This document shows, in pieces, positions 1-64,000 of a DNA stretch of 64,000 bases. Source of the stretch: Gracilariopsis chorda. Its lineage: Eukaryota > Rhodophyta > Florideophyceae > Gracilariales > Gracilariaceae. Location: assembly GCA_003194525.1 (NCBI GenBank), contig NBIV01000030.1, forward strand, positions 124,001 through 188,000, written 5' to 3'. A program made the position numbers and the translations under genes. Under the pieces are notes generated by a model that was not told the origin of the DNA, ran no database searches, and was given only the letters and a program-made list of their open reading frames with translations. Position 1 is the first letter of the stretch. Each line of letters begins with the position of its first letter.

Positions 1-614
1 TGAGTGTTCAGAACACGGGAAGTGATGACAATTTGGCACCTTCAATAAGACTCGCTGCGTGTCTGCAGTGCAGACTCGCAGAAGCCGCAGAAAAACATCG
101 ATTAGAATGAATTAAAGTGAACATTTGTTTGGGTTTCGTACAAGGGTACAGCGGACAAGATGTTGCTGTTTTGAGAGGTGATTGGGTTGTTGCGTCCACG
201 GCGACGTAGACAGGTCAACGACTCGTAGGTAGCAGGTCATATGTGGCGGCGTGCACGGAGAGTGTCTGTTTCAGAAAGGTGGCTGATAGATACAAGCTCA
301 AACGGCGGCTTGCTCTCTTCAACAGAAGACGTTGATCTGAAACGGGCATATCGAAAGAGTGCTTTAAAGTCGTCAGAAGGGGAGGGAAAGAGCGTTACTT
401 GAAGGCGCTGAGCACAGGAAGAAGAAAAAACGTACACCTTCTCTTTGAAAGCGCTCGCGTACAAAGGCGGCGGAACAGCGTGTGAAGCTAAGAAGAAAAG
501 AAGGCTTGTCGAATTCATCGTGTTGTCCACAGCCGGTTGGACTGCGTTTTGGTTTTATTCGGGTGAAGATCGAGAGAGCTGAGACCGGACGTTGGTGAGA
601 AAAGCAACAGAAGA
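1..614. other. Upstream region of DDRGK1, no confident gene
   Basis: I see no recognisable gene here. The minus strand has an open frame from an ATG at 518 down to 237 (93 residues, divergent from DDRGK1, starting MNSTSLLFFLASHAVPPP). Its hydrophobic N-terminus could be a short signal or targeting peptide, but I recognise no family. The stretch probably contains the DDRGK1 promoter and 5' UTR. Confidence 0.4.
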
Positions 615-1466
615 ATGGGGTTGACGATTTGGGAAGTGGTGCCCTTTGTGGCTTTGTTCGGTGTGCTGTTCACGTTGGTGGTATTGTTACAAAAAGTGAG
701 AAATGCGCCTGCACCACAAGTTGCGGAAGGTGACAGAGCGGAAAGCAGAGATGTGGGCGAGACGGGGAGCGGTGTTGAAGAGCGATCGGCAGGAACGGTG
801 AGACGACGCCGGGGCGGACTTGCTCGGATGCGACGTGCTGTTGGCACAGAGGAGGGCGGGGAGGTTGAGGAGAGTGTTGTGAGTGGTGCAGCGGGCAGGA
901 AGAAGAGCAAGAAGGAGGCGAATCGAGAGGCTAGACGGGAAGCGCGTGAAGCGCGGTTAGCGGCGGTTGAGGAACGGCGGGAACGGGAGTCGCGAATGGA
1001 GGAAGCGAGACGTGAGGAGGACGAACGAGAGATGGAGGAGATGCGAGAAAGGGAGGAAGAGGAGAGAAAAGAACAAGAGGAACGCGACAAGAAGGAGAAG
1101 GAAGAATATGAGGCTTGGAAGGACATGTTCAAATTGGAGGAGGAGGGGGAGGATGGAGGGATGGAAGAAGAAGATGAAGAGATGTTGGAGAAATTCTGTG
1201 GTCGGTTGAGGGAGGGTCGGATTGTGGTGTTGGAGGAAGTAGGAATGGAATTTGGAATGGGGACGGAAGAGGTGGTGGATCGGGTGGTGAAGCTGGAGGA
1301 GATGGGACGGATTAATGGGGTGTTTGATGATCGTGGGAAGTACGTTTGCGTTAGTGAGGAGGAAATGAAGCAAATGGCTTTGTTTATTGAGAAGAGGGGT
1401 CGGATTAGTATTGAGGAATTGGCAATTGAAACGAGCCGATTGCTTGAATTGGATTCGGTAACATAA
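615..1466 (+). CDS. DDRGK1: DDRGK domain-containing protein 1 (UFM1-binding protein, UFBP1)
   Basis: A 283-residue ER-anchored adaptor of the UFM1 (ufmylation) pathway. In characterised species DDRGK1 recruits the UFL1 E3 ligase to the ER membrane for ribosome ufmylation and ER quality control. Visible here: an N-terminal signal anchor at about residues 5-25 (VVPFVALFGVLFTLVVLLQ), then a long Arg/Glu-rich, probably coiled-coil region at about 90-175, then the C-terminal winged-helix/PCI-like domain at about 175-280 containing the name-giving motif VFDDRGKYV. Length is close to the roughly 300 residues usual for the family. The ATG at 615 gives the membrane anchor directly, and the gene is one uninterrupted exon. 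A 370-codon antisense open frame over it is a by-product of its purine-rich coding strand. Confidence 0.93.
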   Translation: MGLTIWEVVPFVALFGVLFTLVVLLQKVRNAPAPQVAEGDRAESRDVGETGSGVEERSAGTVRRRRGGLARMRRAVGTEEGGEVEESVVSGAAGRKKSKKEANREARREAREARLAAVEERRERESRMEEARREEDEREMEEMREREEEERKEQEERDKKEKEEYEAWKDMFKLEEEGEDGGMEEEDEEMLEKFCGRLREGRIVVLEEVGMEFGMGTEEVVDRVVKLEEMGRINGVFDDRGKYVCVSEEEMKQMALFIEKRGRISIEELAIETSRLLELDSVT

Positions 1467-2006
1467 GGGGGCGGTGCGTAGCGGGTAGAACGAGTAGATA
1501 CACGGAGGGTGGTAAAAAGGGGTTTTCCTCCTTGCGGGCGTATTGTTTTACACAGGGTTTGTAAGCAGTTTTGTTTGCACGAAGCGGGGCAGGGGTAGGT
1601 GGGCGGGCGGTGGACTGGCGGTCTCAAAGGTGAGGCCGGCGTACTTTGAGGGTTGTTGGTGAGGCTGGGTGCGATGCTTAGGGGGTGTTGCTGGGGGAGA
1701 TTGGGGGTGGTGCGAAGACGGGGTGTGGGCTTGCGGTGGGGAGTGGGTTGGAGATGGGGATTGACGGCGACTTCGGATGTTTGCAGGGGTTAGAAGACGG
1801 GAGTGTCGGGGCTGGGCAGGTGGGGACGGGGTGGTGTGGATGGGTTCTGTGAAGTAACCGGAGGAGTGGTCCCAGCGACGAAGGGCGAGTGTCGGAGGGG
1901 GGAGGGGAGTGTGGGGGAGGAGTAGGGGGCGAGGGTGTCGTTGACGACGTCCTTGCCGGGGACGAAGAAGGGCACGAGGTGGCGCGCGGAGGTGTGCATG
2001 ACGGAT

Positions 2007-2041
<35 letters not shown>

Positions 2042-2430
2042 GGGGGGAACGAGGGGAAGGGGATGGGGATAGGGAGGGGGGGTGATGGAGGTGTGAAGGT
2101 GGGGGCGCGTGGCAGCGGAGTGTGTTGGTAGCAAGGCGTACAGCTGGAGGCCTCGCCGTTTTATGGGCGGCGCGGCGTGTTCGCGTTCGCGTGCGCTTCC
2201 GCGTGTCCGTTCGTGTCGCCATGAGCTGGCACAATTGCAACCGCTTACGTCGCGCTTACAGCGTTCTTGTGCGCGTGGCCACGTGTGGCTGTCACATTGT
2301 TGTACGGCGCACATTGGGCGCGCATTGCTGTACTGACGTTGGCTCCGCTGGACGTGGGCGCGTGGCCAGGTGGCGACGCATTGAGATGCGCTGCGCTGCG
2401 CATTCGCACGTGGACTTCGTGTCCGCTGCC
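1467..2430. other. Intergenic region with very G-rich + strand
   Basis: No gene recognised. The + strand is strongly G-rich and the open frames are low-complexity (poly-Gly one way, poly-Pro the other), so I treat them as spurious. It contains the G34 homopolymer described separately. Confidence 0.6.
2007..2040 (+). repeat. Poly-G tract, 34 consecutive G
   Basis: An uninterrupted run of 34 G, followed after one T by six more G. Such a tract can form a G-quadruplex and is error-prone in both replication and assembly, so its exact length is uncertain. It lies between DDRGK1 and the SPRY-protein gene. Confidence 0.9.
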
Positions 2431-2503
2431 GCTTCTGTAGCTCAGCCGGTTAGAGCGCTAGCCGCACATGCTGTAGGCGCCGAGTTCGAGCGTCGGCATT
2501 TTT
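2431..2503 (+). tRNA. tRNA-like Pol III unit, degenerate or unresolved tRNA
   Basis: The D-arm is canonical (GCTC AGCCGGTTA GAGC), and TAGCTCAGCCGG at 2438-2449 is a perfect A box. A near-B box, GTTCGAGCG, lies at 2484-2492, and five T at 2499-2503 would terminate Pol III. The rest does not fold properly. The 5' acceptor strand (GCTTCTG) has no partner before the T-run, the anticodon stem is imperfect without U33, and the expected G53-C61 pair is G-G. It may be a tRNA pseudogene, a tRNA-derived SINE head, or an unusually split tRNA. I cannot assign an anticodon. Confidence 0.4.
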
Positions 2504-2509
2504 ATGGGA

Positions 2510-2541
2510 GACGTGGCGACGTGGCGACGTGGCGACGTGGT
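2510..2541 (+). repeat. Short 8-bp tandem repeat (GTGGCGAC)
   Basis: About four tandem copies of GTGGCGAC directly downstream of the tRNA-like unit. This is simple-sequence DNA. Confidence 0.7.
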
Positions 2542-2841
2542 GGTGGCGGATGGAGGCGCATGGCGCGGGGGGGCCGCGAGTGCGGCAACGGAAGCGGCAT
2601 GCAGTGAAGCGGCGCGATTTCTGTGGCGAAGCGGCGGGCGTGACGCTCCGGTCCGTGGCGCGCGCCACCGCACGTTTGACGTGTGCCGTGTCACGCGCGT
2701 TGTTGGGCTGCACGTCTCGGCGTGTGTGCGTGTCTGCCTGCGCGTGTGCGCCCCTTTGGGGCTGCCCGCCCCGCCGAGTCGTGTGTGCTCGCTGCTCGTG
2801 CCAGTTGTTGCTCTTAAAACCACCCCCCACACCCCCCCCTT

Positions 2842-2863
2842 CCCCCCCCCCCCCCCCCCCCCC
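2842..2863 (+). repeat. Poly-C tract, 22 consecutive C
   Basis: An uninterrupted C22 run preceded by CACCCCCC and ACCCCCCCCTT, about 80 bp upstream of the SPRY-protein start codon. It has the opposite strand polarity to the G34 tract 0.8 kb upstream, so the two could pair as an inverted repeat. Confidence 0.9.
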
Positions 2864-2944
2864 ATCCCGCAACTCCTCCCCCTTCCCTTCGCGAGATACA
2901 CTCTCATTTCCACTCCTTCTTCAACTTTTACAGTAACTCAAAAC

Positions 2945-4339
2945 ATGACTCTCACTACAACTTGTTCTTCTTCTCCCTCCTTCGACGGCGCTGTGAGAAC
3001 GCGCGCCCCCTTGGTCGGCCTCCTGCTCTCCTCCTCCAACCTCCACCTTCAAAACGCACTTGAAAACTATGACGCCGCCATCATGCACACTCCCCTGGCC
3101 CCTTCACTCTGCGAAATGCGCGTTCAGCTCCACGCCACGGCCTTTGAGCTCGCAGCCACGTTTTCATTGCCTGTAGGTTACGTAGCTGCCAACTGGATTA
3201 CCTCCAACTCCCCGCTTTGTTTCTCCTCTACAAATCGCTTCGCGCGCTCTATGTCAGCGCATGCCGAATCCTCTGCCGTCGCCTTGAACCGCTTCCACGC
3301 CCTTTTGTGCTCCAGGCTGGATGCTGTCCTTGCTCAACGCGCCCATGTCGATTCCGGAGGCGCCCCTCACGCCGCCAGACCCAGTCGAGCACGCTTTGAA
3401 CGAGTATATGAACGCGTCGCCAGACACGTAACAACCCTTGAGCCATCGCGCCAACAACAACAACAACAGCAACAACAACAAGCTACCATTGCCGCCAATG
3501 CACGACGCAAGCCCAGTGCGGAAAAGCTTTCGTGTGGATTTGATGCCTCGCTCACGCACGGTTACATTCAGCTCAGCGCGCAACGGAAGAATGCATGCAA
3601 AACCGTTCAGTCCTTGTATCGCACTGCCGTAGCAGCCGCCCGATTCACCCGCGCCGCCAACTACTACGCGGAGTTCGAAGTGGCTGACGTTGCTGATGGT
3701 GGTTTGTTGGTCGGCGTTGCTCAGCCAACGAACACTTCTTTGAATGGCTTGTTGGGGGAGGCCGCCGGTGCTGCCGCCTTTCATTCAAGTGGGTTTTTCG
3801 TATGTGACAACGAATGGAAGCAGATGGGATGTGCTTTTGGAAATGGTGATGTGGTCGGCTTACTGGTTTGTGTGAACGATTGCTGCTTTGGACTTGCTAG
3901 TTTGGAGCTGTCTACAACCAACAGTTGCATGTCACCAAGTGAGCCTACTACTTGCTCTGGATGCTGCTCCACGGGATGTGGCACTTGTTCGGGCAAGTGT
4001 GCATGTTCAATATCTGTTTTTGTAAATGGTGTTGCGAAGGGAACGCTTCGGGGAGTGGCTTGTTTTGCTGGAGCTTCTTTCGCAACCTGCTTGTATCGAC
4101 GGACACAGAGCGTTGGACTTCGCTGTTGCGCGGTGGAATGGAGGTATTTTGCCGCGGCGGCAGCAGTTGGCAACGGTGATGGTGATTGCATTCGTCTCAA
4201 TGCGGCATGTCACTCGAGACGGTGTGCTTCGGGAAGTGGCGTTACTACAGATGGAGACGGGGACGATGAAGCTGACGAAAAGGTTGCAGACGGTGGCTCG
4301 GACTTGTGCGCGGTGACGTCGTCGGTGCTGACGCCTTAG
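2945..4339 (+). CDS. SPRY-like domain protein with polyglutamine run and Cys-rich insert
   Basis: The frame is open from 2504, but that part crosses the poly-C tract. The ATG at 2945 is the first in-frame ATG and gives 464 residues. The N-terminal half (about 1-160) is not recognised. A glutamine run near residue 170 (CAA/CAG repeat) is followed by a SPRY/B30.2-like beta-sandwich at about 225-410, recognisable by YYAEFEV, LLVGVA, the FFVCDNEWKQMGCAFGNGDVVGLLV region and ISVFVNG. SPRY domains bind peptides and often sit in E3-ligase or RNA-granule proteins; no partner domain is visible here. A Cys-rich stretch (TCSGCCSTGCGTCSGKC) interrupts the domain where the family has a short loop. The C-terminus is acidic. 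The specific function is unknown. Confidence 0.7.
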   Translation: MTLTTTCSSSPSFDGAVRTRAPLVGLLLSSSNLHLQNALENYDAAIMHTPLAPSLCEMRVQLHATAFELAATFSLPVGYVAANWITSNSPLCFSSTNRFARSMSAHAESSAVALNRFHALLCSRLDAVLAQRAHVDSGGAPHAARPSRARFERVYERVARHVTTLEPSRQQQQQQQQQQATIAANARRKPSAEKLSCGFDASLTHGYIQLSAQRKNACKTVQSLYRTAVAAARFTRAANYYAEFEVADVADGGLLVGVAQPTNTSLNGLLGEAAGAAAFHSSGFFVCDNEWKQMGCAFGNGDVVGLLVCVNDCCFGLASLELSTTNSCMSPSEPTTCSGCCSTGCGTCSGKCACSISVFVNGVAKGTLRGVACFAGASFATCLYRRTQSVGLRCCAVEWRYFAAAAAVGNGDGDCIRLNAACHSRRCASGSGVTTDGDGDDEADEKVADGGSDLCAVTSSVLTP

Positions 4340-4625
4340 CTTTGGTTAGTATGGTTGGTGTGCATAGTTTAGAAGTTTTTTGTGTGTACTGCTTGGCGTT
4401 GTAGATACTTGACGCATGTGTAATAAAAGCGCTCGAGGAACGGAGATGCTTTGTGCTTGTAGCTGCGGGCCGGTCGCGTGTGGGTTGTGCTCACTACGCA
4501 ACGTGATGGCGGTGCGTTTTGCGGCGGTGTGTGTGTGACAGGGGAGGTGTCCGGATCCGATTGTAAACGTTAGTGCTGCCGTTCCAATAAATAGACGTAG
4601 TGAGTCAGTGCCTTCCAGCACGGAA
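4340..4625. other. 3' region of the SPRY gene
   Basis: No gene seen. AATAAA at 4422-4427, about 85 bp after the stop codon, is a plausible polyadenylation signal. A second AATAAA lies near 4587. Confidence 0.5.
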
Positions 4626-4730
4626 GTCACATTAGCTCAGTCGGCAGAGCGCAGGTCTCATAATCTCCAACGCAGAAGTAATCCTGAGGTCGCGAGTTCA
4701 AGTCCGCCAATGAACTCCTCGCATGTGGCT
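4626..4730 (+). tRNA. tRNA-Met (CAU, elongator type) with anticodon-loop intron and putative T-loop intron
   Basis: Acceptor GTCACAT (4626-4632) pairs completely with ATGTGGC (4723-4729), including one G-U. Then come T8-A9, the D-arm GCTC/GAGC (4635-4650) and the anticodon arm CAGGT CTCATA with CAT at 4659-4661. An 18-nt canonical intron occupies 4663-4680. The 3' anticodon strand TCCTG ends at 4686; the T31-T39 opposition also occurs in plant elongator tRNA-Met. The T-arm begins GCGAG TTCAAGT (4692-4703), but its partner CTCGC lies at 4718-4722. Removing 14 nt (about 4704-4717) restores a perfect 5-bp T-stem flush with the acceptor stem. The B box is intact, and TTTTT at 4743-4747 can end Pol III transcription. 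The pairing argues for a real gene with two introns. Confidence 0.88.
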
Positions 4731-5284
4731 ATCTCCCGAAATCTTTTTGCTCCAAACCTCATCTTCGTGACATCTCCTTCGCGTCTCAACCCTTTCTTTT
4801 GCGCTCATGGTTTTATGTGTGCGCCCATACTTCTGTGTGCGCGCCATACAGCCCCGTCGCCCCCTTCGCCCCTTTGCGTCCATGTGCGCGCAGCCAACGC
4901 CTTTGCGGCTCGCGCCGCGTACTTCTTGTGCACCCCCTCCAATTGTTTATTCTCCTTGTCAAAAGGTGAAGTAGAGGGTATGAGCACTCTCTCGCGGACG
5001 CCTCGATTATCGCCCTGTCAGAGGCAACCGTTCTTGGTGTTTACCCCTTACCGCTCTTCCACATCATTGCTTGTCCCCAAGGACTTGCCTAAAATCCATA
5101 CTTATGTTAATGCCTTGTTTCTGCGCTCGCAACTTTGCATCCACATCGTTCCCTGCAAATGGCGCATCCGTTATTTGTCCACCTGCAACACTTCGAGACG
5201 CCGCATCCAATCACTATGCACACAAACAAAACCATTCCCCCCTTCCCACCTCCCTCTTTCATGGCTCTTGATGCCCTAACCACT
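4731..5284. other. Intergenic region between tRNA-Met and the DP gene
   Basis: Pyrimidine-rich DNA with no recognisable gene. A + strand open frame runs straight through the tRNA and is therefore spurious. Confidence 0.6.
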
Positions 5285-6025
5285 TCAGCGAACGACTTGG
5301 GGCATCGCAGATGCTCGTAGACAGAACAGTCTCATTATAATTCCAACGTCATTAATGACTTGAAATGGTGCAGATAGACCAATGCCCAACCAACGAGCGT
5401 CCACAGAACATTCCGCTCGCAACTCTGTGCTGCACTTCGAACGCAGCACAAAGAAGGGCAATTCAATACGTGACTGTTTCTGTCGCGGCCCCTCCGCACA
5501 TGCCAAACGTCGATTGCGCTCAATTACATGAAACAGTGACGCCGTCATTTTGGACAGCTGTTTGACGTTTTTGCGTTTGCGCTCGATGCGAGCGCGCACC
5601 AACCGCGTCAGACGCTCGAGAACAATCACTTCCGTGTTGCCGTCGTTGTGATCAGAGCTCACGAAATTCCATCGTACGGATGGAAACGCTTGTGTTAGAT
5701 GCAGAGCCCGAAGCACTTGCAAAGCGTCGTACACCCTTCGGCGCAAGTTACGCGAATTTGTAGCGGACAGAGAAGCGTTTGCAACTCGACCGTTTGTAAA
5801 CGACCATGTTGAGTGTGCAGAGTTCGGACAGCAGTCTTTAGCCAGCTCATTGGCCAGCTGTTGAGCGGTCTTGAGGCGCGTTGTGCGCAGTTTGTAGATG
5901 AGGTTTAACGTGATGGAGCGCAGATTGGACGGCGGAGCGTGTGTTGATGTAGCCCGCATCGTTGGGACACGAGTTTGTAGGTGACAGTTAGTGCTTGCTG
6001 AAGTAGGCGCACTTGGACTTGTCAT
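5285..6025 (-). CDS. DP: DP-family transcription factor (E2F dimerisation partner)
   Basis: A 246-residue protein from the ATG at 6025; the frame is open further 5' but has no other ATG. After a Ser/Thr/Pro-rich tail of about 30 residues comes a winged-helix DNA-binding domain at about 30-115 with the diagnostic NLRRRVYDALQVL. The RRxYD core contacts DNA, and the RRRVYDAL form marks DP rather than E2F. It is followed by the DP dimerisation region: a basic coiled coil (RARIERKRKNVKQL, FHVIERNRR), a beta segment (IELPFFVLRS) and the family-like end (PFQVINDVGIIMRL). DP pairs with E2F to control S-phase genes. The protein is shorter than animal DP (about 400 residues) and close to minimal algal forms. 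Its sequence is divergent but the order of elements is complete. Confidence 0.85.
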   Translation of the reverse strand: MTSPSAPTSASTNCHLQTRVPTMRATSTHAPPSNLRSITLNLIYKLRTTRLKTAQQLANELAKDCCPNSAHSTWSFTNGRVANASLSATNSRNLRRRVYDALQVLRALHLTQAFPSVRWNFVSSDHNDGNTEVIVLERLTRLVRARIERKRKNVKQLSKMTASLFHVIERNRRLACAEGPRQKQSRIELPFFVLRSKCSTELRAECSVDARWLGIGLSAPFQVINDVGIIMRLFCLRASAMPQVVR

Positions 6026-8335
6026 TGCTTCACCACGACTTGCCTCTTGCCATACAAGCCACCGGACAGTGCCGCAAGCGCGTGAGGCCGCATTCACCGC
6101 TCGCTGACGCGACTGGTGGTTGCGCCTTTGAAGAACGCCCTCTTGTGCAGCCGTTCTCTCGCGCCGTATCTCGAATGCAGACAATGGCGAACCTGTGCCC
6201 TTTTGACTGTTTCGTGGTGAGCTTTCTCTGCATTTTCGCGCCCTTTCCTTAAAGAGCCTGAGTTACGGGACGCCACGCACGTCAATTGGGCCACTATACA
6301 AGCGGGTATTGTTTTCTCCTTGTTCCTCATGCGCAACACCATGTAATATTAGCAACAGTCGAGCCGCTTGGGTCACGCATGCCGCCTCCACTGCAGAGCT
6401 GTCATTGGTGCATGTCAGTTTGTCGACGCCGTTTTCTTGCTTCACAACTTCGAAAAGTTCCTCTTTCTCCCACGGCTGCAAATGTGGGCTTGTTTGTCCC
6501 ACAAGAACAACTTCACACTCCACCGCTGAGATGTCCCGCCGACCCCTCCGGCGGTTTGGCTATCTACAGCTCTGCGGAAAAAGCCAAAACAGAAGCGCCG
6601 TCATGTCACGTATGTTTCTTTCAATTCGGAACTATATTCGCGTTCTGTCAGCAACACCTTGAGCCACTTCCCTTTCTCTCTACCTCCATGACCGCTGATG
6701 TTGGCTTAGAACTGCTTACAAACAGCACGAGCACACAAGCCACGAAGCTTGTGCCCCCTCGCACCTGTCTGTCAGTGCTGGAGAACCAGTGCAAAAAAAA
6801 AACAGCAGACAAATTACTCGTGACGAGCTGTTCAAACTTGCACGCTCTCTGCATCTACGAAGGGGCCAAGAGTTGCGCGTAGTCACGTACCAGGGGTACA
6901 GGCAAGACTAAGACAATAACGTCACTTCTGGTCTGCGTCGCTGTGGATAGTGGGGAAGTCGGCTCGGCCCGAAGCGCCGAGCCACGGTTCATTGTGGTCA
7001 ATAGCCGAAGTCGACGCAAGGGCAAGAGTTAACCCTTTACCAACGGTACCAACCGTAGGCATACACCAAGGTAACATTGCCCGGGTAGCTTAAGCAACGA
7101 AACAACTGATATGTAAGTCCCGCACTCTTCGACCGCATTAAGCCAACCGCCAACAAACAGGGCGTGAGCCACGAAGAAGATCATACTCGATGAACCACGA
7201 CATTCATGATTCGTTCGGTGAGCTACAAATTATCTGGTGAACTGGTCGTGAGCGCTATCCCTAAAGCCTTTCGATAAAAAGAGGTCACGCAAAAGAACGG
7301 CGGATAGGCGTATCTTGGTTCGGGCATTTTATTCGGCACAAGGTGTAAGATTCCGGTTAAACCAAAAAGATCTGCCCGCGTGTTACAAATGAAAAGACAT
7401 TATCCACGTGGAATCTCAAAATATCTCCCCATCGACATCATACCACAAGCAAGTGGAAAAGACATCACGATCGTGTGACTGCGTTGCTCCAGGTAAGAGG
7501 GCTAGCGGTAGCCCTTACCGTTGACACCATCATACCCTTGAGGAAAGTGAAAGCACGAAAGCACGAAAGCAAAAATTGTTTGTGGGATACAACAGTTGCG
7601 AACAGTATGACTCAGAGGGTCATAGATTAGGATTATCTTTGGTACGCGTTGCAATCAATGAAGCATACGAAACGCTTAGGTCTCCACCTGGAAGCCGAAA
7701 GTAACTCTTGAAACGTTTCTTAGGCAGCTCTGCTTTGCAGATCTGCACACAATCGCATATATGATCGGATACATCTATCACACGAGGGACTTGCGGCTAA
7801 GCTTACTGAACAAGAAGGTGCCAACCTTAGGTACGGCCAAACTCTTCCTGTTCTTTTCTTGGGCTTGTGACACAAGCCTTGCGTACCTCATTTCGACAAT
7901 ACGAAGAAGATTCTCGTTCTACAAACTACTGAATTCGAGTCATTGATAACAAGTTATATCTATTTCTCTCTTTGCTCTATCAGCTCGCAAGCACAGACCC
8001 CGGGGATATTTTCTTCTACGTCGTTTCCGACGAAAATTCTACAGTCACGCAGATATTTCAGCACTTCATATGTAACGTTCTCACGGCTTTGTGCGCGAGG
8101 ATTCCTTCATGTGTGTCATCAGACCCTTTCTCAAAAAGTGTGGGCAACCTAGGTTCCTAGGAGACTAACTTTCAGCAAACATGCACCATTGCGTTCGGCC
8201 GGTCACAAGTATTGAGCGGTTACCAAAGAAGCGCATCGGAGATTCATTGCTGTGGCAAAGAAGTGAACAAAGTTTAACACGACGGAAGAGAGTCGACAAA
8301 TATTAACAATCCATTTGCTTTACGTTTGGTCAGCA
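6026..8335. other. Region without recognisable gene
   Basis: Several open frames of 60-198 codons exist on both strands, but none shows a known domain. One minus-strand frame, 6263-6523 (VVLVGQTSPHLQPWEKEELF), has protein-like composition and could be a terminal exon; I cannot identify it. Hairpins occur at 6961-6983 (8-bp stem GGCTCGGC) and near 7498-7514, the latter related to one at 8841-8864. Confidence 0.5.
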
Positions 8336-8394
8336 AAGTGAGTGCGTACCATCACTACACCAAAGTTTGGTGTAGTGATGGTACGCACTCACTT
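8336..8394. repeat. Perfect palindrome, 29-bp arms with a 1-nt centre
   Basis: Arms 8336-8364 and 8366-8394 are exact reverse complements around G8365. It is not part of a visible gene. It could be the fold-back of a small transposon, a cruciform site, or a palindromic assembly artefact. Confidence 0.9.
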
Positions 8395-11300
8395 CGTCAG
8401 GCACACCGGTCACCACCTCATCGGTAAATCGGAGGCATCGAACTCCTGATCTCTTAACATCTCCCCTTGCTTGCAACCGGCAAGCGCACACTTGGGTTTG
8501 ACGCAATACTTATCAAGCACCTTTGCAACATCAAGTGCGTGCGTTTCTGCTGCCGGTGGCATCACGAATTCAGACAGCGCGGTATGATCCAATAAACGTA
8601 ACCGTTTGTTCCTACTTATTGCGTAGCAGTGTCAATCGCATACATACTTCTCTTCTCTCCGGTATTAGCATCAGGTCTAAGTTTTCTCAGCTTCACCACG
8701 GCAGAGGACGAAAAGTCGTTGAGAAGAACGGAATGGATCAGCTTAAGTTCTTATTTCTAGCTAAGACCTTCAAGGCAGATGGGACTTCTGTAGAACCTCA
8801 CCAAAACGTAGAAGGCTAGCAATCTACCCTTGGAAGGTTGAGGGTTAGCGGTCCTGCTAACCCTTTACCGTTCAAGGTTGGTGCAAGGGTAAAGGGTTTA
8901 ACCTAAGTGAACGATTCGTTTACAATGTTTTTATTCTTATTTGAATTGTATAATTAAAATTGTAAGACTCATCAATGTCGGTGCAGAATATGACATTGTT
9001 ACGACTGGGCTACAAAAGTGTCCGGACAGACACTGATGCGACACTGTCCAACGATATTTATAGTGAGCTGCCACAGAATAAATACATCTGCCACAAAACA
9101 ATAAACAAAGCGGAGTATTAATGTTCAATGGAATAAAAGGGAAGACACTGCAACGGTGAACTGGCCCGAGGTTCTTCTTCTTCTTTATTGTGGGTTCAAT
9201 ATGCCTGATTACGGCATATTGCGAAACACCTTCCTTTCCCAAGAAAGGCTAACAACTTTTGTGGCCGTCTACTAGGGAGCTAACATTCATGGTAAAACGT
9301 GCCAAGGTATATCGCTCACCAAAACCGTTCGTATCGTTCGCAAGGCGCACACAAATACATCAGAGGGCGACATGGTTGCCACCCGACTTGACCATTCTGA
9401 ACAGAGATGAAGTCTATGCATCCAAAGCAACTAGAATCTATTATAGGCTGAAACTATCACTTCCTCAAAAGCACTACACGCTTGCATTGTCATCAAAACT
9501 GCTTGCCTCCTCTGCAGATTATCGACGATATCATCCACTGCAGTAAAAAGTATTCTAAGAACGTTCTCAATCTCGCGATCTCAGAAGGCGACATGTTCAG
9601 ACTGGCAAGAAGATATCTTTCGGAAACTTCAGAAGGCAGTGTATGCTCTGGACAGACGCAAAGCTTTTGATACGTCTGACTGTGATATGTTTTTAACCAC
9701 GACATCGACTCCCAGTTGTGCTCAGTCCCCCTGTGTTTCAAGTTGTTGATCAGTCTATAACCATTGAAAGGGATGTTTGCGATGGAGATGCAAATTTGAA
9801 TCTATACGCTACACGGAAGGCGGTGCTCGCTTGCTACCCAGTGGTGTCAAATTGCTAGATATAGATGGATGTCCTTGGCTGAACCATGTGTCAACTTTAC
9901 TAGGAATAGACTCTGATTTTTGAAGCTGGGTACCATCGCGCCAACCAATATATATCAACAGCACAATGTCAGAATGACATATGGTGTCTTTTACATGGTT
10001 TGAACTCACAGCCGGCATCTACAGATACGTGTTACAAGTACTGCTAAACAGTTACATTTATAGATTCCTCGGTAGCCGTCCAATGTTAGAACCAATTTAC
10101 TGTCGTAAATGTTTCCTTGCACGCCGTCGCGTTCAGTTTGATAATAGCAATCTATCGCAACCCTCAATGTGTGCTTTTACTTTCATTGTATAATAAATAC
10201 TGTTATAGAAGTTCGATGGATTCTTACAAACGAAAAGTAATATGCGTGTGTATTTACGGGCATGTGCTTCTAATTCCGAGGCAACAGTACTAGTTCACTA
10301 GAAGTAGAAGGCTAATCATCTGCTCGACGGCTAAATTCCCCTAATAGACCCAACTGCATCTTCTTTTGGCTTCCTTGTCCGCGCAACTTCTGATAATGTG
10401 TTGTAGCCTTTTCGGAACGTCGGCACACGTCGACAGGCAGAACTGCATGTGCCCTGAGCGGCTGCTCGCCAGCACTTTGCAATGATCCCTCACCACAACA
10501 AGTATTCAGCGCAAAGCGATTTAGCATCGTGGTTCCATACGGACTACGACAACTTTGACGCCCCAAACAAGTAATATGTAAAGGCAAAACACACCGAGGC
10601 CGTGAGCTAGGATGGGGAGATTGATATGGCTGAACTTGCAAAAGTGTTATGGCGTCAACGGTTTGAGAATCAGCCGATGTAGCTTCAAGAGGACAACGGA
10701 GCTGTTTTACAGTTCCGTTCAGTAGCCCTCCCTAATTTTAGCAACGTGGTGTTGCTGCGCAAGTGATCGACAAGTGAAAAAAAAATCTAACAACGCCTAA
10801 GCTTCGCTGCTTCCGTTGTACAGTTGGTGCATTGCTACCTGCCTTCGGCAAAGTTTACGTGTACGTCGGTGCTTGGCGGCGTTGTTCAAATTCATTCGAC
10901 GGACCTGTAAAAAAGTTAGGCGATAAATCTACGAAAGTAAGGGTTAAGAGTCGATTGCTACGTACAGTACCTGCCTCGCCTTCCCTGCGTGGCAAAACAG
11001 CAAGAGAATTGGCCTACCCTTGGTAAAGAGATTCTCTGCATGATGCATAAGTTAACTCTACGGTGAATATGAGACGCCATTCATCTTTGTTGGTTCTCCT
11101 TTTGTAGTTGTGTTTATTGTGTAAGCCCTAAATATAAAAGAAAATAGAGGCATAGTACAGTTATGATAGCTGCCCCTGTGCTCCGAACAAGAGATCAAAA
11201 CACTTGTGGCCCTAAACTGAAGGAGATTGTTGGACTTCGAAGGGAGGAAACAATGCCACGGAAAATATGCTTCGCTAAAGCTGCGGAGAAGATTGCAGCA

Positions 11301-12455
11301 AAAAGAATAAAGGACGGCTCCGCGTCATTTGTATGCCACACAAGGGCTCCTTCAAAACACGTACTCGCTATTGCAGCAAAAAGTACAGTTGCATCCACAT
11401 GATGAGCTTAGAATTGTGCATCGCTTACAAGGGAAGGCAAAAGGGTTACCAGTTCATATGCGACAACTCCTGCACAGAAACAATGCTCTTCGCGAGGAAG
11501 ACCCTTCGTCTTATGTTTCGTCGTGCTTTATGTCTGATTATGGCATCGCCATAAACGTAGGAAGCTTAGGAACTGTTCCGGTCACGGATGGAGAACATAC
11601 ATGCTACATTCTTTCCTCTCTCAACACGTGTACAAAAGCTATGCCTCACTGTAAAAGCCTGGCGGGAACACGCCAGACTGAGTTCCCGCGTTGTTTTGTT
11701 TTGCTCTGCTTGTGGATGCAAAATAGACTGAGCAATCGTTTCAGAAGTGGGTAGCCACTCATAGTCCTGTGATTCATAAACGCAAACAGAATCACTGAGC
11801 ATTGAACAATTAGCACGGGGGTTCCTATCAGATAAAAGTTGTAACCAGCTCGGACAAAGTATTGAAATCTAGAGTGAAATGGCAAGATAGGTATTTCTTG
11901 ATCCTTGGAAACGAACAGTGTCGAAATCATTTCTCTCCACTGGAGTTCTAATACAGATTAGAACAGAACGCACCCCCGAGAAAGAGGCATGTTCAGTACT
12001 TACAGCAATGAACTGCTTGGACGGTTCACGTTGATTTGCTGTACAGTTTGCAACAAGACTTGTTGTTCAATCAGCACCGCTTATTACGTCTAACACGGGA
12101 TGTATCGAGGGCCTTCTCCATAATGATCTTCGTATTCCCTGATAAGTCAAAGTCAAGAAAAGGTAACTTCTACTGCGAAGCCTTCTGGCGGTCCGAGCCC
12201 TTTTTTTGCTTTGTTTTTCATACAAGTGCGCAAGACACCTATCATGTTGTCTTCCATGCTTTCTGTGGCGGCAACAAAAATGATGATGCTGCGCTTTTAA
12301 CTGCATCAAGGATAAAACAACTCCTATAGTATCGCTGATTTCAACTGTTTTTCTTCTTCATCCGGAAGTCGTAAGCTAGGCTAAGATTTCCTTACACCGA
12401 TTTCTTAAACCTAGAACGGTGTTCCGTGAACTGTATTAAAGCAAGAGATGAATCG
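8395..12455. other. Region without recognisable gene
   Basis: Only short frames (up to 141 codons) in conflicting phases. A hairpin with a 9-bp stem lies at 8841-8864. Frames in three phases around 11160-11750 may be remnants of a decayed gene, but I recognise no domain. The last 400 bp should contain the promoter and 5' UTR of the IDO-fusion gene. Confidence 0.5.
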
Positions 12456-15400
12456 ATGTGCACTTCTTCATCATTTGGGAAGACTCATCTTAACTCCCAA
12501 ACCATGTCATCTCTTTCGCCAAGCTATGCCTATCTCTATTCATCTCCAAATGATAATGGGAAATCATTCCTCTCGGTTTCAAACGGGTTTCTTCCCTCTG
12601 GCCCTCTTCCTTTTCTTCCTCACCCCTTCTCACTCTGGCACGCTTTAGCACTTCAACTTCCATCTATCTATGACACCAATTCTTGGAATTCATTCATTTC
12701 CTCTCTTCCGGATCGGTTTGACTTTGATGTCGTTGACCTAGCCGATGAGCATCTTCTTAGAGCAAACATTGCTCTTGGATCTATGGCGCATGCGATTTAT
12801 CATGTGGCCAAGCGACCAATTCCAGAATGTATATCAGTTCCATGGATGGAGGTCTCTGAGCGACTGGGACGGGATATGCCCTGTCTAGCTTCAATCGACT
12901 TCCTAGTGTACAATACTGAAACTTTGCCAGAACTTTGTTTTGACAAAATCGAATATCCGTACAAACAAGTGCGCCCATCTATCACTATGACCCCACTCAG
13001 AGCCGAGAAGAACTATATCATCAAGGGCTACTCGATTGAACATGCTGCCCGTCCGCTTGCTTCTCTGATTGCCGAAGCACAAAATGCTGTTGTGAATGAT
13101 AACACCGGTAGTTTAAGAGAAGCCCTCGTTAAGATGGTGACAGCACTGGAAGGCATGGCCAAGGCTTTCACAGAGGCAGATCCAAGACCATTTAACCATT
13201 TCTGCGTAGATCCCGTAGACTGGTCAAGATCTATTGACATATCTGCAGCCCCAGTGAAAAAAGGCGAGAGAGGAGGGTCCGGTCTACTGTTTCCAAGCAT
13301 ACATTTGCTGGACTCCTTCTTCTGCAGAAAGAAGTACGAGAGTGAGATTGGTAAGTTGGCCTTACATGAACGCAGTTGGCTGCCACGAATGCACAGAGAA
13401 TTCTTTGCCAAAGTCGCGGAGACGTCAACAATGGATTACTTGTTGGCCAAAGGCAATTCCGAGCTTCTTGCTCTTTTCCGACGCGCACTGCTATCTTTTG
13501 CTGGAGAGACCGGATTTCTCGGTAAACATCGAATTCGACTGAACACTTACCTTGAAGTCATGTTCAAGATTGGTCGTGCTGCAACGGGGGGCGGTCATGG
13601 TTCGTCAGGATGGGAAGGGCGAATATGGCGAAGACTGAATCTGGCGATGCGATATGCTATGCGCGAACGAATTGGTCTGTGTGAGGATTGGTACAACTCT
13701 GCAACCATCAAAGAAGTATCCCATATAGATGGATCAGATGCAACGCGCGTAGTGATCGAGGGACATGGAGCTTTCCTCTACAAACCTGGGGATCATCTTG
13801 GGGTTCTACCAGAAAATGGAAGGCATCTTGTAGCCAAAATGCTGAGAATCTTGCAAATGGACTTTGACCAAGGGATTGTTATAAGAAACCCTGAATGGCT
13901 TCGATTACTAGCTTGCAGAGGTGTATCTAGTGAAAAGACGGATAATCAAGACGAACTATGCATCACTGCAGATAAGTTCTTTCGATATGCAAAGCTTCAG
14001 CCTCTTGACGCTGCCCTTGGTTCTCGACTGATCACCGCTACATCTACGACTGATATATCTGTGATCAAATTCCTGACATCGGAGCATGCAACCAACGTCA
14101 TTGCCGCCTTAGAACTACTCCAGCGCTCCTCGGGTTTCCGTGTGGAAAGCATGAAAGGGAAACTGGACGAGCTTCTGCAGCCACTTACACCGAGATATTA
14201 CTCCGTTGCATCACACATGAGTGTGACCCCAACAAGTGCGGAGATCATTGTTGGTAAGCTGCAGTACGAAGCAACTCCCGTTGCACCAACGAAGGACGGA
14301 ATCAAGGTGCTGCGCGAAGGGAACCGCAATGCACATTCAAGACAGCTTGACAGAAATGTTAACTATGACGTCCCCGATCCGCGTGATGTACAGGAGTTCC
14401 GACTTCAACCAACATTGAGATCTCCGCTTCAAGGGTTTCAAAAAAGGATCGACAGGGACTGCGAAGTCCCGCAGTGCAGGGCCAAAGAACTTCCCCAAGA
14501 AGAATGTGGTGAGCGTAATGCACCAAGTTTTTACACTCCAGATGCAAAAGAAGGCAACACCCATTTCGAAAAAGGGAGAGAGCTCTTGGAAGGCATATCT
14601 TCATCCTATCTTTGTGGACTAAGCCCCGGTCATTCTGTTACCGTACGAGTGGTTCCATGTACCGATTTCCACTTACCCACAGACGAAACCGCACCCATAA
14701 TCATGGTCTCGCAGGGAACTGGTTTTGCACCATGTCGACCGTTCTTAAACGAAATCATCTTGCAGAAGGAAAGGGGTCAGATTCCGCGAAAGGCATGGAT
14801 TATTCTCGGAGTGAAATCCAGAAGACATATTCCGTTCATCGAAGATATTGAACAAGCCGTGTGCAAAGATAAGATTGCCAACATATCCTTAGCAGTTTCT
14901 CGGGAAGATGTAGAACTGGATACTGAGAATAGTGCTGAACAATTAGCTTTCCGGCGTGGACACCGAAAACATGTGCAGGACCTCTTCGAAGAAGATGCAG
15001 TTTTGTTGGACGGTGTTTGGGAGATGGTAAGACATGGAGGACACATGTATGTGTGCGGGAAACCGGAGCTGGAAATCATGGTTCGTGACTTCCTGAAGCA
15101 GGCGGCGAGAAAGCATATCTCAGAGGGAAATCCCGTGCGCGACGTCAATGGAGAAGAAATCGAAGCGGATCACTTCGCCGATTGGTTGATGGCGAACCGG
15201 CGTATTCATATTGACTGCTATAACAGTGGGAAAGATGAAGAACATGAGAAGCTCTACAATCCTTCTGAAGTTGCAAAACATCGCAGCGTGGATGATTGTT
15301 GGGTCTCGTTCCGTAACGATGTTTTCGATATATCTCGTTATCTACAAGTGCATCCAGGCGGCCCTCAAATCCTACTTGACAAGGCTGGGCGAGATATTTC

Positions 15401-16082
15401 CATGGATTTCAATGCGGCGCACGGAGTGGATAACTACCGGGTTGCTTCGATGCTTGATTCGTATAAAATTGGACGGTTGGAGATGTTCTGCGGGGGTGAT
15501 GGAGATATGACACGCTTGCTGAAGAACTGGGGATTGCCTTTATTGAACGGAATTCAAGAGCGAAGGAACGTGTTTCTTCTGGAATGGAACCATTTTCCGA
15601 AGCTTGAGCCACCTCGAAGCGTGAATCGAATGCATGCTTGTCGCACTCATGAGATGTGGACTCTTTATAACAAGTTCTTCGACACTTATGAAGTGGGTAT
15701 GTTCGGGTTTGTGAAGGAGATTACTGGTCGGAACCTTCGTAAGGAACTTGATGAGATGAGTGAGAGATGCATTGCGCACGATGAGTTCGAATCAACTTTG
15801 AACCACATGAACAAAATAAGGAACGAGACACTGAGTCGTGCCCGGTGCCAACAAGATGAGGTTGGTCACGCGGAGGTAGTACAGATGTTAACGGAGTGCG
15901 GCAAGTCTCTAGATGTACTTGTGGACATGGCCGTGAAAATGGTCGGGCGAATTGAGCAGGGATCCTTGCTATCGCGAGATAGTGATACTGGTCTGCGAGT
16001 CGAGGATATTATGAAGGATGTGATTTGTTCTCTTATGGAAGGAGTAGAGCAGTTCTACGGAAAACTGCCATTGAAGCGGTAG
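12456..16082 (+). CDS. Fusion protein: IDO domain - FAD/NADPH reductase - cytochrome b5
   Basis: 1,208 residues from the ATG at 12456. A second in-frame ATG at 12504 has a better context (A at -3) and may be the real start. Residues about 45-390 are an IDO-family haem dioxygenase: GFLPSGPLPFLPHPF, AHAIYHVAKRPIPE, PWMEVSERLGR, and FLGKHRIRLNTYLEV with the likely proximal haem ligand His358. IDO opens the indole ring of tryptophan to N-formylkynurenine and needs a ferrous haem. Residues about 405-890 are a P450-reductase-like module without the FMN domain: FAD motif PRYYS (579-583), NADPH loop GTGFAP (754-759) and YVCGKPE near 864. An insert of about 110 residues of unknown function (about 612-725) separates its halves. 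Residues about 940-1015 are cytochrome b5 with HPGG (966-969). The final 190 residues are helical and unrecognised. Cytochrome b5 and its NADPH reductase are known reductants of IDO, so I infer a self-sufficient enzyme. Confidence 0.92.
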   Translation: MCTSSSFGKTHLNSQTMSSLSPSYAYLYSSPNDNGKSFLSVSNGFLPSGPLPFLPHPFSLWHALALQLPSIYDTNSWNSFISSLPDRFDFDVVDLADEHLLRANIALGSMAHAIYHVAKRPIPECISVPWMEVSERLGRDMPCLASIDFLVYNTETLPELCFDKIEYPYKQVRPSITMTPLRAEKNYIIKGYSIEHAARPLASLIAEAQNAVVNDNTGSLREALVKMVTALEGMAKAFTEADPRPFNHFCVDPVDWSRSIDISAAPVKKGERGGSGLLFPSIHLLDSFFCRKKYESEIGKLALHERSWLPRMHREFFAKVAETSTMDYLLAKGNSELLALFRRALLSFAGETGFLGKHRIRLNTYLEVMFKIGRAATGGGHGSSGWEGRIWRRLNLAMRYAMRERIGLCEDWYNSATIKEVSHIDGSDATRVVIEGHGAFLYKPGDHLGVLPENGRHLVAKMLRILQMDFDQGIVIRNPEWLRLLACRGVSSEKTDNQDELCITADKFFRYAKLQPLDAALGSRLITATSTTDISVIKFLTSEHATNVIAALELLQRSSGFRVESMKGKLDELLQPLTPRYYSVASHMSVTPTSAEIIVGKLQYEATPVAPTKDGIKVLREGNRNAHSRQLDRNVNYDVPDPRDVQEFRLQPTLRSPLQGFQKRIDRDCEVPQCRAKELPQEECGERNAPSFYTPDAKEGNTHFEKGRELLEGISSSYLCGLSPGHSVTVRVVPCTDFHLPTDETAPIIMVSQGTGFAPCRPFLNEIILQKERGQIPRKAWIILGVKSRRHIPFIEDIEQAVCKDKIANISLAVSREDVELDTENSAEQLAFRRGHRKHVQDLFEEDAVLLDGVWEMVRHGGHMYVCGKPELEIMVRDFLKQAARKHISEGNPVRDVNGEEIEADHFADWLMANRRIHIDCYNSGKDEEHEKLYNPSEVAKHRSVDDCWVSFRNDVFDISRYLQVHPGGPQILLDKAGRDISMDFNAAHGVDNYRVASMLDSYKIGRLEMFCGGDGDMTRLLKNWGLPLLNGIQERRNVFLLEWNHFPKLEPPRSVNRMHACRTHEMWTLYNKFFDTYEVGMFGFVKEITGRNLRKELDEMSERCIAHDEFESTLNHMNKIRNETLSRARCQQDEVGHAEVVQMLTECGKSLDVLVDMAVKMVGRIEQGSLLSRDSDTGLRVEDIMKDVICSLMEGVEQFYGKLPLKR

Positions 16083-16884
16083 CAAGCAAATCTGTATCTG
16101 AACAATGCTTGGTGTCAAACGATGATGTTCACTTCCTATAGCAATGAGAAAGGTCTCTTTCCGCTTGAGATGGTTGCCGTTTATATGCGAGCCGTTATCC
16201 CGATTCTGAATCCAAGTTATGGTAGGCTATGTACCGTGGGAGCCCCTCCTTCCCTCTCCGTGCCCCGAAGGCTAAGTTTCCCTAAACAGAACGAGTAACT
16301 GTTCCATTCGTCCCTCTTCTGACTGAAGGTCTGCACATCTCGAATGGGAAGAATGGGTGAATGCGATAATTGCCAGACAACCAAATTTGGTATTCAACTA
16401 AACTGTTCGGAAATTCGAATCCAAACCAGTCCCACAAATATTGGCGCGAAATGGCGGCAAACTTCCTACCGAAACGCCTGTCCTGTAACGACTCAAGGGG
16501 ATAGCTCCCTCTTCGTCAACCGCTGATCGTCCTCGAGCTCCCTTCGACCCACAGAAAACACGTCGGCTCTGTCACCCTGCTAGTCGTTGCCACTAGAGAG
16601 CGATGCCTTTATAGCCCGAGCCCAAAGGCCCGGTTGTTTTTCACTAGTCACGTCAAGCCAAATCGGTGTCGCCCGATTACAGCACTGTCGAACGCACGCG
16701 AATGGTTGCGTGCTAGTTCACAATTAAAGGTAGATATGTAGCGTCTGTGTCAAGGTTGTTTGGCGGATGCCCAAGCCTTGGCCAAATGGCCTGCATCCCA
16801 CAGATAGTTTGGACACAACAAAAGTCTAAAATGCAACCAGTGGTTACAGTGCCCTTAGATGTGCTTCTGTCCAAGGGTGAACAT
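16083..16884. other. Gap between the IDO fusion and gypsy-3; may contain its 3' LTR
   Basis: No gene. A TATA-like stretch (CTTTATAGCCC) lies near 16610. Because gypsy-3 reads leftwards and ends at 16885, its 3' LTR should lie here. I cannot prove it because the partner LTR is absent from the window. Confidence 0.3.
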
Positions 16885-19800
16885 CTATTCAAATGAGCAA
16901 AGGTTGCTTGCCTCTATCTTGAGTAAACGCTTGCCGCTTTTACTTAGGAAATCCTCCAACATCGCGGGTAGATCTTCATTGACCTGTTTAAGCGGTTCCC
17001 AAGTAAAGTCAACAACATCAGGGAGTCCCTGCCATTCAAAACGGATCCGCATGCCATCATCGTCCTTGCGAATATCGCATATTGCCCGTGCGTCCTGGTA
17101 GGTAGTCTCACTGTGTCGGGCTGCATCCAACAACTTCGGTACCACCTCCTTCCCATCAATTGCTGCTCTGTATAGGATAATCCGGCGGGCATGGAGTACC
17201 CCGACCTTACTGTCTATCAAGTTCTCCACTTCCAAGACCCAATCAGATCGGAATGTAATAATCCGTCTCGGCCCGCGCCAGATCAACTTGAGCTTGTGTC
17301 TTTTCTGTGTTGCGCGACGCACGAGCACGAAGTCCCCAACACAGAAGTTGACCGGTCGAATGTTAGTGCGTTCGTTATGAACTTTGATGTGGCGTTCACG
17401 TTGCTTTTTGCATCTGTCCGCTACATCACGATGCATGTTCTGCAGGGTAGATTGTAGGGCATCGATGCCGATTAATTGGCGCGCGCGTAGCTCCTCACCC
17501 GCCCACGCAAGCTTATAGGTGGGCATGGGCAAGGCGCGAAGGAGTGGGCGTTTTGGAATGTGTCCTGTAAACACTTCCAAGGGCGTACGGTACACTCCAC
17601 TGACCTCTTTGTCTCGGAGGCCGAGTCGCTTTAACGGGGCATGATTGAAGACACTTTGCACACATTCTGTCACGGCTGGCCAATCTTGCGGGGCTAGAAG
17701 TCATTCGCTAAGTAGTGCCTTGCAAGCACGCAAAACCTCCCTGCAGATTCTCTCCACAGAACTGTTCGCCCACGGAGAGTAAGCGGTGGTAAAATGATGT
17801 GACACGTGAAATTCGTCCGTCAGCGCCTTCAACAGCTGATTTTTGAAATGACTCGCTTGGTCGCTGGTCAACCAATCCATGGTCCCAAAACAACCCAACC
17901 ACACAATCAGCGCGTCTGCGGCGGCTTCGCTGGTTGCCTCCTCCGTTGGCCAAAGCCAAACATAGGAGGATTGATTGTCCCGGATCAGCAGTATATACTG
18001 CTTCTCGCCAACACCTTTCCCCATATAGAGAAAGTCAAGATGAACCACCTCGTTGGGTTTCTCATCATGTAGCGCCTGCGCGAGCGGTCTAGGGATCAAG
18101 TCGCTAGCCTCAGTTACTAAACAGTGAAGGCAACCGCGTACTAGCGCTTCAGCATCCCTATCCATTTTCGCCCAGTAGAAGTTCTCACGCAACACGCTCT
18201 TGGTTGCGTCCATTCCCCGATGGCCCATTGCACCACAGTGTGAAACGACTAGAATATTAAGCTGTAGCTCGAGATCCTTCGCCGGTATCCAGATCCTACC
18301 ATGCTTCTTGTAAAGTCCGTCATTGCTGTCAAGCATTAGTCCAGACTTGCTCTCCGCCGTATCCGTCTGCGACTTGCGTATCACGTCAATGTCCGGCCAC
18401 ACAATATCATCAGCGGATGGTATGATCTGTTCTGCAGAGTCGAGGAAGAGACTGCATACAGACTTGAGAGTCTTCTCACGCCGATACTCGCGCGCCCACC
18501 GCGTCAATATATCAGCTAATACGTTGGAAGTTGCACTCACGTGTTCGATGACGTAGTCGAAACGGGACAGAAACAAAGCCCAGCGCTGCACCTTAGAGAC
18601 AACGTGCCGTCCTAGTGCCGGCTCCAGCGCCAATGGTGCGAATACGAACAGCAGATTTCTATGATCTGTGTAAACGTGGGTATTAGATCCGTTCAGGAAT
18701 AGGTAATCCAGCTTATCGAAAGTCTGGAATATCGCAAACCCTTCCTTCTCGAAGGTACTCCATCCCAATTCAGCACCCTTAAAGGCACCGCCCAGGAATC
18801 CAAGCGGCTCATGCTTCTGCTCGCTCACTGGCAGGTCCAGCTGACTCTTGTGAGTCTATGTCACCACCGCTGACCAATAACGGTCTGAAGCGTCTGTATA
18901 CACACAAATCTCCATGTCCTTTTTGGGGTATGCTAGCCTTACTGAGTTGCGCAGGGTGTCCTGTAATTCTAGGAATGTTATTTCCTGGTTAGCGCCCCAG
19001 GACAGGCTGCTCAACGGCATGTTTCGTATCGATCGTTTCGTTCTTCTCCCAGAACGTTTGTAGGCTTCCTCAAGGACTTGCGTCAACGGGGCACATCTCG
19101 TTGCGAAGTCAGGGATTGCCAGAGACATCCATCTACAACAGTAAATGAATTCAGACAGTTCTTCGGCCGTCTTTGGCGGCTCCATGTCTTTCAAACCTTC
19201 CAGCCTGGCCGGGTCCATCTCATACCCGTCCTTAGACACTATACGTCCACACCATTTTAAACTCTTAGAGAAAAAAAAACGGACTTGCGCACGAACAAGA
19301 AGAGGTGGTGCTTAGTACAAATGCTGAAAAAGGTCTCGAGGATATCGAGTAGCTTGTCCTCATCTTGGGCATGGAGGTTGAAATCATCGAGCCAAGCTTT
19401 CATATTATCCCGCAGCTCGCGAAATAGAGGCTCCACTGAGCTCTGGAAATAGGATGTTGCATTCGCTAGTCCAGGTAGAACACGTTTCGAAGCAACGACC
19501 CTCTTCGGGGTTACGATCCCACACGCAGTGTACGACTCCGGGTCCAATGGCAGTTGCCAATATCCAGATACGAAGTCCATCATGCAAAACAAATGCTGCC
19601 TGCAAAATCGTTGACCTCCGAATCAATGTGGGGCATCGGCCACGATTCTTTCACTGTAGCAGCATTAACCGGACGAAGATCGATCGCCATTCTGTACTTC
19701 GCCTTCGATCCGGGTTTTGGGACCAGCAGAGGGGCTGCTTGCCCCTCTGCTGTGGGCAGGTCAAAGCAAAATCCCATCTCAACGAGCGTGTCGACATACT

Positions 19801-20299
19801 TGTCGAGAAACGCACGCTGCTCAAGGGAGTAGCGCCTCGCCTTAACTCTGATTGGGCGTTTGCCTGGCTCCAGGCGCACCTTCATAGGCTTAACATCGGC
19901 TGGCGAGGATTTTCCCAGCCGAAGTCGAAAACCTGCTTGTATTTCTTGAACAAGCGTGTAAGCCTGCTCGCACCACTTGTCGAGAGGCCATTGGCCCGCG
20001 CCTCCTCGACCTTTCCATCTAGTGCCGCTTCTAGATCCTCTTTCGGGTCCTCGCCCAAGTCAACATACACATCACTATCCTCCGGCATGTCCTCTTCTGC
20101 TCCCCCAGTGCTATGGTAAGTGCTGCCATGCTCAAAGGCTCTGGACTGCAGAATGCTGTGGATCGAGCCTTCTGTGGGATTTTGGGCGTCGGCCTGCGCC
20201 TTCTCGAGGAGTTCGGGTATGTTTAGCACTCCATCATGTCGATCGCACGCGGCCGCCATCAAAGTGCGATTGTCTAGTCCAATGGCTGACAGCACTTCT
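16885..20299 (-). pseudogene. Gypsy-3: truncated Ty3/gypsy pol (RT, RNase H, integrase, chromodomain-like)
   Basis: Reading leftwards from 20299: a pol N-terminal segment; reverse transcriptase (KYRMAIDLRPVN, then YWQLPLD and the catalytic WLDDF); RNase H (VYTDASDRYW, then YTDHRNLLFVF); integrase with H2C2 zinc finger and intact DDE residues (VHLDFLYM, TSDQASHF, WANSSVERIC); and a chromodomain-like end (FEWQGLPDVVDFTWEPL). Frameshifts lie in the RT part. An in-frame TAG at 18856 stands where relatives have Gln, and TGA at 17701 where Trp is expected. The 5' end (gag, protease, 5' LTR) is missing because the gypsy-2 LTR abuts it at 20300. Its sequence type differs from gypsy-1 and gypsy-2. Confidence 0.85.
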
Positions 20300-20837
20300 T
20301 GTGAGGTAGTGCGCGCGAGCGCCCTACTCAGGTGAAATGTCCGGGAACGGTGACGGTGGGTATCGCGCAACGGGGTGTAAGTCCGTGCGGCTACCGAGTC
20401 GGAAAAGGCGGAACGGTGAAGGTGCGGAGTAGCGCAGGGCCCTCTGCTGTGAGGCCGAGTACGGAGACACGCGTAGCCGAAACAGGTACCACGCGCCTAA
20501 ACAGAGAGCCGATGTAACGGTAGATATCCGATACGGCGCAGCCTGTACAGGACTTTGACGAGCTGCGTCTCCTACTTCGACTTAGGATCCGTGCCAAGGA
20601 ACTAAGACGAAGAACCTAGTAGGAAGCACCTTGAGTTTACTTGGTGAGGGCTTCGGCCGCGCTGGCAGAGAATAAATATCCAGCTGGGCCGCGCCACACG
20701 TGTATGGCTTACCGCTCGCGGGGCACTAGCTGCCACCGGCACACACGTGTGCTACTACAACTACTACACTAGCCGAATAGCGGAAGGGCTCCTACAGCCA
20801 GAATACCACTCCAATAAACGGTTTTCACTTCCTTACA
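20300..20837 (-). repeat. Gypsy-2 LTR, left copy (3' LTR of the element)
   Basis: 538 bp, TGTGAG to TTACA, about 98% identical by eye to 29728-30265. Short open frames inside it are shared by both copies and are not genes. Confidence 0.93.
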
Positions 20838-20850
20838 GAACCCCCTTCTC
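20838..20850 (-). other. Gypsy-2 polypurine tract
   Basis: On the minus strand GAGAAGGGGGTTC lies directly against the 3' LTR, the position expected for the plus-strand DNA primer. Confidence 0.8.
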
Positions 20851-20993
20851 ACACTGTTGTCCGTCCCTGGACAGCCATCTTCGATTTCCGTGTACGGCCT
20901 CTTTCAACCGTTCTGCTCGACCTGTCCTCATAAGAGTCCCCTTCACTTTCATCCGTGTATGGCTTCGTCCCGCACCCCGGTTCACACTCCATC

Positions 20994-22688
20994 ATGCCGC
21001 AGGTCGGCGAGAATTGGGTCAGCCCTGACACAGAGTTCGACCATCGCCGCCTTCCGGAACGCACACCAATTTCCCGTCGTCGGATTGTTCTTCCCTCTCC
21101 TGTGGATGAGTACGTTGCTGCCGCCGCTGAGTGGTTCGATGCTTCTCGCTTCTCCGCCATCCGGGTTCGTCCGAGCATTGGTTATAGGGCTGGGAATAAA
21201 CGCCTTCGCGACGGTGCGTGGGAAGCCCGATGGGGGCACATGCGAATCCGAGTCAATGACGGACCTCACCTTAATGCCGTACGAACGGAACTCGCTGTAT
21301 CCGTTGATATGCCGTGGGTTCGGTGCGCACAGGAACGAGATTATCAACACAGACTTTCCGTAATTCTCAGCCGCCTTCGGGATCAATATGATTCAACCAC
21401 CGACACGGAACCCTTCCCACCACCAGGCCACAATCTCCTTGCTCTAGTCGCGTGGCGGGCGCCGTTAGACGGATTCTACCTCACCTGCGAGCGTTAGCGC
21501 TGGGGTGATGACATCAGCGACGAAGCACGCATCCGGAGCTGTCACGTGGTGTTCTTTGGATGGCACAACCAGGAGTTCCACGATGTTCTTCGTCCGAAGC
21601 GGCAGGGCTTATATCTTCCTGTTCCACAAGAAGAGCGGATGTTCGACGTTTCGAGGTATCTCTGTGTGCCGACTCCCCCGATTGCGGCATACTATTCGGG
21701 CGTGATGCTCGCCGAAGGGCGGCTGCCATCCATCGCCCGCACTGTTCTCCAGACGGAATGGGCAGTGCTGGCATTCTTCGCGTTCCTTTACGCAGCCCGT
21801 GACGGACTACCAATGCAGTTGAAGTTCTCCGACTGGCGCCTTGGACAAGATGCTGACTTGGACGCTCCGGTTGGACGGCTGTTCGGGCTCACATGTGAGC
21901 TGGTTCGCTTCATCCGGGGGCTCGGCGTCCAAAACATAGTCCGCAGAACCGCATTCGGCGCAGAAGAAGCCGACTCTCTCCTGGATTACGTCGTCAGGAT
22001 CGACTGGGAAAGGACACCGAGCCCCGGATACTTGTGGTACGACTACGACGAAGACCGTTTCACGGATATCCCAAGGCATTCTGTAGGGCGTGATGATGGC
22101 AAGGAGTACAGAAACAACCCTCCTTATCTGCCGGAGTCGCAGTGGATGGCGGCGCCTCGCGACTACGCTCCACACTATTTTCCACAAGCAGCGGGGTTCG
22201 TTCGGGAATGCATCGCTGGTATGCAATTATTCAATACCGTCAGCGGAGATGACGATGACGAAGGCGCATTGGCCGTCCAGTCTGAAGCGACACAAGATCC
22301 GACTCGGACGCGCCCAGGCGTTCGCTACATGCACCAGCGCCGGGTTTGTTCGGTCAATATCGAACCAGATTCGGTAACTGCTCTGCATCATGTCCATCGG
22401 AATTCCGTCGTGACTGAGGAGCTCGACTTGTCCACCGATAAAACACATCTTTCAGCAGCACTGTACCGAGCGTATTGCAAGTTGAACGACCGGTGTGCAG
22501 AGCTGGAAGTGCCGGTATCGGATAGCATTACGCGAACACTGGACCACGCGATGGAATGGGTGGTGGAACTGAAGCGCCATGCGAGCTTGCGAATTGCTGC
22601 GTCCCACCAGTGTAACGAGATAGTCAATCAGGTGAGGCGTTTTCCAGAGAGCTCAAATCCGTATTCAGATTCGTTCTGCGATGCCTAG
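20994..22688 (+). CDS. Antisense accessory protein of gypsy-2, one in-frame stop
   Basis: Lies inside gypsy-2 between the chromodomain end of pol and the 3' LTR, on the strand opposite gag-pol. From the ATG at 20994 the frame runs 565 codons, interrupted once by TAG at 21495-21497, so the first part is 167 residues and the rest is open from 21498. Related to the antisense frame of gypsy-1: shared VLxTEW (VLQTEWAVLAFFAFLY here), RTPxxGxYxxYDxxxxRF (RTPSPGYLWYDYDEDRF here), and an FPPPGHNLLALVAWRA segment matching FPVPEEYHCDIAFYRT there. I recognise no known domain, signal peptide or membrane span, so it is not an obvious envelope protein. The nearest promoter candidate is the 3' LTR read backwards. 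Antisense extra genes are known in some plant gypsy elements; I infer a similar arrangement. Confidence 0.75.
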
Positions 22689-23000
22689 AAGCCGAGATAC
22701 GGGCAATTCTTTGTTTCGGTCACTTTTTCGGCTTGCAAGCCGGTTTCAAAAAATCTGAACAATTCCGGGGCGGATTATTTGATACTGTCTCGTGCGCCGT
22801 GGCAAAGCCTTTCGCGCTATAAGCTTCTATGCTTTCCAGGTGTCACACCAGGTTAGCTTCTCAAGGGGTGGATCTTTAGCATTGTTGACGCCGTTTCGGG
22901 GCTCGTGGTTCAACCGCCGTGTCATTGCTGCTGTGCGCCGCGTCCCGATGTGACGCAGTACCGCCTTGGGTTTCAAAGTAGGAGCTTTGGTACCTTCTGC
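22689..23000. other. Spacer between the antisense gene and pol in gypsy-2
   Basis: About 310 bp with no gene. The antisense gene and pol converge on it, so it should hold both transcript ends. Confidence 0.5.
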
Positions 23001-26000
23001 CTACTCTGTTGAGTCAGAGCGACACGAGAATGATTCACTATGTCGAGTTTCGATTTCGGTGTTTTGTACCCCCCTCTCAGTCGGCAACGCGTCCTCGCGG
23101 CGAACCGTTCTTCGGAAGTAACGCGCCACAAAGTTGTGTGGAATGTTCCGCTTCTGTTCCCATGTGGGCTTCTTGAAGCCGTACCACTTAACGCGGACCA
23201 GTTCTTCTCCGTCTTCGGCAACTCCATGGTCGATGACCTTCTCGACCACCCATTCCTTTTCTGCCGATATCGGATCAGAAGCCTTGGAGTGAGAGTTCTC
23301 CGCGTCTGGGACTTTGTCGGGATCAACCGATACCAATTTTTCTGCGATTGCAGAGCCATCCGATGCGCGTTCGCGCATGGGTTCTGGGAACGACTCATCC
23401 GTTCCAACTTCATTTTCCTCCAATTCTTTGGCTGTGGCCGTGTTCGGTTGGACCTTCTCAGAAACCGTAGGTCCAGCTGCCGTCACCCGGTCAATACTAA
23501 CTATATCTTGTAGCCCGTCGACGTCAAGCGTGACCGTACTGTCGGTAGCACGGATGACTTTGTAGGGGCCTTCCGAGTTCGGTAGTAGTTTCCGGACGAT
23601 ATCTTCGTACTCGGTGGATGCTTTCTTCCGAGGCGGGATATCTAAGTAAACCATATCACCCTCCACAAAAGTTGGCTTGTACCGTATTCGGGAGTCGTAG
23701 CAGGTTTTGTAGCGCTCCTGTGCAGTACCTAATTTCGTGTAGCCCAGCTTCATGAGTTCGGAAATCCGGGCGCGCGTGACGCGCTTGGGTTCTCCCGGTG
23801 TCGGGACGAGGGATGCCGTTTGCGGAAGTGCGGATGTAGGGTCATCCAGCACGATCCCTGGAGGGTGCCGAGTGAGGGAGAGGTCGAAAGGAGTGAAAAA
23901 CGGTTGAACGGTGAACTTGCAGGTTATACCCGTACACGAGGGGCTGGACCAGCTTGTCCCAGTCCTTCTGGTGTTCGGATAAGTAGTGTCGCAAGCGGTT
24001 GATCAACACTTTGTTAAACCTTTCGGCCTGTCCGTTCGTCTGCGGATGATAGGCGGCTGTAAGTACATGCGTAATTCTGAGATCGTCTGCAAGCGACTCG
24101 AAATACTTGGCGACGAACTGCGGACCGTTGTCGGTAAGTAGGTGGGTAGGAATCCCGTAAGGGTAAACCCAGTTCTCCAAGAAAGCGATGGCGATGTCAG
24201 TCGCCTTCGTATCCGATAGCGGTATGGCTCTCGTGAGCTTCGTGAAGCGGTCCGTTATCACTAGTATGTACTTGTTTCCGCGTCCGGTTTTCGGCAGTGG
24301 GCCAAGGATGTCCATAGCCACGAATTCGAATGGTCCCGATGCCGGGAACAACTTCAAGTATTTCTGGTTCTTGAAGTATGTTCCGCGAATGGCTCGACAT
24401 GGCTCGCACCGTGAGACGGTTTCATATAAATGCTGTGACATGAGGGGCCAGTAGAAGTCCTGTCGCAATGTATAATACATCTTGACGGAGCCCGGATGAC
24501 CAGCCAGGCGTGGGTAGTGAGAGAGATAGAGTACTCTATCCCGTAGAGACTCCGGGACGACCCTCTGTATGGCTCCGTCAATCGATGAGATTCTGCAGAG
24601 TATTCTGGAGCGGTTTTAATCGAACTGGGACTTCGGATCTCCAACGGACAGCGCTTTCTCCTTGCAAAATGGGTCCTCTGCTTGGGCGGCGATAAACTCT
24701 TTGACCGTTATCGTGGTGATGTCAGGCTGTCCCGGTACGGTCGCCATAACGTGCAAGGGTTCTCCTGTGCCCGTAGTCGTCGGAAAATTCACCAGTACAT
24801 TCTTGTAGACTTCTCCGTTCACGGTAACATCTGTGAGGACATATTCCGACTCGGATTCATCCTCGTCCACGAATAGACATGGTATTTCATCCTCGAGAGG
24901 CGTTTCATCGTTTCCGTCTGTTGGCATGCGGGACACTGCGTCCGCGGGAAGGTGCTTGATCCCGGGATGGTACTGGACTTCGAAGTCGAACTCCGCGAGG
25001 CGCAAGCGCCATCTGGCGAGTCTTCCGGTCGCATCGGTTATATTTAGAAGCCAACGCAGAGCGTTGTGATCCGTTCGAACGATGAACCGTTGTCCTTCAA
25101 GGTAAGGCCGTAGGAGTAGCATGCTCCAAACGATGGCCAAGCACTCACGTTCGGACGTGCTGTAGTTCCTCTCCGGTGCAGTTAACGAACGTCTCCAGTA
25201 CCCAATTGGTCGGAAATCTTTCGCATCCCCTTGTTGCTGGAGCAATGTGCACCCGACTTGACGGTTACAAGCATCCGTTTCCAGTATGTAGGGCTTACCG
25301 GGTTTCGGGAGAGAAAGAATTGGAGGTGAGGTCAATTTCTCCTTGAGTGTTCTGAAGGCCTCCATATCTTCATCCGAAAACGGTTCCAGGTCCACGGGTT
25401 GGTTCTTTTCTAACTTCCGGTTTAGCGGATGGGCGATTCGTGCAAAGTTGGGCACGAAACGTCTGTAAACGTTACAGAGGCCCAAAAATGCCCGAAGCTC
25501 AGTCTGTGTCCGTGGCGGTTTAGCTTTCGTAACAGCGTCGCAAGTCCTCGACGCCATTTGAAGCTTTCCGGGTCGGATGACGTGCCCCAAGTAGTCAACA
25601 GCCGATTGGAAAAAGAAGCACTTCTTTAGCTTCAACGTTATTCCGGCTTCTTTGAGGAGGCCAAGTACCTTCGTCAGGTGCTTGAAATGATCCAAAACAG
25701 AACTAGAGTATATTATGACATCGTCGAGATACACTATAGCAAACTGCCAACGAACCTTATTCAGAATGACGTCTATGGCCCTCTGGAACGTCGCCGGGGC
25801 GTTCTTCAAACCAAATGGCATCCGAGTAAAGCGTTAAAGACCCACATGAGAGGTGAAAGTCGTCTTATCCCTGTCGGGTTCGTCGATTTCCACTTGCCAA
25901 TATCCCCAGATGGCATCAAGAGTGGAGAAAATCCTTGCGTCTCCTAGTGAATCAATACACTCATTCATTCGTGGTATCGGGTAAGAGTCGCGAACCGTGA

Positions 26001-27189
26001 CAGCGTTGAGCTTTCTGTAGTCCACGCAGAAGCGCCATGAGCCGTCCTTTTTCAAGGCTATGACTACTGGGCTTGCCCATTCTGCCGAAGACGGTTCAAT
26101 AAATCCTTCGTCGAGCATCTCCGCGACTTGCTCCTTCTCCCATTCACGGGCCTTCTGACCAGATCTGTAGGGGACTTGTTGCACCGGTCGGGCATCGGGT
26201 TCCATGTCAATCCGATGTTTGACGGCTGTGTGGTACCTAAATGTCCATCCCACATGTCAGCATACTCGGAGAGCATCTGAATGATCTTGCTCCGTTGCGG
26301 TTCATACTCTTCACCGATGTTAACGGTCGATGTCCAGTCCGCGTCTGGGTGTTTGTCCCTGAATTTCGTACCCCCCTTCTCAGTGTTGTCGACGTCCTCG
26401 TCGACCTGATTATGGGTTGTATCTGTAATGGAGAGGATAGCCGCAGGTGCTGGGTCAGTATTACCGATGACGTTTTTTTTTCGATAAGTGTGTAGGGCGG
26501 TCACTCATGTTCGAAACCAATACGTAGAAAGGCCGATTCGGAAGGACTTCCATAACGCCATTCACCAGCAACTGGAGGTTGCGACGCGTTGTGTGAAGGT
26601 GATTCTGTGTGTACACCAGTCCGTGCGTATCGAATTGAACAAGGACTGCGGTTTCGGACATAGGAGGGAGTAATATTGAACGAGCGACTCGAAGCTTCGT
26701 TGATACCGTATTACGGGGGATTCGAGCGGGGATGGTTACACCGTTGCGGAACCATTTCGGGCATCTAAAAGAGCCACCGGCGGTGAGTTGTGGAACGATA
26801 TTTTTCCGTTCCTTGGGGTAGATCGCTTTGACATAGCAGTCTATAAATGTAGTACCCAGTATGCAGTCGACTGCTAGGTTGGATGAAACAAGGAACCAAA
26901 TTCGGACCTTCAAGTTACCGAGGCGGATGTCGAGAGGAACGACACCGAGGATGGGCATAGAGCGACTTGACGCATCCGATACCCTAGGAGTATCGAGCGG
27001 TAGTAACTTCGATTCCCATCCGGGTGGTAGTACGCGGGTGTGAATCAGGTTCGGTGAGGCACCTGTATCCAGAACGCTGGTAATCATTCGTGTCAATCGG
27101 GGACTGTGATAGAGGGCTGTCAGGACCTTATAGTTCTGACTTCGGAACAAGTACACCGGTTCGGAAGTGTCGAGGGTACAATTCAACAC
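23001..27189 (-). pseudogene. Gypsy-2 pol: protease, RT, RNase H, integrase, chromodomain
   Basis: Aspartic protease (SVLDTGASPNLIH) at about 27190-26465. Reverse transcriptase (WRFCVDYRKLNAVT, MPFGLKNAPATFQR, YLDDVIIYS) and RNase H (ETDACNRQVG, VRTDHNALRWLL) to 24616. Integrase with H2C2 finger and intact DDE residues (AMDILGPL, LLTDNGPQF, HPQTNGQAERF) to about 23860. C-terminal chromodomain (EKVIDHGVAEDG, VKWYGFKKPTWE) near 23250-23100. It is almost one frame. Lesions: a shift at an A-run (about 26470), compensated near 26240; TAA at 25834-25836 replacing the Tyr of the usual GLYRFxRMPFGL; TAA at 24616-24618; and a shift at a T5 run near 23880. The homopolymer shifts could be sequencing errors; the TAA codons are substitutions. 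Confidence 0.9.
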
Positions 27190-27278
27190 TTCATAATGGA
27201 GTCCATCTTCCGTAACGGCGGTCCGTTCGACGGCTGGGTGTCCATTGAGGCTATCACCTTTGACAGGGCGCGGTGCCT

Positions 27279-29629
27279 CTACGCGTCCTGCTGAGCGTTT
27301 CCCCTCTCTTCATGTTGATGGGCGTGATCCTCTTCCAAAGCAAGAACCGAACGACGAGTGTTCCTGTTTGCAGGTGGAGGACTTCCGGGGATCGGAGCTG
27401 TATTGTTGGCGCGACTTCCCTGGCTACCAACATTACCGGGACGACTTCCCTGGCCTCCAGTAAATGGCATCTGACGGCGGAAATATCCTTCATCAACACG
27501 ATGGGAGTAGTTTTGCTCACGCTGCTGAAGCAACTTGTTCCGGATCTCGGCAGGCATCCATTCGCAACATGGGCGAGTAGTTGACCAGCATAAGCGACAT
27601 GCTGGGTTCCGGTTCGGGTCAAAAGACTGGCGTGGGGTTTGGTAGGCCGAGTACGGTGCTGAAGGCGCCGTATCTTGGCAACTCATATGAGAAGGTGAAA
27701 CAGAACCGGTAGTTGGTATCGACGGGAAGGATACGCTCGGCGAGGGCATCACTGCAAGTGCCTCGCCAGCCGGGTCTTGGACTCCATACTACTTTCCGGT
27801 TCGGCAAGGAGGGCTCTGGTGTGAGACTTACGTGCGTCGCCAGCCTTCTCAGTCGTGGAGTAAACTTTCTTACCACCACGGTGAGTATCTCCTAAACCTT
27901 CCGCGAAGAGAACCAACTGCCGGAATCCGATCTTCCGGTGCGTGGCAGAGTGGTTGCGAACCGAAGCGCGGATGGCGGGCAGTAACGATTCCACGAACAA
28001 AGCCTTAAGCCGAGAGTCGGTGAAAATGTTCCCGCAACGGAGACTCTTCTTCCATAGACGGTCTGCAAATTCACTTTCCGTTATACCGGAACTCTGCCGA
28101 TAAGTGATGATATCGTGATACGCTTCTGCAATTTCTTCGTCGGTAGCGTACGTTTCCAGGAGATGGTTTACGACCTCCGGATAGAATCGTAAGAGCTCAT
28201 CATCCTCATCCGAATCCACCGCACCAGACTCGCCTGAGATGCGGTTCTTGACGAGTTCCAAAGCCGGGCCGGATGTGAAGAACTGAAAGAGCCAAACGGC
28301 CCCCTCATGAATGCCGTTCTGGTTGCATGCGGTTTTGAACGCGCTAAGAAACTTGAGAACCGTGATCGGATCATTCCCACTGAACTTCTCGGGAATCTGT
28401 AGCGCCATCCATTTTGCGGACTTCGCGACTGTACGGGTAACTCGGGCATCATACTTTCCGGAACGGTTCATCAAGCGGTAGGTCTTGAAGTTCAAGACCT
28501 TGGCAAACTCCCGATTGTTCGGTTTGATTCGCCGGATACGGGAGATATCGGATTCATCTTCCGTATCGGAGGATTGACTCGTATCAGAGTCAGAGCGTTC
28601 CGACTCGGTGTCAGAATCAGAATGTCCATAACGAGAATAACGTGACCCTCGACGTTTCCTGTTACGGGTCTTCCTTTTGTTACGCTTCTTTTTCTATGAC
28701 TTCGGCATGGCGTTCGACGTGCCTCTCACGATCTCCCTATCACGGAGGAGGCCATCCGAATTCGGTACCAGAACTGGATCGACGTACGACGTGCCCCGCA
28801 CAAGCTCTTTTTCGTGGAGGAGGCCATCCGAGTTCGGGTTCACCCGAGCCGGTAAGGGGTTCGACGTGCCCCAGATGATCTCATTATCACCGAGGAGCCC
28901 TTCCATTCTCGGATTTCGAGCGGCTTTCGACGTGCCCGCCGTGAGCTGCCCCTCACGGGGGAGGCCGCCCGTATTGAATACTTCATCCCTAGAGGGTTCA
29001 GCGCGGATTTCCCTGTTGGGGTGACTCAGTTGCTGCAACACTTCCGTTGCGGAGATAGGTCGAGGGTGAGTTCCGGCAGGTAACAAACGATGCCTGCGGA
29101 GTTGGTTCACGACTTCCGTTTCCACGGTTTCGACGACCGCGTCGGTTACAACCGAAGCATTCCGAAAACGGGTGCACACACTTAACACAATGATGGGGAG
29201 GTGCGTTTCTATTCCGGACCGGACTCGCTGTTCGAGGACAGTATCGACCTGAACAGGCACTCGATTGGAGAGTTCCTCCGACAACCGCCTCTCCAAGTGG
29301 GGAAGGAGGGAGGCAAAATCCGAGACGTTTGGTGCGTCTAGTAAGGCGGAGATTGCCGATTCGGGGCCACGAGTCTGCACGGGGGGTGCAGGTCCAGGGT
29401 CTCCTCTTCCTCGTTCCGTGTTCGGTTTTGCTTCTCCGGTGCGGCGGAGCAAACGCTCCGGGTTATCAACTTGTGGTACAATCCCTTAGGGCTCACTGCG
29501 CGTGCTGTTGGACCGTGGAGGCGGCAACGACATTGCAGGGGGATTCGGTTCCGGGCGCGCACGTCTGCGCGTCGACGAAACCGATTTCGGACGAGCGAGC
29601 TCGTCAAGCCGGGACGGTTTAGAAGTCAT
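27279..29629 (-). pseudogene. Gypsy-2 gag with internal 4-fold peptide repeat
   Basis: From the ATG at 29629 the frame runs through a stop (TAA, 29486-29488), a region of four tandem 22-25-residue units at about 28990-28716, a second stop (TAG, 28694-28696), a strongly basic stretch (KKKRNKRKTRNRKRRG), a Ser/Asp-rich linker, and the capsid-like domain (WMALQIPEKFSGNDPI to FRQLVLFAEGLG, about 28400-27900). A frameshift near 27750 leads to the nucleic-acid-binding end with a damaged zinc knuckle (CRLCWSTTRPCCEW; gypsy-1 has an intact CCHC). The capsid domain is distantly similar to that of gypsy-1. Confidence 0.82.
28716..28990 (-). repeat. In-frame tandem repeat within gypsy-2 gag
   Basis: Four units starting with GACGTGCC on the + strand at 28716, 28788, 28863 and 28929, with spacings of 72, 75 and 66 bp. 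All spacings are multiples of three, so the frame is kept. Each unit encodes a variant of NSDGLLREREIVRGTS. Confidence 0.85.
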
Positions 29630-29707
29630 CAGGAGTGATGCGACGTTTTAGGCTACTCCTTCTTCCGATACGGTGAAGACAGATCTGTTGTTCCCACGAA
29701 AGGACCG

Positions 29708-29727
29708 TTCTAGGTCAGGAGACCAGT
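29708..29727 (-). other. Gypsy-2 primer-binding site
   Basis: Directly inside the 5' LTR, the minus strand reads ACTGGTCTCCTGACCTAGAA. The TGG start fits pairing with a tRNA 3' CCA end. It matches the gypsy-1 PBS at 19 of 20 positions. I cannot name the tRNA. Confidence 0.75.
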
Positions 29728-30265
29728 TGTGAGATAGTGCGCGCGAGCGCCCTACTCAGGTGAAATGTCCGGGAACGGTGACGGTGGGTATCGCGCAACG
29801 GGGTGTAAGGCCGTGCGGCTACCCAGTCGGAAAAGGCGGAACGGTGAAGGTGCGGAGTAGCGCAGGACCCTCTGCTGTGAGGCCGAGTACGGAGACATGC
29901 GTAGCCGAAACAGGTACCACGCGCCTAAACAGAGAGCCGATGTAACGGTAGATATCCGATACGGCGCAGCCTGTACAGGACTTTGACGAGCTGCGTCTCT
30001 TACTACGACTTAGGATCCGTGCCAAGGAACTAAGACGAAGAACCTAGTAGGAAGCACCTTGAGTTTACTTGGTGAGGGCGTCGGCCGCGCTGGCTGAGAA
30101 TAAATATCCAGCTGGGCCGCGCCACACGTGTATGGCTTACCGCTCGCGGGGCACTAGCTGCCACCGGCACACACGTGTGCTACTACAACTACTACACTAG
30201 CCGAATAGCGGAAGGGCTCCTACGGCCAGAATACCACTCCAATAAACGGTTTTCACTTCCTTACA
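29728..30265 (-). repeat. Gypsy-2 LTR, right copy (5' LTR of the element)
   Basis: 538 bp, same ends as 20300-20837 and near-identical to it. Confidence 0.93.
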
Positions 30266-30598
30266 GTCACCATCTTTAAACGTTGAGGTGCTTACCTTCT
30301 GCAGGAGGTTTAGTTTGGATTGCATGTTATCCTTCTTGTATGTACACTCAAGTTTCGTCCACACCTCCAACGCAGAGCAGTACTCCCGTTCTAGTAAATT
30401 GGAGACAGCACCGATAGACTGCGTGCCCAATTTTTGTACGATGGCCGATCTTGCCTTTCGATCGGTGTCGTTGGACTGCTTGCGTGCTTGCGCGTTACCA
30501 TCAGTTGGGCGTGGTTCTGTGAGCACAAATAGTGCTTGCAAGCTGTGCATTATGTCCCGCACGTATATGCGCCCTGTGTTGTAGTCGGTGTTCCATTT
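30266..30598 (-). pseudogene. Ty1/copia-type gag fragment
   Basis: About 105 codons with the Retrotran_gag (UBN2-type) pattern: WNTDYNTGRIYVRDIMHSL, ARSAIVQKLGTQSIGAVSNL, and ALEVWTKLECTYKKDN followed by SKLNLLQKV. A stop codon precedes it at about 30597 and the gypsy-2 LTR cuts it at 30265. No copia pol is present. Confidence 0.75.
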
Positions 30599-31379
30599 TT
30601 AGTCTGGATATACGTTTGGTATCGTGATCCTTATCAATGTCCATCGCGGAGTATACTCTACGCGAGAGGCAGATAAGGTGGCAGATGAAATGTCTTCACC
30701 GGTGTCCTACCGGGGGAGGGATTCGTTTTTTACTTCTTGACCGTTCGGGGCCACTGGCAGGAGATGCTATCCCTGAATTGCTAAAGGTCAGACCACTGGC
30801 TCCGAGTAAGACTCTAATGGTGAGATGCGATTTCAACAGCCTGCCCAAGTTCTGTGCAATCCAGTACGAGTGTGCGTGTAACGTACGGGATGTCCAGGAG
30901 AGGTTACTGATAGCAGAATATGTGTTCACCAGTTCACCTCCTCTGATCCCTTTCGGTTACTTGCTCGGTTACTTGCTCAGCAAACGGGCTCCGGCTCGGT
31001 CGCCTATCTGTTGTTGAAGTCCGTTCATAACGATGAGACACCCCGTCACCGACGGTTTGCAGCCACACCCCAGCTGTGCCGGTTATCTAGTGCGCTTATT
31101 CGCCACCGGACTAGTTCAAGTCCCCTTTCGGTTCTCTTACGGTACTCAGCTTGTGGACTGCTTTGAAAGACCAGTTGCCAACATCCACTCAGTCGGTAAT
31201 GGCTGCAGAGGCCCTGCTCGGGACTTGGTATCTTGTTTTACAGCCAAAGTCTCTGGTAGGGTGTTGACAGGCGAGACCTTGTGTTCAGGACTTAGCAGAC
31301 AGCGGCGGATAATAACAGCATCGACAGGGGAGGGGAGGAGGTTGTGTTTGTATGCCGGAAGGCTGTGTCCACGAGGGAG
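30599..31379. other. Region without recognisable gene
   Basis: Short overlapping frames only, no domain seen. A 246-codon + frame starting at 31033 continues into the minisatellite and is not convincing. Confidence 0.5.
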
Positions 31380-31735
31380 AGGGCGTGGGGGGGGAAAGCC
31401 AGTCCTAAGGCGGCAGCTGCGGGAAGGGTTCAATGGCGAAAGCCGCAGCGGGGGGGGAGGGAGAAGCCGTTCCAAAGGTGGCAGCCGCGTGGAGGGGAGG
31501 CCGGCCGAAGGCGAAAGCCAGGCGGGGAGGAGAAGCCGTTCGAAAGGCGGCAGCCACGTGACGGAGGCGGCGTCCAAAGGCGGAAGCCCAAAGGGGGGAA
31601 AGGCAAAGCGTGTCCAAAGGTGGCAGCCGCGTGGGGGGGGGGGCCAAAGGCGGAAGCCGCAGGGGGAGAGAAGAAGCTGGTCCAAAGGCGTCGGCCGGGG
31701 GGGAAGAAGCTGGTCCAAAGGCTTCAGCCGCAGGG
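31380..31735 (+). repeat. G-rich imperfect minisatellite
   Basis: Repeated variants of GTCCAAAGGCGGCAGCCGC separated by G-runs of 4 to 10, about nine copies with irregular spacing. The + strand is G-quadruplex-prone. Frames through it encode low-complexity Arg/Gly/Ser/Lys peptides. Confidence 0.85.
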
Positions 31736-31800
31736 ATGGTTCAACTAGATATCCGCTGGAGTTGCAGATGTGAAAGCACAGCGTGCAAGGCGCACTTAGA

Positions 31801-31821
31801 GCCCGGCTAGAGAAGCCGGGC
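31801..31821 (+). other. GC-rich hairpin
   Basis: Perfect 8-bp stem GCCCGGCT/AGCCGGGC with a 5-nt loop, just after the minisatellite. Function unknown. Confidence 0.7.
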
Positions 31822-32907
31822 GTTCCGTGGGATTCGCGAGGAGCTTCTCTTTGCTCGTAGGTTGAGTGTAGCCAGACAGTGATTGCTGCTGCGTCCCTGA
31901 ACGGTAATTTTTCTTGCCTGTGCGGTTGTGGCGGTGGCTGCTGTCTGCTTAACGATACTATTATCGATAAATTATATTATATAATCGCTTTCAGGCCTGT
32001 CGTATGCCCTCAGCGAGGCTACCATGTAGCAGTTCTCACTCCCCCTTTTTCATTCTGCTTGGGGGAGTGGGATCGTACAGTTGATTTATAATATTTCTAT
32101 GAGGCTACTATGTGGACCCTGTGGCTTGTTCCAATGAGCGGTCACAGTCAGTCCATTCACAAGCCGTACGTCACAACGGTGGCCAACAAATCTCAAGGGG
32201 GCTCAGCAGTAGCGATTCACCCGCGTACGGGGCAGGCGCGGTGCCAGCCTAAACAATTACGAAATTAAAATTCCCGTGCACCGTTGCAAGCGATTTTCAA
32301 TCCTGATTGCACCTGAGTAGGGACCAACCACGCAGTGGTACTCTAAAAAAATTCAAAAATTGCTGTGCCAGCCGGGCGGCGCGTGCAGCGCCATATACCA
32401 ATTCCACACCTGTGCACATGCTCTGTGAGACGTATATCAACACAGTAATTGTGGTTAACTTCAATAGTCCCCGAATAGGTTCAATGTCACCAAAGTCTCT
32501 TTCGAAGAGTTTTGCAGTGCCACCATTGGTGTTCATCGTATCATAAAGCCAGATAGTGGTCTTTACCACATCTCAGTCATCACTGATATTTCCCGACGAC
32601 GAACCCACGACAACAGCGCCCTCCAGGTTGACAGTAACCGGAATCGGTAGCACAGAACCAACCCGCGTTTGCGGCGAATGGCCTGAGAAACAGATACCTT
32701 CTCAAACATGAGACTTGAAATCCTTCTAGCGCCTTCCCTCACAGAGGTAACATGGACCTTACTGACAGTGTCCCAGACTGAAGGGGTGATACAATTGCAA
32801 ACCCAACCTGGGTGTACCTGCGAACCTGTACCCGTAGCATTCGGAGTAACTGTCTCGCAGTTGTAAACAGACCCAACAAAGGGTACGACCCGTTGACGCG
32901 CTGCTGC
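31822..32907. other. Region without recognisable gene
   Basis: Contains a hairpin with 9-bp stem (32037-32045 with 32061-32069, CACTCCCCC/GGGGGAGTG) and short frames only. A 90-codon minus frame (32297-32569) has plausible composition but no family I know. Confidence 0.45.
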
Positions 32908-33680
32908 TGAAGTGCAACGCTAATAGCGCTATCAGCACGTGGTGCAGTCATATTCCGCGTTGGCGATGCTAACCTCTCTAACATGGAGTATGAGTGTTAC
33001 ACCGGTACGTTGTTTCCGTTTGAAGGGCCCCAATTTGGTTGACAAGTGTAGTGCACAGCATTGCTGGCTTGTGCCACACGTGTGTAGAGTTTCGCACCCC
33101 CTTAAGAATATTATTACTTAATTACTACTGTACTGTGAGGGCGCAGGCCACCACTACTTATGTGTGTGAGCTCCGGCTGCCCGGGTCAAAGTAAAGGCAA
33201 CAAGCGAGTGTCTGGCTCTAACTCAGGTTCCCTGGTGATTGTCCACCTCCATCTGGAGAGACGTCATCCTGTGAAGGCCTAGTTACCCACCTCGTGGAGC
33301 TTCAGCACATTCTTACCACTACTGTGTTTGTTTCTGTGCACACTTTTACAGCGGTTATTGTTCTTTTGTCCCGTATACAGTTGTCGTTGTTTCTGCGACT
33401 ACCGGTGATTACCGTTGCTCCGCTACCACCGCCCCACTCGTGTGGACACCGCACCGCTCTTGCGCGTCGCCCACCACTCGTGTGTCGCTGCATTTTCCGC
33501 TTTCCCACTTCGTGGTCTGTCTTGGTTTCTACACCTGTACGGTACTCGTGACGGTGAGTCCCGGTCTTACACCCGGCTTTCTGTGCTCACCACAGGTGGT
33601 TTTGCCGCGGCGCTACCCTCATAGAGGAAAACGTCGAACACCCTTGTGTGTCTGCTCCCATCTCGGGGTATTGCACTACA
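32908..33680 (+). repeat. Gypsy-1 5' LTR
   Basis: 773 bp, direct repeat of 43562-44334. Open frames common to both LTRs are not genes. Confidence 0.93.
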
Positions 33681-33702
33681 AACTGGTCTCCCGACCTAGA
33701 AG
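33681..33702 (+). other. Gypsy-1 primer-binding site
   Basis: AACTGGTCTCCCGACCTAGA starts directly after the LTR. Apart from one C/T it is the gypsy-2 PBS, although the LTRs are unrelated. Confidence 0.75.
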
Positions 33703-33949
33703 ACCATCGAAGTGTGTTTTGTGATCTCGGTTTACCGGATTACATACCTGGTTGCCGAATTACTCGTTGAAGTTTATTTTGCGTTGTGACCAACTGTGTT
33801 GTTGAGGATCGCCAATTGTTCGGGTGTGTTTTCCCACAAGTGGTTGCGTGGTACCTCTTAGGAGTAGATGTTCGCTCATTCGAGGTTTGTTGGTTTTTTG
33901 TTTTTTTGTTGTTTGCTTTCTGTTCCGATCAGTTTCAGTGTCTTTCATT

Positions 33950-36043
33950 ATGGGTTCTGGAATTGGATCCCGTGGTTCTGATCAGTCTAGGTCGGGACAA
34001 GTCGGCGCTGATTTACCCCCGCGATCGCGGTTAGTTCCCGAACGCTCGGATGTTGATAACCGCACATCTGGAAACAGGAAGCCATCGAATAAGTCGTCCC
34101 AACTGCCAGTTGCTGGTTCATCGGATGCTCCGCCTAGGAATTCCGTACCCACCGCTGCGGAGAAGGACGCATTCCTTGTCGAGTTAGAGGCTCGAGTGCA
34201 GAACCTTCAAGCCCAGACCTCGGTGCTTGAAAGTTCTCACGCCGCCCTCGTCAATGAGGTTGATGCACTCCGTATGAGGATTGATGCCGATCTCGTCGGA
34301 GGTGTATCTGAAGATCTACGTACTTTACGGACTGATATTAATTCCCTTTTGGAGGTTTTGAGGGGTTACCCAGATATGGTGAAGGATGTTGACTCGAAGT
34401 TTCATCGGATTCTGTCCCGTCTGGAGACGTTAGAAAATACCATCAGAGGTGATGAAAATGTCGCGGACCCACCAGCTGTGGTTTCCCATCGACATGGTGA
34501 CCATGCTCGCACGAAGAACCGCCCCCGGAAACGGAATGACAACGACTATGACTCGGACTCGTCCCGGTCATCGGTGAATTCTAACCGCTCTGCGGAATCC
34601 GCTTCGTCTGACTCGTCTGCTGACGGTGACCGTCGCGTTCATTCATCGCACTCGCGTCGTTCAGCAGCCACCCATGGTGAGATTAGAGCCCGACAGAAGG
34701 GAAGAAAGCACTCCGGTTTGAAGGAACTGAAGCCTACTAACGCTTTGTACAGGAAGCTTTTATCATACCGGTACTACAGTTTGGGAGATTCCTCTTTGGT
34801 TCGTACACCCCGAGGAACTATGAAGTTAAAAGACTGCATCAAGCGGATGGCTTTGTCGTTCCGTAACCAGAATCTCACTGGATAGGATCCGATTCTCGTT
34901 CTGGATTTTCTTTCACGCTTTATAGCGGAGGCGGATATCCTCGGAATGAGTGAAGGACAGGATTACGTCGCCCTACCGTATTTCTTATGTGGAATCGCTG
35001 AAGATCAATTCAACTCTGTAAGAGGTTCGTCTCGCGCCTCTGAAGGAGGGGTCACTTGTTGGCCCGAAGCCGTTCAGTATTTGCTACACTCGTACGCGAC
35101 AGGAACCACAATACAGGAACCTATCCTGGCCCTGCGCGATACTAAGCAACGCCCGAAGGAAACGGAGACCGAGTACTCAGTTAGACTGAACAAGGCCTTC
35201 CACCGATATGGCAATGTTTATTCCGCTAGCGAGCGTTGTAAAATTTTTATCGACGGATTGGATCCGGCTATTTGCACTCTTGTGGCCCAACGTTGGGAAG
35301 ACAGGAGAAAGGTTTCCTACTTAGAATTGGTACAGTACGCAAAGGCATAAGGAGATGCTCTACGTGCCCGCTCCGGAAGCAGAGTCAGATCGCAGGCCCT
35401 ACACATGGAGGCTGCCCCGTCATCAGTTTCACTGCTGCCCCAGGAGTACTCTCGACGTGAGGTTGATAATCTTTACTTTACTCAGCATGATCTGGTTTCC
35501 ATACCCAAAATGGAGCTCCCGTCCACAACGAAACCTTCGGTGGAACCGGATAGTCAACTGCTGTATGCAGATCGCCACCGCGTTCGCGGCCCACAAGTCC
35601 CGTATGCTAACGGAAATCGTTACCAGAGACCTGGTTGGGTTGACACGCGCTCCTCGGCGGTGAAGGTTCAGGACAACCGAAACATCGGGAGATACCAGAC
35701 GTTGATCTGTTACCTTTGTTACGACCATGGACACACGGCCCCGCAGTGTATCATGACTCTGAGGGAGATGCCCAAAGTGGTTGTTAACTACGAAGCCCTG
35801 ACCCCGGTAGAACAGGCATCAGTTCCTGTTACCGCATACTTGCGTGCGAGGACCAAGTTTCCTCGTAAGTTTACACCAGTTCATTCTGAAGCGGTACCCA
35901 ACACTGGTTCTTCCACGGCCACCGCTTCTGCCAGTCAAGCCGCTTCGGCGGATGGTTCTATTTCTCGGCAACCGGCTCTGCTAACCGCCTCAATGCCACA
36001 AAATATCATTCCCGTGAAAACGGATGCCGCTCAGGAAAACTGA
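33950..36043 (+). pseudogene. Gypsy-1 gag with two in-frame stops
   Basis: One frame from the ATG at 33950: a coiled-coil segment (about residues 60-165), a Ser/Asp/Arg-rich linker, the capsid-like domain (DPILVLDFLSRF, EYSVRLNKAFHRYGN) and a canonical CCHC zinc knuckle (CYLCYDHGHTAPQC, about 35707-35748). TAG at 34883-34885 and TAA at 35348-35350 interrupt it, with no indel. Gag packages the element RNA. Confidence 0.85.
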
Positions 36044-36141
36044 GTGGGGGAGTCTCTTTTAGAGAGGCGCCTCAGTCGAGGTCATCGGCGCCCAAGGCGT
36101 CAAAGCCTCGCTCCCCGGTCAAGATCCTTTCAAGGAAATTA

Positions 36142-39100
36142 TTGACCACCACAGACGTGGACTCGGCCCACCTCGGTGAGTTACGTCGCCCGTGGATACG
36201 GTGTAAGAATCACCGGTCACCGGATAGATTCATTGTAATGGCCAAGCGAAACTACAAAGTTTTGCTGACTTTGGCCTTTCCGCCCAGTATATGGTGCGTC
36301 ATCTGTCTATTCTGGATACAGGTGCCGGCCCCTATTTCATTGTCGAATCTCTCTTACCGCCTGAAGTGCGTTCTCGTGTTAGACAAGGACCCATCATGGA
36401 CGTTGCTGATGCCGATAACAACCCGTTGAAAACGGCTGGTACGGTTTCTCTGATGATCAGGATTGGTAACTGTTCGATGCAGCTCGAATTCATCGTCTCT
36501 AAGACGCTAGTGGCCCCCGTTATCGTCGGATGTGACTTCTGCGATCGCTTCGTAGAGTCAATTCGTCCGCGTGCGCGAGAAGTTGAACTAGAAGATGGTT
36601 CCATCATTCCGATAGTTCGTCGTTCATTACGGCGTACCTCATCCAAGTTGGTTCCTCTTCCGGCCCCCTTGCAGGATTCGTGACCTCCAAAGGAGTCTCC
36701 CAAGCTACGTGTCGCACGTCCAATCTCCATACCGCCCGAATGCAGGCGTGAGTTTCAGTAACTGCCGCTCCAAGAGGATTGCGTGTTGTTCAACCGCTCA
36801 CCTCGCTGTACGAGAAGTATCAATTCGCCCTGGCTAATGGTGTCGTTCAGATCTCAAATGAACACCCCTTTCAGGTCTTGATAGCCAAACTTTGGCAAGA
36901 AGCCGCAGTACCTGGCGAAGAACCAAGTAGTTGGTACTGTACTTCCGCATCCAACGGCTTTAATCCCTACAAAGGTGTGCGCAGCCGATGTACTCGGATT
37001 AGTTCAAGAACGAAATGATACGCCTCATGCTAAGGAGGGGGAGGGTTCCCACTCTTCTGTAGAGTCGCTCAACACGAAAGATTCGGAAAAGAAGGCCGTT
37101 CCTACGAGTTACGATAACTTGGACGCTGTAAAGGAACTAGAAGATCTGGATCTCAGTCATGTACCGGATTCACACTGCGAGAAGTTGCGAAATATGTTGC
37201 GAGATTTCACCTCAATGTGGGATGGATCTCTCGAGGAGGTCTCGGCCACGGCACACCGGATTGATCTAGTACCGGACACCAAGCCATTGCTCAACACCCC
37301 TATAGGGCAGGTCTCAAGGCAAGGGAGGAGGAACAGTTTCATGTGGATAAAATGCTCCGCGAAGGCGTGATAGAGCCCGCTCAATCACCGTAGGCATCTC
37401 CAGTAGTACTGGCTCCAAAACCCGATGGGACTTGGCGTTTTTGCATCGACTACCATCGCCTTAATGCCGCCACCGTGAAATACGTGTACCCCATACTGCG
37501 AATGGATGAGTATATTGACTCTCTCGGTGAGGCGACTGTCTTCTCTACATTGGATGTGAACTGGGGATACTGGCAAGTACCAGTAAGACCGGAAGACCGT
37601 GATAAGACCACTTTCGTCTGTCATTCAGGTTTGTACCGCTTTAAGCGTATGCCATTTGGATTAACAAACGCTCCCGCTACTTTCCAGCGTGCGTTGGATA
37701 TCCTCTTGGCCCGCTTCAAATGGCGATCTTGCCTCGTCTATCTTGACGATATCATAGTCTTCTCCAACAACTTGGATGATCATTTACAACACGTTCGTGA
37801 AATCATGACCACGTTGCGTGATGCTGGAGCAACCCTCAAGCTGAGGAAGTGCGAATTCTTTACCGAGTCGGTTAAGTACCTGGGCCATGTCATTCGCCCT
37901 GGGCGCTTACTGATACAGGAAGCTCGAGTCAAATCTCTCAAAGAGGCCAAGCACCCGAGAACCCAAACGGAACTCCGCTCCTTTCTAGAGTTATGTAACG
38001 TGTTTCGACGGTTCATTCCAAGCTTCGCAAAGATTGCGGGACCCTTAATGATCTTCTCAGAAAAGGACAACCGCCAAAACTGGGCCCCCTTACCCTGCAC
38101 AGGTGGAAGCTTTCAACTCTCTGAAGGAGGCTGTCACCTCTGCATCGATATTATCGTTGCCTAAGGATAGGTTACCTTATACCGTGGATACGGATGCGAG
38201 TGATTACCAAATTGGTTGTGCGTTTTTCCAAACGACTCCCGATGGGGAACGAAAACCAATCGGTTTTTGGTCCAGAACGCTCAACGTCCACGAACGGAAC
38301 TACTCAGTCCCTGAAAAGGAATGCCACGCCATGTTATGGGCTCTGCAAACACTCAGACCATATCTGATGGGCGCACACTTCACCGTTAATACGGACCACT
38401 CCGCTTTGCGTTGGTTAATGTCCGTCACGGAACCTTCGGGTTGCCTGATGCGTTGGAGACTACGCCTCGCTGAGTTCGATTATGAAGTCTTCTATAAAAA
38501 GGGTTCCCTAAATACCCAGGCTGACGCTCTGCCACGTTTAGGAACGGAAGCGGAAACCCTTCCCGTCGATGACGATGATATCCCTTATTTCCTACTTGAA
38601 GAGAATTCAAGTTGTGATCTGGTTTCAGATGACATTGTTGATGATCTGCTTGTCGCTGACGGTGGCGAACCGGATACCGGATCCTTCGCACCGATCACTC
38701 CCGAAGAGATGATTCGCGAACAGTATGGAGACCCGTTTTGTACGAAGATTCGTGCCCAACTCAATGGAGGCGCTCACATTCCTTTTGGAGTTGACTCACA
38801 AGGTTAATTGGTAAGGACTGTGTCTTCTTCGTCACAAATAGTGGTTCCCCATTCCCTTCAGTCGAGAGTATTGCATCTCTCGCATTTCTCGAAGTTAGCT
38901 GCACACCCTGGTGGAAGGAGGCTCTACACGACGTTACGTCGGCCTTTCTACTGGCCCGCACTTGCGTTGGATTGCTACGCGATTGTTTGGTCTTGTACTC
39001 ACTGTGCTCGTGAACAAGTGAAAATGCGCCGCTATACGAAGAAGTTGACCCTGTTCCCGACACGGGCCCCGTTAAAACTTGTCGCTATCGATATCCTCGG

Positions 39101-39782
39101 TGAGTTCCTTCACACTTCACGTGGTAACAAGTTTCTACTCGTAATAACGGATAGGTTCTCCAAACTCTTCTGGACTGTACCGTTGAAGAAGATTACCGAA
39201 CGTTGAGTGGCCGAAGCATTCGTCCGTCACTGGGTTCTCGTCTACGGTCCACCGGTTAGTCTTTTATCCAACAACGGACCGCAGTTCACCGCGCGTTTCT
39301 TCCAAGACGTTTGTAGAATACTTGACATCAGGAATCTGTTTACAACGACATACCATCCCCAGGCTAATGGGCAAGTGGAACGGTTTACCCAAAAGTTGTT
39401 GTCCGCTCCGCGTGCATATACGGTTGAGCACCCCCGTACTTGGGATTTGTACACGGATACCGTGACATACGCGTATAATACGCAGGTACACAGAGTAACC
39501 GGCTTATCACCCTTCGAGCTGGTGCTCTCCCGTCCGCCGCCACCTGTGGCGATAGAGTCACAGTCAACGCAGGACAGGTACCTGTCAACGGTTGATCATT
39601 ACCTCCGATGGAAGGACTGGCTAACACGGATGGTCCCGGTCGCAAAATCTTCAATGAAGCGAGCGCAACGCGCGTATCAACGAAATTTCGATGCCCGACT
39701 CCGTCGGCCCCTTTTCTCGCTCGAAGCAGGACAGTTTGTTTTCGTCAGGAAGGAATACTACAACCCTGAGAAGGAGAAATGA
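36142..39782 (+). pseudogene. Gypsy-1 pol: protease, RT, RNase H, integrase
   Basis: Protease (ILDTGAGPYFIV) at 36291-36683. RT (WRFCIDYHRLNAAT, MPFGLTNAPATFQRA, YLDDIIVFS) at about 36975-38100. RNase H (DTDASDYQIG, NTDHSALRWLM) at 38103-38807. Integrase at 38808-39782 with zinc finger and first and third catalytic residues (AIDILGEF, QANGQVERF). The second catalytic Asp is lost: LLSNNGPQF where the family has SDNG, so the integrase should be inactive. Frameshifts near 36690-36980, 37320 and 38090, plus stops at 38805-38807 and 39204-39206, make it non-functional. Confidence 0.88.
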
Positions 39783-41528
39783 CACAAACTCTCGCCCATT
39801 GCGGATGGCCCCTACAAAGTCATTTCAGTGAGCCGAGACACAGTTGTACTGGAAGTTGGTGATTCTCAGGAACGGTTCAGCCGTGATCGTGTCGTACAAG
39901 CCCCTTACCCGCATTCGGAAGTCGTTTCTGCTCCCGGAGCCCTGGACGCTCAATTGATGCCAACTGCCGCAGCAGGATCCTTGCACCGCTCAATTAGCGT
40001 TGCGTGCCCGTGGAGAGGACTTTCAGACATACCGATGCTGTCGCAGCAATCTTTGGAAACTCCGGTACACGTTCGTTCACGCTTTACGCCACGTGTCGAA
40101 CCACCGTCAGACGTTGTTTCAAGCCCTGTCGCCACCCCGGCTAAGGAGGGGGAGGAGGCCAGTCAATCCCGCTTTTCAGCGAAGTCCACACCGCCGTCGC
40201 GAGCTCTGGTAAACTACTCGTGAGACACGGCAACCTGAAGTAGGGACATCGCACGCTACCGCCGCACGCGTGGAACTACCTCAGCAGACTGGAAGGACCG
40301 GCCCCGCCGATGGGCGTTCTCGTGAGCACGCTACGCAGTCACCTCCGTCGAGGGAGCGAACTGTCAACCGCACTCGCGAGACGCTGTCAAGGCAATCGGA
40401 GACGGACGCTGTTGTATCATCTCCCATTGGAGGAATGGACGCAGGAAGCCTGGCTCAGAACCCGAACGCTCCGTTGGCTCCCCACTCACCGACGACCGTC
40501 CAGGATGTCGTAAGAAGCCCCGCCGCTGCAGCGCAGATTAAAGAAGTCACGGCAGATCCCGACTTATGGAACCCTGATGTAAAGAACGCTTCTACACCCT
40601 CGCAAAGTGATGCTCATGGTCCCACAGATGGGTTATCTGAATTTCAATCGTCTCTCATCAGAGGAAGTCTCTCTGGTACTGTACCGAGCAGCTCAGATCA
40701 TCTGGATTCAGCTCACAGTAGTGAAAGACTGGTTGAGTCAACCCCAGCAGGGGTGGCCCACACTGCATATGCAGGAGAGCCTGACCGCAACGTGTTGCGA
40801 GATGTGCACCGCACACCCACTCATGGTGACACAGCTCTGCAGTAAAGGATGATGACAGCAAACCATTTCGGTACGCCTCGCCAGCCGGCACGCGCCGTGG
40901 CCCATGAACCGCCTCCCCGTCGCCGACCGTCACAAATGGGACGAGGAAGCCTTCGCACTTTAGCGGTACGATCTTCCGAACCCGATGGGGTAAACTCAAC
41001 CTCACTCACTCCCGTGGCCGACACCGCAAGCGAGCGCCAGGAACCGTTGGACGGAGCCATCACCGGCTCCGCCGTTGGAAAGTACCATCGTGCGGAATGC
41101 AACCGGAACCGCAAAGCGTGATGTTTACTCGAGGGAGTTCATTATCGACCGTATCGTCGGGCACAGTTACAACCAAGAGGGATATATTCAGTACCAGGTA
41201 CGCTGGTATGGGTACCCGGCGTCCCATGACACGGACGAACCAGTAGAGAACTTGCCCCGATCGAAAGTCGTGCAGTATCACCACCGTACCAGAACGGGAA
41301 TACCTGGCACGATTGACCGTGCGCTCGTTGGGTAAGCCACTGAATCGATCAGGTGAACCGCGAGCCCGGTTTCCCGGTGTGAAGATGGAGGCCTCGAGAA
41401 GACGAGAAGATTGGAAACCTCATGAAGGGAAGATGAAGATGGCTCATGAAGAGAAGATGAAGACCTTGGATAGGAAGAAGCAAGAAGAAAAAGAAGAAAA
41501 AGAAACAAGCCCCACGAGGGAAGTTTAG
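39783..41528 (+). pseudogene. Gypsy-1 pol C-terminus: long linker and chromodomain
   Basis: After the integrase a Ser/Thr/Pro-rich segment of over 1 kb (39828-41060, at least two phase changes) leads to a chromodomain at 41110-41300 (EFIIDRIVGHSYNQEG, VRWYGYPASHD). A Lys/Glu-rich tail ends at 41528. Chromodomains direct such elements to modified histones. The linker is far longer than in gypsy-2, where only about 130 residues separate the two domains. Confidence 0.75.
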
Positions 41529-41629
41529 CGTTTATTCGTTAACACGTAACTCCCCCGCTTACTACTACCACGACCCCCACTATCAGGGACGGTGGACGCC
41601 AACCGTTGGGAACACATCACTTTGCTCCC

Positions 41630-43374
41630 TCAAAAGGATGGACCACCACTCTGATGAGGATGGCCTGGCTGCGCCAGCCACGCTAGCATGACCGCCCGCA
41701 TTTGCGAGATGTCACCGGAAGATCCCGAGGTATCCATTCCTAGTTCGCCAAGGATTTGGGCAATGATGGCCGCGCGGTCATGAACGGACACATCCGCCGA
41801 TGGCGCGCTACTTCCAACCGGAGCGGTATGGAAGGGACCACCACCGACGTGGGGAATGTTCCATGATAGAACGTGACTCGGCCCAGCCGGAGGAGCCACG
41901 GACGGACCCGAAGTGGTATACGCCGGAATCCCGGAGCCCTCAACTGAGAAAAGTCCATCGCCACAGCTCGTGCCCCCCCAGTCGTGGGAGGATCATTTTT
42001 CATCATTGGATCGGCCTCCTCGCAGGGTTGGAAGTATCCGTCAGTGACGATGTAGCCCCTCGGATGACTCGGTGGAACAACTCGCTCGTGATCGTGGAGT
42101 GCCAATGCTTCCGGTTCGGAGATGAAACGACGCTCTACAGGATCGTAGTAGACGTAATCACCCGCTAACGGAGTACGGCGCCCCGGAGACTGGTCGGCTG
42201 GGTTGGTACCTTGATGAAGGCGACTCCATTGAATGGGCACACTGTTCCAGTTAACCTGGCCCATCGCGTCTAGCAGGGAGAGTGCCCCATTATAGTTGCC
42301 GGCACCGCCGAGAACGAGGGGGAGATCCACTTCACGGATGCCGCTACGCACTCTCGGAGGAAGATACCAAAGTCTGAACTGGTCGTAGACCTCGAAGAGA
42401 AGATACGCCGCTGCGCAGGCGACCCACTCAGTGAGTACAACGGACTACCACCTGCAGAACGGATTGCTGCACAGTCGACTACCGATGTAGGTGATGCACG
42501 GCGGAAGCTCGATATAGCAACCCCTGCAAGCCTCGTAGGCACCCCACATCCTGGGTAGGGGAACGTAACGGCCTCGCATGTACTGCGGTCGGATGCGCTC
42601 AGCTTCAACGTTCTGATACGGTATCATATACCCGAAGCGGGATCGCAAGCGATGTTCGAAACGGAGCATCTGGAGAACGTTAGACCGCGGATGATGGCGA
42701 AGATAACGGAACTCAGCACGAAGGATCGGTCTCGCCCAACACAGATAGGTCTGGTGGACTGTTGCTGCCGGACTCCGTTCCGGGATGGACGGAGCCAACG
42801 CTGCTAAGCGGTCGGCATACCCCATCTCGCCTTGGGTGCGGTAGAATGCGATATCACAGTGATATTCTTCCGGGACCGGGAATTCCGACGGAGTCCGATA
42901 CAGCCGCTGATACGCGAGTTGAATCATTGCGATACGCGCTTGCGCCCCATTCTCACCACGACGGTGTACCAGAACGTGTGTTAGCACGGCAACCCGGTTA
43001 ATCCAGTGGAAACTGAGTGTCATCCAAACATGAAGATCACCCGGCAGCAGCCCACTACCATCAGCGTACTGTTCGATGAGGTCTTCATGCTGCACCAATG
43101 TTGGGTGAAATCAGGGCGCACCGCTGTAGCGAGACGGATGTTCGGCCGGATCAACGGAAACGAGCTCATCATATGATGGTAATGCGCTCGCCGCAGGCGA
43201 TGGAACCGACATGCTCGGAGTGGCAGGTATACCGCCTGAAGCGTTGGTTGGAGGACCTGCAGAAGACAAGAGTGGTGCAGTCGGATAGCCGGAGAAGAAA
43301 CCCGATGGCGGAAGATCGTTCCCGCCATGCGGATTGGTGTCGTGCGGATTCATCGCAGTAGGAGCGGAAGACAA
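41630..43374 (-). pseudogene. Antisense accessory gene of gypsy-1 (homologue of the gypsy-2 one)
   Basis: From the ATG at 43374 (MSSAPTAMNPHD) the frame runs leftwards through a TGA at about 43111, a TAG near 42445 and on to about 41900, where a phase change leads to an end at 41630. The segment after the second stop reads SVVLTEWVACAAAYLLFEVY and later RTPLAGDYVYYDPVERRF. Both match the gypsy-2 antisense protein (VLQTEW; RTPSPGYLWYDYDEDRF), in the same order and spacing. Location and orientation are also the same: after the chromodomain, before PPT and 3' LTR, opposite to gag-pol. No known domain seen. Confidence 0.72.
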
Positions 43375-43548
43375 GGAAGGTCGTCACAGAATAGGCGGAG
43401 AAGTACAGTTGTCAAGCTGCTCTCAGTGTATGTCCACTTGCGTGATGAAGAACCCCGAGTCGAATAACGTGCCATCGCTCGACGCGGACATATTTACGCA
43501 CAACGCAATGTCGCCACAAACACTCTTCAGAGGTGGTTCTTGCTCCTT

Positions 43549-43561
43549 AAGGAGGGGGAGA
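43549..43561 (+). other. Gypsy-1 polypurine tract
   Basis: AAGGAGGGGGAGA lies directly before the 3' LTR. Confidence 0.85.
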
Positions 43562-44334
43562 TGAAGTGCAACACTAATAGCGGTATCAGCACGTGGTGCA
43601 GTCATATTCCGCGTTGGCGATGCTAACCTCTCTACCATGGAGTATGAGTGTTACACCGGTATGTTGTTTCGGTTTGAAGGGCCCAAACTTGGTTGAAAAG
43701 TGTAGTGCACAGCATTGCTGGCTTGTGCCACACGTATGTAGAGTTTCGCACCCCCTTAGGGATATTATTAGTTAATTACTACTGTACTGTCACGGCGCGG
43801 GCCACCACTACTTATGTGTGTGAGCTCCGGCTGCCCGGGTCAAAGTAAACGCAACAAGCGAGTGTCTGGCTCTAACTCAGGTTCCCTGGTGAGTGTCCAC
43901 CTCCATCTGGAGAGACGCCACCCTGTGAAGGCCTAGTTACCCATCTCGTGGAGCTTCAGAACATGCTCACCACTACTGTGTTTGTTTCTGTGCACGCTTT
44001 TACAGCGTTTATTGTTCTTTTTTCCCGTATACAGGTGTCGTTGTTTCTGCGACTACCGGTGATTACCGTTGCTCCGCTACCACCGCCCCACTCGTGTGGA
44101 CACCGCACCGCTCTTGTGCGTCGCCCGCCACTCGTGTGTCGCTGCATTTTCCGCTTTCTCACTTCGTGGTCTGTCTTGGTTTCTACACCTGTACGCTAGT
44201 CGTGACGGTGAGTCCCGGTCTTATACCCGGCTTCGTGCGGTCACTACAGGTGGTTTTGCCGCTGCGTTACCCTCACAGAGGAGGACGTCGAACACCCTTG
44301 TGTGTCTGCTCACATCTCGGGGTATTGCTCTACA
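43562..44334 (+). repeat. Gypsy-1 3' LTR
   Basis: 773 bp, direct repeat of 32908-33680 with scattered substitutions and no length change. Confidence 0.93.
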
Positions 44335-47300
44335 ATAACGTCGATGACAGTGGCTACAGGGACCTTGGTCTCATAAATGTCGAGTGCCGCTTCTGCAGGG
44401 CACTGCACTTCAGAGAGGAGAGAGTGGTGAATAGCTCTCGCCGGAACCCGCTTTTCTCGCAGTGCTGCGCAAAAACGCATCTCAGCTTCCCTGCGCTTCT
44501 GCAGCCTCCACCTCTTCTTCGTCAAATGTTGACTGGGACTGGGCCCCGAGACAACCACTTTCGGGCTGCGATCCATGCCTACAACACAATTATGTGTATG
44601 GCTTCCGTCAAGGCAAACTGGGTAAGCCGTGGTTCAGGAGACTCTACCTTCAATCCTACGATCACCATGCAGGGACAGATGTATCACTACATGGGTCCGC
44701 TCATTCCCGCTCAGGGTGTCCAGCCCGCATTTCTGTCTGTGTACATCCATGACACCGACTATGACGCTTAGTCTGTGAGGCGACCGGGGTTGCTGCCCCG
44801 CCTCCGACCGGAACTGCTGTCTCAGTTGGCTGCAATGCTGCACACGGACAATCCATACGTGCAGACATTCTGCAGCCTGCGCGAGTGGGCTATCACCAAT
44901 ACGCAAGCAATTACGTATCACATGGTGGTCCATGCTGATAGATGGCCCCGCGGCGAGCATCTTTGTCGCTACAACGGGCCCGAAGCGTCGAAAGTAGCCG
45001 CCATCATTCCATGGAACGAGGGCGGCGAGATTGGGACGCGCGATATTGTTGTACGTAGGTGTGGAGAGCTGACTGTAAATGGTGATGAGGTGCTGGACAC
45101 TATCCCCGTCAGTCAGAGATCGTACGATCCCTTGAGCTACGTTCTTTGGATCCCATGTGGCCAGGACGGATGGCACCCTGAGATGAGGTACTGCCCACCA
45201 AACGCCTCGCGAGAGAAGAAGGTGACTCCGCTGATGTATTATTCGTGGCAGCTTTTCGAGAGACCGACCGAGTTCAGTACGATTCTACGCGGCGAACGTC
45301 TCTGCCAGCAGTAAATGGTTGACCATTTCTGAAAGGTTGAGTCGGAGCGTTTGTCTTACTTACGACACAACCAGGACAGACTTCGAGCTGCGGACTATAC
45401 ATCCCTGCGGGAAAGCCTGGGTGACTCTCTGCTGGGCGTGTATGAGGCCGATGCTGTTAGCGCTGGACGACTGTTCGTGTTGCTCTCCACATTTGTAGGA
45501 GGTGACCGATACATGAGACAGCAAATGCACGACATCATCGCCATATCCAACACCATTGGGCACCCCGATATCTTTCTCAAGATGACGTGCAATCCGAACT
45601 GGCCTGAGATCACCAGGGCGCTGTTTGATGGTCAGCACGCTCCCGATCGACCCGATCTTTGTGCTCGAGTGTTTCGTCTCGATATGAAAGCCTTGATGTC
45701 GTTTGTCATTGATGAACAGTTCTTTGGAGCCGTTCTTGCTCACGTGCGGGTAATCGAGTTCCAAAAGCAAGGCCTACCGCACGCGCACATTATCCTCTTC
45801 CTCAAAGAAGATGCAAAGCAGCAGCTCCGAGACCCTGCTCACATTGAGGCGCTCATCTCAGCTGAGATTCCTCCTTCCTCCGACGCCACCTTACAAAAGT
45901 TAGTGCTCAAACACATGATTCACACTCCGTGGGGTGCAGACAACCGGTCAGCGCTGTGCATGCGCGAGCTGATCTGCTTGAAGCACTTTCCGAAGCTGTT
46001 TCGCTCCGAAACTGCACGGCTTGAGAATGAGTACTACATCAGCTACAGAAGACGCGCTCTTTCCAAGGGCAGGGTGTCTGTGGAACAAAGATGCAGGGTC
46101 GGCCGTCGACAGCGCGTGGTGACGTTGGACAATTCGTGGGTGGTTCCACATTGCCCAGAGCTTCTTCGCCGGTTTGCATGCCACATCAACGTTGAGCTAT
46201 GCGTATCGCGACTTGGCGGTATCAAGTACCTCTTCGAGTATGTGTGCAAGGGTTCCGACAGAGTCACCATGGAGATTGTAGATGAGAACGGACGCCATGA
46301 TGAGATCCAGAACTTCCAGGACGCACGGTATGTGTCAGCCTCCGAAGCAGTAAGGCGGATGCTTGCTTTCGACATTGTCGATCGCATTCCACCCGTCGTG
46401 CGGCTTGAAGTACACTTGGAAGGTCACCATACGGTGTTCTTCCGGGAAGGTGACCAGCACTCTGCTGCTAATAGAGAGCGGGCAGGAACCAAGGTGACTG
46501 AGTGGTTTGTGGCCAGCCAAAAGTACCCCGGCGCACAGCATATCCCTTATGCCCAGTTCCCGAGGTACTTTACTTGGAACAAATCAAACAAATGCTGGAA
46601 GCCGCGTGCATGTCTCCGACGTCGTTCAGTGTCTCGAAGCCAGCCCACCTCCTCCTCAGCGGCCGCTGCAGCAGCCGATCTATACGACTTCACTGGCAGC
46701 GACGCACATGTAGTTGGGCGCATTTACACTGCCAGTCCACGAGAGGGTGAGCTGTACTACCTCCGCTTACTCTTGAACCACAATGCGGGTGCTACTTCCT
46801 TTCAGCATCTCGGCAGCGTGGATGGTCAGCAGTGTAGTAGCTTCAGGGAGGCCTGCCTCTAGAAGGGCCTTCTCGCCGACGACAGCGAGTGGACACGGGG
46901 ACTACGCGAGTCCTTTTGCTCCTCATTTGTTCCGCTTTCTCATTAGTTTGCCATCATCTTGCTTTACTGCGAGCCGTCGGACCCCCGTTCTCTGTGGGAG
47001 CAGCATCTATCGATTTTCCTGCAGGATATACGCGCTCGACATCGCGGCATGATGCAGGCACTGGCCGACGACGAAAGAGCCAGCTCTTACGTTCTCTTAG
47101 AAGTGCAAACGACATTGCAAGAAATGGGTGGCCCACTGGCGTCTCTGTCATCGTACGGTCCTCCAACACCCATGCAAGACCTACCGGAAATGTGCGCTCC
47201 AGCTCGGTCTCCGCAGCAAATCCAGTCGGAGCTGAACGATACTGTGCAAGCTGCCCTCCCTCTCTTCAATGAGCGTCAGCGTCTGGCGTTCAATACTGTC

Positions 47301-48722
47301 GTGGGGGCCATCCTTCCTGGCGTGTCCGCGGAGAGCTTGCAGGGTCTTGGTGGTCCTTCTACGCCAACGCAGCCAACCACTCGCGTTTTCTTCTTGGATG
47401 CTCTGGGTGGAACGGGCAAGACCTTGCTCTCCAAGGCAATTCAGGCCACGTTACGCCTTCGTGGCAAGTCCGTCCTTACGGTAGCCACGTCTGCTGTAGC
47501 AGCCATACTGCTTGAGGGCGGTCGGACGGCGCACTCTGTGTTCAGGATTCCCATCTCAGCCACCACTGAGAGCACGTGCAACATCCCAGTCAACTCGCAC
47601 CTGGCCACTCGGATTAGGAACGTCGACCTCATTATCTGGGAAGAGATCGTAATGTGTCATCGCTTCTGCGTCGAAGCCATAGACCGCACTCTCCGTGACA
47701 TAACGCGCTCGCAGCTCCTCTTTGGAGGCAAGTTCGTATTGCTGTCTGGCGACGTTTGGCAGACTCTCCCCGTTGTTCGTGGCGGCTCTCGATCAGTGAT
47801 CGTCAACGCATGCATCAAACGCTCAAGTCTCTTTTCTCACTTTCGCACCTTGAGATTGACTGAGAAAATGGGGCTTTCTGCGCTCCATCGAGACCCCACA
47901 GCGACACAGGAGGCACTGCAGTTTCCAAACACGCTCTTGCAGATTGGAGAAGGCAGACTGCCAGGCACTGTCCCGCCAAAGCACCCCTTCACCCTGCCAG
48001 AGTCCGTACAATTTGTGTAGTCGTTCCGCACCATGGTCCCTATGGTTTTTCATGGTATCACTCAAAGGTAAATAGATGTAGATTGGCTAACGTCAACGGT
48101 GATTATAACCGCACGAAATTATCGCCTACCAGAGCTCAACGACTATATAGGCCACATGATACCTGGAGCGTATCGCACGTACCTCAGTGTGGACAAGGTG
48201 AGCGACGAGAACGGTGCCGCGCTGCAGTACCCTGTCGAAATGCTCAACGTACTGACAGCCGGGTCAGCGCTGCCGGACCACCGCCCCAAACTCAAAAAGG
48301 GCTTTGTGGTTATGCTCCTTCACAACTTGGATCCCTCAAACGGCCACGTCAATTGTGCCATCTATACCGTAGAAGACATGCAAAGCAACGTACTGTTCCT
48401 TCGACTCGCGTCTGGTGTGAATCGTGGCAACGCACTATGCCTGCTGCGCATGCCTTGTGGACCTGGAGACGCCAAATTTCCGGTTCCCAACTTCACTCGC
48501 ACCCAGCTCCCAGTACGTGTCTGTTTTGCCATCACTACCAATAAGGCACAGGGTCAGTCGTATAGTGGTCGCATCGGACTGGATTTGGGTGATGTCTGTT
48601 TCACGCATGGCCAGCTGTACGTCGCCTTTTCTCGGACCCCCAACCCGTCCAACATCGTGGCCTGTCTCCCTGCCGGTAGCACCTCTACTAATAATGTAGT
48701 GTACCCCGAAGTTCTTTCGTAG
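44335..48722 (+). pseudogene. Helitron Rep-helicase (RepHel), seven in-frame stops, no frameshift
   Basis: A single frame encodes a Helitron N-terminal region (GYRDLGLINVEC, NPLFSQCCAKTHLSFPAL), the HUH nuclease (MTCNPNWPEI; GLPHAHIILFL with the H-x-H metal motif; GIKYLFEYVCKGSDR with both tyrosines of the Y2 site) and a PIF1-type 5'-3' helicase (Walker A ALGGTGKTLL; a Walker B variant LIIWEEIVM with Glu for the usual Asp; SGDVWQTLPV; ITTNKAQGQS; THGQLYVAFSRT). Helitrons move by rolling-circle transposition with these two activities. The frame is broken by stops at 44769, 45312, 45330, 46860, 46944, 48018 and 48069; I see no indel in 4.4 kb. The 5' part is missing because gypsy-1 abuts it. 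Confidence 0.93.
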
Positions 48723-48800
48723 ACGAACTTGATAGCTTTAAGTAAACCTCTTCTTTTTTATTTCATTTCTTTCTTTTCTTCTCCATTTTCACTCCTCAAT

Positions 48801-48924
48801 AATACTTGCATTCTACATAAAAATTACCCAAATCACGCTACCAAAAAACTCCTTTCACTCTAATGCTTCGTTTACTCCTTAACGCGTCCGAAGCACGCAA
48901 TGGAGCCACTTGTCCCCCCACTAA
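48801..48924 (+). repeat. Direct repeat copy A, possible Helitron 3' end
   Basis: Closely similar to 50937-51059. It ends with a short hairpin (48884-48898, GCGTCC GAA GCACGC) and, 22 nt later, CTAA followed by T. Helitrons end in a hairpin followed by CTRR and insert before T, so this may be the 3' terminus of the Helitron whose gene stops 80 bp upstream. The hairpin-to-end distance is longer than the usual 10-12 nt. Confidence 0.5.
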
Positions 48925-49056
48925 TACTAAAGACAATGTTTGTCTGTCTGTGCGTCTGTCTGTCAGCTAACGCTCACTCATTGGCTGCAAAATCGGCAAG
49001 GAGGCTAACAAGTGGAAACGTGGCATTTTATGCGCTCCAAGAGGCATCTTGCACCG

Positions 49057-49640
49057 CATAATGCGACACGTTTCCACCTGGTGCTTTTTGCACACCACAG
49101 TTAATGCGACACGTTTCCACCTGGCCCCTTTTGCACACCACAGTAGCCTAGCAATTTGACCAAAGTAGCCCTCCGATTACACTACAGTACACGAGCCCTT
49201 GCAGTGCGGTGCACATGAACGTTTCAATCAAAATTTTTCAATTGTCATGTGCACCAATAACATTGCATGCTATACTACACCATGGTTATGCACACCAATA
49301 AAATGGCACTACAATAAAGCGTGCCATGTCATTCACCATGGTTAAATGGCACTACAGTAAAGCGTGCCATTTTAATTACCATGGTTATGCACACCAATAA
49401 AATGGCACCACACTAAAGCGTGCCATGTCATTCACCATGGTTATGCACACCACCAAAATGGCACTACACTAAAGCTTGCCGTGTTATTCGGGCGATGAGT
49501 GCACCAATAACATTGCAGGCTATACTAGACCATGGTTATGCACACCACGAAAATGGCACAACAATAAAGCGTGCCATGTCATTCACCATGGTTATGCACA
49601 CCAACGAAATGGCACTACACTAAAGCATGCCATGTCGTTC
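49057..49640 (+). repeat. Minisatellite with about 56-bp units and a preceding 41-bp duplication
   Basis: Two copies of a roughly 41-bp unit (ATGCGACACGTTTCCACCTGG, then GCACACCACAGT) are followed by at least six units beginning ACCATGGTTATGCACACCAA. Each unit contains the inverted pair ATGGCAC and GTGCCAT, a 7-bp hairpin. One unit is shortened, and one is separated by a repeated GTGCACCAATAACATTGCA segment. Confidence 0.85.
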
Positions 49641-50178
49641 GCGTGCTGAGCGCTCCTCTTTTCTTTGCTTTAGTTACCCTACAAATATGACATTGCTCGA
49701 CATAAGTATACACGCATTTACTTGCTGACATGTCTATACTCCTCTATACCATAGAGCAGTACGCAGTGATCTCTTAACCAACGCTCCACATAAACATACT
49801 CTACACGATGACGCTAGGCGCGACAATGGTAAGAGGGAAAAGGCTATGCGTAATAATTCGATGCGCGACGATGCTAGGCACGACGATGCTCTACGCTGTG
49901 GCGGTATACGCGAAGGTTTTACTTCTGCACGGTAGCATAGTTTACTGCATAATTCCCACAGGCATTGCTGCGGTCTACGATGCCCCGCGCAACAAAGCTA
50001 TGCTTGACCATGTTCTACATGAAGGCTTTATGCGCCATAGTGGAATGCGCGACGATTCTACTTCGGTTTACCGAGCAATGCTCTACGGCTTCATCCTCAA
50101 CGCTCAATGCCATAGAAGCCACAATACCTGAGCAGCACGCCAGATTACCCTAAATGAGGTTCTGCACAAGAATGCTCG

Positions 50179-50328
50179 ACGATGCTAGACGCCACGATGC
50201 TGGGCGCGACGATCCTAACCGCGACTATGCTAAGCGCAACGATGCTAGGCATGAAGTTATTAGGCACGATGATACTAGGCGCAAGGATACTAGGCGCAAT
50301 GATTCGAAGGGCGACGATGCTAAGTGTC
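50179..50328 (+). repeat. 15-bp tandem repeat, ten units
   Basis: Ten consecutive variants of ACGATGCTAGGCGCG. Scattered copies of the same unit also occur around 49807-49890. Frames through the array encode 5-residue repeats and are not genes. Confidence 0.85.
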
Positions 50329-50936
50329 ACTGTACAGATTTATGATCAAATTTCGATGCAATAAAAGCCCCAATACCTTCTCACACGAGTCTGCAAAGCC
50401 TGTCAGATGCTCTGATGGCAATGCAAGGTATATTACAGGCGGCAACGCCACTCTGTTTAATAATGATATGTACGAAAACGCTACGAATGACTATGCTTTG
50501 CACGATGGTAGCAAGTTCCTTCCAAATGTTAAAATATACAGATCTCATCTACACGTGTGAAGCGCAGCGTGACATAGCAGCCTGTGCAGACTGCGTGGCG
50601 AGGCGGTGGACCAGTGCGCACGCGGGGCGTGAAACGCCCGGGTGCAAAGCATGCAATTGCCATACCAACATCTACAAACTACATGCGGCGGCGGCGGGGT
50701 GGTCTGCACGCGGGCATGAAACAGCCGCGTGCCGAGCACGCCATTACCATTGCCGTAAATCATGCGTTGCATGACGGAGCTGAAAGCGCACTTTCTATGC
50801 GCAAAACTGCCATGTTTACTTATTTGGTAAATCAGACCATCTATGAAGCTTTTCTCTACAAATACAGCGACGGTCACCTAAGCAATCCAAACGCCTTTGT
50901 GCGAGGCACGCACAGGAGCCACTTAAAAACCCTAAA

Positions 50937-51059
50937 AATACTTGCATTCTACAAACAAACTACCCAAAACACGCTACCCAAATCCGTTTTTCACTCTGAT
51001 GGTTCTTTTACTCCTTAACGCCTGCGAAGCACGCAATGGAGCCACTTATTCTCTTCTAA
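50937..51059 (+). repeat. Direct repeat copy B, possible second Helitron-type end
   Basis: Counterpart of 48801-48924. Its hairpin (51020-51034, GCCTGC GAA GCACGC) and terminal CTAA at 51056-51059 are kept. The roughly 2-kb satellite field lies between the two copies. Confidence 0.55.
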
Positions 51060-51091
51060 ATTGCCTCCTATAGCCGTACATCTGTGCGGCA

Positions 51092-51970
51092 TCACTGGTT
51101 TTTTGAGTGCTTGAACTCCTTTTCTTTAGTCTGGCCTGGTCTGCAAGGATGGTTAGGATCGCTCCACCGTTTCTTGCCACATCTATCGCATCGACCGTTT
51201 TTCTTGTAAAGGCCAAATTCCCCGCGCTTCATTGGACCCCAGCCGATAGCGTTTGGGTCCTTGTAGTCATTGCGTTTTTCGTTAGGGTCCCCTGAGCTTT
51301 GTCCTTTCTTTCCTACTTTGTTCTTGTTTTTGTTAGACCCGTGATTCTTATGAGAACTCAGTTGTTCGTCTGCGAGCTTAAAAGACAACTCCAGGGTCCT
51401 GGCGTAGTCATACGCTGGCTGCATAGAAGCGTTGCCCATACGATCGTTTGGTTTCGAAGTTGGAAATCGTTCTGTAAATTTGCCCTTATACTTCTTCGAA
51501 AGACTACTAAAAAAGTATATGAATGCTTCATTACGTTGTGTACCACAAAGCGTAACCAAGTCTTCAAATTGAGCAATTTGATCGTCCATGGATTCGTTGT
51601 CTTCCAAACGTAACTCTATTAGCTTCACCCGCGCTGTAGCTTGCTCGTTTGCGGGCAAAAACTCTTCAAGCATAGCTTTCTCGAGTTCTTCCAGGCTTGT
51701 CGGTTTGATATTCTCCCTTTTCAGACGCAACATCTATGAAGCCGCTCTGTCTTGAAATTGGCACTCTGCAAAGTCAAGAATTTTCTGTTTGGAATAGTTG
51801 CATAACTTTCCGTACTTCTTGATTGAATAGAAAAAGCTCGTCACTTTTTCCGTCGTTCTATCTGATGCCTGGCCCGAGAATTTTGAAATTGGTGGTGCTT
51901 TGATTGCACTACAAGGCAGTTGAACGACGACAGGCTCACCTTCAATCTGAATGAAAGGAAATGGCCATTT
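51092..51970 (-). pseudogene. Retrotransposon gag (Ty3/gypsy type) with zinc knuckle, one stop
   Basis: Starts near PPISKFSGQASDRTTEKV, continues through LDFAECQFQDRAAS, a TAG at 51734 (relatives have Trp here), then the Retrotrans_gag core (LEELEKAMLEEFLPANEQAT, VKLIELRLEDNESMDDQIAQF) and a zinc-knuckle-like end (CDRCGKKRWSDPNHPC). Lys/Asn-rich linker between. The matching pol should lie below 51092 but the satellite field is there instead, so the element is truncated. Confidence 0.82.
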
Positions 51971-52090
51971 GCATCTTTCACTCTTATCTCGTTAGACGTA
52001 CAAAGGTGATCCAGCAGGGATGTTTTGTAGTTCAGTGCTAACTTTTATACGCTTAGGTCCATGATCATGTTTTATGCCACACTAAATTCG

Positions 52091-54309
52091 TCAGCCAGCC
52101 TGCTTCCTCTGAACTGCCTTTGTCGCACCGTCCATAGCTCGTGTTCGTTGCAGCTGCTTTTCAGCACATCCCTTTTTTGCTGAACGAGGCAAAGCCCCAA
52201 AGACGAGTAGTGTTAGACATATAACTTCTGGTCCCATGGTATTATGGAGGCTCTTTATGAAAATTTGTAGGCATTTTTCGTTAGTCTCCGAGCGTGGCAT
52301 AGAGCAAAGAATATAACTGCATGCAACACTTAATGGGTCGTAATATATTTCAATTTTAGATATGGTAGAGGGAGATTGAGTCGGAGCCTCAACGTTAGTC
52401 CCGACATGAACTGTAGAGTTTGATGCTAGCTCTATAGAAACGACGTTCGACCCCTGATCACCATGAAGAAAGTCTGGAGGTCCTAGGTACCCACAACCCC
52501 AGCGCTTTAGCATAGTTTTCCATAAACTTTGAGATTTTATATTATTTTGGTACTGAGCCACGTTGAAATGAGTAGCTTTGTCTGCAAAATGTAGTGCGGG
52601 ACGACTGCTGATGTACGTCACATCTACGGCGACAATGTGTTTGAAACGCAGATTCTCCGTGGCAATGGTAACTTTAACATGGCGTGGCTTAGAAGCATTT
52701 TGGATGCAGACATCGCACTCACGGAGCATATTCTCAATATTCTGGCATATGGAGCTGCCTAGATCGTCAGGATTTTCGAGCTTAAGCAAGTGGTACAATG
52801 CTTGAACGTAGGGGTAGCCAAATACGAGATGAAGCTTCCGAAGCTCAGATTCAGTTTACAGCGCAAAACCTAGATCTTCAGGCCTTCATCGGTGAACAAG
52901 AAAGTGGTTCTGTATAGCTAGGTTCTGTTCTGCATTTTTGAACCTTACAACTTCTTCCCAAATTCCGAATTCCAATCTTTTGTCCTTCATGTTCTTCATG
53001 TTCTGTAACAATTGCAAATTGTTATTTATTATCTGGATTAAGATGTCTATCTCCAGTTCGAGGTATTTGAGAGCAATGGGAACTATTGCAGTGCCAGTTT
53101 CGTTGATTGTGCCACCAACTACGAAGATTGAGCGCTTTGAATCAATATCTATGTTCACTGGAACGTTAAATTCCTCGCAGTGTGCTTGATATTGAGCGTA
53201 AACCATGATTGAAGACCAATTGGCGCATGTGTCGATCAAAATTTCTTCGAATCATACGGCTTCTCCAATAGACAGAGCAGAGAGCATAGCTTTCATCTCC
53301 GTTTTGAGGTCTGTAGAAAACGTCCTGCCATGTACAAACGAAAGAATTCGCTAGGTAGGTTTCCGTCACCTTTTGACGTTTGTGCACCTCTACAGCTAGA
53401 TATGCATTTTCTTCTGCATCGTAATCCGAGCACTGAGCCTCGGTTACGTTTTCCGCGTTCTCCGAAGTATTATCCAGTTGCTCAGAGATGTAGACTACAT
53501 CTTCTACACTGAGCATTGCGGATTGATGAGAAGCCTTCAGAAATTTGATTGCTTCATGAATCTCCTCGGGGGGTGGCACTTGTAAGCGTTGTGGTCTTTA
53601 CAAAAAGCGTAGCATCCCTTCAACCCTTTGATCCATCTTCACGATAATGTTCTTGATCGGTTGTGACGTGCATAGGGGCATACTGTGCCATTATATCTAC
53701 TCGTTTCGCCACCATATTTCCTGCCAAGACCGTGAAGTGCCACTTTTTCGTTTATTTCCTGAGTGATATAGGAGTTCGAAGATCTCGTTTCGTGTTGTTG
53801 AAAACTTGAAATGTGAACCATTGTCTCTTGCACGGTCTTTGGCGTGCACTCTCCGAGAGATTGTTGTATGCGGTCAAAGTCGCAGAAGATCATAAGCTGG
53901 TTTTGGAGTAGATTGTCATGCTGGTATTTGGCTGACAATTGTTTCTGAAGAGTAGATAGCTTAAACTAAAATGCTCGAAACACCTCCACTTCATTCTTCT
54001 CAGAATCTTCTTGCATTGCGTCGAAGAGCTTCATCGTTTGCCATTGTAACAGAACAAGATTACGCTGCTCTACACTAGTGTACAAGTCGAAGAGCTTCTC
54101 TCGAATACTTTCAAAGCATTCTTTAGGACAATAAGCACGGTATAATACGATAGAATCTCTTCCTTCAGCATAATAGGGAGGGCTTCAGCCTTTTCATTCT
54201 GTGTGAGGTGGCATAGGCGATAAAGAGTTTCATGAAACAGTAATGTGGGTGACAAATCCTCATCGCATTTTGCACTGAAGTTTTTGCGCCCTTGATATGC
54301 TCGCATCAA
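52091..54309 (-). pseudogene. Decayed retrotransposon: gag, zinc knuckle, protease, integrase
   Basis: Pieces in correct order reading leftwards: gag N-part at 54309-54070 (LFHETLYRLCHLTQNEKAEA, MLKEEILSYYTVL); more gag at 53938-53639; a zinc knuckle and following helix at about 53640-53520 (CYAFCKDHNAYKC); protease at 53239-53050 (IDTCANWSSIMV, with Cys where the active-site DTGA has Gly, so inactive); integrase at 52798-52091 (CDVCIQNASKPR, HIVAVDVTYISS, FLHGDQGSNVVS, ending LTLLVFGALPR). RT and RNase H are missing between protease and integrase, so it is internally deleted. Confidence 0.78.
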
Positions 54310-55740
54310 GCCGTTTATGACAGGAAACTAGCTATTTGTACCATTGTTGTGATTCTGCGGCTGGATTCCTGGAATTGGGCCATTCCGAACGATAATTTGA
54401 GCATCGTCAGCTTTAAAGTTGTCATAGGGTATGCGTCTGTAGTCTGGTACTGTTCGATACTCTGCACGTTTTTGACAAGCAGAGGACGCTAAGAACTGTA
54501 GACCAACGAATCAGTTCACGTTCTACAGCTTTTTCATATACATTGTGCTCTGATACGACTAGACTAGCGGCTTAAGAATAGTGGTTGACGGTCGCAAGGT
54601 TCGTTTTCGCGCTCACATTTCAGCGTGCCTCAGTTCTGGATTTCATAAGCTGGCTTTCTGTACCTGCCGTAGCTAGAATAAAATTCTACGAAAGGAGGCA
54701 TTCGATGAGTGCCTGTGCGCGCGGGAAGAAACGCTTTCGCGTTACATGTGCTCCATAAGATAACAGAAACGCCACCCATCTCTTTGCAATGTGCTTTGAC
54801 ATAGCTTTAATAGTGTGCGTACAAGAGTTCACAGTGTAATCAGTTCACAGTTCATTTCAAGTAAACCCAGTAGTTTCTAACGCATCGAGCATACTAGTAC
54901 GGTACTCTCGAAGTTCATTTTCATAGGCGGCTTTTTCAGCAGCAGAAGCTGAAAACGGCCGTGGATCTAGATCATAGGCTTCATAGTTCACAGGTTTCTT
55001 TTGATTCGATAAAGCTGAAGTGGTCAGTAGAACATTGGTTGGCACAGCGCGTCTCTCTGCGAGCAATTTTGGTGCGCTATGGAACGATTATTGTCCGGAC
55101 ATGTTGCCTAGTTATATTTGTTGACATATGGCCGCGAACACCGATGAAAGTTATAACTATAAAATTTTCAGATGGTTCGAACCACAAGGCCGTGATGCAT
55201 GGCAGTCCAGAAATATGCTGCTGAGATCTGCGGTGAGAAGCAGACCCAAGATAGTACGGCAGGCACGGAGTGCAGACGCAAGGAAAGTATTATGGACGAA
55301 AACAGAAGTTCAGCTTTTCTTTTCTGTCACAGAAGTAATACTGCACTCAGACAGCTAGTTAAGTATTGAATAAGCAATATAATAACGCGTATGCACTGCT
55401 GTAATCTTTCATAAGGTAGGTAGAGATATGCACGGATCACACCCATGACATTAGAGGATTTACGAAGCTCGATTTTAACTCGTGACTCGATGAAGATTTC
55501 GTACACCACGAACAATTGTACACCTATACGGAATTCTGTTGACGACACGAAGTCATATTCCGTCTACTCGGCGCCCGGTACGAAATCAAAAAAAAACTAG
55601 CTGTGAGAGATGGCCACCCAAGTAGCCAAAAAACATATAGAGTATCCCGCCAAAACCCAGAGACGAACTGACCCATAACATAGCTTTGCCACCGCTGAGG
55701 CCATCTACCCCAACAAACGCGCACAAAACCTTTCCCAAAG
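54310..55740. other. Region without confident gene
   Basis: A minus frame at 54857-55066 (YEAYDLDPRPFSASAAEKAA) may be a scrap of a retroelement gag. Nothing else recognised. Confidence 0.4.
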
Positions 55741-55908
55741 ATGGGCAGTGCTCCCATTCCCCCCGCTACGCCTACTCATAACGACGTCGTGAACAAAGAC
55801 TCGCAACCCCCGTATGCGCCTGCTGCCTCAGATGCCGTATGTGTCCCCAGAAGCACTCCATCCTTAGCCAAGTAAAAACCGATCCGCTTTACTGAACAAT
55901 GAGACCTC

Positions 55909-56700
55909 TTGTTGTTGAAGGCTTTCACGGCCTCTCACATACATGTTGCGCCTCACGGTGAAGCTGGCAAGCGTTTTGAGCAGGCCTTAAAGCGTTTTCT
56001 TGATGCTGCACCCTCGTCACAGCTTGTAGATATTACGCGTCCGGTCCCAAAAACACTCCGTGACCGCTTCACGACCATTGTGGAGAAACGAAGAGTCGAA
56101 GTGCGGGAAACGGCGGCTGCATCGGGTATTGTAGAGAAGCGCGGTCAACGGGAGGAACTTCTGGATGATGTCATCCTTGCCATGGATAAAGAACAAGAGC
56201 GGAAGAAAGCACTGATCAATGAAGGGACAGAAAAAGAGAAGCAGCTTATTGACGCCGGAGAGGCTATTCGCGCAAAGGCTGTAACAACGATGCAAAAGCA
56301 GCAACGGGAGGATAGGGAGGAAGGCTGTAGCGCGAGCGACGGCAACAAGAGCACTCCAGTGGCCTCCAAAAAGGTAAGGAAACGTGTGTTCAGCACGCAC
56401 TCGGATGAAGACGGGAAGGACGCTATTCTAGAGGAGATCAAACGTCGTCAAGAGCTGGATATAAAACGTCTGAAGCTGGAAGAATCGCGCTTTGAGCATG
56501 ATGTCAAGCGATGGACGGAGATGCAAGTGCGTGAGGCGGATCGAGATACGAAAGACGAACGTCGTCTCGTGATGGAGGAGAAACGGCTGGCGCTTCACGA
56601 GCGGAAGTGTGAGCTAGACAAGGACGAGCGACGCATGGCTATGAAAGAGCGTCAAAGCCTTATCAATGTTCTGTCTGCCCTCGCAGACAAGTTGAAGTAG
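55909..56700 (+). CDS. Charged coiled-coil protein, likely PIF/Harbinger accessory (partial)
   Basis: 263 open codons after a stop at 55900, but the first ATG is only at 56182, so the 5' end is truncated or lies in an upstream exon (an ATG at 55741, MGSAPIPPATPTHND, ends in a short frame that could be spliced on). The protein is almost all charged helix: RQELDIKRLKLEESRFEHDV, then DERRLVMEEKRLALHERK. Such Lys/Arg/Glu coiled-coil tails are typical of the Myb/SANT-like second protein of PIF/Harbinger transposons. It converges on the Harbinger transposase 250 bp away, which supports this. The Myb-like head is not visible. Confidence 0.55.
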   Translation: MLLKAFTASHIHVAPHGEAGKRFEQALKRFLDAAPSSQLVDITRPVPKTLRDRFTTIVEKRRVEVRETAAASGIVEKRGQREELLDDVILAMDKEQERKKALINEGTEKEKQLIDAGEAIRAKAVTTMQKQQREDREEGCSASDGNKSTPVASKKVRKRVFSTHSDEDGKDAILEEIKRRQELDIKRLKLEESRFEHDVKRWTEMQVREADRDTKDERRLVMEEKRLALHERKCELDKDERRMAMKERQSLINVLSALADKLK

Positions 56701-56953
56701 CCTTGTAGTTCGTGTGTGATCATTGAAGCCATGCTTTCTGGTCGTTAAACGGCACATCTTACAGCATATCTCTTTTGCTATATGAGAGTTCTTTGCTTGG
56801 GTACAAGACGCGCGTGTGTTGCGCTATCCGCCAAGGTGTGTGGCCCTCAAAGGAGCGAACTTTACTGCCCCGCGCAAAGTCCTTCGCCGTTCCGTAAGCT
56901 CCATTGGGGGCACACACACACCTCGGCATAAAAGCTTTCTTCAACGCTCCAGT

Positions 56954-58099
56954 TTATTCCTGGTTACCCCCGCTTGTGTAGTTCTCAAGTGTCGGTGGTG
57001 AAACTAGGAAGTACGAACCGACCTGACCACTGTGCTTCAAACACGTTTTGCAGTTGAGTAGTATCGCTGCTGCTTTGTACATTAGAGCTATCGGGGCCTT
57101 CCGTACTCGTAGTAAGCTTTTGTAATCCGGTGACGACCACATTTGCTTAAGGTCCTTGTAGGACCACTCTACAGCTTCTCTCATGGCACTCATGTCCCGG
57201 TTGAAGGCGGCTTCAATAGGCGTGGCTCCCACAAGAGGAAAACCAACCTGCAAACATGGGCGGAGCATATATGCAGGATAACCATATACCGCAAACTGCT
57301 TCTCGTCAATAACGATACACCCTGACAAGTGCCTGTCGAGACCGCTGTCACGGTACAGGGTCATGTCATGCCTCCTCCCAACCTCAGGTCCATGTAGATG
57401 AAATATCAGCCCATCTGGAGTCGTGATTGTTTGGTAGATGAGGCAGTGGAACCTCTTGTGTCCCGAGTAGCACGAACGCTGCAACGCACTTGACCCTCCT
57501 GGGCGGCTCATTTGAATCCTCGTGTAATCAATAAAGCCGACTATGTTATCTAGTGGAGTCCCTTTCTCGGTAATCGCTGCCGCATAAAGCACAGCTCTTT
57601 GCTGCATAAAATGAGGACGAAACTGCAGGACGTGGCCTACGTTGGCTATGAACGACTCGATAGCCTCCCAGAATATCTCGCTGAGGGCTGATGAGTGCAT
57701 TCCAAACAGAGTCTCAATATCGACCCAACGACAAAAGCTAGCAAGACGGCTCAGAACGATACAACATGACGTGATAGAATCTGTCCGGTACCCAGAACGA
57801 GCAGTTCTGTTAACGCTGAAGTTAAAAATTTCTGCGATCTTGGGTATCTCATGTTGCAGAAAACGAATGTTTTGTAGAGAGCTTTGGTTGCTGTACCCGT
57901 TTAAGTTGAATGCATATTTGCTGACTAGCAGCGACCGAGCGTTGATTTTCTGAGTGTAATGCTGGGAAGAATAATATCTGGCAAGCAAACGAATTTGTGT
58001 TAGGTCGTCAAGCTCAGCGAGAAACCCGAGACGGAGTAGCTCTTTTCTTTTCTTTTGACGCTTGAACGCTTGGCCTATTGCTAATTGCGTTAAAAGCAT
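56954..58099 (-). CDS. PIF/Harbinger-type transposase (DDE_Tnp_4)
   Basis: About 381 residues from the ATG at 58099 (the frame is open to 58135), uninterrupted. The catalytic domain has the DDE_Tnp_4 layout: GFIDYTRIQMSRPGG with the first Asp, SGHKRFHCLIYQTITTPDGL, GRRHDMTLYRDSGLDRHL with the second Asp, and MREAVEWSYKDLKQMW with the Glu. The N-terminal helical part (about 1-150) would contain the target-binding region. The preceding frame at 58298-58014 shows no domain. An intact frame with all three acidic residues makes this one of the few possibly functional transposases in the window. Terminal inverted repeats were not identified. Confidence 0.88.
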   Translation of the reverse strand: MLLTQLAIGQAFKRQKKRKELLRLGFLAELDDLTQIRLLARYYSSQHYTQKINARSLLVSKYAFNLNGYSNQSSLQNIRFLQHEIPKIAEIFNFSVNRTARSGYRTDSITSCCIVLSRLASFCRWVDIETLFGMHSSALSEIFWEAIESFIANVGHVLQFRPHFMQQRAVLYAAAITEKGTPLDNIVGFIDYTRIQMSRPGGSSALQRSCYSGHKRFHCLIYQTITTPDGLIFHLHGPEVGRRHDMTLYRDSGLDRHLSGCIVIDEKQFAVYGYPAYMLRPCLQVGFPLVGATPIEAAFNRDMSAMREAVEWSYKDLKQMWSSPDYKSLLRVRKAPIALMYKAAAILLNCKTCLKHSGQVGSYFLVSPPTLENYTSGGNQE

Positions 58100-58599
58100 C
58101 TTGTCTTGAGTGTAACTGGTATTTGACGAAATCAAGGGTTCGTGCAGGAAGGAAAACGGTTTCCCGCCCCTTGTAGTAACCGTTGCATTTGTGAGGCTTT
58201 TTTGAAGTACTCATAATTGTGGATAGATTGGCGAGTTTCGTATGCACTGGATGAGGTTCGTGTAATTTAATTTCGTGACAAATCTGCTGCAGCCACAAGT
58301 GGATGTCACACGAAAACCCAATTTCTTCGTAAACTCTCTATTGTCCGTATCCAGTTTGATCACTCCTACAAAGCATATTCATATTCAATAAGTGCTCCAT
58401 TCTCGCCGGGCCTGTCATGTAATTTCACCACAACTACAACATGACCCTACGCGGTCACCAATGTCCAGTGGACCAACACAGGATCTTCTCCGAATCCCAA
58501 ACTAGTATTGAATTCTACACCCGTCAGGAAGCCAGTTTCTGTTAGTAGCGGTCGAGTATATTTCTGGGTGGCCGCTCGTAAGCTTCACGAAACACTCCA

Positions 58600-59145
58600 C
58601 TTCTCAGATGGTGTTAGACCTTTTGGAGAAGGAGATAATACATATATATGTTCATCCCAAATTTATTGTTTTGGATAACGAGACATGCTTTCTTGCAAAA
58701 CAACGTGGTAGATTATATGGAGAAGAAGGGATTTATTTGGAAGACGGACGTGGACTACGATCCCATGGCCAACGGCAGAGCTGAGAAGATGGTCTTGACG
58801 CCAAAGGCCAAAAAGAATAGGGACACCATCAGTAATTCCATCCTCTGTGACAAGACAAGACAAAATGTTCTGTTGGGGTATCGCCATGAAGCGGTGGAAG
58901 GGAAGAAGTCGCCTTTTGAATCACTAAACCGGTTGCCGTGTAAAATGTCCGCTTTTGATTCTCCAGCCTTGTATGCAGACGCTTGCCTAGAACAAAGCGA
59001 ACATGCGAGCAAGGTCATACAGGTTCAGCGGGTCAAGAGGGCTGTCTACGAAGAGGAAAAGCCAGAAGAGCTTGTGAACATACATTGCCTCAGTATAAGT
59101 GACGAGGTACTTGTCGCGGAAGGTAAGGAACTGAATTTACAATAG
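58600..59145 (+). pseudogene. Retrotransposon integrase fragment
   Basis: The core of an rve integrase: KFIVLDNETCFL in one phase, then a shift to NNVVDYMEKKGFIWKT, DYDPMANGRAEKMV with the catalytic Glu, and LLGYRHEAVEGKKSPFESLN. Rest of pol absent. It sits just upstream of the Harbinger-1 transposase, on the opposite strand. Confidence 0.75.
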
Positions 59146-61359
59146 AGGTGGCTTATAATTTGATAGGTTACACAAAGTGGTCAGGGTCCGTCCAAGATAG
59201 ATACTACGAATCCCAGGTGGTGGGGTTTCCAGAGAACCCATAGACGCAGGCCAGAAATTTTGTATTGTATAGGAGGAGGCATAGACATTTCCAGTGGTAA
59301 GAAGTACCTGATATGCTTGCTTTGTGAACATATGCGTCTTCATTATCGATTACATGCGCCTTTTCTCTTTCTTTAATGGCTTCTTGATCGGAGTGCATTC
59401 TATTGCGATACAAGAAATGCTTTGGGTAGTATCATGAAGGGTTTAGGAAATGATTGTTACACAATTCAAATCGGTTTACTGTGCGGATACTCTACTGTGC
59501 ACTAACTACGTTGAAGAAAGAAGCAGGACCAGGTTAGAGCTTGACTCATGATGATCTAGTGTGCATAAAAATATGGAGCTGTGCTAGAACCAGGTGTGTT
59601 TCCTATGTCACGGGGACGTGCACCTTTCTTGCTTTTCGAGTTCTTGTTCTTGTTTCAATGTTGCAGAAGTATAGACCTGTCGACACTGGGAGGAAGTTTC
59701 GTCTCCCTTACATCGCAAAACCCGGAGAAGGGAGTAACTTCTCCATAACAGGCTGTCATGGCCTCATGGCAAAACCGAAGAAGGTGTCACTGAGCGAGAC
59801 CTAGTAGACGATCTCTGGCATTGTGGACAATCACACAGTCATGCACATCACCGGAGACTGAAGTGGTACAGAAGTAAACACGATCACGAGGGGCCAGGAA
59901 TTCATAAACCGACGGTGTAAGCCTGTAACCATGAAATAAAACTGCACGATGTGAGAAAGATGCTTCTGAGTATCGCGGAGCCCTCGGATGCGAAGGATTT
60001 TAGTTCCCCTTTTTTCCCTCTCTTTGAACATACCCGTAAAGAGTTTTCAATAGACTTTTGCGTGTTTGGCTCCAACTAAAACCAAGATGATGCTGACGGA
60101 CGCCTGTATACACATACAGAAGCTGTCGCGGTACGGCACGAATGGCAGAAGTTCCATCTTATACGGACCTCTAAGCGTGGTTGGGCTACCTTCGTAAGGA
60201 TGAAAAAGCTGCAAATAGCACTCTTCGTTTCCCGAGCACCAGGGGATTATTTCGCGATAGAAGCTATTTTTCCCTTCTTTTCGTACTCAAAGTCCCCAGT
60301 AATAGAAATGGCGAAATTTTTGTTGTCCGAGATTCCTTCAATCGAGAAGGAGTATAATAAGATCCTGTAGTCCGCCTTCGTTGCTTCATTCTCAAATCAA
60401 GTGATGTCTCCCTTGTAGGTCGTCCCGGTTTCAATGTTCTATGCCTGTCACGTAACGTCATCGTACAACAGGTCGTCATCTGTCGAATCATTGAGAACAA
60501 TGGAGGAGCACTCTTGGACAGAAAGCAGTACAACTCCGTACATCTCACTAATGCAGGCGCTAACTATACCTAACAAGCGAAGCGCGACGTGGCAACCTAG
60601 CAAAGAGAACGTGCACAGGCGACGTCGACGTCGAAGCGAAGTAGTGCAGGTGCAAAAGAGAGATACCGTGCGCATAGAAGAGAGGTGGCGCGATCGCTGA
60701 AGAAGATTTCAGGCGCTTGTGGTCGTGGTGAAAAAAAGCAGAACGGCCTAGGCGGTCATTACTGAAAGTGAAGTTTATTGGCGTGCTTTTGGTAGTGGCC
60801 ACAGACTCCAAAACAATCTAACTACTATTGTTCATCTGAGATGATCTGTAGCCGAATCAGTCAGCACTGCTTTCATGACAAAGCAGCCCGTCAGCTGAAG
60901 TGCATAAAAGTTCCCAGTCGGTCGTAACTTGGAAAGAAGGGGGCGGGAACCAGCTTCGTGGCATCAGACACCTTGATTTTCCATTTAGGTTTTAAGAGCG
61001 TCTCCACCGAAGGCCGGTTCCAATCCAAACCAAACTGCGCGTGTAAATATTCTATTGGCTGCTTTATTTGCGCAGCATACAGTTCAAACTCGAAATTCAA
61101 AACATGCCGTTGAACCATGGTTCATCGCACTCGTCCGCAACTACCACGTTGATTCAACGACTGAAAGTGATCATGAATGCACTTCACTTTCTTTTCGAAG
61201 AATAAAAAGATGAAGAAACCGCCTTTGCTGTCGCATTTCTGGAACCATATAGTTTCCCAGTATGTATTGTAATTTCAAGATAGCTCTACATATCGTGGAT
61301 CTTTCCCTGGAAAACAGCCGAACATTGAAAGGAACCATGATCAAGTACATCATTTTTAT
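59146..61359. other. Region without recognisable gene
   Basis: Only short frames. A piece near 59690 (KFRLPYIAKPGEGSNFSITG) could be the pol tail of the integrase fragment upstream. A basic peptide encoded at 60434-60700 has no family I know. Confidence 0.4.
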
Positions 61360-62543
61360 ATGAGGAAGTACATTTGGCCACGGGATATTGCTCGTCGTGA
61401 ATTTGACGCAGAAGAACTGCAACAATCCAAATCCTCTTTTGAAAGGCGGTTCAGAATTCGAAGAATTGTGTTTACGAACATATTGAAAGGCGTTTTAGTG
61501 GAGTCAGACTACTTTCGGAAAGGAATGTGGCCCAATGCAGTGGGAAAACTAGGAATATTTCCACTTGTCAAAGTAATTTGTGCTCTACGACAAATATCAC
61601 ATGACATACCAAGCGATCTTGCCGAAGATATGTTTGAAGTGTCCGAAACAACTGCCTTTTTGTGCTTAGACGAGTTTTGTAAAGCCGTTGAATCTCTTTT
61701 CCGTGCGAAATACCTACGAAAACCTACTGATGAAGACTTGATTCGAATTGAACGACGGTTCGCACGAGTAGGATTTCCTGAGTGCATTGGATGTGTCGAT
61801 TGCGAAGGCTGGGAGTGGCAGAGTTGTCTTAAGCCCTTCAAAGAGACATGATTGGAAAAGAAGGAAAACCTACGCTACGAATGGAGCTTATCTGCCACTT
61901 GGACATGTGGATTTAGGCTTTTAAATTTGGGTTACCTGGAGGTTTTAACGACTTGAACGTTCTGGAAGTAAGCACACAATTTAATAAGATCTTGGCAGGT
62001 TCTTTTCCTACTGTGAAGCCTTCTTATCAAGTGAGTGGTATTGGTCTCGATTGGTGTTACTACCTTGCCAATGGAATTTATCCTAAGTGGAAGATTTTCA
62101 TACAAACCATAGGTCAACCTATAACTAAGAGTGAACAGCTGTTCTCACGTAGACAGGAAGCCGTGCGTAAAGTGGTCGAGTTGGTGTTTGGCGTTGTTTT
62201 CAAGCGATTTAAAAGTCTGTTTGTGAAGACACAAAAGTTTAACGTTGAAAAGATACGAAGCATGGCAATTGCAGCAATAATAATGCAAAACATAATTGTG
62301 GAACAGCGCAGAAGGTTTTAAAGCAGTGATGGTGCTGGAGGTGCATCCCGGTTCTTTAGCGAAGACAATGACTGTACGGATTTTGTCATGGAGACACTGA
62401 ACGAAAGCGATGTGGTAGGTTTGTTTAACCAACGATACATCATTGATGACATCAAATTGCCCGCATTACAGAAGCGTCTTCAAAGAGCTTTACAAGAACA
62501 TATTTGGGAGCTCCAAGGCTGCCAAACGCCAGAAAATGATTAA
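61360..62543 (+). pseudogene. PIF/Harbinger transposase (plant-transposon-protein type), frameshifted
   Basis: From the ATG at 61360 (MRKYIWPRDIARREF): a helical N-part (FEVSETTAFLCLDEFCKAV), then FARVGFPECIGCVDCEGWEW with the first Asp, a TGA at 61849, and a phase change by 61935. The second phase gives GGFNDLNVLEVSTQFNKIL with the second Asp, YYLANGIYPKW, RRQEAVRKVVELVFGVVFKRF with the Glu, and IAAIIMQNIIVE. After a TAA at 62319 the frame continues to the family-like tail LQEHIWELQGCQTPEND, ending at 62543. This is a different Harbinger branch from the transposase at 57-58 kb. Confidence 0.87.
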
Positions 62544-62766
62544 TGATTACCAGACATACGACCCCGTCTAGGGGTCGTTACCCCGCTTCCGCAGGGGGCT
62601 CGCTTAACCCTCGTACCTTGGGCTCGCCCCCCGCCGAAGTGGAAGATAATTTGCGATGTTCAGATTCCGCAATGTACTGTCGTTCACTCTCAGACCATCA
62701 GAATGCTAAAAACGCTGCCTTTTCTGTGAGTGTGAGAAACGTATGTTTCCTTTCGTTTCACAGTTG
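62544..62766. other. Spacer with hairpin between convergent Harbinger genes
   Basis: A perfect 8-bp-stem hairpin (ACGACCCC at 62558-62565 with GGGGTCGT at 62571-62578), then several further short CCCC/GGGG inverted segments up to about 62635. It may serve as a bidirectional transcript end. Confidence 0.6.
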
Positions 62767-63860
62767 CTACATTGATTTCTGTGCATCAGAGGGGTCACTT
62801 TCGTTTGGTGTGGAACGCCGTGTCCCAGACATTGACACAATTGCTGCAACAGCTTCATTTTCCTTCGGTGTTGAAGGTTCCTGAATGTTGAGGTCGCTGA
62901 GTTCAGGCTGCATGAAGGAAGAGCTGTTTGGGTAACAGTCGGATCGAGAACCGACGCCGTTTTTGCGTTGACTCCAAACCTCCACAGATCTTTCCACCTC
63001 TTCAATTGCTTTCTGGGCCATGTCATTGATATACTTTTTTCGCAATGTCTCGTCCAGTTCAGGGAGAGAGAAAAGAGTAAACAATGACCTTTGCTTTTCG
63101 ACAGCCAGAAATTGTTTTGCAACAACTTTACGCTTTTTTGCCGCCCTTGCCAGTTCCTCGATGCCCTCAGCTCCTCTCTGTAACGCCTTAACTTGGTTAG
63201 CCATAATGTGAGCTCTTTTGCTTCCGACCATGCTGCCTTTCTTTACCCCAGACCCTTCATTCGCAGAAACGATTGGACTTGTATTCGTTTGCCTATCAGA
63301 CGGTTCGCCTATGATAATGTCTATGTCACGTTGTACACTACTTTTTGCTTCAGATTTGTCTTTTTCGACCTCCTGTTTCTCCTGCTTCTTTGACATCATC
63401 ACCAATTCCCATTGATTAGAATTACGAAAAAAAAGAACAGGACGTCAAGAAACTCGAAGTTATCGCCATACTCCAGACACGAATCCGGTAGGTAGCTATA
63501 CATGTTGCTCATATTCCCTTCACTATTGTACACGGCTGTAGCGGCACGGAATATCTCCTCGGTTGGCGATCCTGTTGGTTTCTTTTCTTTTATGGCCATG
63601 ACAATCCCCTCAAATTTGATACACTCACACCGCGCCTTGTTGTACCTTTGAGCGATTGCGCTAGCTGTCCGGGTAAATGTCACCAATGCCTCGTCTTTTT
63701 GCTTTGCTTCCTCAAAAATAGCAGTATAGGCAGTTTCGATTTGCTTGTAAAACTTCTTGCGTTTCTTCCCTGCACCAGGAAATGGATCTTCTGAGGCCGC
63801 TGTATATGCGCGGCATGCACATTTTGTTTCAATGGTTGACCAACCTTTGCCGGAGCCCAT
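62767..63860 (-). pseudogene. PIF/Harbinger accessory protein (Myb/NAM-like), frameshifted
   Basis: From the ATG at 63860 (MGSGKGWSTIETKC): a Myb/trihelix-like DNA-binding head (GWSTIETKCACRAYTAASED, FYKQIETAYTAIFEEA, MAIKEKKPTGSPTEEIFRAA), a phase change at an A8 run near 63428, then a Lys-rich helical tail (VGSKRAHIMANQVKALQRG, LFTLFSLPELDETLRKKY) of the NAM-associated type, ending at 62767. In PIF/Harbinger elements this second protein carries the transposase into the nucleus and binds DNA. It converges on the transposase at 61.4-62.5 kb, the usual arrangement. Confidence 0.82.
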
Positions 63861-64000
63861 AGTGTGGGCGTAAGTGAATGGAGGGAGGAAAACGAAGTCT
63901 CGAGACAATCACGTTTAGAACTGCCACCCATTGCGTAATGTAAAGCAAGAGTGGGCTTTTGGGCTGTAGCAGGGAGTGGCAGAGTTCAAGGTGTTTGCTT

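Follow-up and report, generated by a model that had tools for sequence, protein, structure and literature searches.

Some retroviruses and plant LTR elements are known to carry accessory genes on the antisense strand. In the red alga Gracilariopsis chorda, a 64 kb genomic window (the window being the whole stretch of DNA analysed) holds two gypsy elements, gypsy-1 and gypsy-2, each with a long reading frame opposite to gag-pol, and this raises the question of whether the two frames belong to one conserved protein gene and, if so, what that gene does for its carriers. The features of the two elements are listed below.

20299..20838, − strand: gypsy-2 3′ LTR (direct repeat with 29727-30266, 98.1% identical)
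20994..22688, + strand: gypsy-2 antisense gene, broken copy (stop TAG at 21495; profile match)
23085..26691, − strand: gypsy-2 pol, in pieces (tblastn with the pol of L019 and its chromodomain part)
23085-23276, − strand: gypsy-2 chromodomain (tblastn with the chromodomain part of L019 pol)
29708..29726, − strand: gypsy-2 probable primer-binding site, directly after the 5′ LTR (role judged from position)
29727..30266, − strand: gypsy-2 5′ LTR (repeat of 20299-20838)
32908..33681, + strand: gypsy-1 5′ LTR (direct repeat with 43562-44335, 94% identical)
33683..33701, + strand: gypsy-1 probable primer-binding site (role judged from position)
36888..41290, + strand: gypsy-1 pol, in pieces (tblastn with the pol of L019 and its chromodomain part)
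41117-41290, + strand: gypsy-1 chromodomain (tblastn with the chromodomain part of L019 pol)
41636..43650, − strand: gypsy-1 antisense gene, broken copy with several stops (tblastn with L012, 90% identical; profile matches)
43562..44335, + strand: gypsy-1 3′ LTR (repeat of 32908-33681)

Two homologous antisense genes in elements with unrelated LTRs

The first-pass annotation had placed a gene opposite gag-pol, between the chromodomain and the 3′ LTR, in both elements, and this arrangement was borne out; both copies are broken, a point absent from that reading. The + strand frame of gypsy-2 (20994-22688) has a single internal stop, the TAG at 21495, and the − strand frame of gypsy-1 (43374-41630, 581 codons in total) has stops at codons 88, 310, 545 and 564. 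Homology to L012, a relative with an open frame, spans 43650-41636 of gypsy-1 and switches frame near 41975, and by this homology the gypsy-1 gene begins within the 3′ LTR. The LTR pairs are identical at 530 of 540 aligned positions in gypsy-2 and at 729 of 774 in gypsy-1, and the 19 bases at the primer-binding-site position after each 5′ LTR differ at one base between the two elements. The LTRs of gypsy-1 and gypsy-2 are unrelated to each other, as had been claimed, with blastn at word size 7 returning only chance words of 10-13 bases. A third gypsy element in the window is without the antisense gene.

Homology of the two proteins had been proposed from a few shared motifs, which alone are weak (BLASTP with one piece per window gene, E 0.032); the profile match is significant. 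Profiles built from intact gypsy-1-type and gypsy-2-type relatives aligned in hhalign at E 1.5e-15 over 202 columns, with a score of 130.2 against a best of 27.3 among 199 column shuffles. Among window frames of at least 40 aa, an HMM of gypsy-1-type proteins only recovered the gypsy-2 frame at E 1.2e-9, and the reverse search with the gypsy-2-type HMM gave E 2.3e-4. The gypsy-2 frame was also reached by tblastn of the open gypsy-1-type protein of L012 against the 64 kb window (E 5.8e-4), and the two pieces of the gypsy-2 gene matched the gypsy-2-type profile at E 2.3e-90 and 3.9e-40.

Distribution among chromodomain elements

The family is large, with 108 scored matches in the G. chorda genome to the gypsy-2 gene and 150 to one piece of the gypsy-1 gene, and many copies have open frames of 600-774 codons. 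Pol or the chromodomain end lies on the opposite strand in all 26 elements (the two in the window and 24 fetched around the gene), a count that shows orientation and not gene frequency, because every one of these elements was found through the antisense gene itself; six of them (L021, L030, L035, L036, L037, L045 (pol deleted)) are represented by just the chromodomain/pol end or by one cut piece. How often the gene is absent within the clade was judged from six chromodomain places sampled regardless of the gene, in even steps through a list of 150. Five of the six have it, one copy being interrupted by a stop and another by an internal deletion, so that the expected frame stands beside other chromodomain gypsy elements both in the 24 further gene-chosen elements and in most of this independent sample. 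Two hand-picked chromodomain places lack the gene. Among the matches listed, those to the antisense gene lie 652-995 bases from 24 of the 150 chromodomains in the list, with the strand and side expected, where about 0.8 such cases were expected; one further match is placed otherwise.

The carriers are chromodomain-bearing Ty3/gypsy LTR retrotransposons. RT, RNase H, integrase and chromodomain follow in order in the three longest pol frames (L019, L022 and L023; Pfam, eight proteins scanned), and chromodomain matches were found in these three and in L025 and L035. The chromodomain alone is insufficient for assignment to the chromoviruses, because brown-algal chromodomain gypsy elements fall outside the chromovirus clade (PMC12477816). 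LTRs flank both window elements and an element on contig C69, most other copies having been fetched in part only. The C69 element, with LTRs 99.8% identical over 478 bases, is recently inserted; its gag and pol frames are open on the same strand, and the opposite strand has a frame of 738 codons.

Two sequences stand apart. On contig C260, the 5.1 kb beside the antisense gene (L040) shows no pol; a non-autonomous element carrying only the antisense gene was considered and rejected as a rule, because L044-L047 of that group have pol opposite the gene, and the contig looks rearranged. P0011 combines DnaA domains with the second half of a family member; it probably reflects chimeric assembly and was excluded from alignments and tblastn queries.

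Coding capacity and selection

In each of the 10 open copies examined, the antisense frame alone is open and the other five frames have 7-33 stops. The dN/dS ratio is not near 1 in all copies, but lies at 0.20-0.27 in the four oldest measurable pairs (L019-L024, 0.195; L012-L015, 0.22; L012-L033, 0.24; L019-L029, 0.27, with dS saturated). Younger pairs in the 609-codon group range from 0.25 to 0.64 (36 pairs), and most of the newest pairs are near 1, though not the very close pair L045-L050 (0.28, 13 differences). Differences are concentrated at third positions in the four pairs tested (p 1e-19 to 3e-3). The frame is almost certainly a real antisense protein gene of these elements, conserved by natural selection as they diverged.

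Inheritance with pol

Across 19 elements, the antisense tree and the RT-integrase tree are closely correlated (Mantel r 0.96, p 0.0001), also within the two groups (r 0.93, p 0.0001; r 0.97, p 0.0057), and share 12 of 16 splits. Three conflicts, involving L027 (RT 99 versus gene 72), C36/C290 (RT 100 versus gene 84) and the near-identical L019/L022/L023 (RT 82 versus gene 97), may reflect some recombination. For the sampled elements, the trees place the antisense gene in their common ancestor and indicate inheritance with pol since, and this agreement between gene and RT trees reinforces the earlier suggestion of a gene retained through the divergence of the LTRs. Its rate of evolution is about 2.6-2.7 times that of RT-integrase, which fits a protein meeting changing partners. 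Such a rate fits a structural protein too.

Protein properties and proposed role

The protein has roughly 460-770 residues, of which about 250-400 form a conserved core between an N-terminal region and a tail that are both variable; it is long, with low-complexity tails, and the core is predicted to be mainly helical, although the structure models behind this are weak (mean pLDDT 48 and 55). No Pfam domain over cut-off, whether DNA-binding, CCHC or other, was found in family proteins, and a bZIP domain was absent from the six proteins searched at E up to 5. Searches with these weak models found no solved-structure or fold relative, and no family relatives were found in the viral contigs and prokaryote genomes scanned. 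A KR.R motif resembling a nuclear signal lies near the C-terminus of L019-L022, L029, P0008 and P0009; it is absent there from all listed gypsy-1-type proteins and from L024 (a cut frame), L025, L026 and P0001, and KR.R-type basic motifs also occur inside the core of many members.

Transcription of the antisense gene would run backwards, driven by a promoter within the 3′ LTR. This is the most likely arrangement, and one in which we place considerable confidence, because the 5′ end of the gene is near or inside the LTR: the open frame starts 14 bases from an LTR-like repeat in L036 and 323 bases from the LTR in L019, and the gypsy-1 frame extends into the LTR. By analogy with HBZ and with the role proposed for Retand, the protein could act in trans to control expression or silencing of the element that encodes it. 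It is best read as an accessory protein, possibly a regulatory one, and we infer its backward expression from the 3′ LTR. An accessory gene, backward expression from the 3′ LTR and a regulatory protein are jointly our best explanation, with an about even chance of being right as a whole; a regulatory or anti-silencing role as such is put forward tentatively, at slightly below even.

A long protein with a predicted helical core, low-complexity tails and fast evolution could also be a structural or replication protein, an additional particle component (capsid-, envelope- or RNA-binding-like) that is coded backwards by chance. We consider this unlikely, since a particle protein coded in antisense would be unusual and since a frame of its own on the sense strand weakly matches Retrotrans_gag; together with the lack of a clear transmembrane segment by hydropathy in seven proteins, this frame argues against an envelope or replacement-gag role, and the Pfam searches (no CCHC or other domain over cut-off) and fold searches with the weak models likewise gave no match in its favour.

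A different function is suggested by the opposed gene order itself, as an antisense mRNA would be able to pair with about 2 kb of the genomic RNA and double-stranded RNA is therefore expected: the protein might protect against RNA silencing or another host defence provoked by the element. Fast evolution and the presence of the gene at five of the six places sampled regardless of it would suit such counter-defence, but neither Pfam nor fold searches found sequence or fold likeness to known proteins, and we would give it only a small share of the probability. Capture of a host gene by the elements is far less credible; extra retrotransposon genes can originate by transduction (PMC11963269), but the antisense tree and the RT-integrase tree match even at the deepest split sampled, which rules out recent capture by a few elements, though an ancient capture would be compatible with it. 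Finally, base composition or sense-strand coding might leave such a frame open as a by-product, with no protein made, but this reading can be dismissed. The dN/dS of 0.32-0.49 in the sense-strand mirror frame of four pairs is below 1 because codon third positions coincide, and that frame has 14-33 stops in the 10 genes examined. The antisense frame, by contrast, stays open for 600-774 codons in many copies, its proteins are related between groups whose LTRs are not, and its dN/dS and open-frame results contradict the by-product reading.

Comparison with known antisense genes

A regulatory protein expressed from the 3′ LTR would have its closest counterparts in HTLV-type retroviruses and in plants. 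HBZ of HTLV-1 is a bZIP protein, whereas the red-algal protein has no bZIP or other Pfam domain over cut-off, and the element class and host of HTLV-1 are also unlike those of red-algal gypsy. The likeness lies in the position of the antisense gene at the element's 3′ end; according to PMC10186651, retroviral antisense genes of the HBZ kind have a promoter in the 3′ LTR, which in the red-algal elements is inferred. Among plant Ty3/gypsy elements, Retand has antisense ORFs with TRP28 (PF04195), Grande and RIRE2 being named likewise, and the gene occurs in most members of the lineage over long divergence, with a regulatory role proposed (PMC11963269). As in Retand, the extra gene of the red-algal elements is antisense to gag-pol and between pol and the 3′ LTR, its position relative to the LTR being established in the window elements and L019. 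Retand elements are, however, non-chromoviruses of flowering plants as described in the same source, while the G. chorda elements have a chromodomain and reside in a red alga. TRP28 was absent from six proteins at E up to 5, and a genome search for it at E up to 10 gave no matches, both without a plant positive control; judged from sequence, the red-algal and TRP28 proteins seem unrelated. Bdelloid rotifer LTR-retrotransposons also carry additional ORFs and resemble the present case, by description only, in having lineage-specific extra genes (PMC5408684).

The layout is thus known from flowering plants and HTLV-type retroviruses, and the protein family appears here without relatives found. 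A literature search with partial coverage (titles and the starts of abstracts) found no antisense gene in red-algal retrotransposons. It is conceivable, though we lean against it, that an LTR-driven antisense regulator with a new fold originated independently in an ancient red-algal chromodomain gypsy lineage; if so, the antisense-regulator layout would have at least three separate origins, in plant Retand, in deltaretroviruses and in red algae. The family spans near-identical to highly diverged members, some inserted very recently, and offers comparative material on how a gene coded backwards serves its element when it can pair with that element's genomic RNA. Gene lists are affected as well, since at least one family member is filed as a host hypothetical protein (BWQ96_03215).

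Antisense genes of the window elements

The antisense gene carried by many chromodomain-bearing Ty3/gypsy elements of the red alga Gracilariopsis chorda (Florideophyceae, Gracilariales; genome 91.3 Mb; window C30:124001-188000) is a conserved protein gene that starts near or in the 3′ LTR and has been inherited with pol in the sampled elements. Both frames in the window lie where the first-pass annotation had placed them, and both copies are broken, by one stop (at 21495) in gypsy-2 and by several in gypsy-1.

16885-19592, minus strand: pol of a third gypsy element, its chromodomain weak
20299-20838 and 29727-30266: LTR pair of gypsy-2, a minus-strand element, 1.9% divergent
20994-22688, plus strand: antisense gene of gypsy-2
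29708-29726: probable primer-binding site of gypsy-2
32908-33681 and 43562-44335: LTR pair of gypsy-1, a plus-strand element, 5.8% divergent
33683-33701: probable primer-binding site of gypsy-1
43374-41630, minus strand: antisense gene of gypsy-1

The LTRs of the two elements had been described as unrelated, and indeed have only chance words in common, with no further similarity. Despite this, the probable primer-binding sites are almost identical, the 19 bases 3′ of the 5′ LTR differing at a single position. The third gypsy element had no match to the antisense family, and the gene may therefore mark one lineage rather than all chromodomain-bearing elements.

Homology and extent of the family

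Homology of the two antisense proteins had been proposed from shared motifs. Aligned directly, two single pieces gave an E-value of only 0.032, so the motif match needed profiles to sustain it. When seven proteins of gypsy-2 type and nine of gypsy-1 type were aligned group by group (the groups named for each window member, with the window sequences in neither), the two alignments matched significantly over 202 columns (probability 98.5, E 1.5e-15), with a score of 130.2 against a maximum of 27.3 in 199 column shuffles. Similarly, a search of the window frames with the gypsy-1-type HMM recovered that of gypsy-2 (E 1.2e-9).

Searches of the G. chorda genome gave at least 108 scored matches to the gypsy-2 protein (682 candidates) and at least 150 to the gypsy-1 piece (1144 candidates), counts that include some second pieces of one gene. 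Many matches are frames of 600-774 codons, and a 738-codon form recurs in near-identical copies (loci L019-L022). Protein searches yielded 11 family members (P0001-P0011), including a G. chorda relative of the gypsy-1 protein (P0003, hypothetical protein BWQ96_03215) and proteins from Gracilaria domingensis (P0004) and Agarophyton chilense (P0010), both of the same algal family as G. chorda. P0001 may come from the same species as locus L025 or a near one, because the two sequences are nearly identical by eye. P0006 (458 aa) and P0007 (461 aa) represent a compact form, 39% and 37% identical to L036 and the least similar of its six hits. The metagenome protein P0011, in which DnaA domains are fused with the latter half of a family protein, is probably a chimeric assembly.

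The gene also recurs beside other chromodomains, as the first-pass annotation had suggested checking. Sampling the 150 chromodomain matches listed of 1784 candidates at regular intervals gave six places (rows 20, 40, 60, 100, 120 and 140; row 80, already a family member, was left out), of which five carried the gene: three open (609-629 codons), one with a stop and one with an internal deletion. The sixth, on contig C195, had a different nearby frame, gag-like by eye. The gene was missing from two hand-picked places, C17 and C119, the latter resembling a chromodomain protein that belongs to no element. Among the matches listed, 24 of 150 chromodomains had an antisense match 652-995 bases away with the strand and side expected, where chance would give about 0.8, and one had a match arranged otherwise.

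Element anatomy and inheritance with pol

Pol or its chromodomain end lay on the strand opposite the antisense gene in all 20 elements first examined and in six of six further ones (L020, L021, L035, L036, L037 and L045). Since 24 of these 26 elements were fetched around antisense matches (the other two being those of the window), and so were picked by gene presence, this shows orientation and not frequency. Orientation was read from 23 residues of the pol end in L021, from the pol end in L030, L035, L036 and L037, and from a damaged pol in L045. Carrier pol domains comprise RT, RNase H, integrase and chromodomain, and a 753-residue frame upstream of pol matches Retrotrans_gag weakly (E 0.0053, under the curated cut-off). 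The C69 element is a recent insertion, its LTRs (L019:1911-2388, L039:2997-3474) sharing 99.8% identity across 478 bases. Its minus strand has gag and pol as open frames, and its plus strand a 738-codon antisense frame that starts 323 bases from the LTR. In L036, 14 bases separate the start of the open frame from an LTR-like repeat; the antisense homology of gypsy-1 extends into the LTR. The C260 copy (L036/L040) is probably rearranged; no pol was found in the 5 kb upstream of it, although the LTR-like repeat is present there.

Trees of 19 elements (L030 lacks RT-integrase), built from 474 columns of antisense protein and 750 of RT-integrase, bear out the suggestion that the gene was retained over long divergence. 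Their distances correlate at 0.96 overall (p 0.0001) and at 0.93 and 0.97 inside the two groups (p 0.0001 and 0.0057), and 12 of 16 splits are common to both, including that between the groups (100 in both). Conflicts that may reflect recombination involve L027 (gene support 72) and C36 with C103 and C11 (gene support 84), each with RT support of 99-100, and one, backed by the gene at 97, lies among near-identical copies. Because the trees agree, the gene is traced back to the ancestor that the sampled elements share. Compared with RT-integrase, the antisense protein evolves faster, by a factor of about 2.6-2.7.

Coding and selection

In all 10 open genes examined, the antisense frame is the sole open frame, with 7-33 stops in the other five. 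Differences at codon positions 1/2/3 number 55/44/135 for L012-L015 (dN/dS 0.22) and 71/73/193 for L019-L024 (0.195); dN/dS is 0.24 for L012-L033 and 0.27 for L019-L029, where silent sites are saturated. Values across copies are thus not near 1 throughout, bearing in mind that all copies compared have open frames, a possible bias to low values. Ratios were 0.25-0.64 in 36 pairs of the 609-codon group and 0.40-0.53 among L034, L035 and L037 (three pairs); two pairs with silent sites too divergent were left without an estimate. Close pairs gave 0.91 (L015-L033, 34 differences), 0.54 (L044-L046, 24) and 0.28 (L045-L050, 13), and L019-L022 pairs, with 5-7 differences, 0.5-2.0, one being undefined. 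Low ratios on old branches and mostly higher ones in fresh insertions are the pattern that a gene selected in a replicating lineage should show.

The protein and its possible role

No Pfam family exceeded its cut-off in the antisense proteins, PHROG gave no match for the two searched, and a sequence search for solved structures returned no convincing relative. AlphaFold models (10 and 12 alignment rows) were weak overall (mean pLDDT 48 and 55), and a fold search with them found no match; the P0006 core was better, with many blocks of pLDDT 70-92 between residues 150 and 390, predicted to be mostly helical. Hydropathy of seven proteins revealed no clear transmembrane segment (maximum 1.58 over 19 residues). 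A KR.R motif occurs near the C-terminus of L019-L022, L029, P0008 and P0009, and is absent from L024 (a cut frame), L025, P0001, L026 and the gypsy-1-type proteins.

The antisense layout is already known from plants and retroviruses. Plant Retand antisense genes carry the TRP28 domain, whereas none was found in six of the antisense proteins or in the G. chorda genome. The literature searched held no account of this protein family, nor any of an antisense gene of this kind from red algae or from chromodomain-bearing gypsy elements. The gene would be transcribed from the 3′ LTR and its protein might act in trans, in regulation or in countering silencing, by analogy with HBZ, the antisense protein of HTLV-1, and with Retand antisense proteins, for which a regulatory role has been proposed (PMC11963269). 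A structural role is possible. Along its whole length such an mRNA would be complementary to genomic RNA, and because this likely cost would have to be outweighed by selection, a regulatory or defensive role is favoured over a passive one.

Other features of the window

The window contains three further features. A 1218-codon frame (12426-16079, plus strand) with indoleamine 2,3-dioxygenase, FAD-/NAD-binding reductase and cytochrome b5 domains is apparently a host gene, an unusual enzyme fusion. At 45351-48020 (plus strand), a PIF1 helicase comes after a Helitron-like replication domain in what is probably a Helitron split between two frames, and a frame at 56957-58135 (minus strand) resembles a DDE_Tnp_4 transposase.
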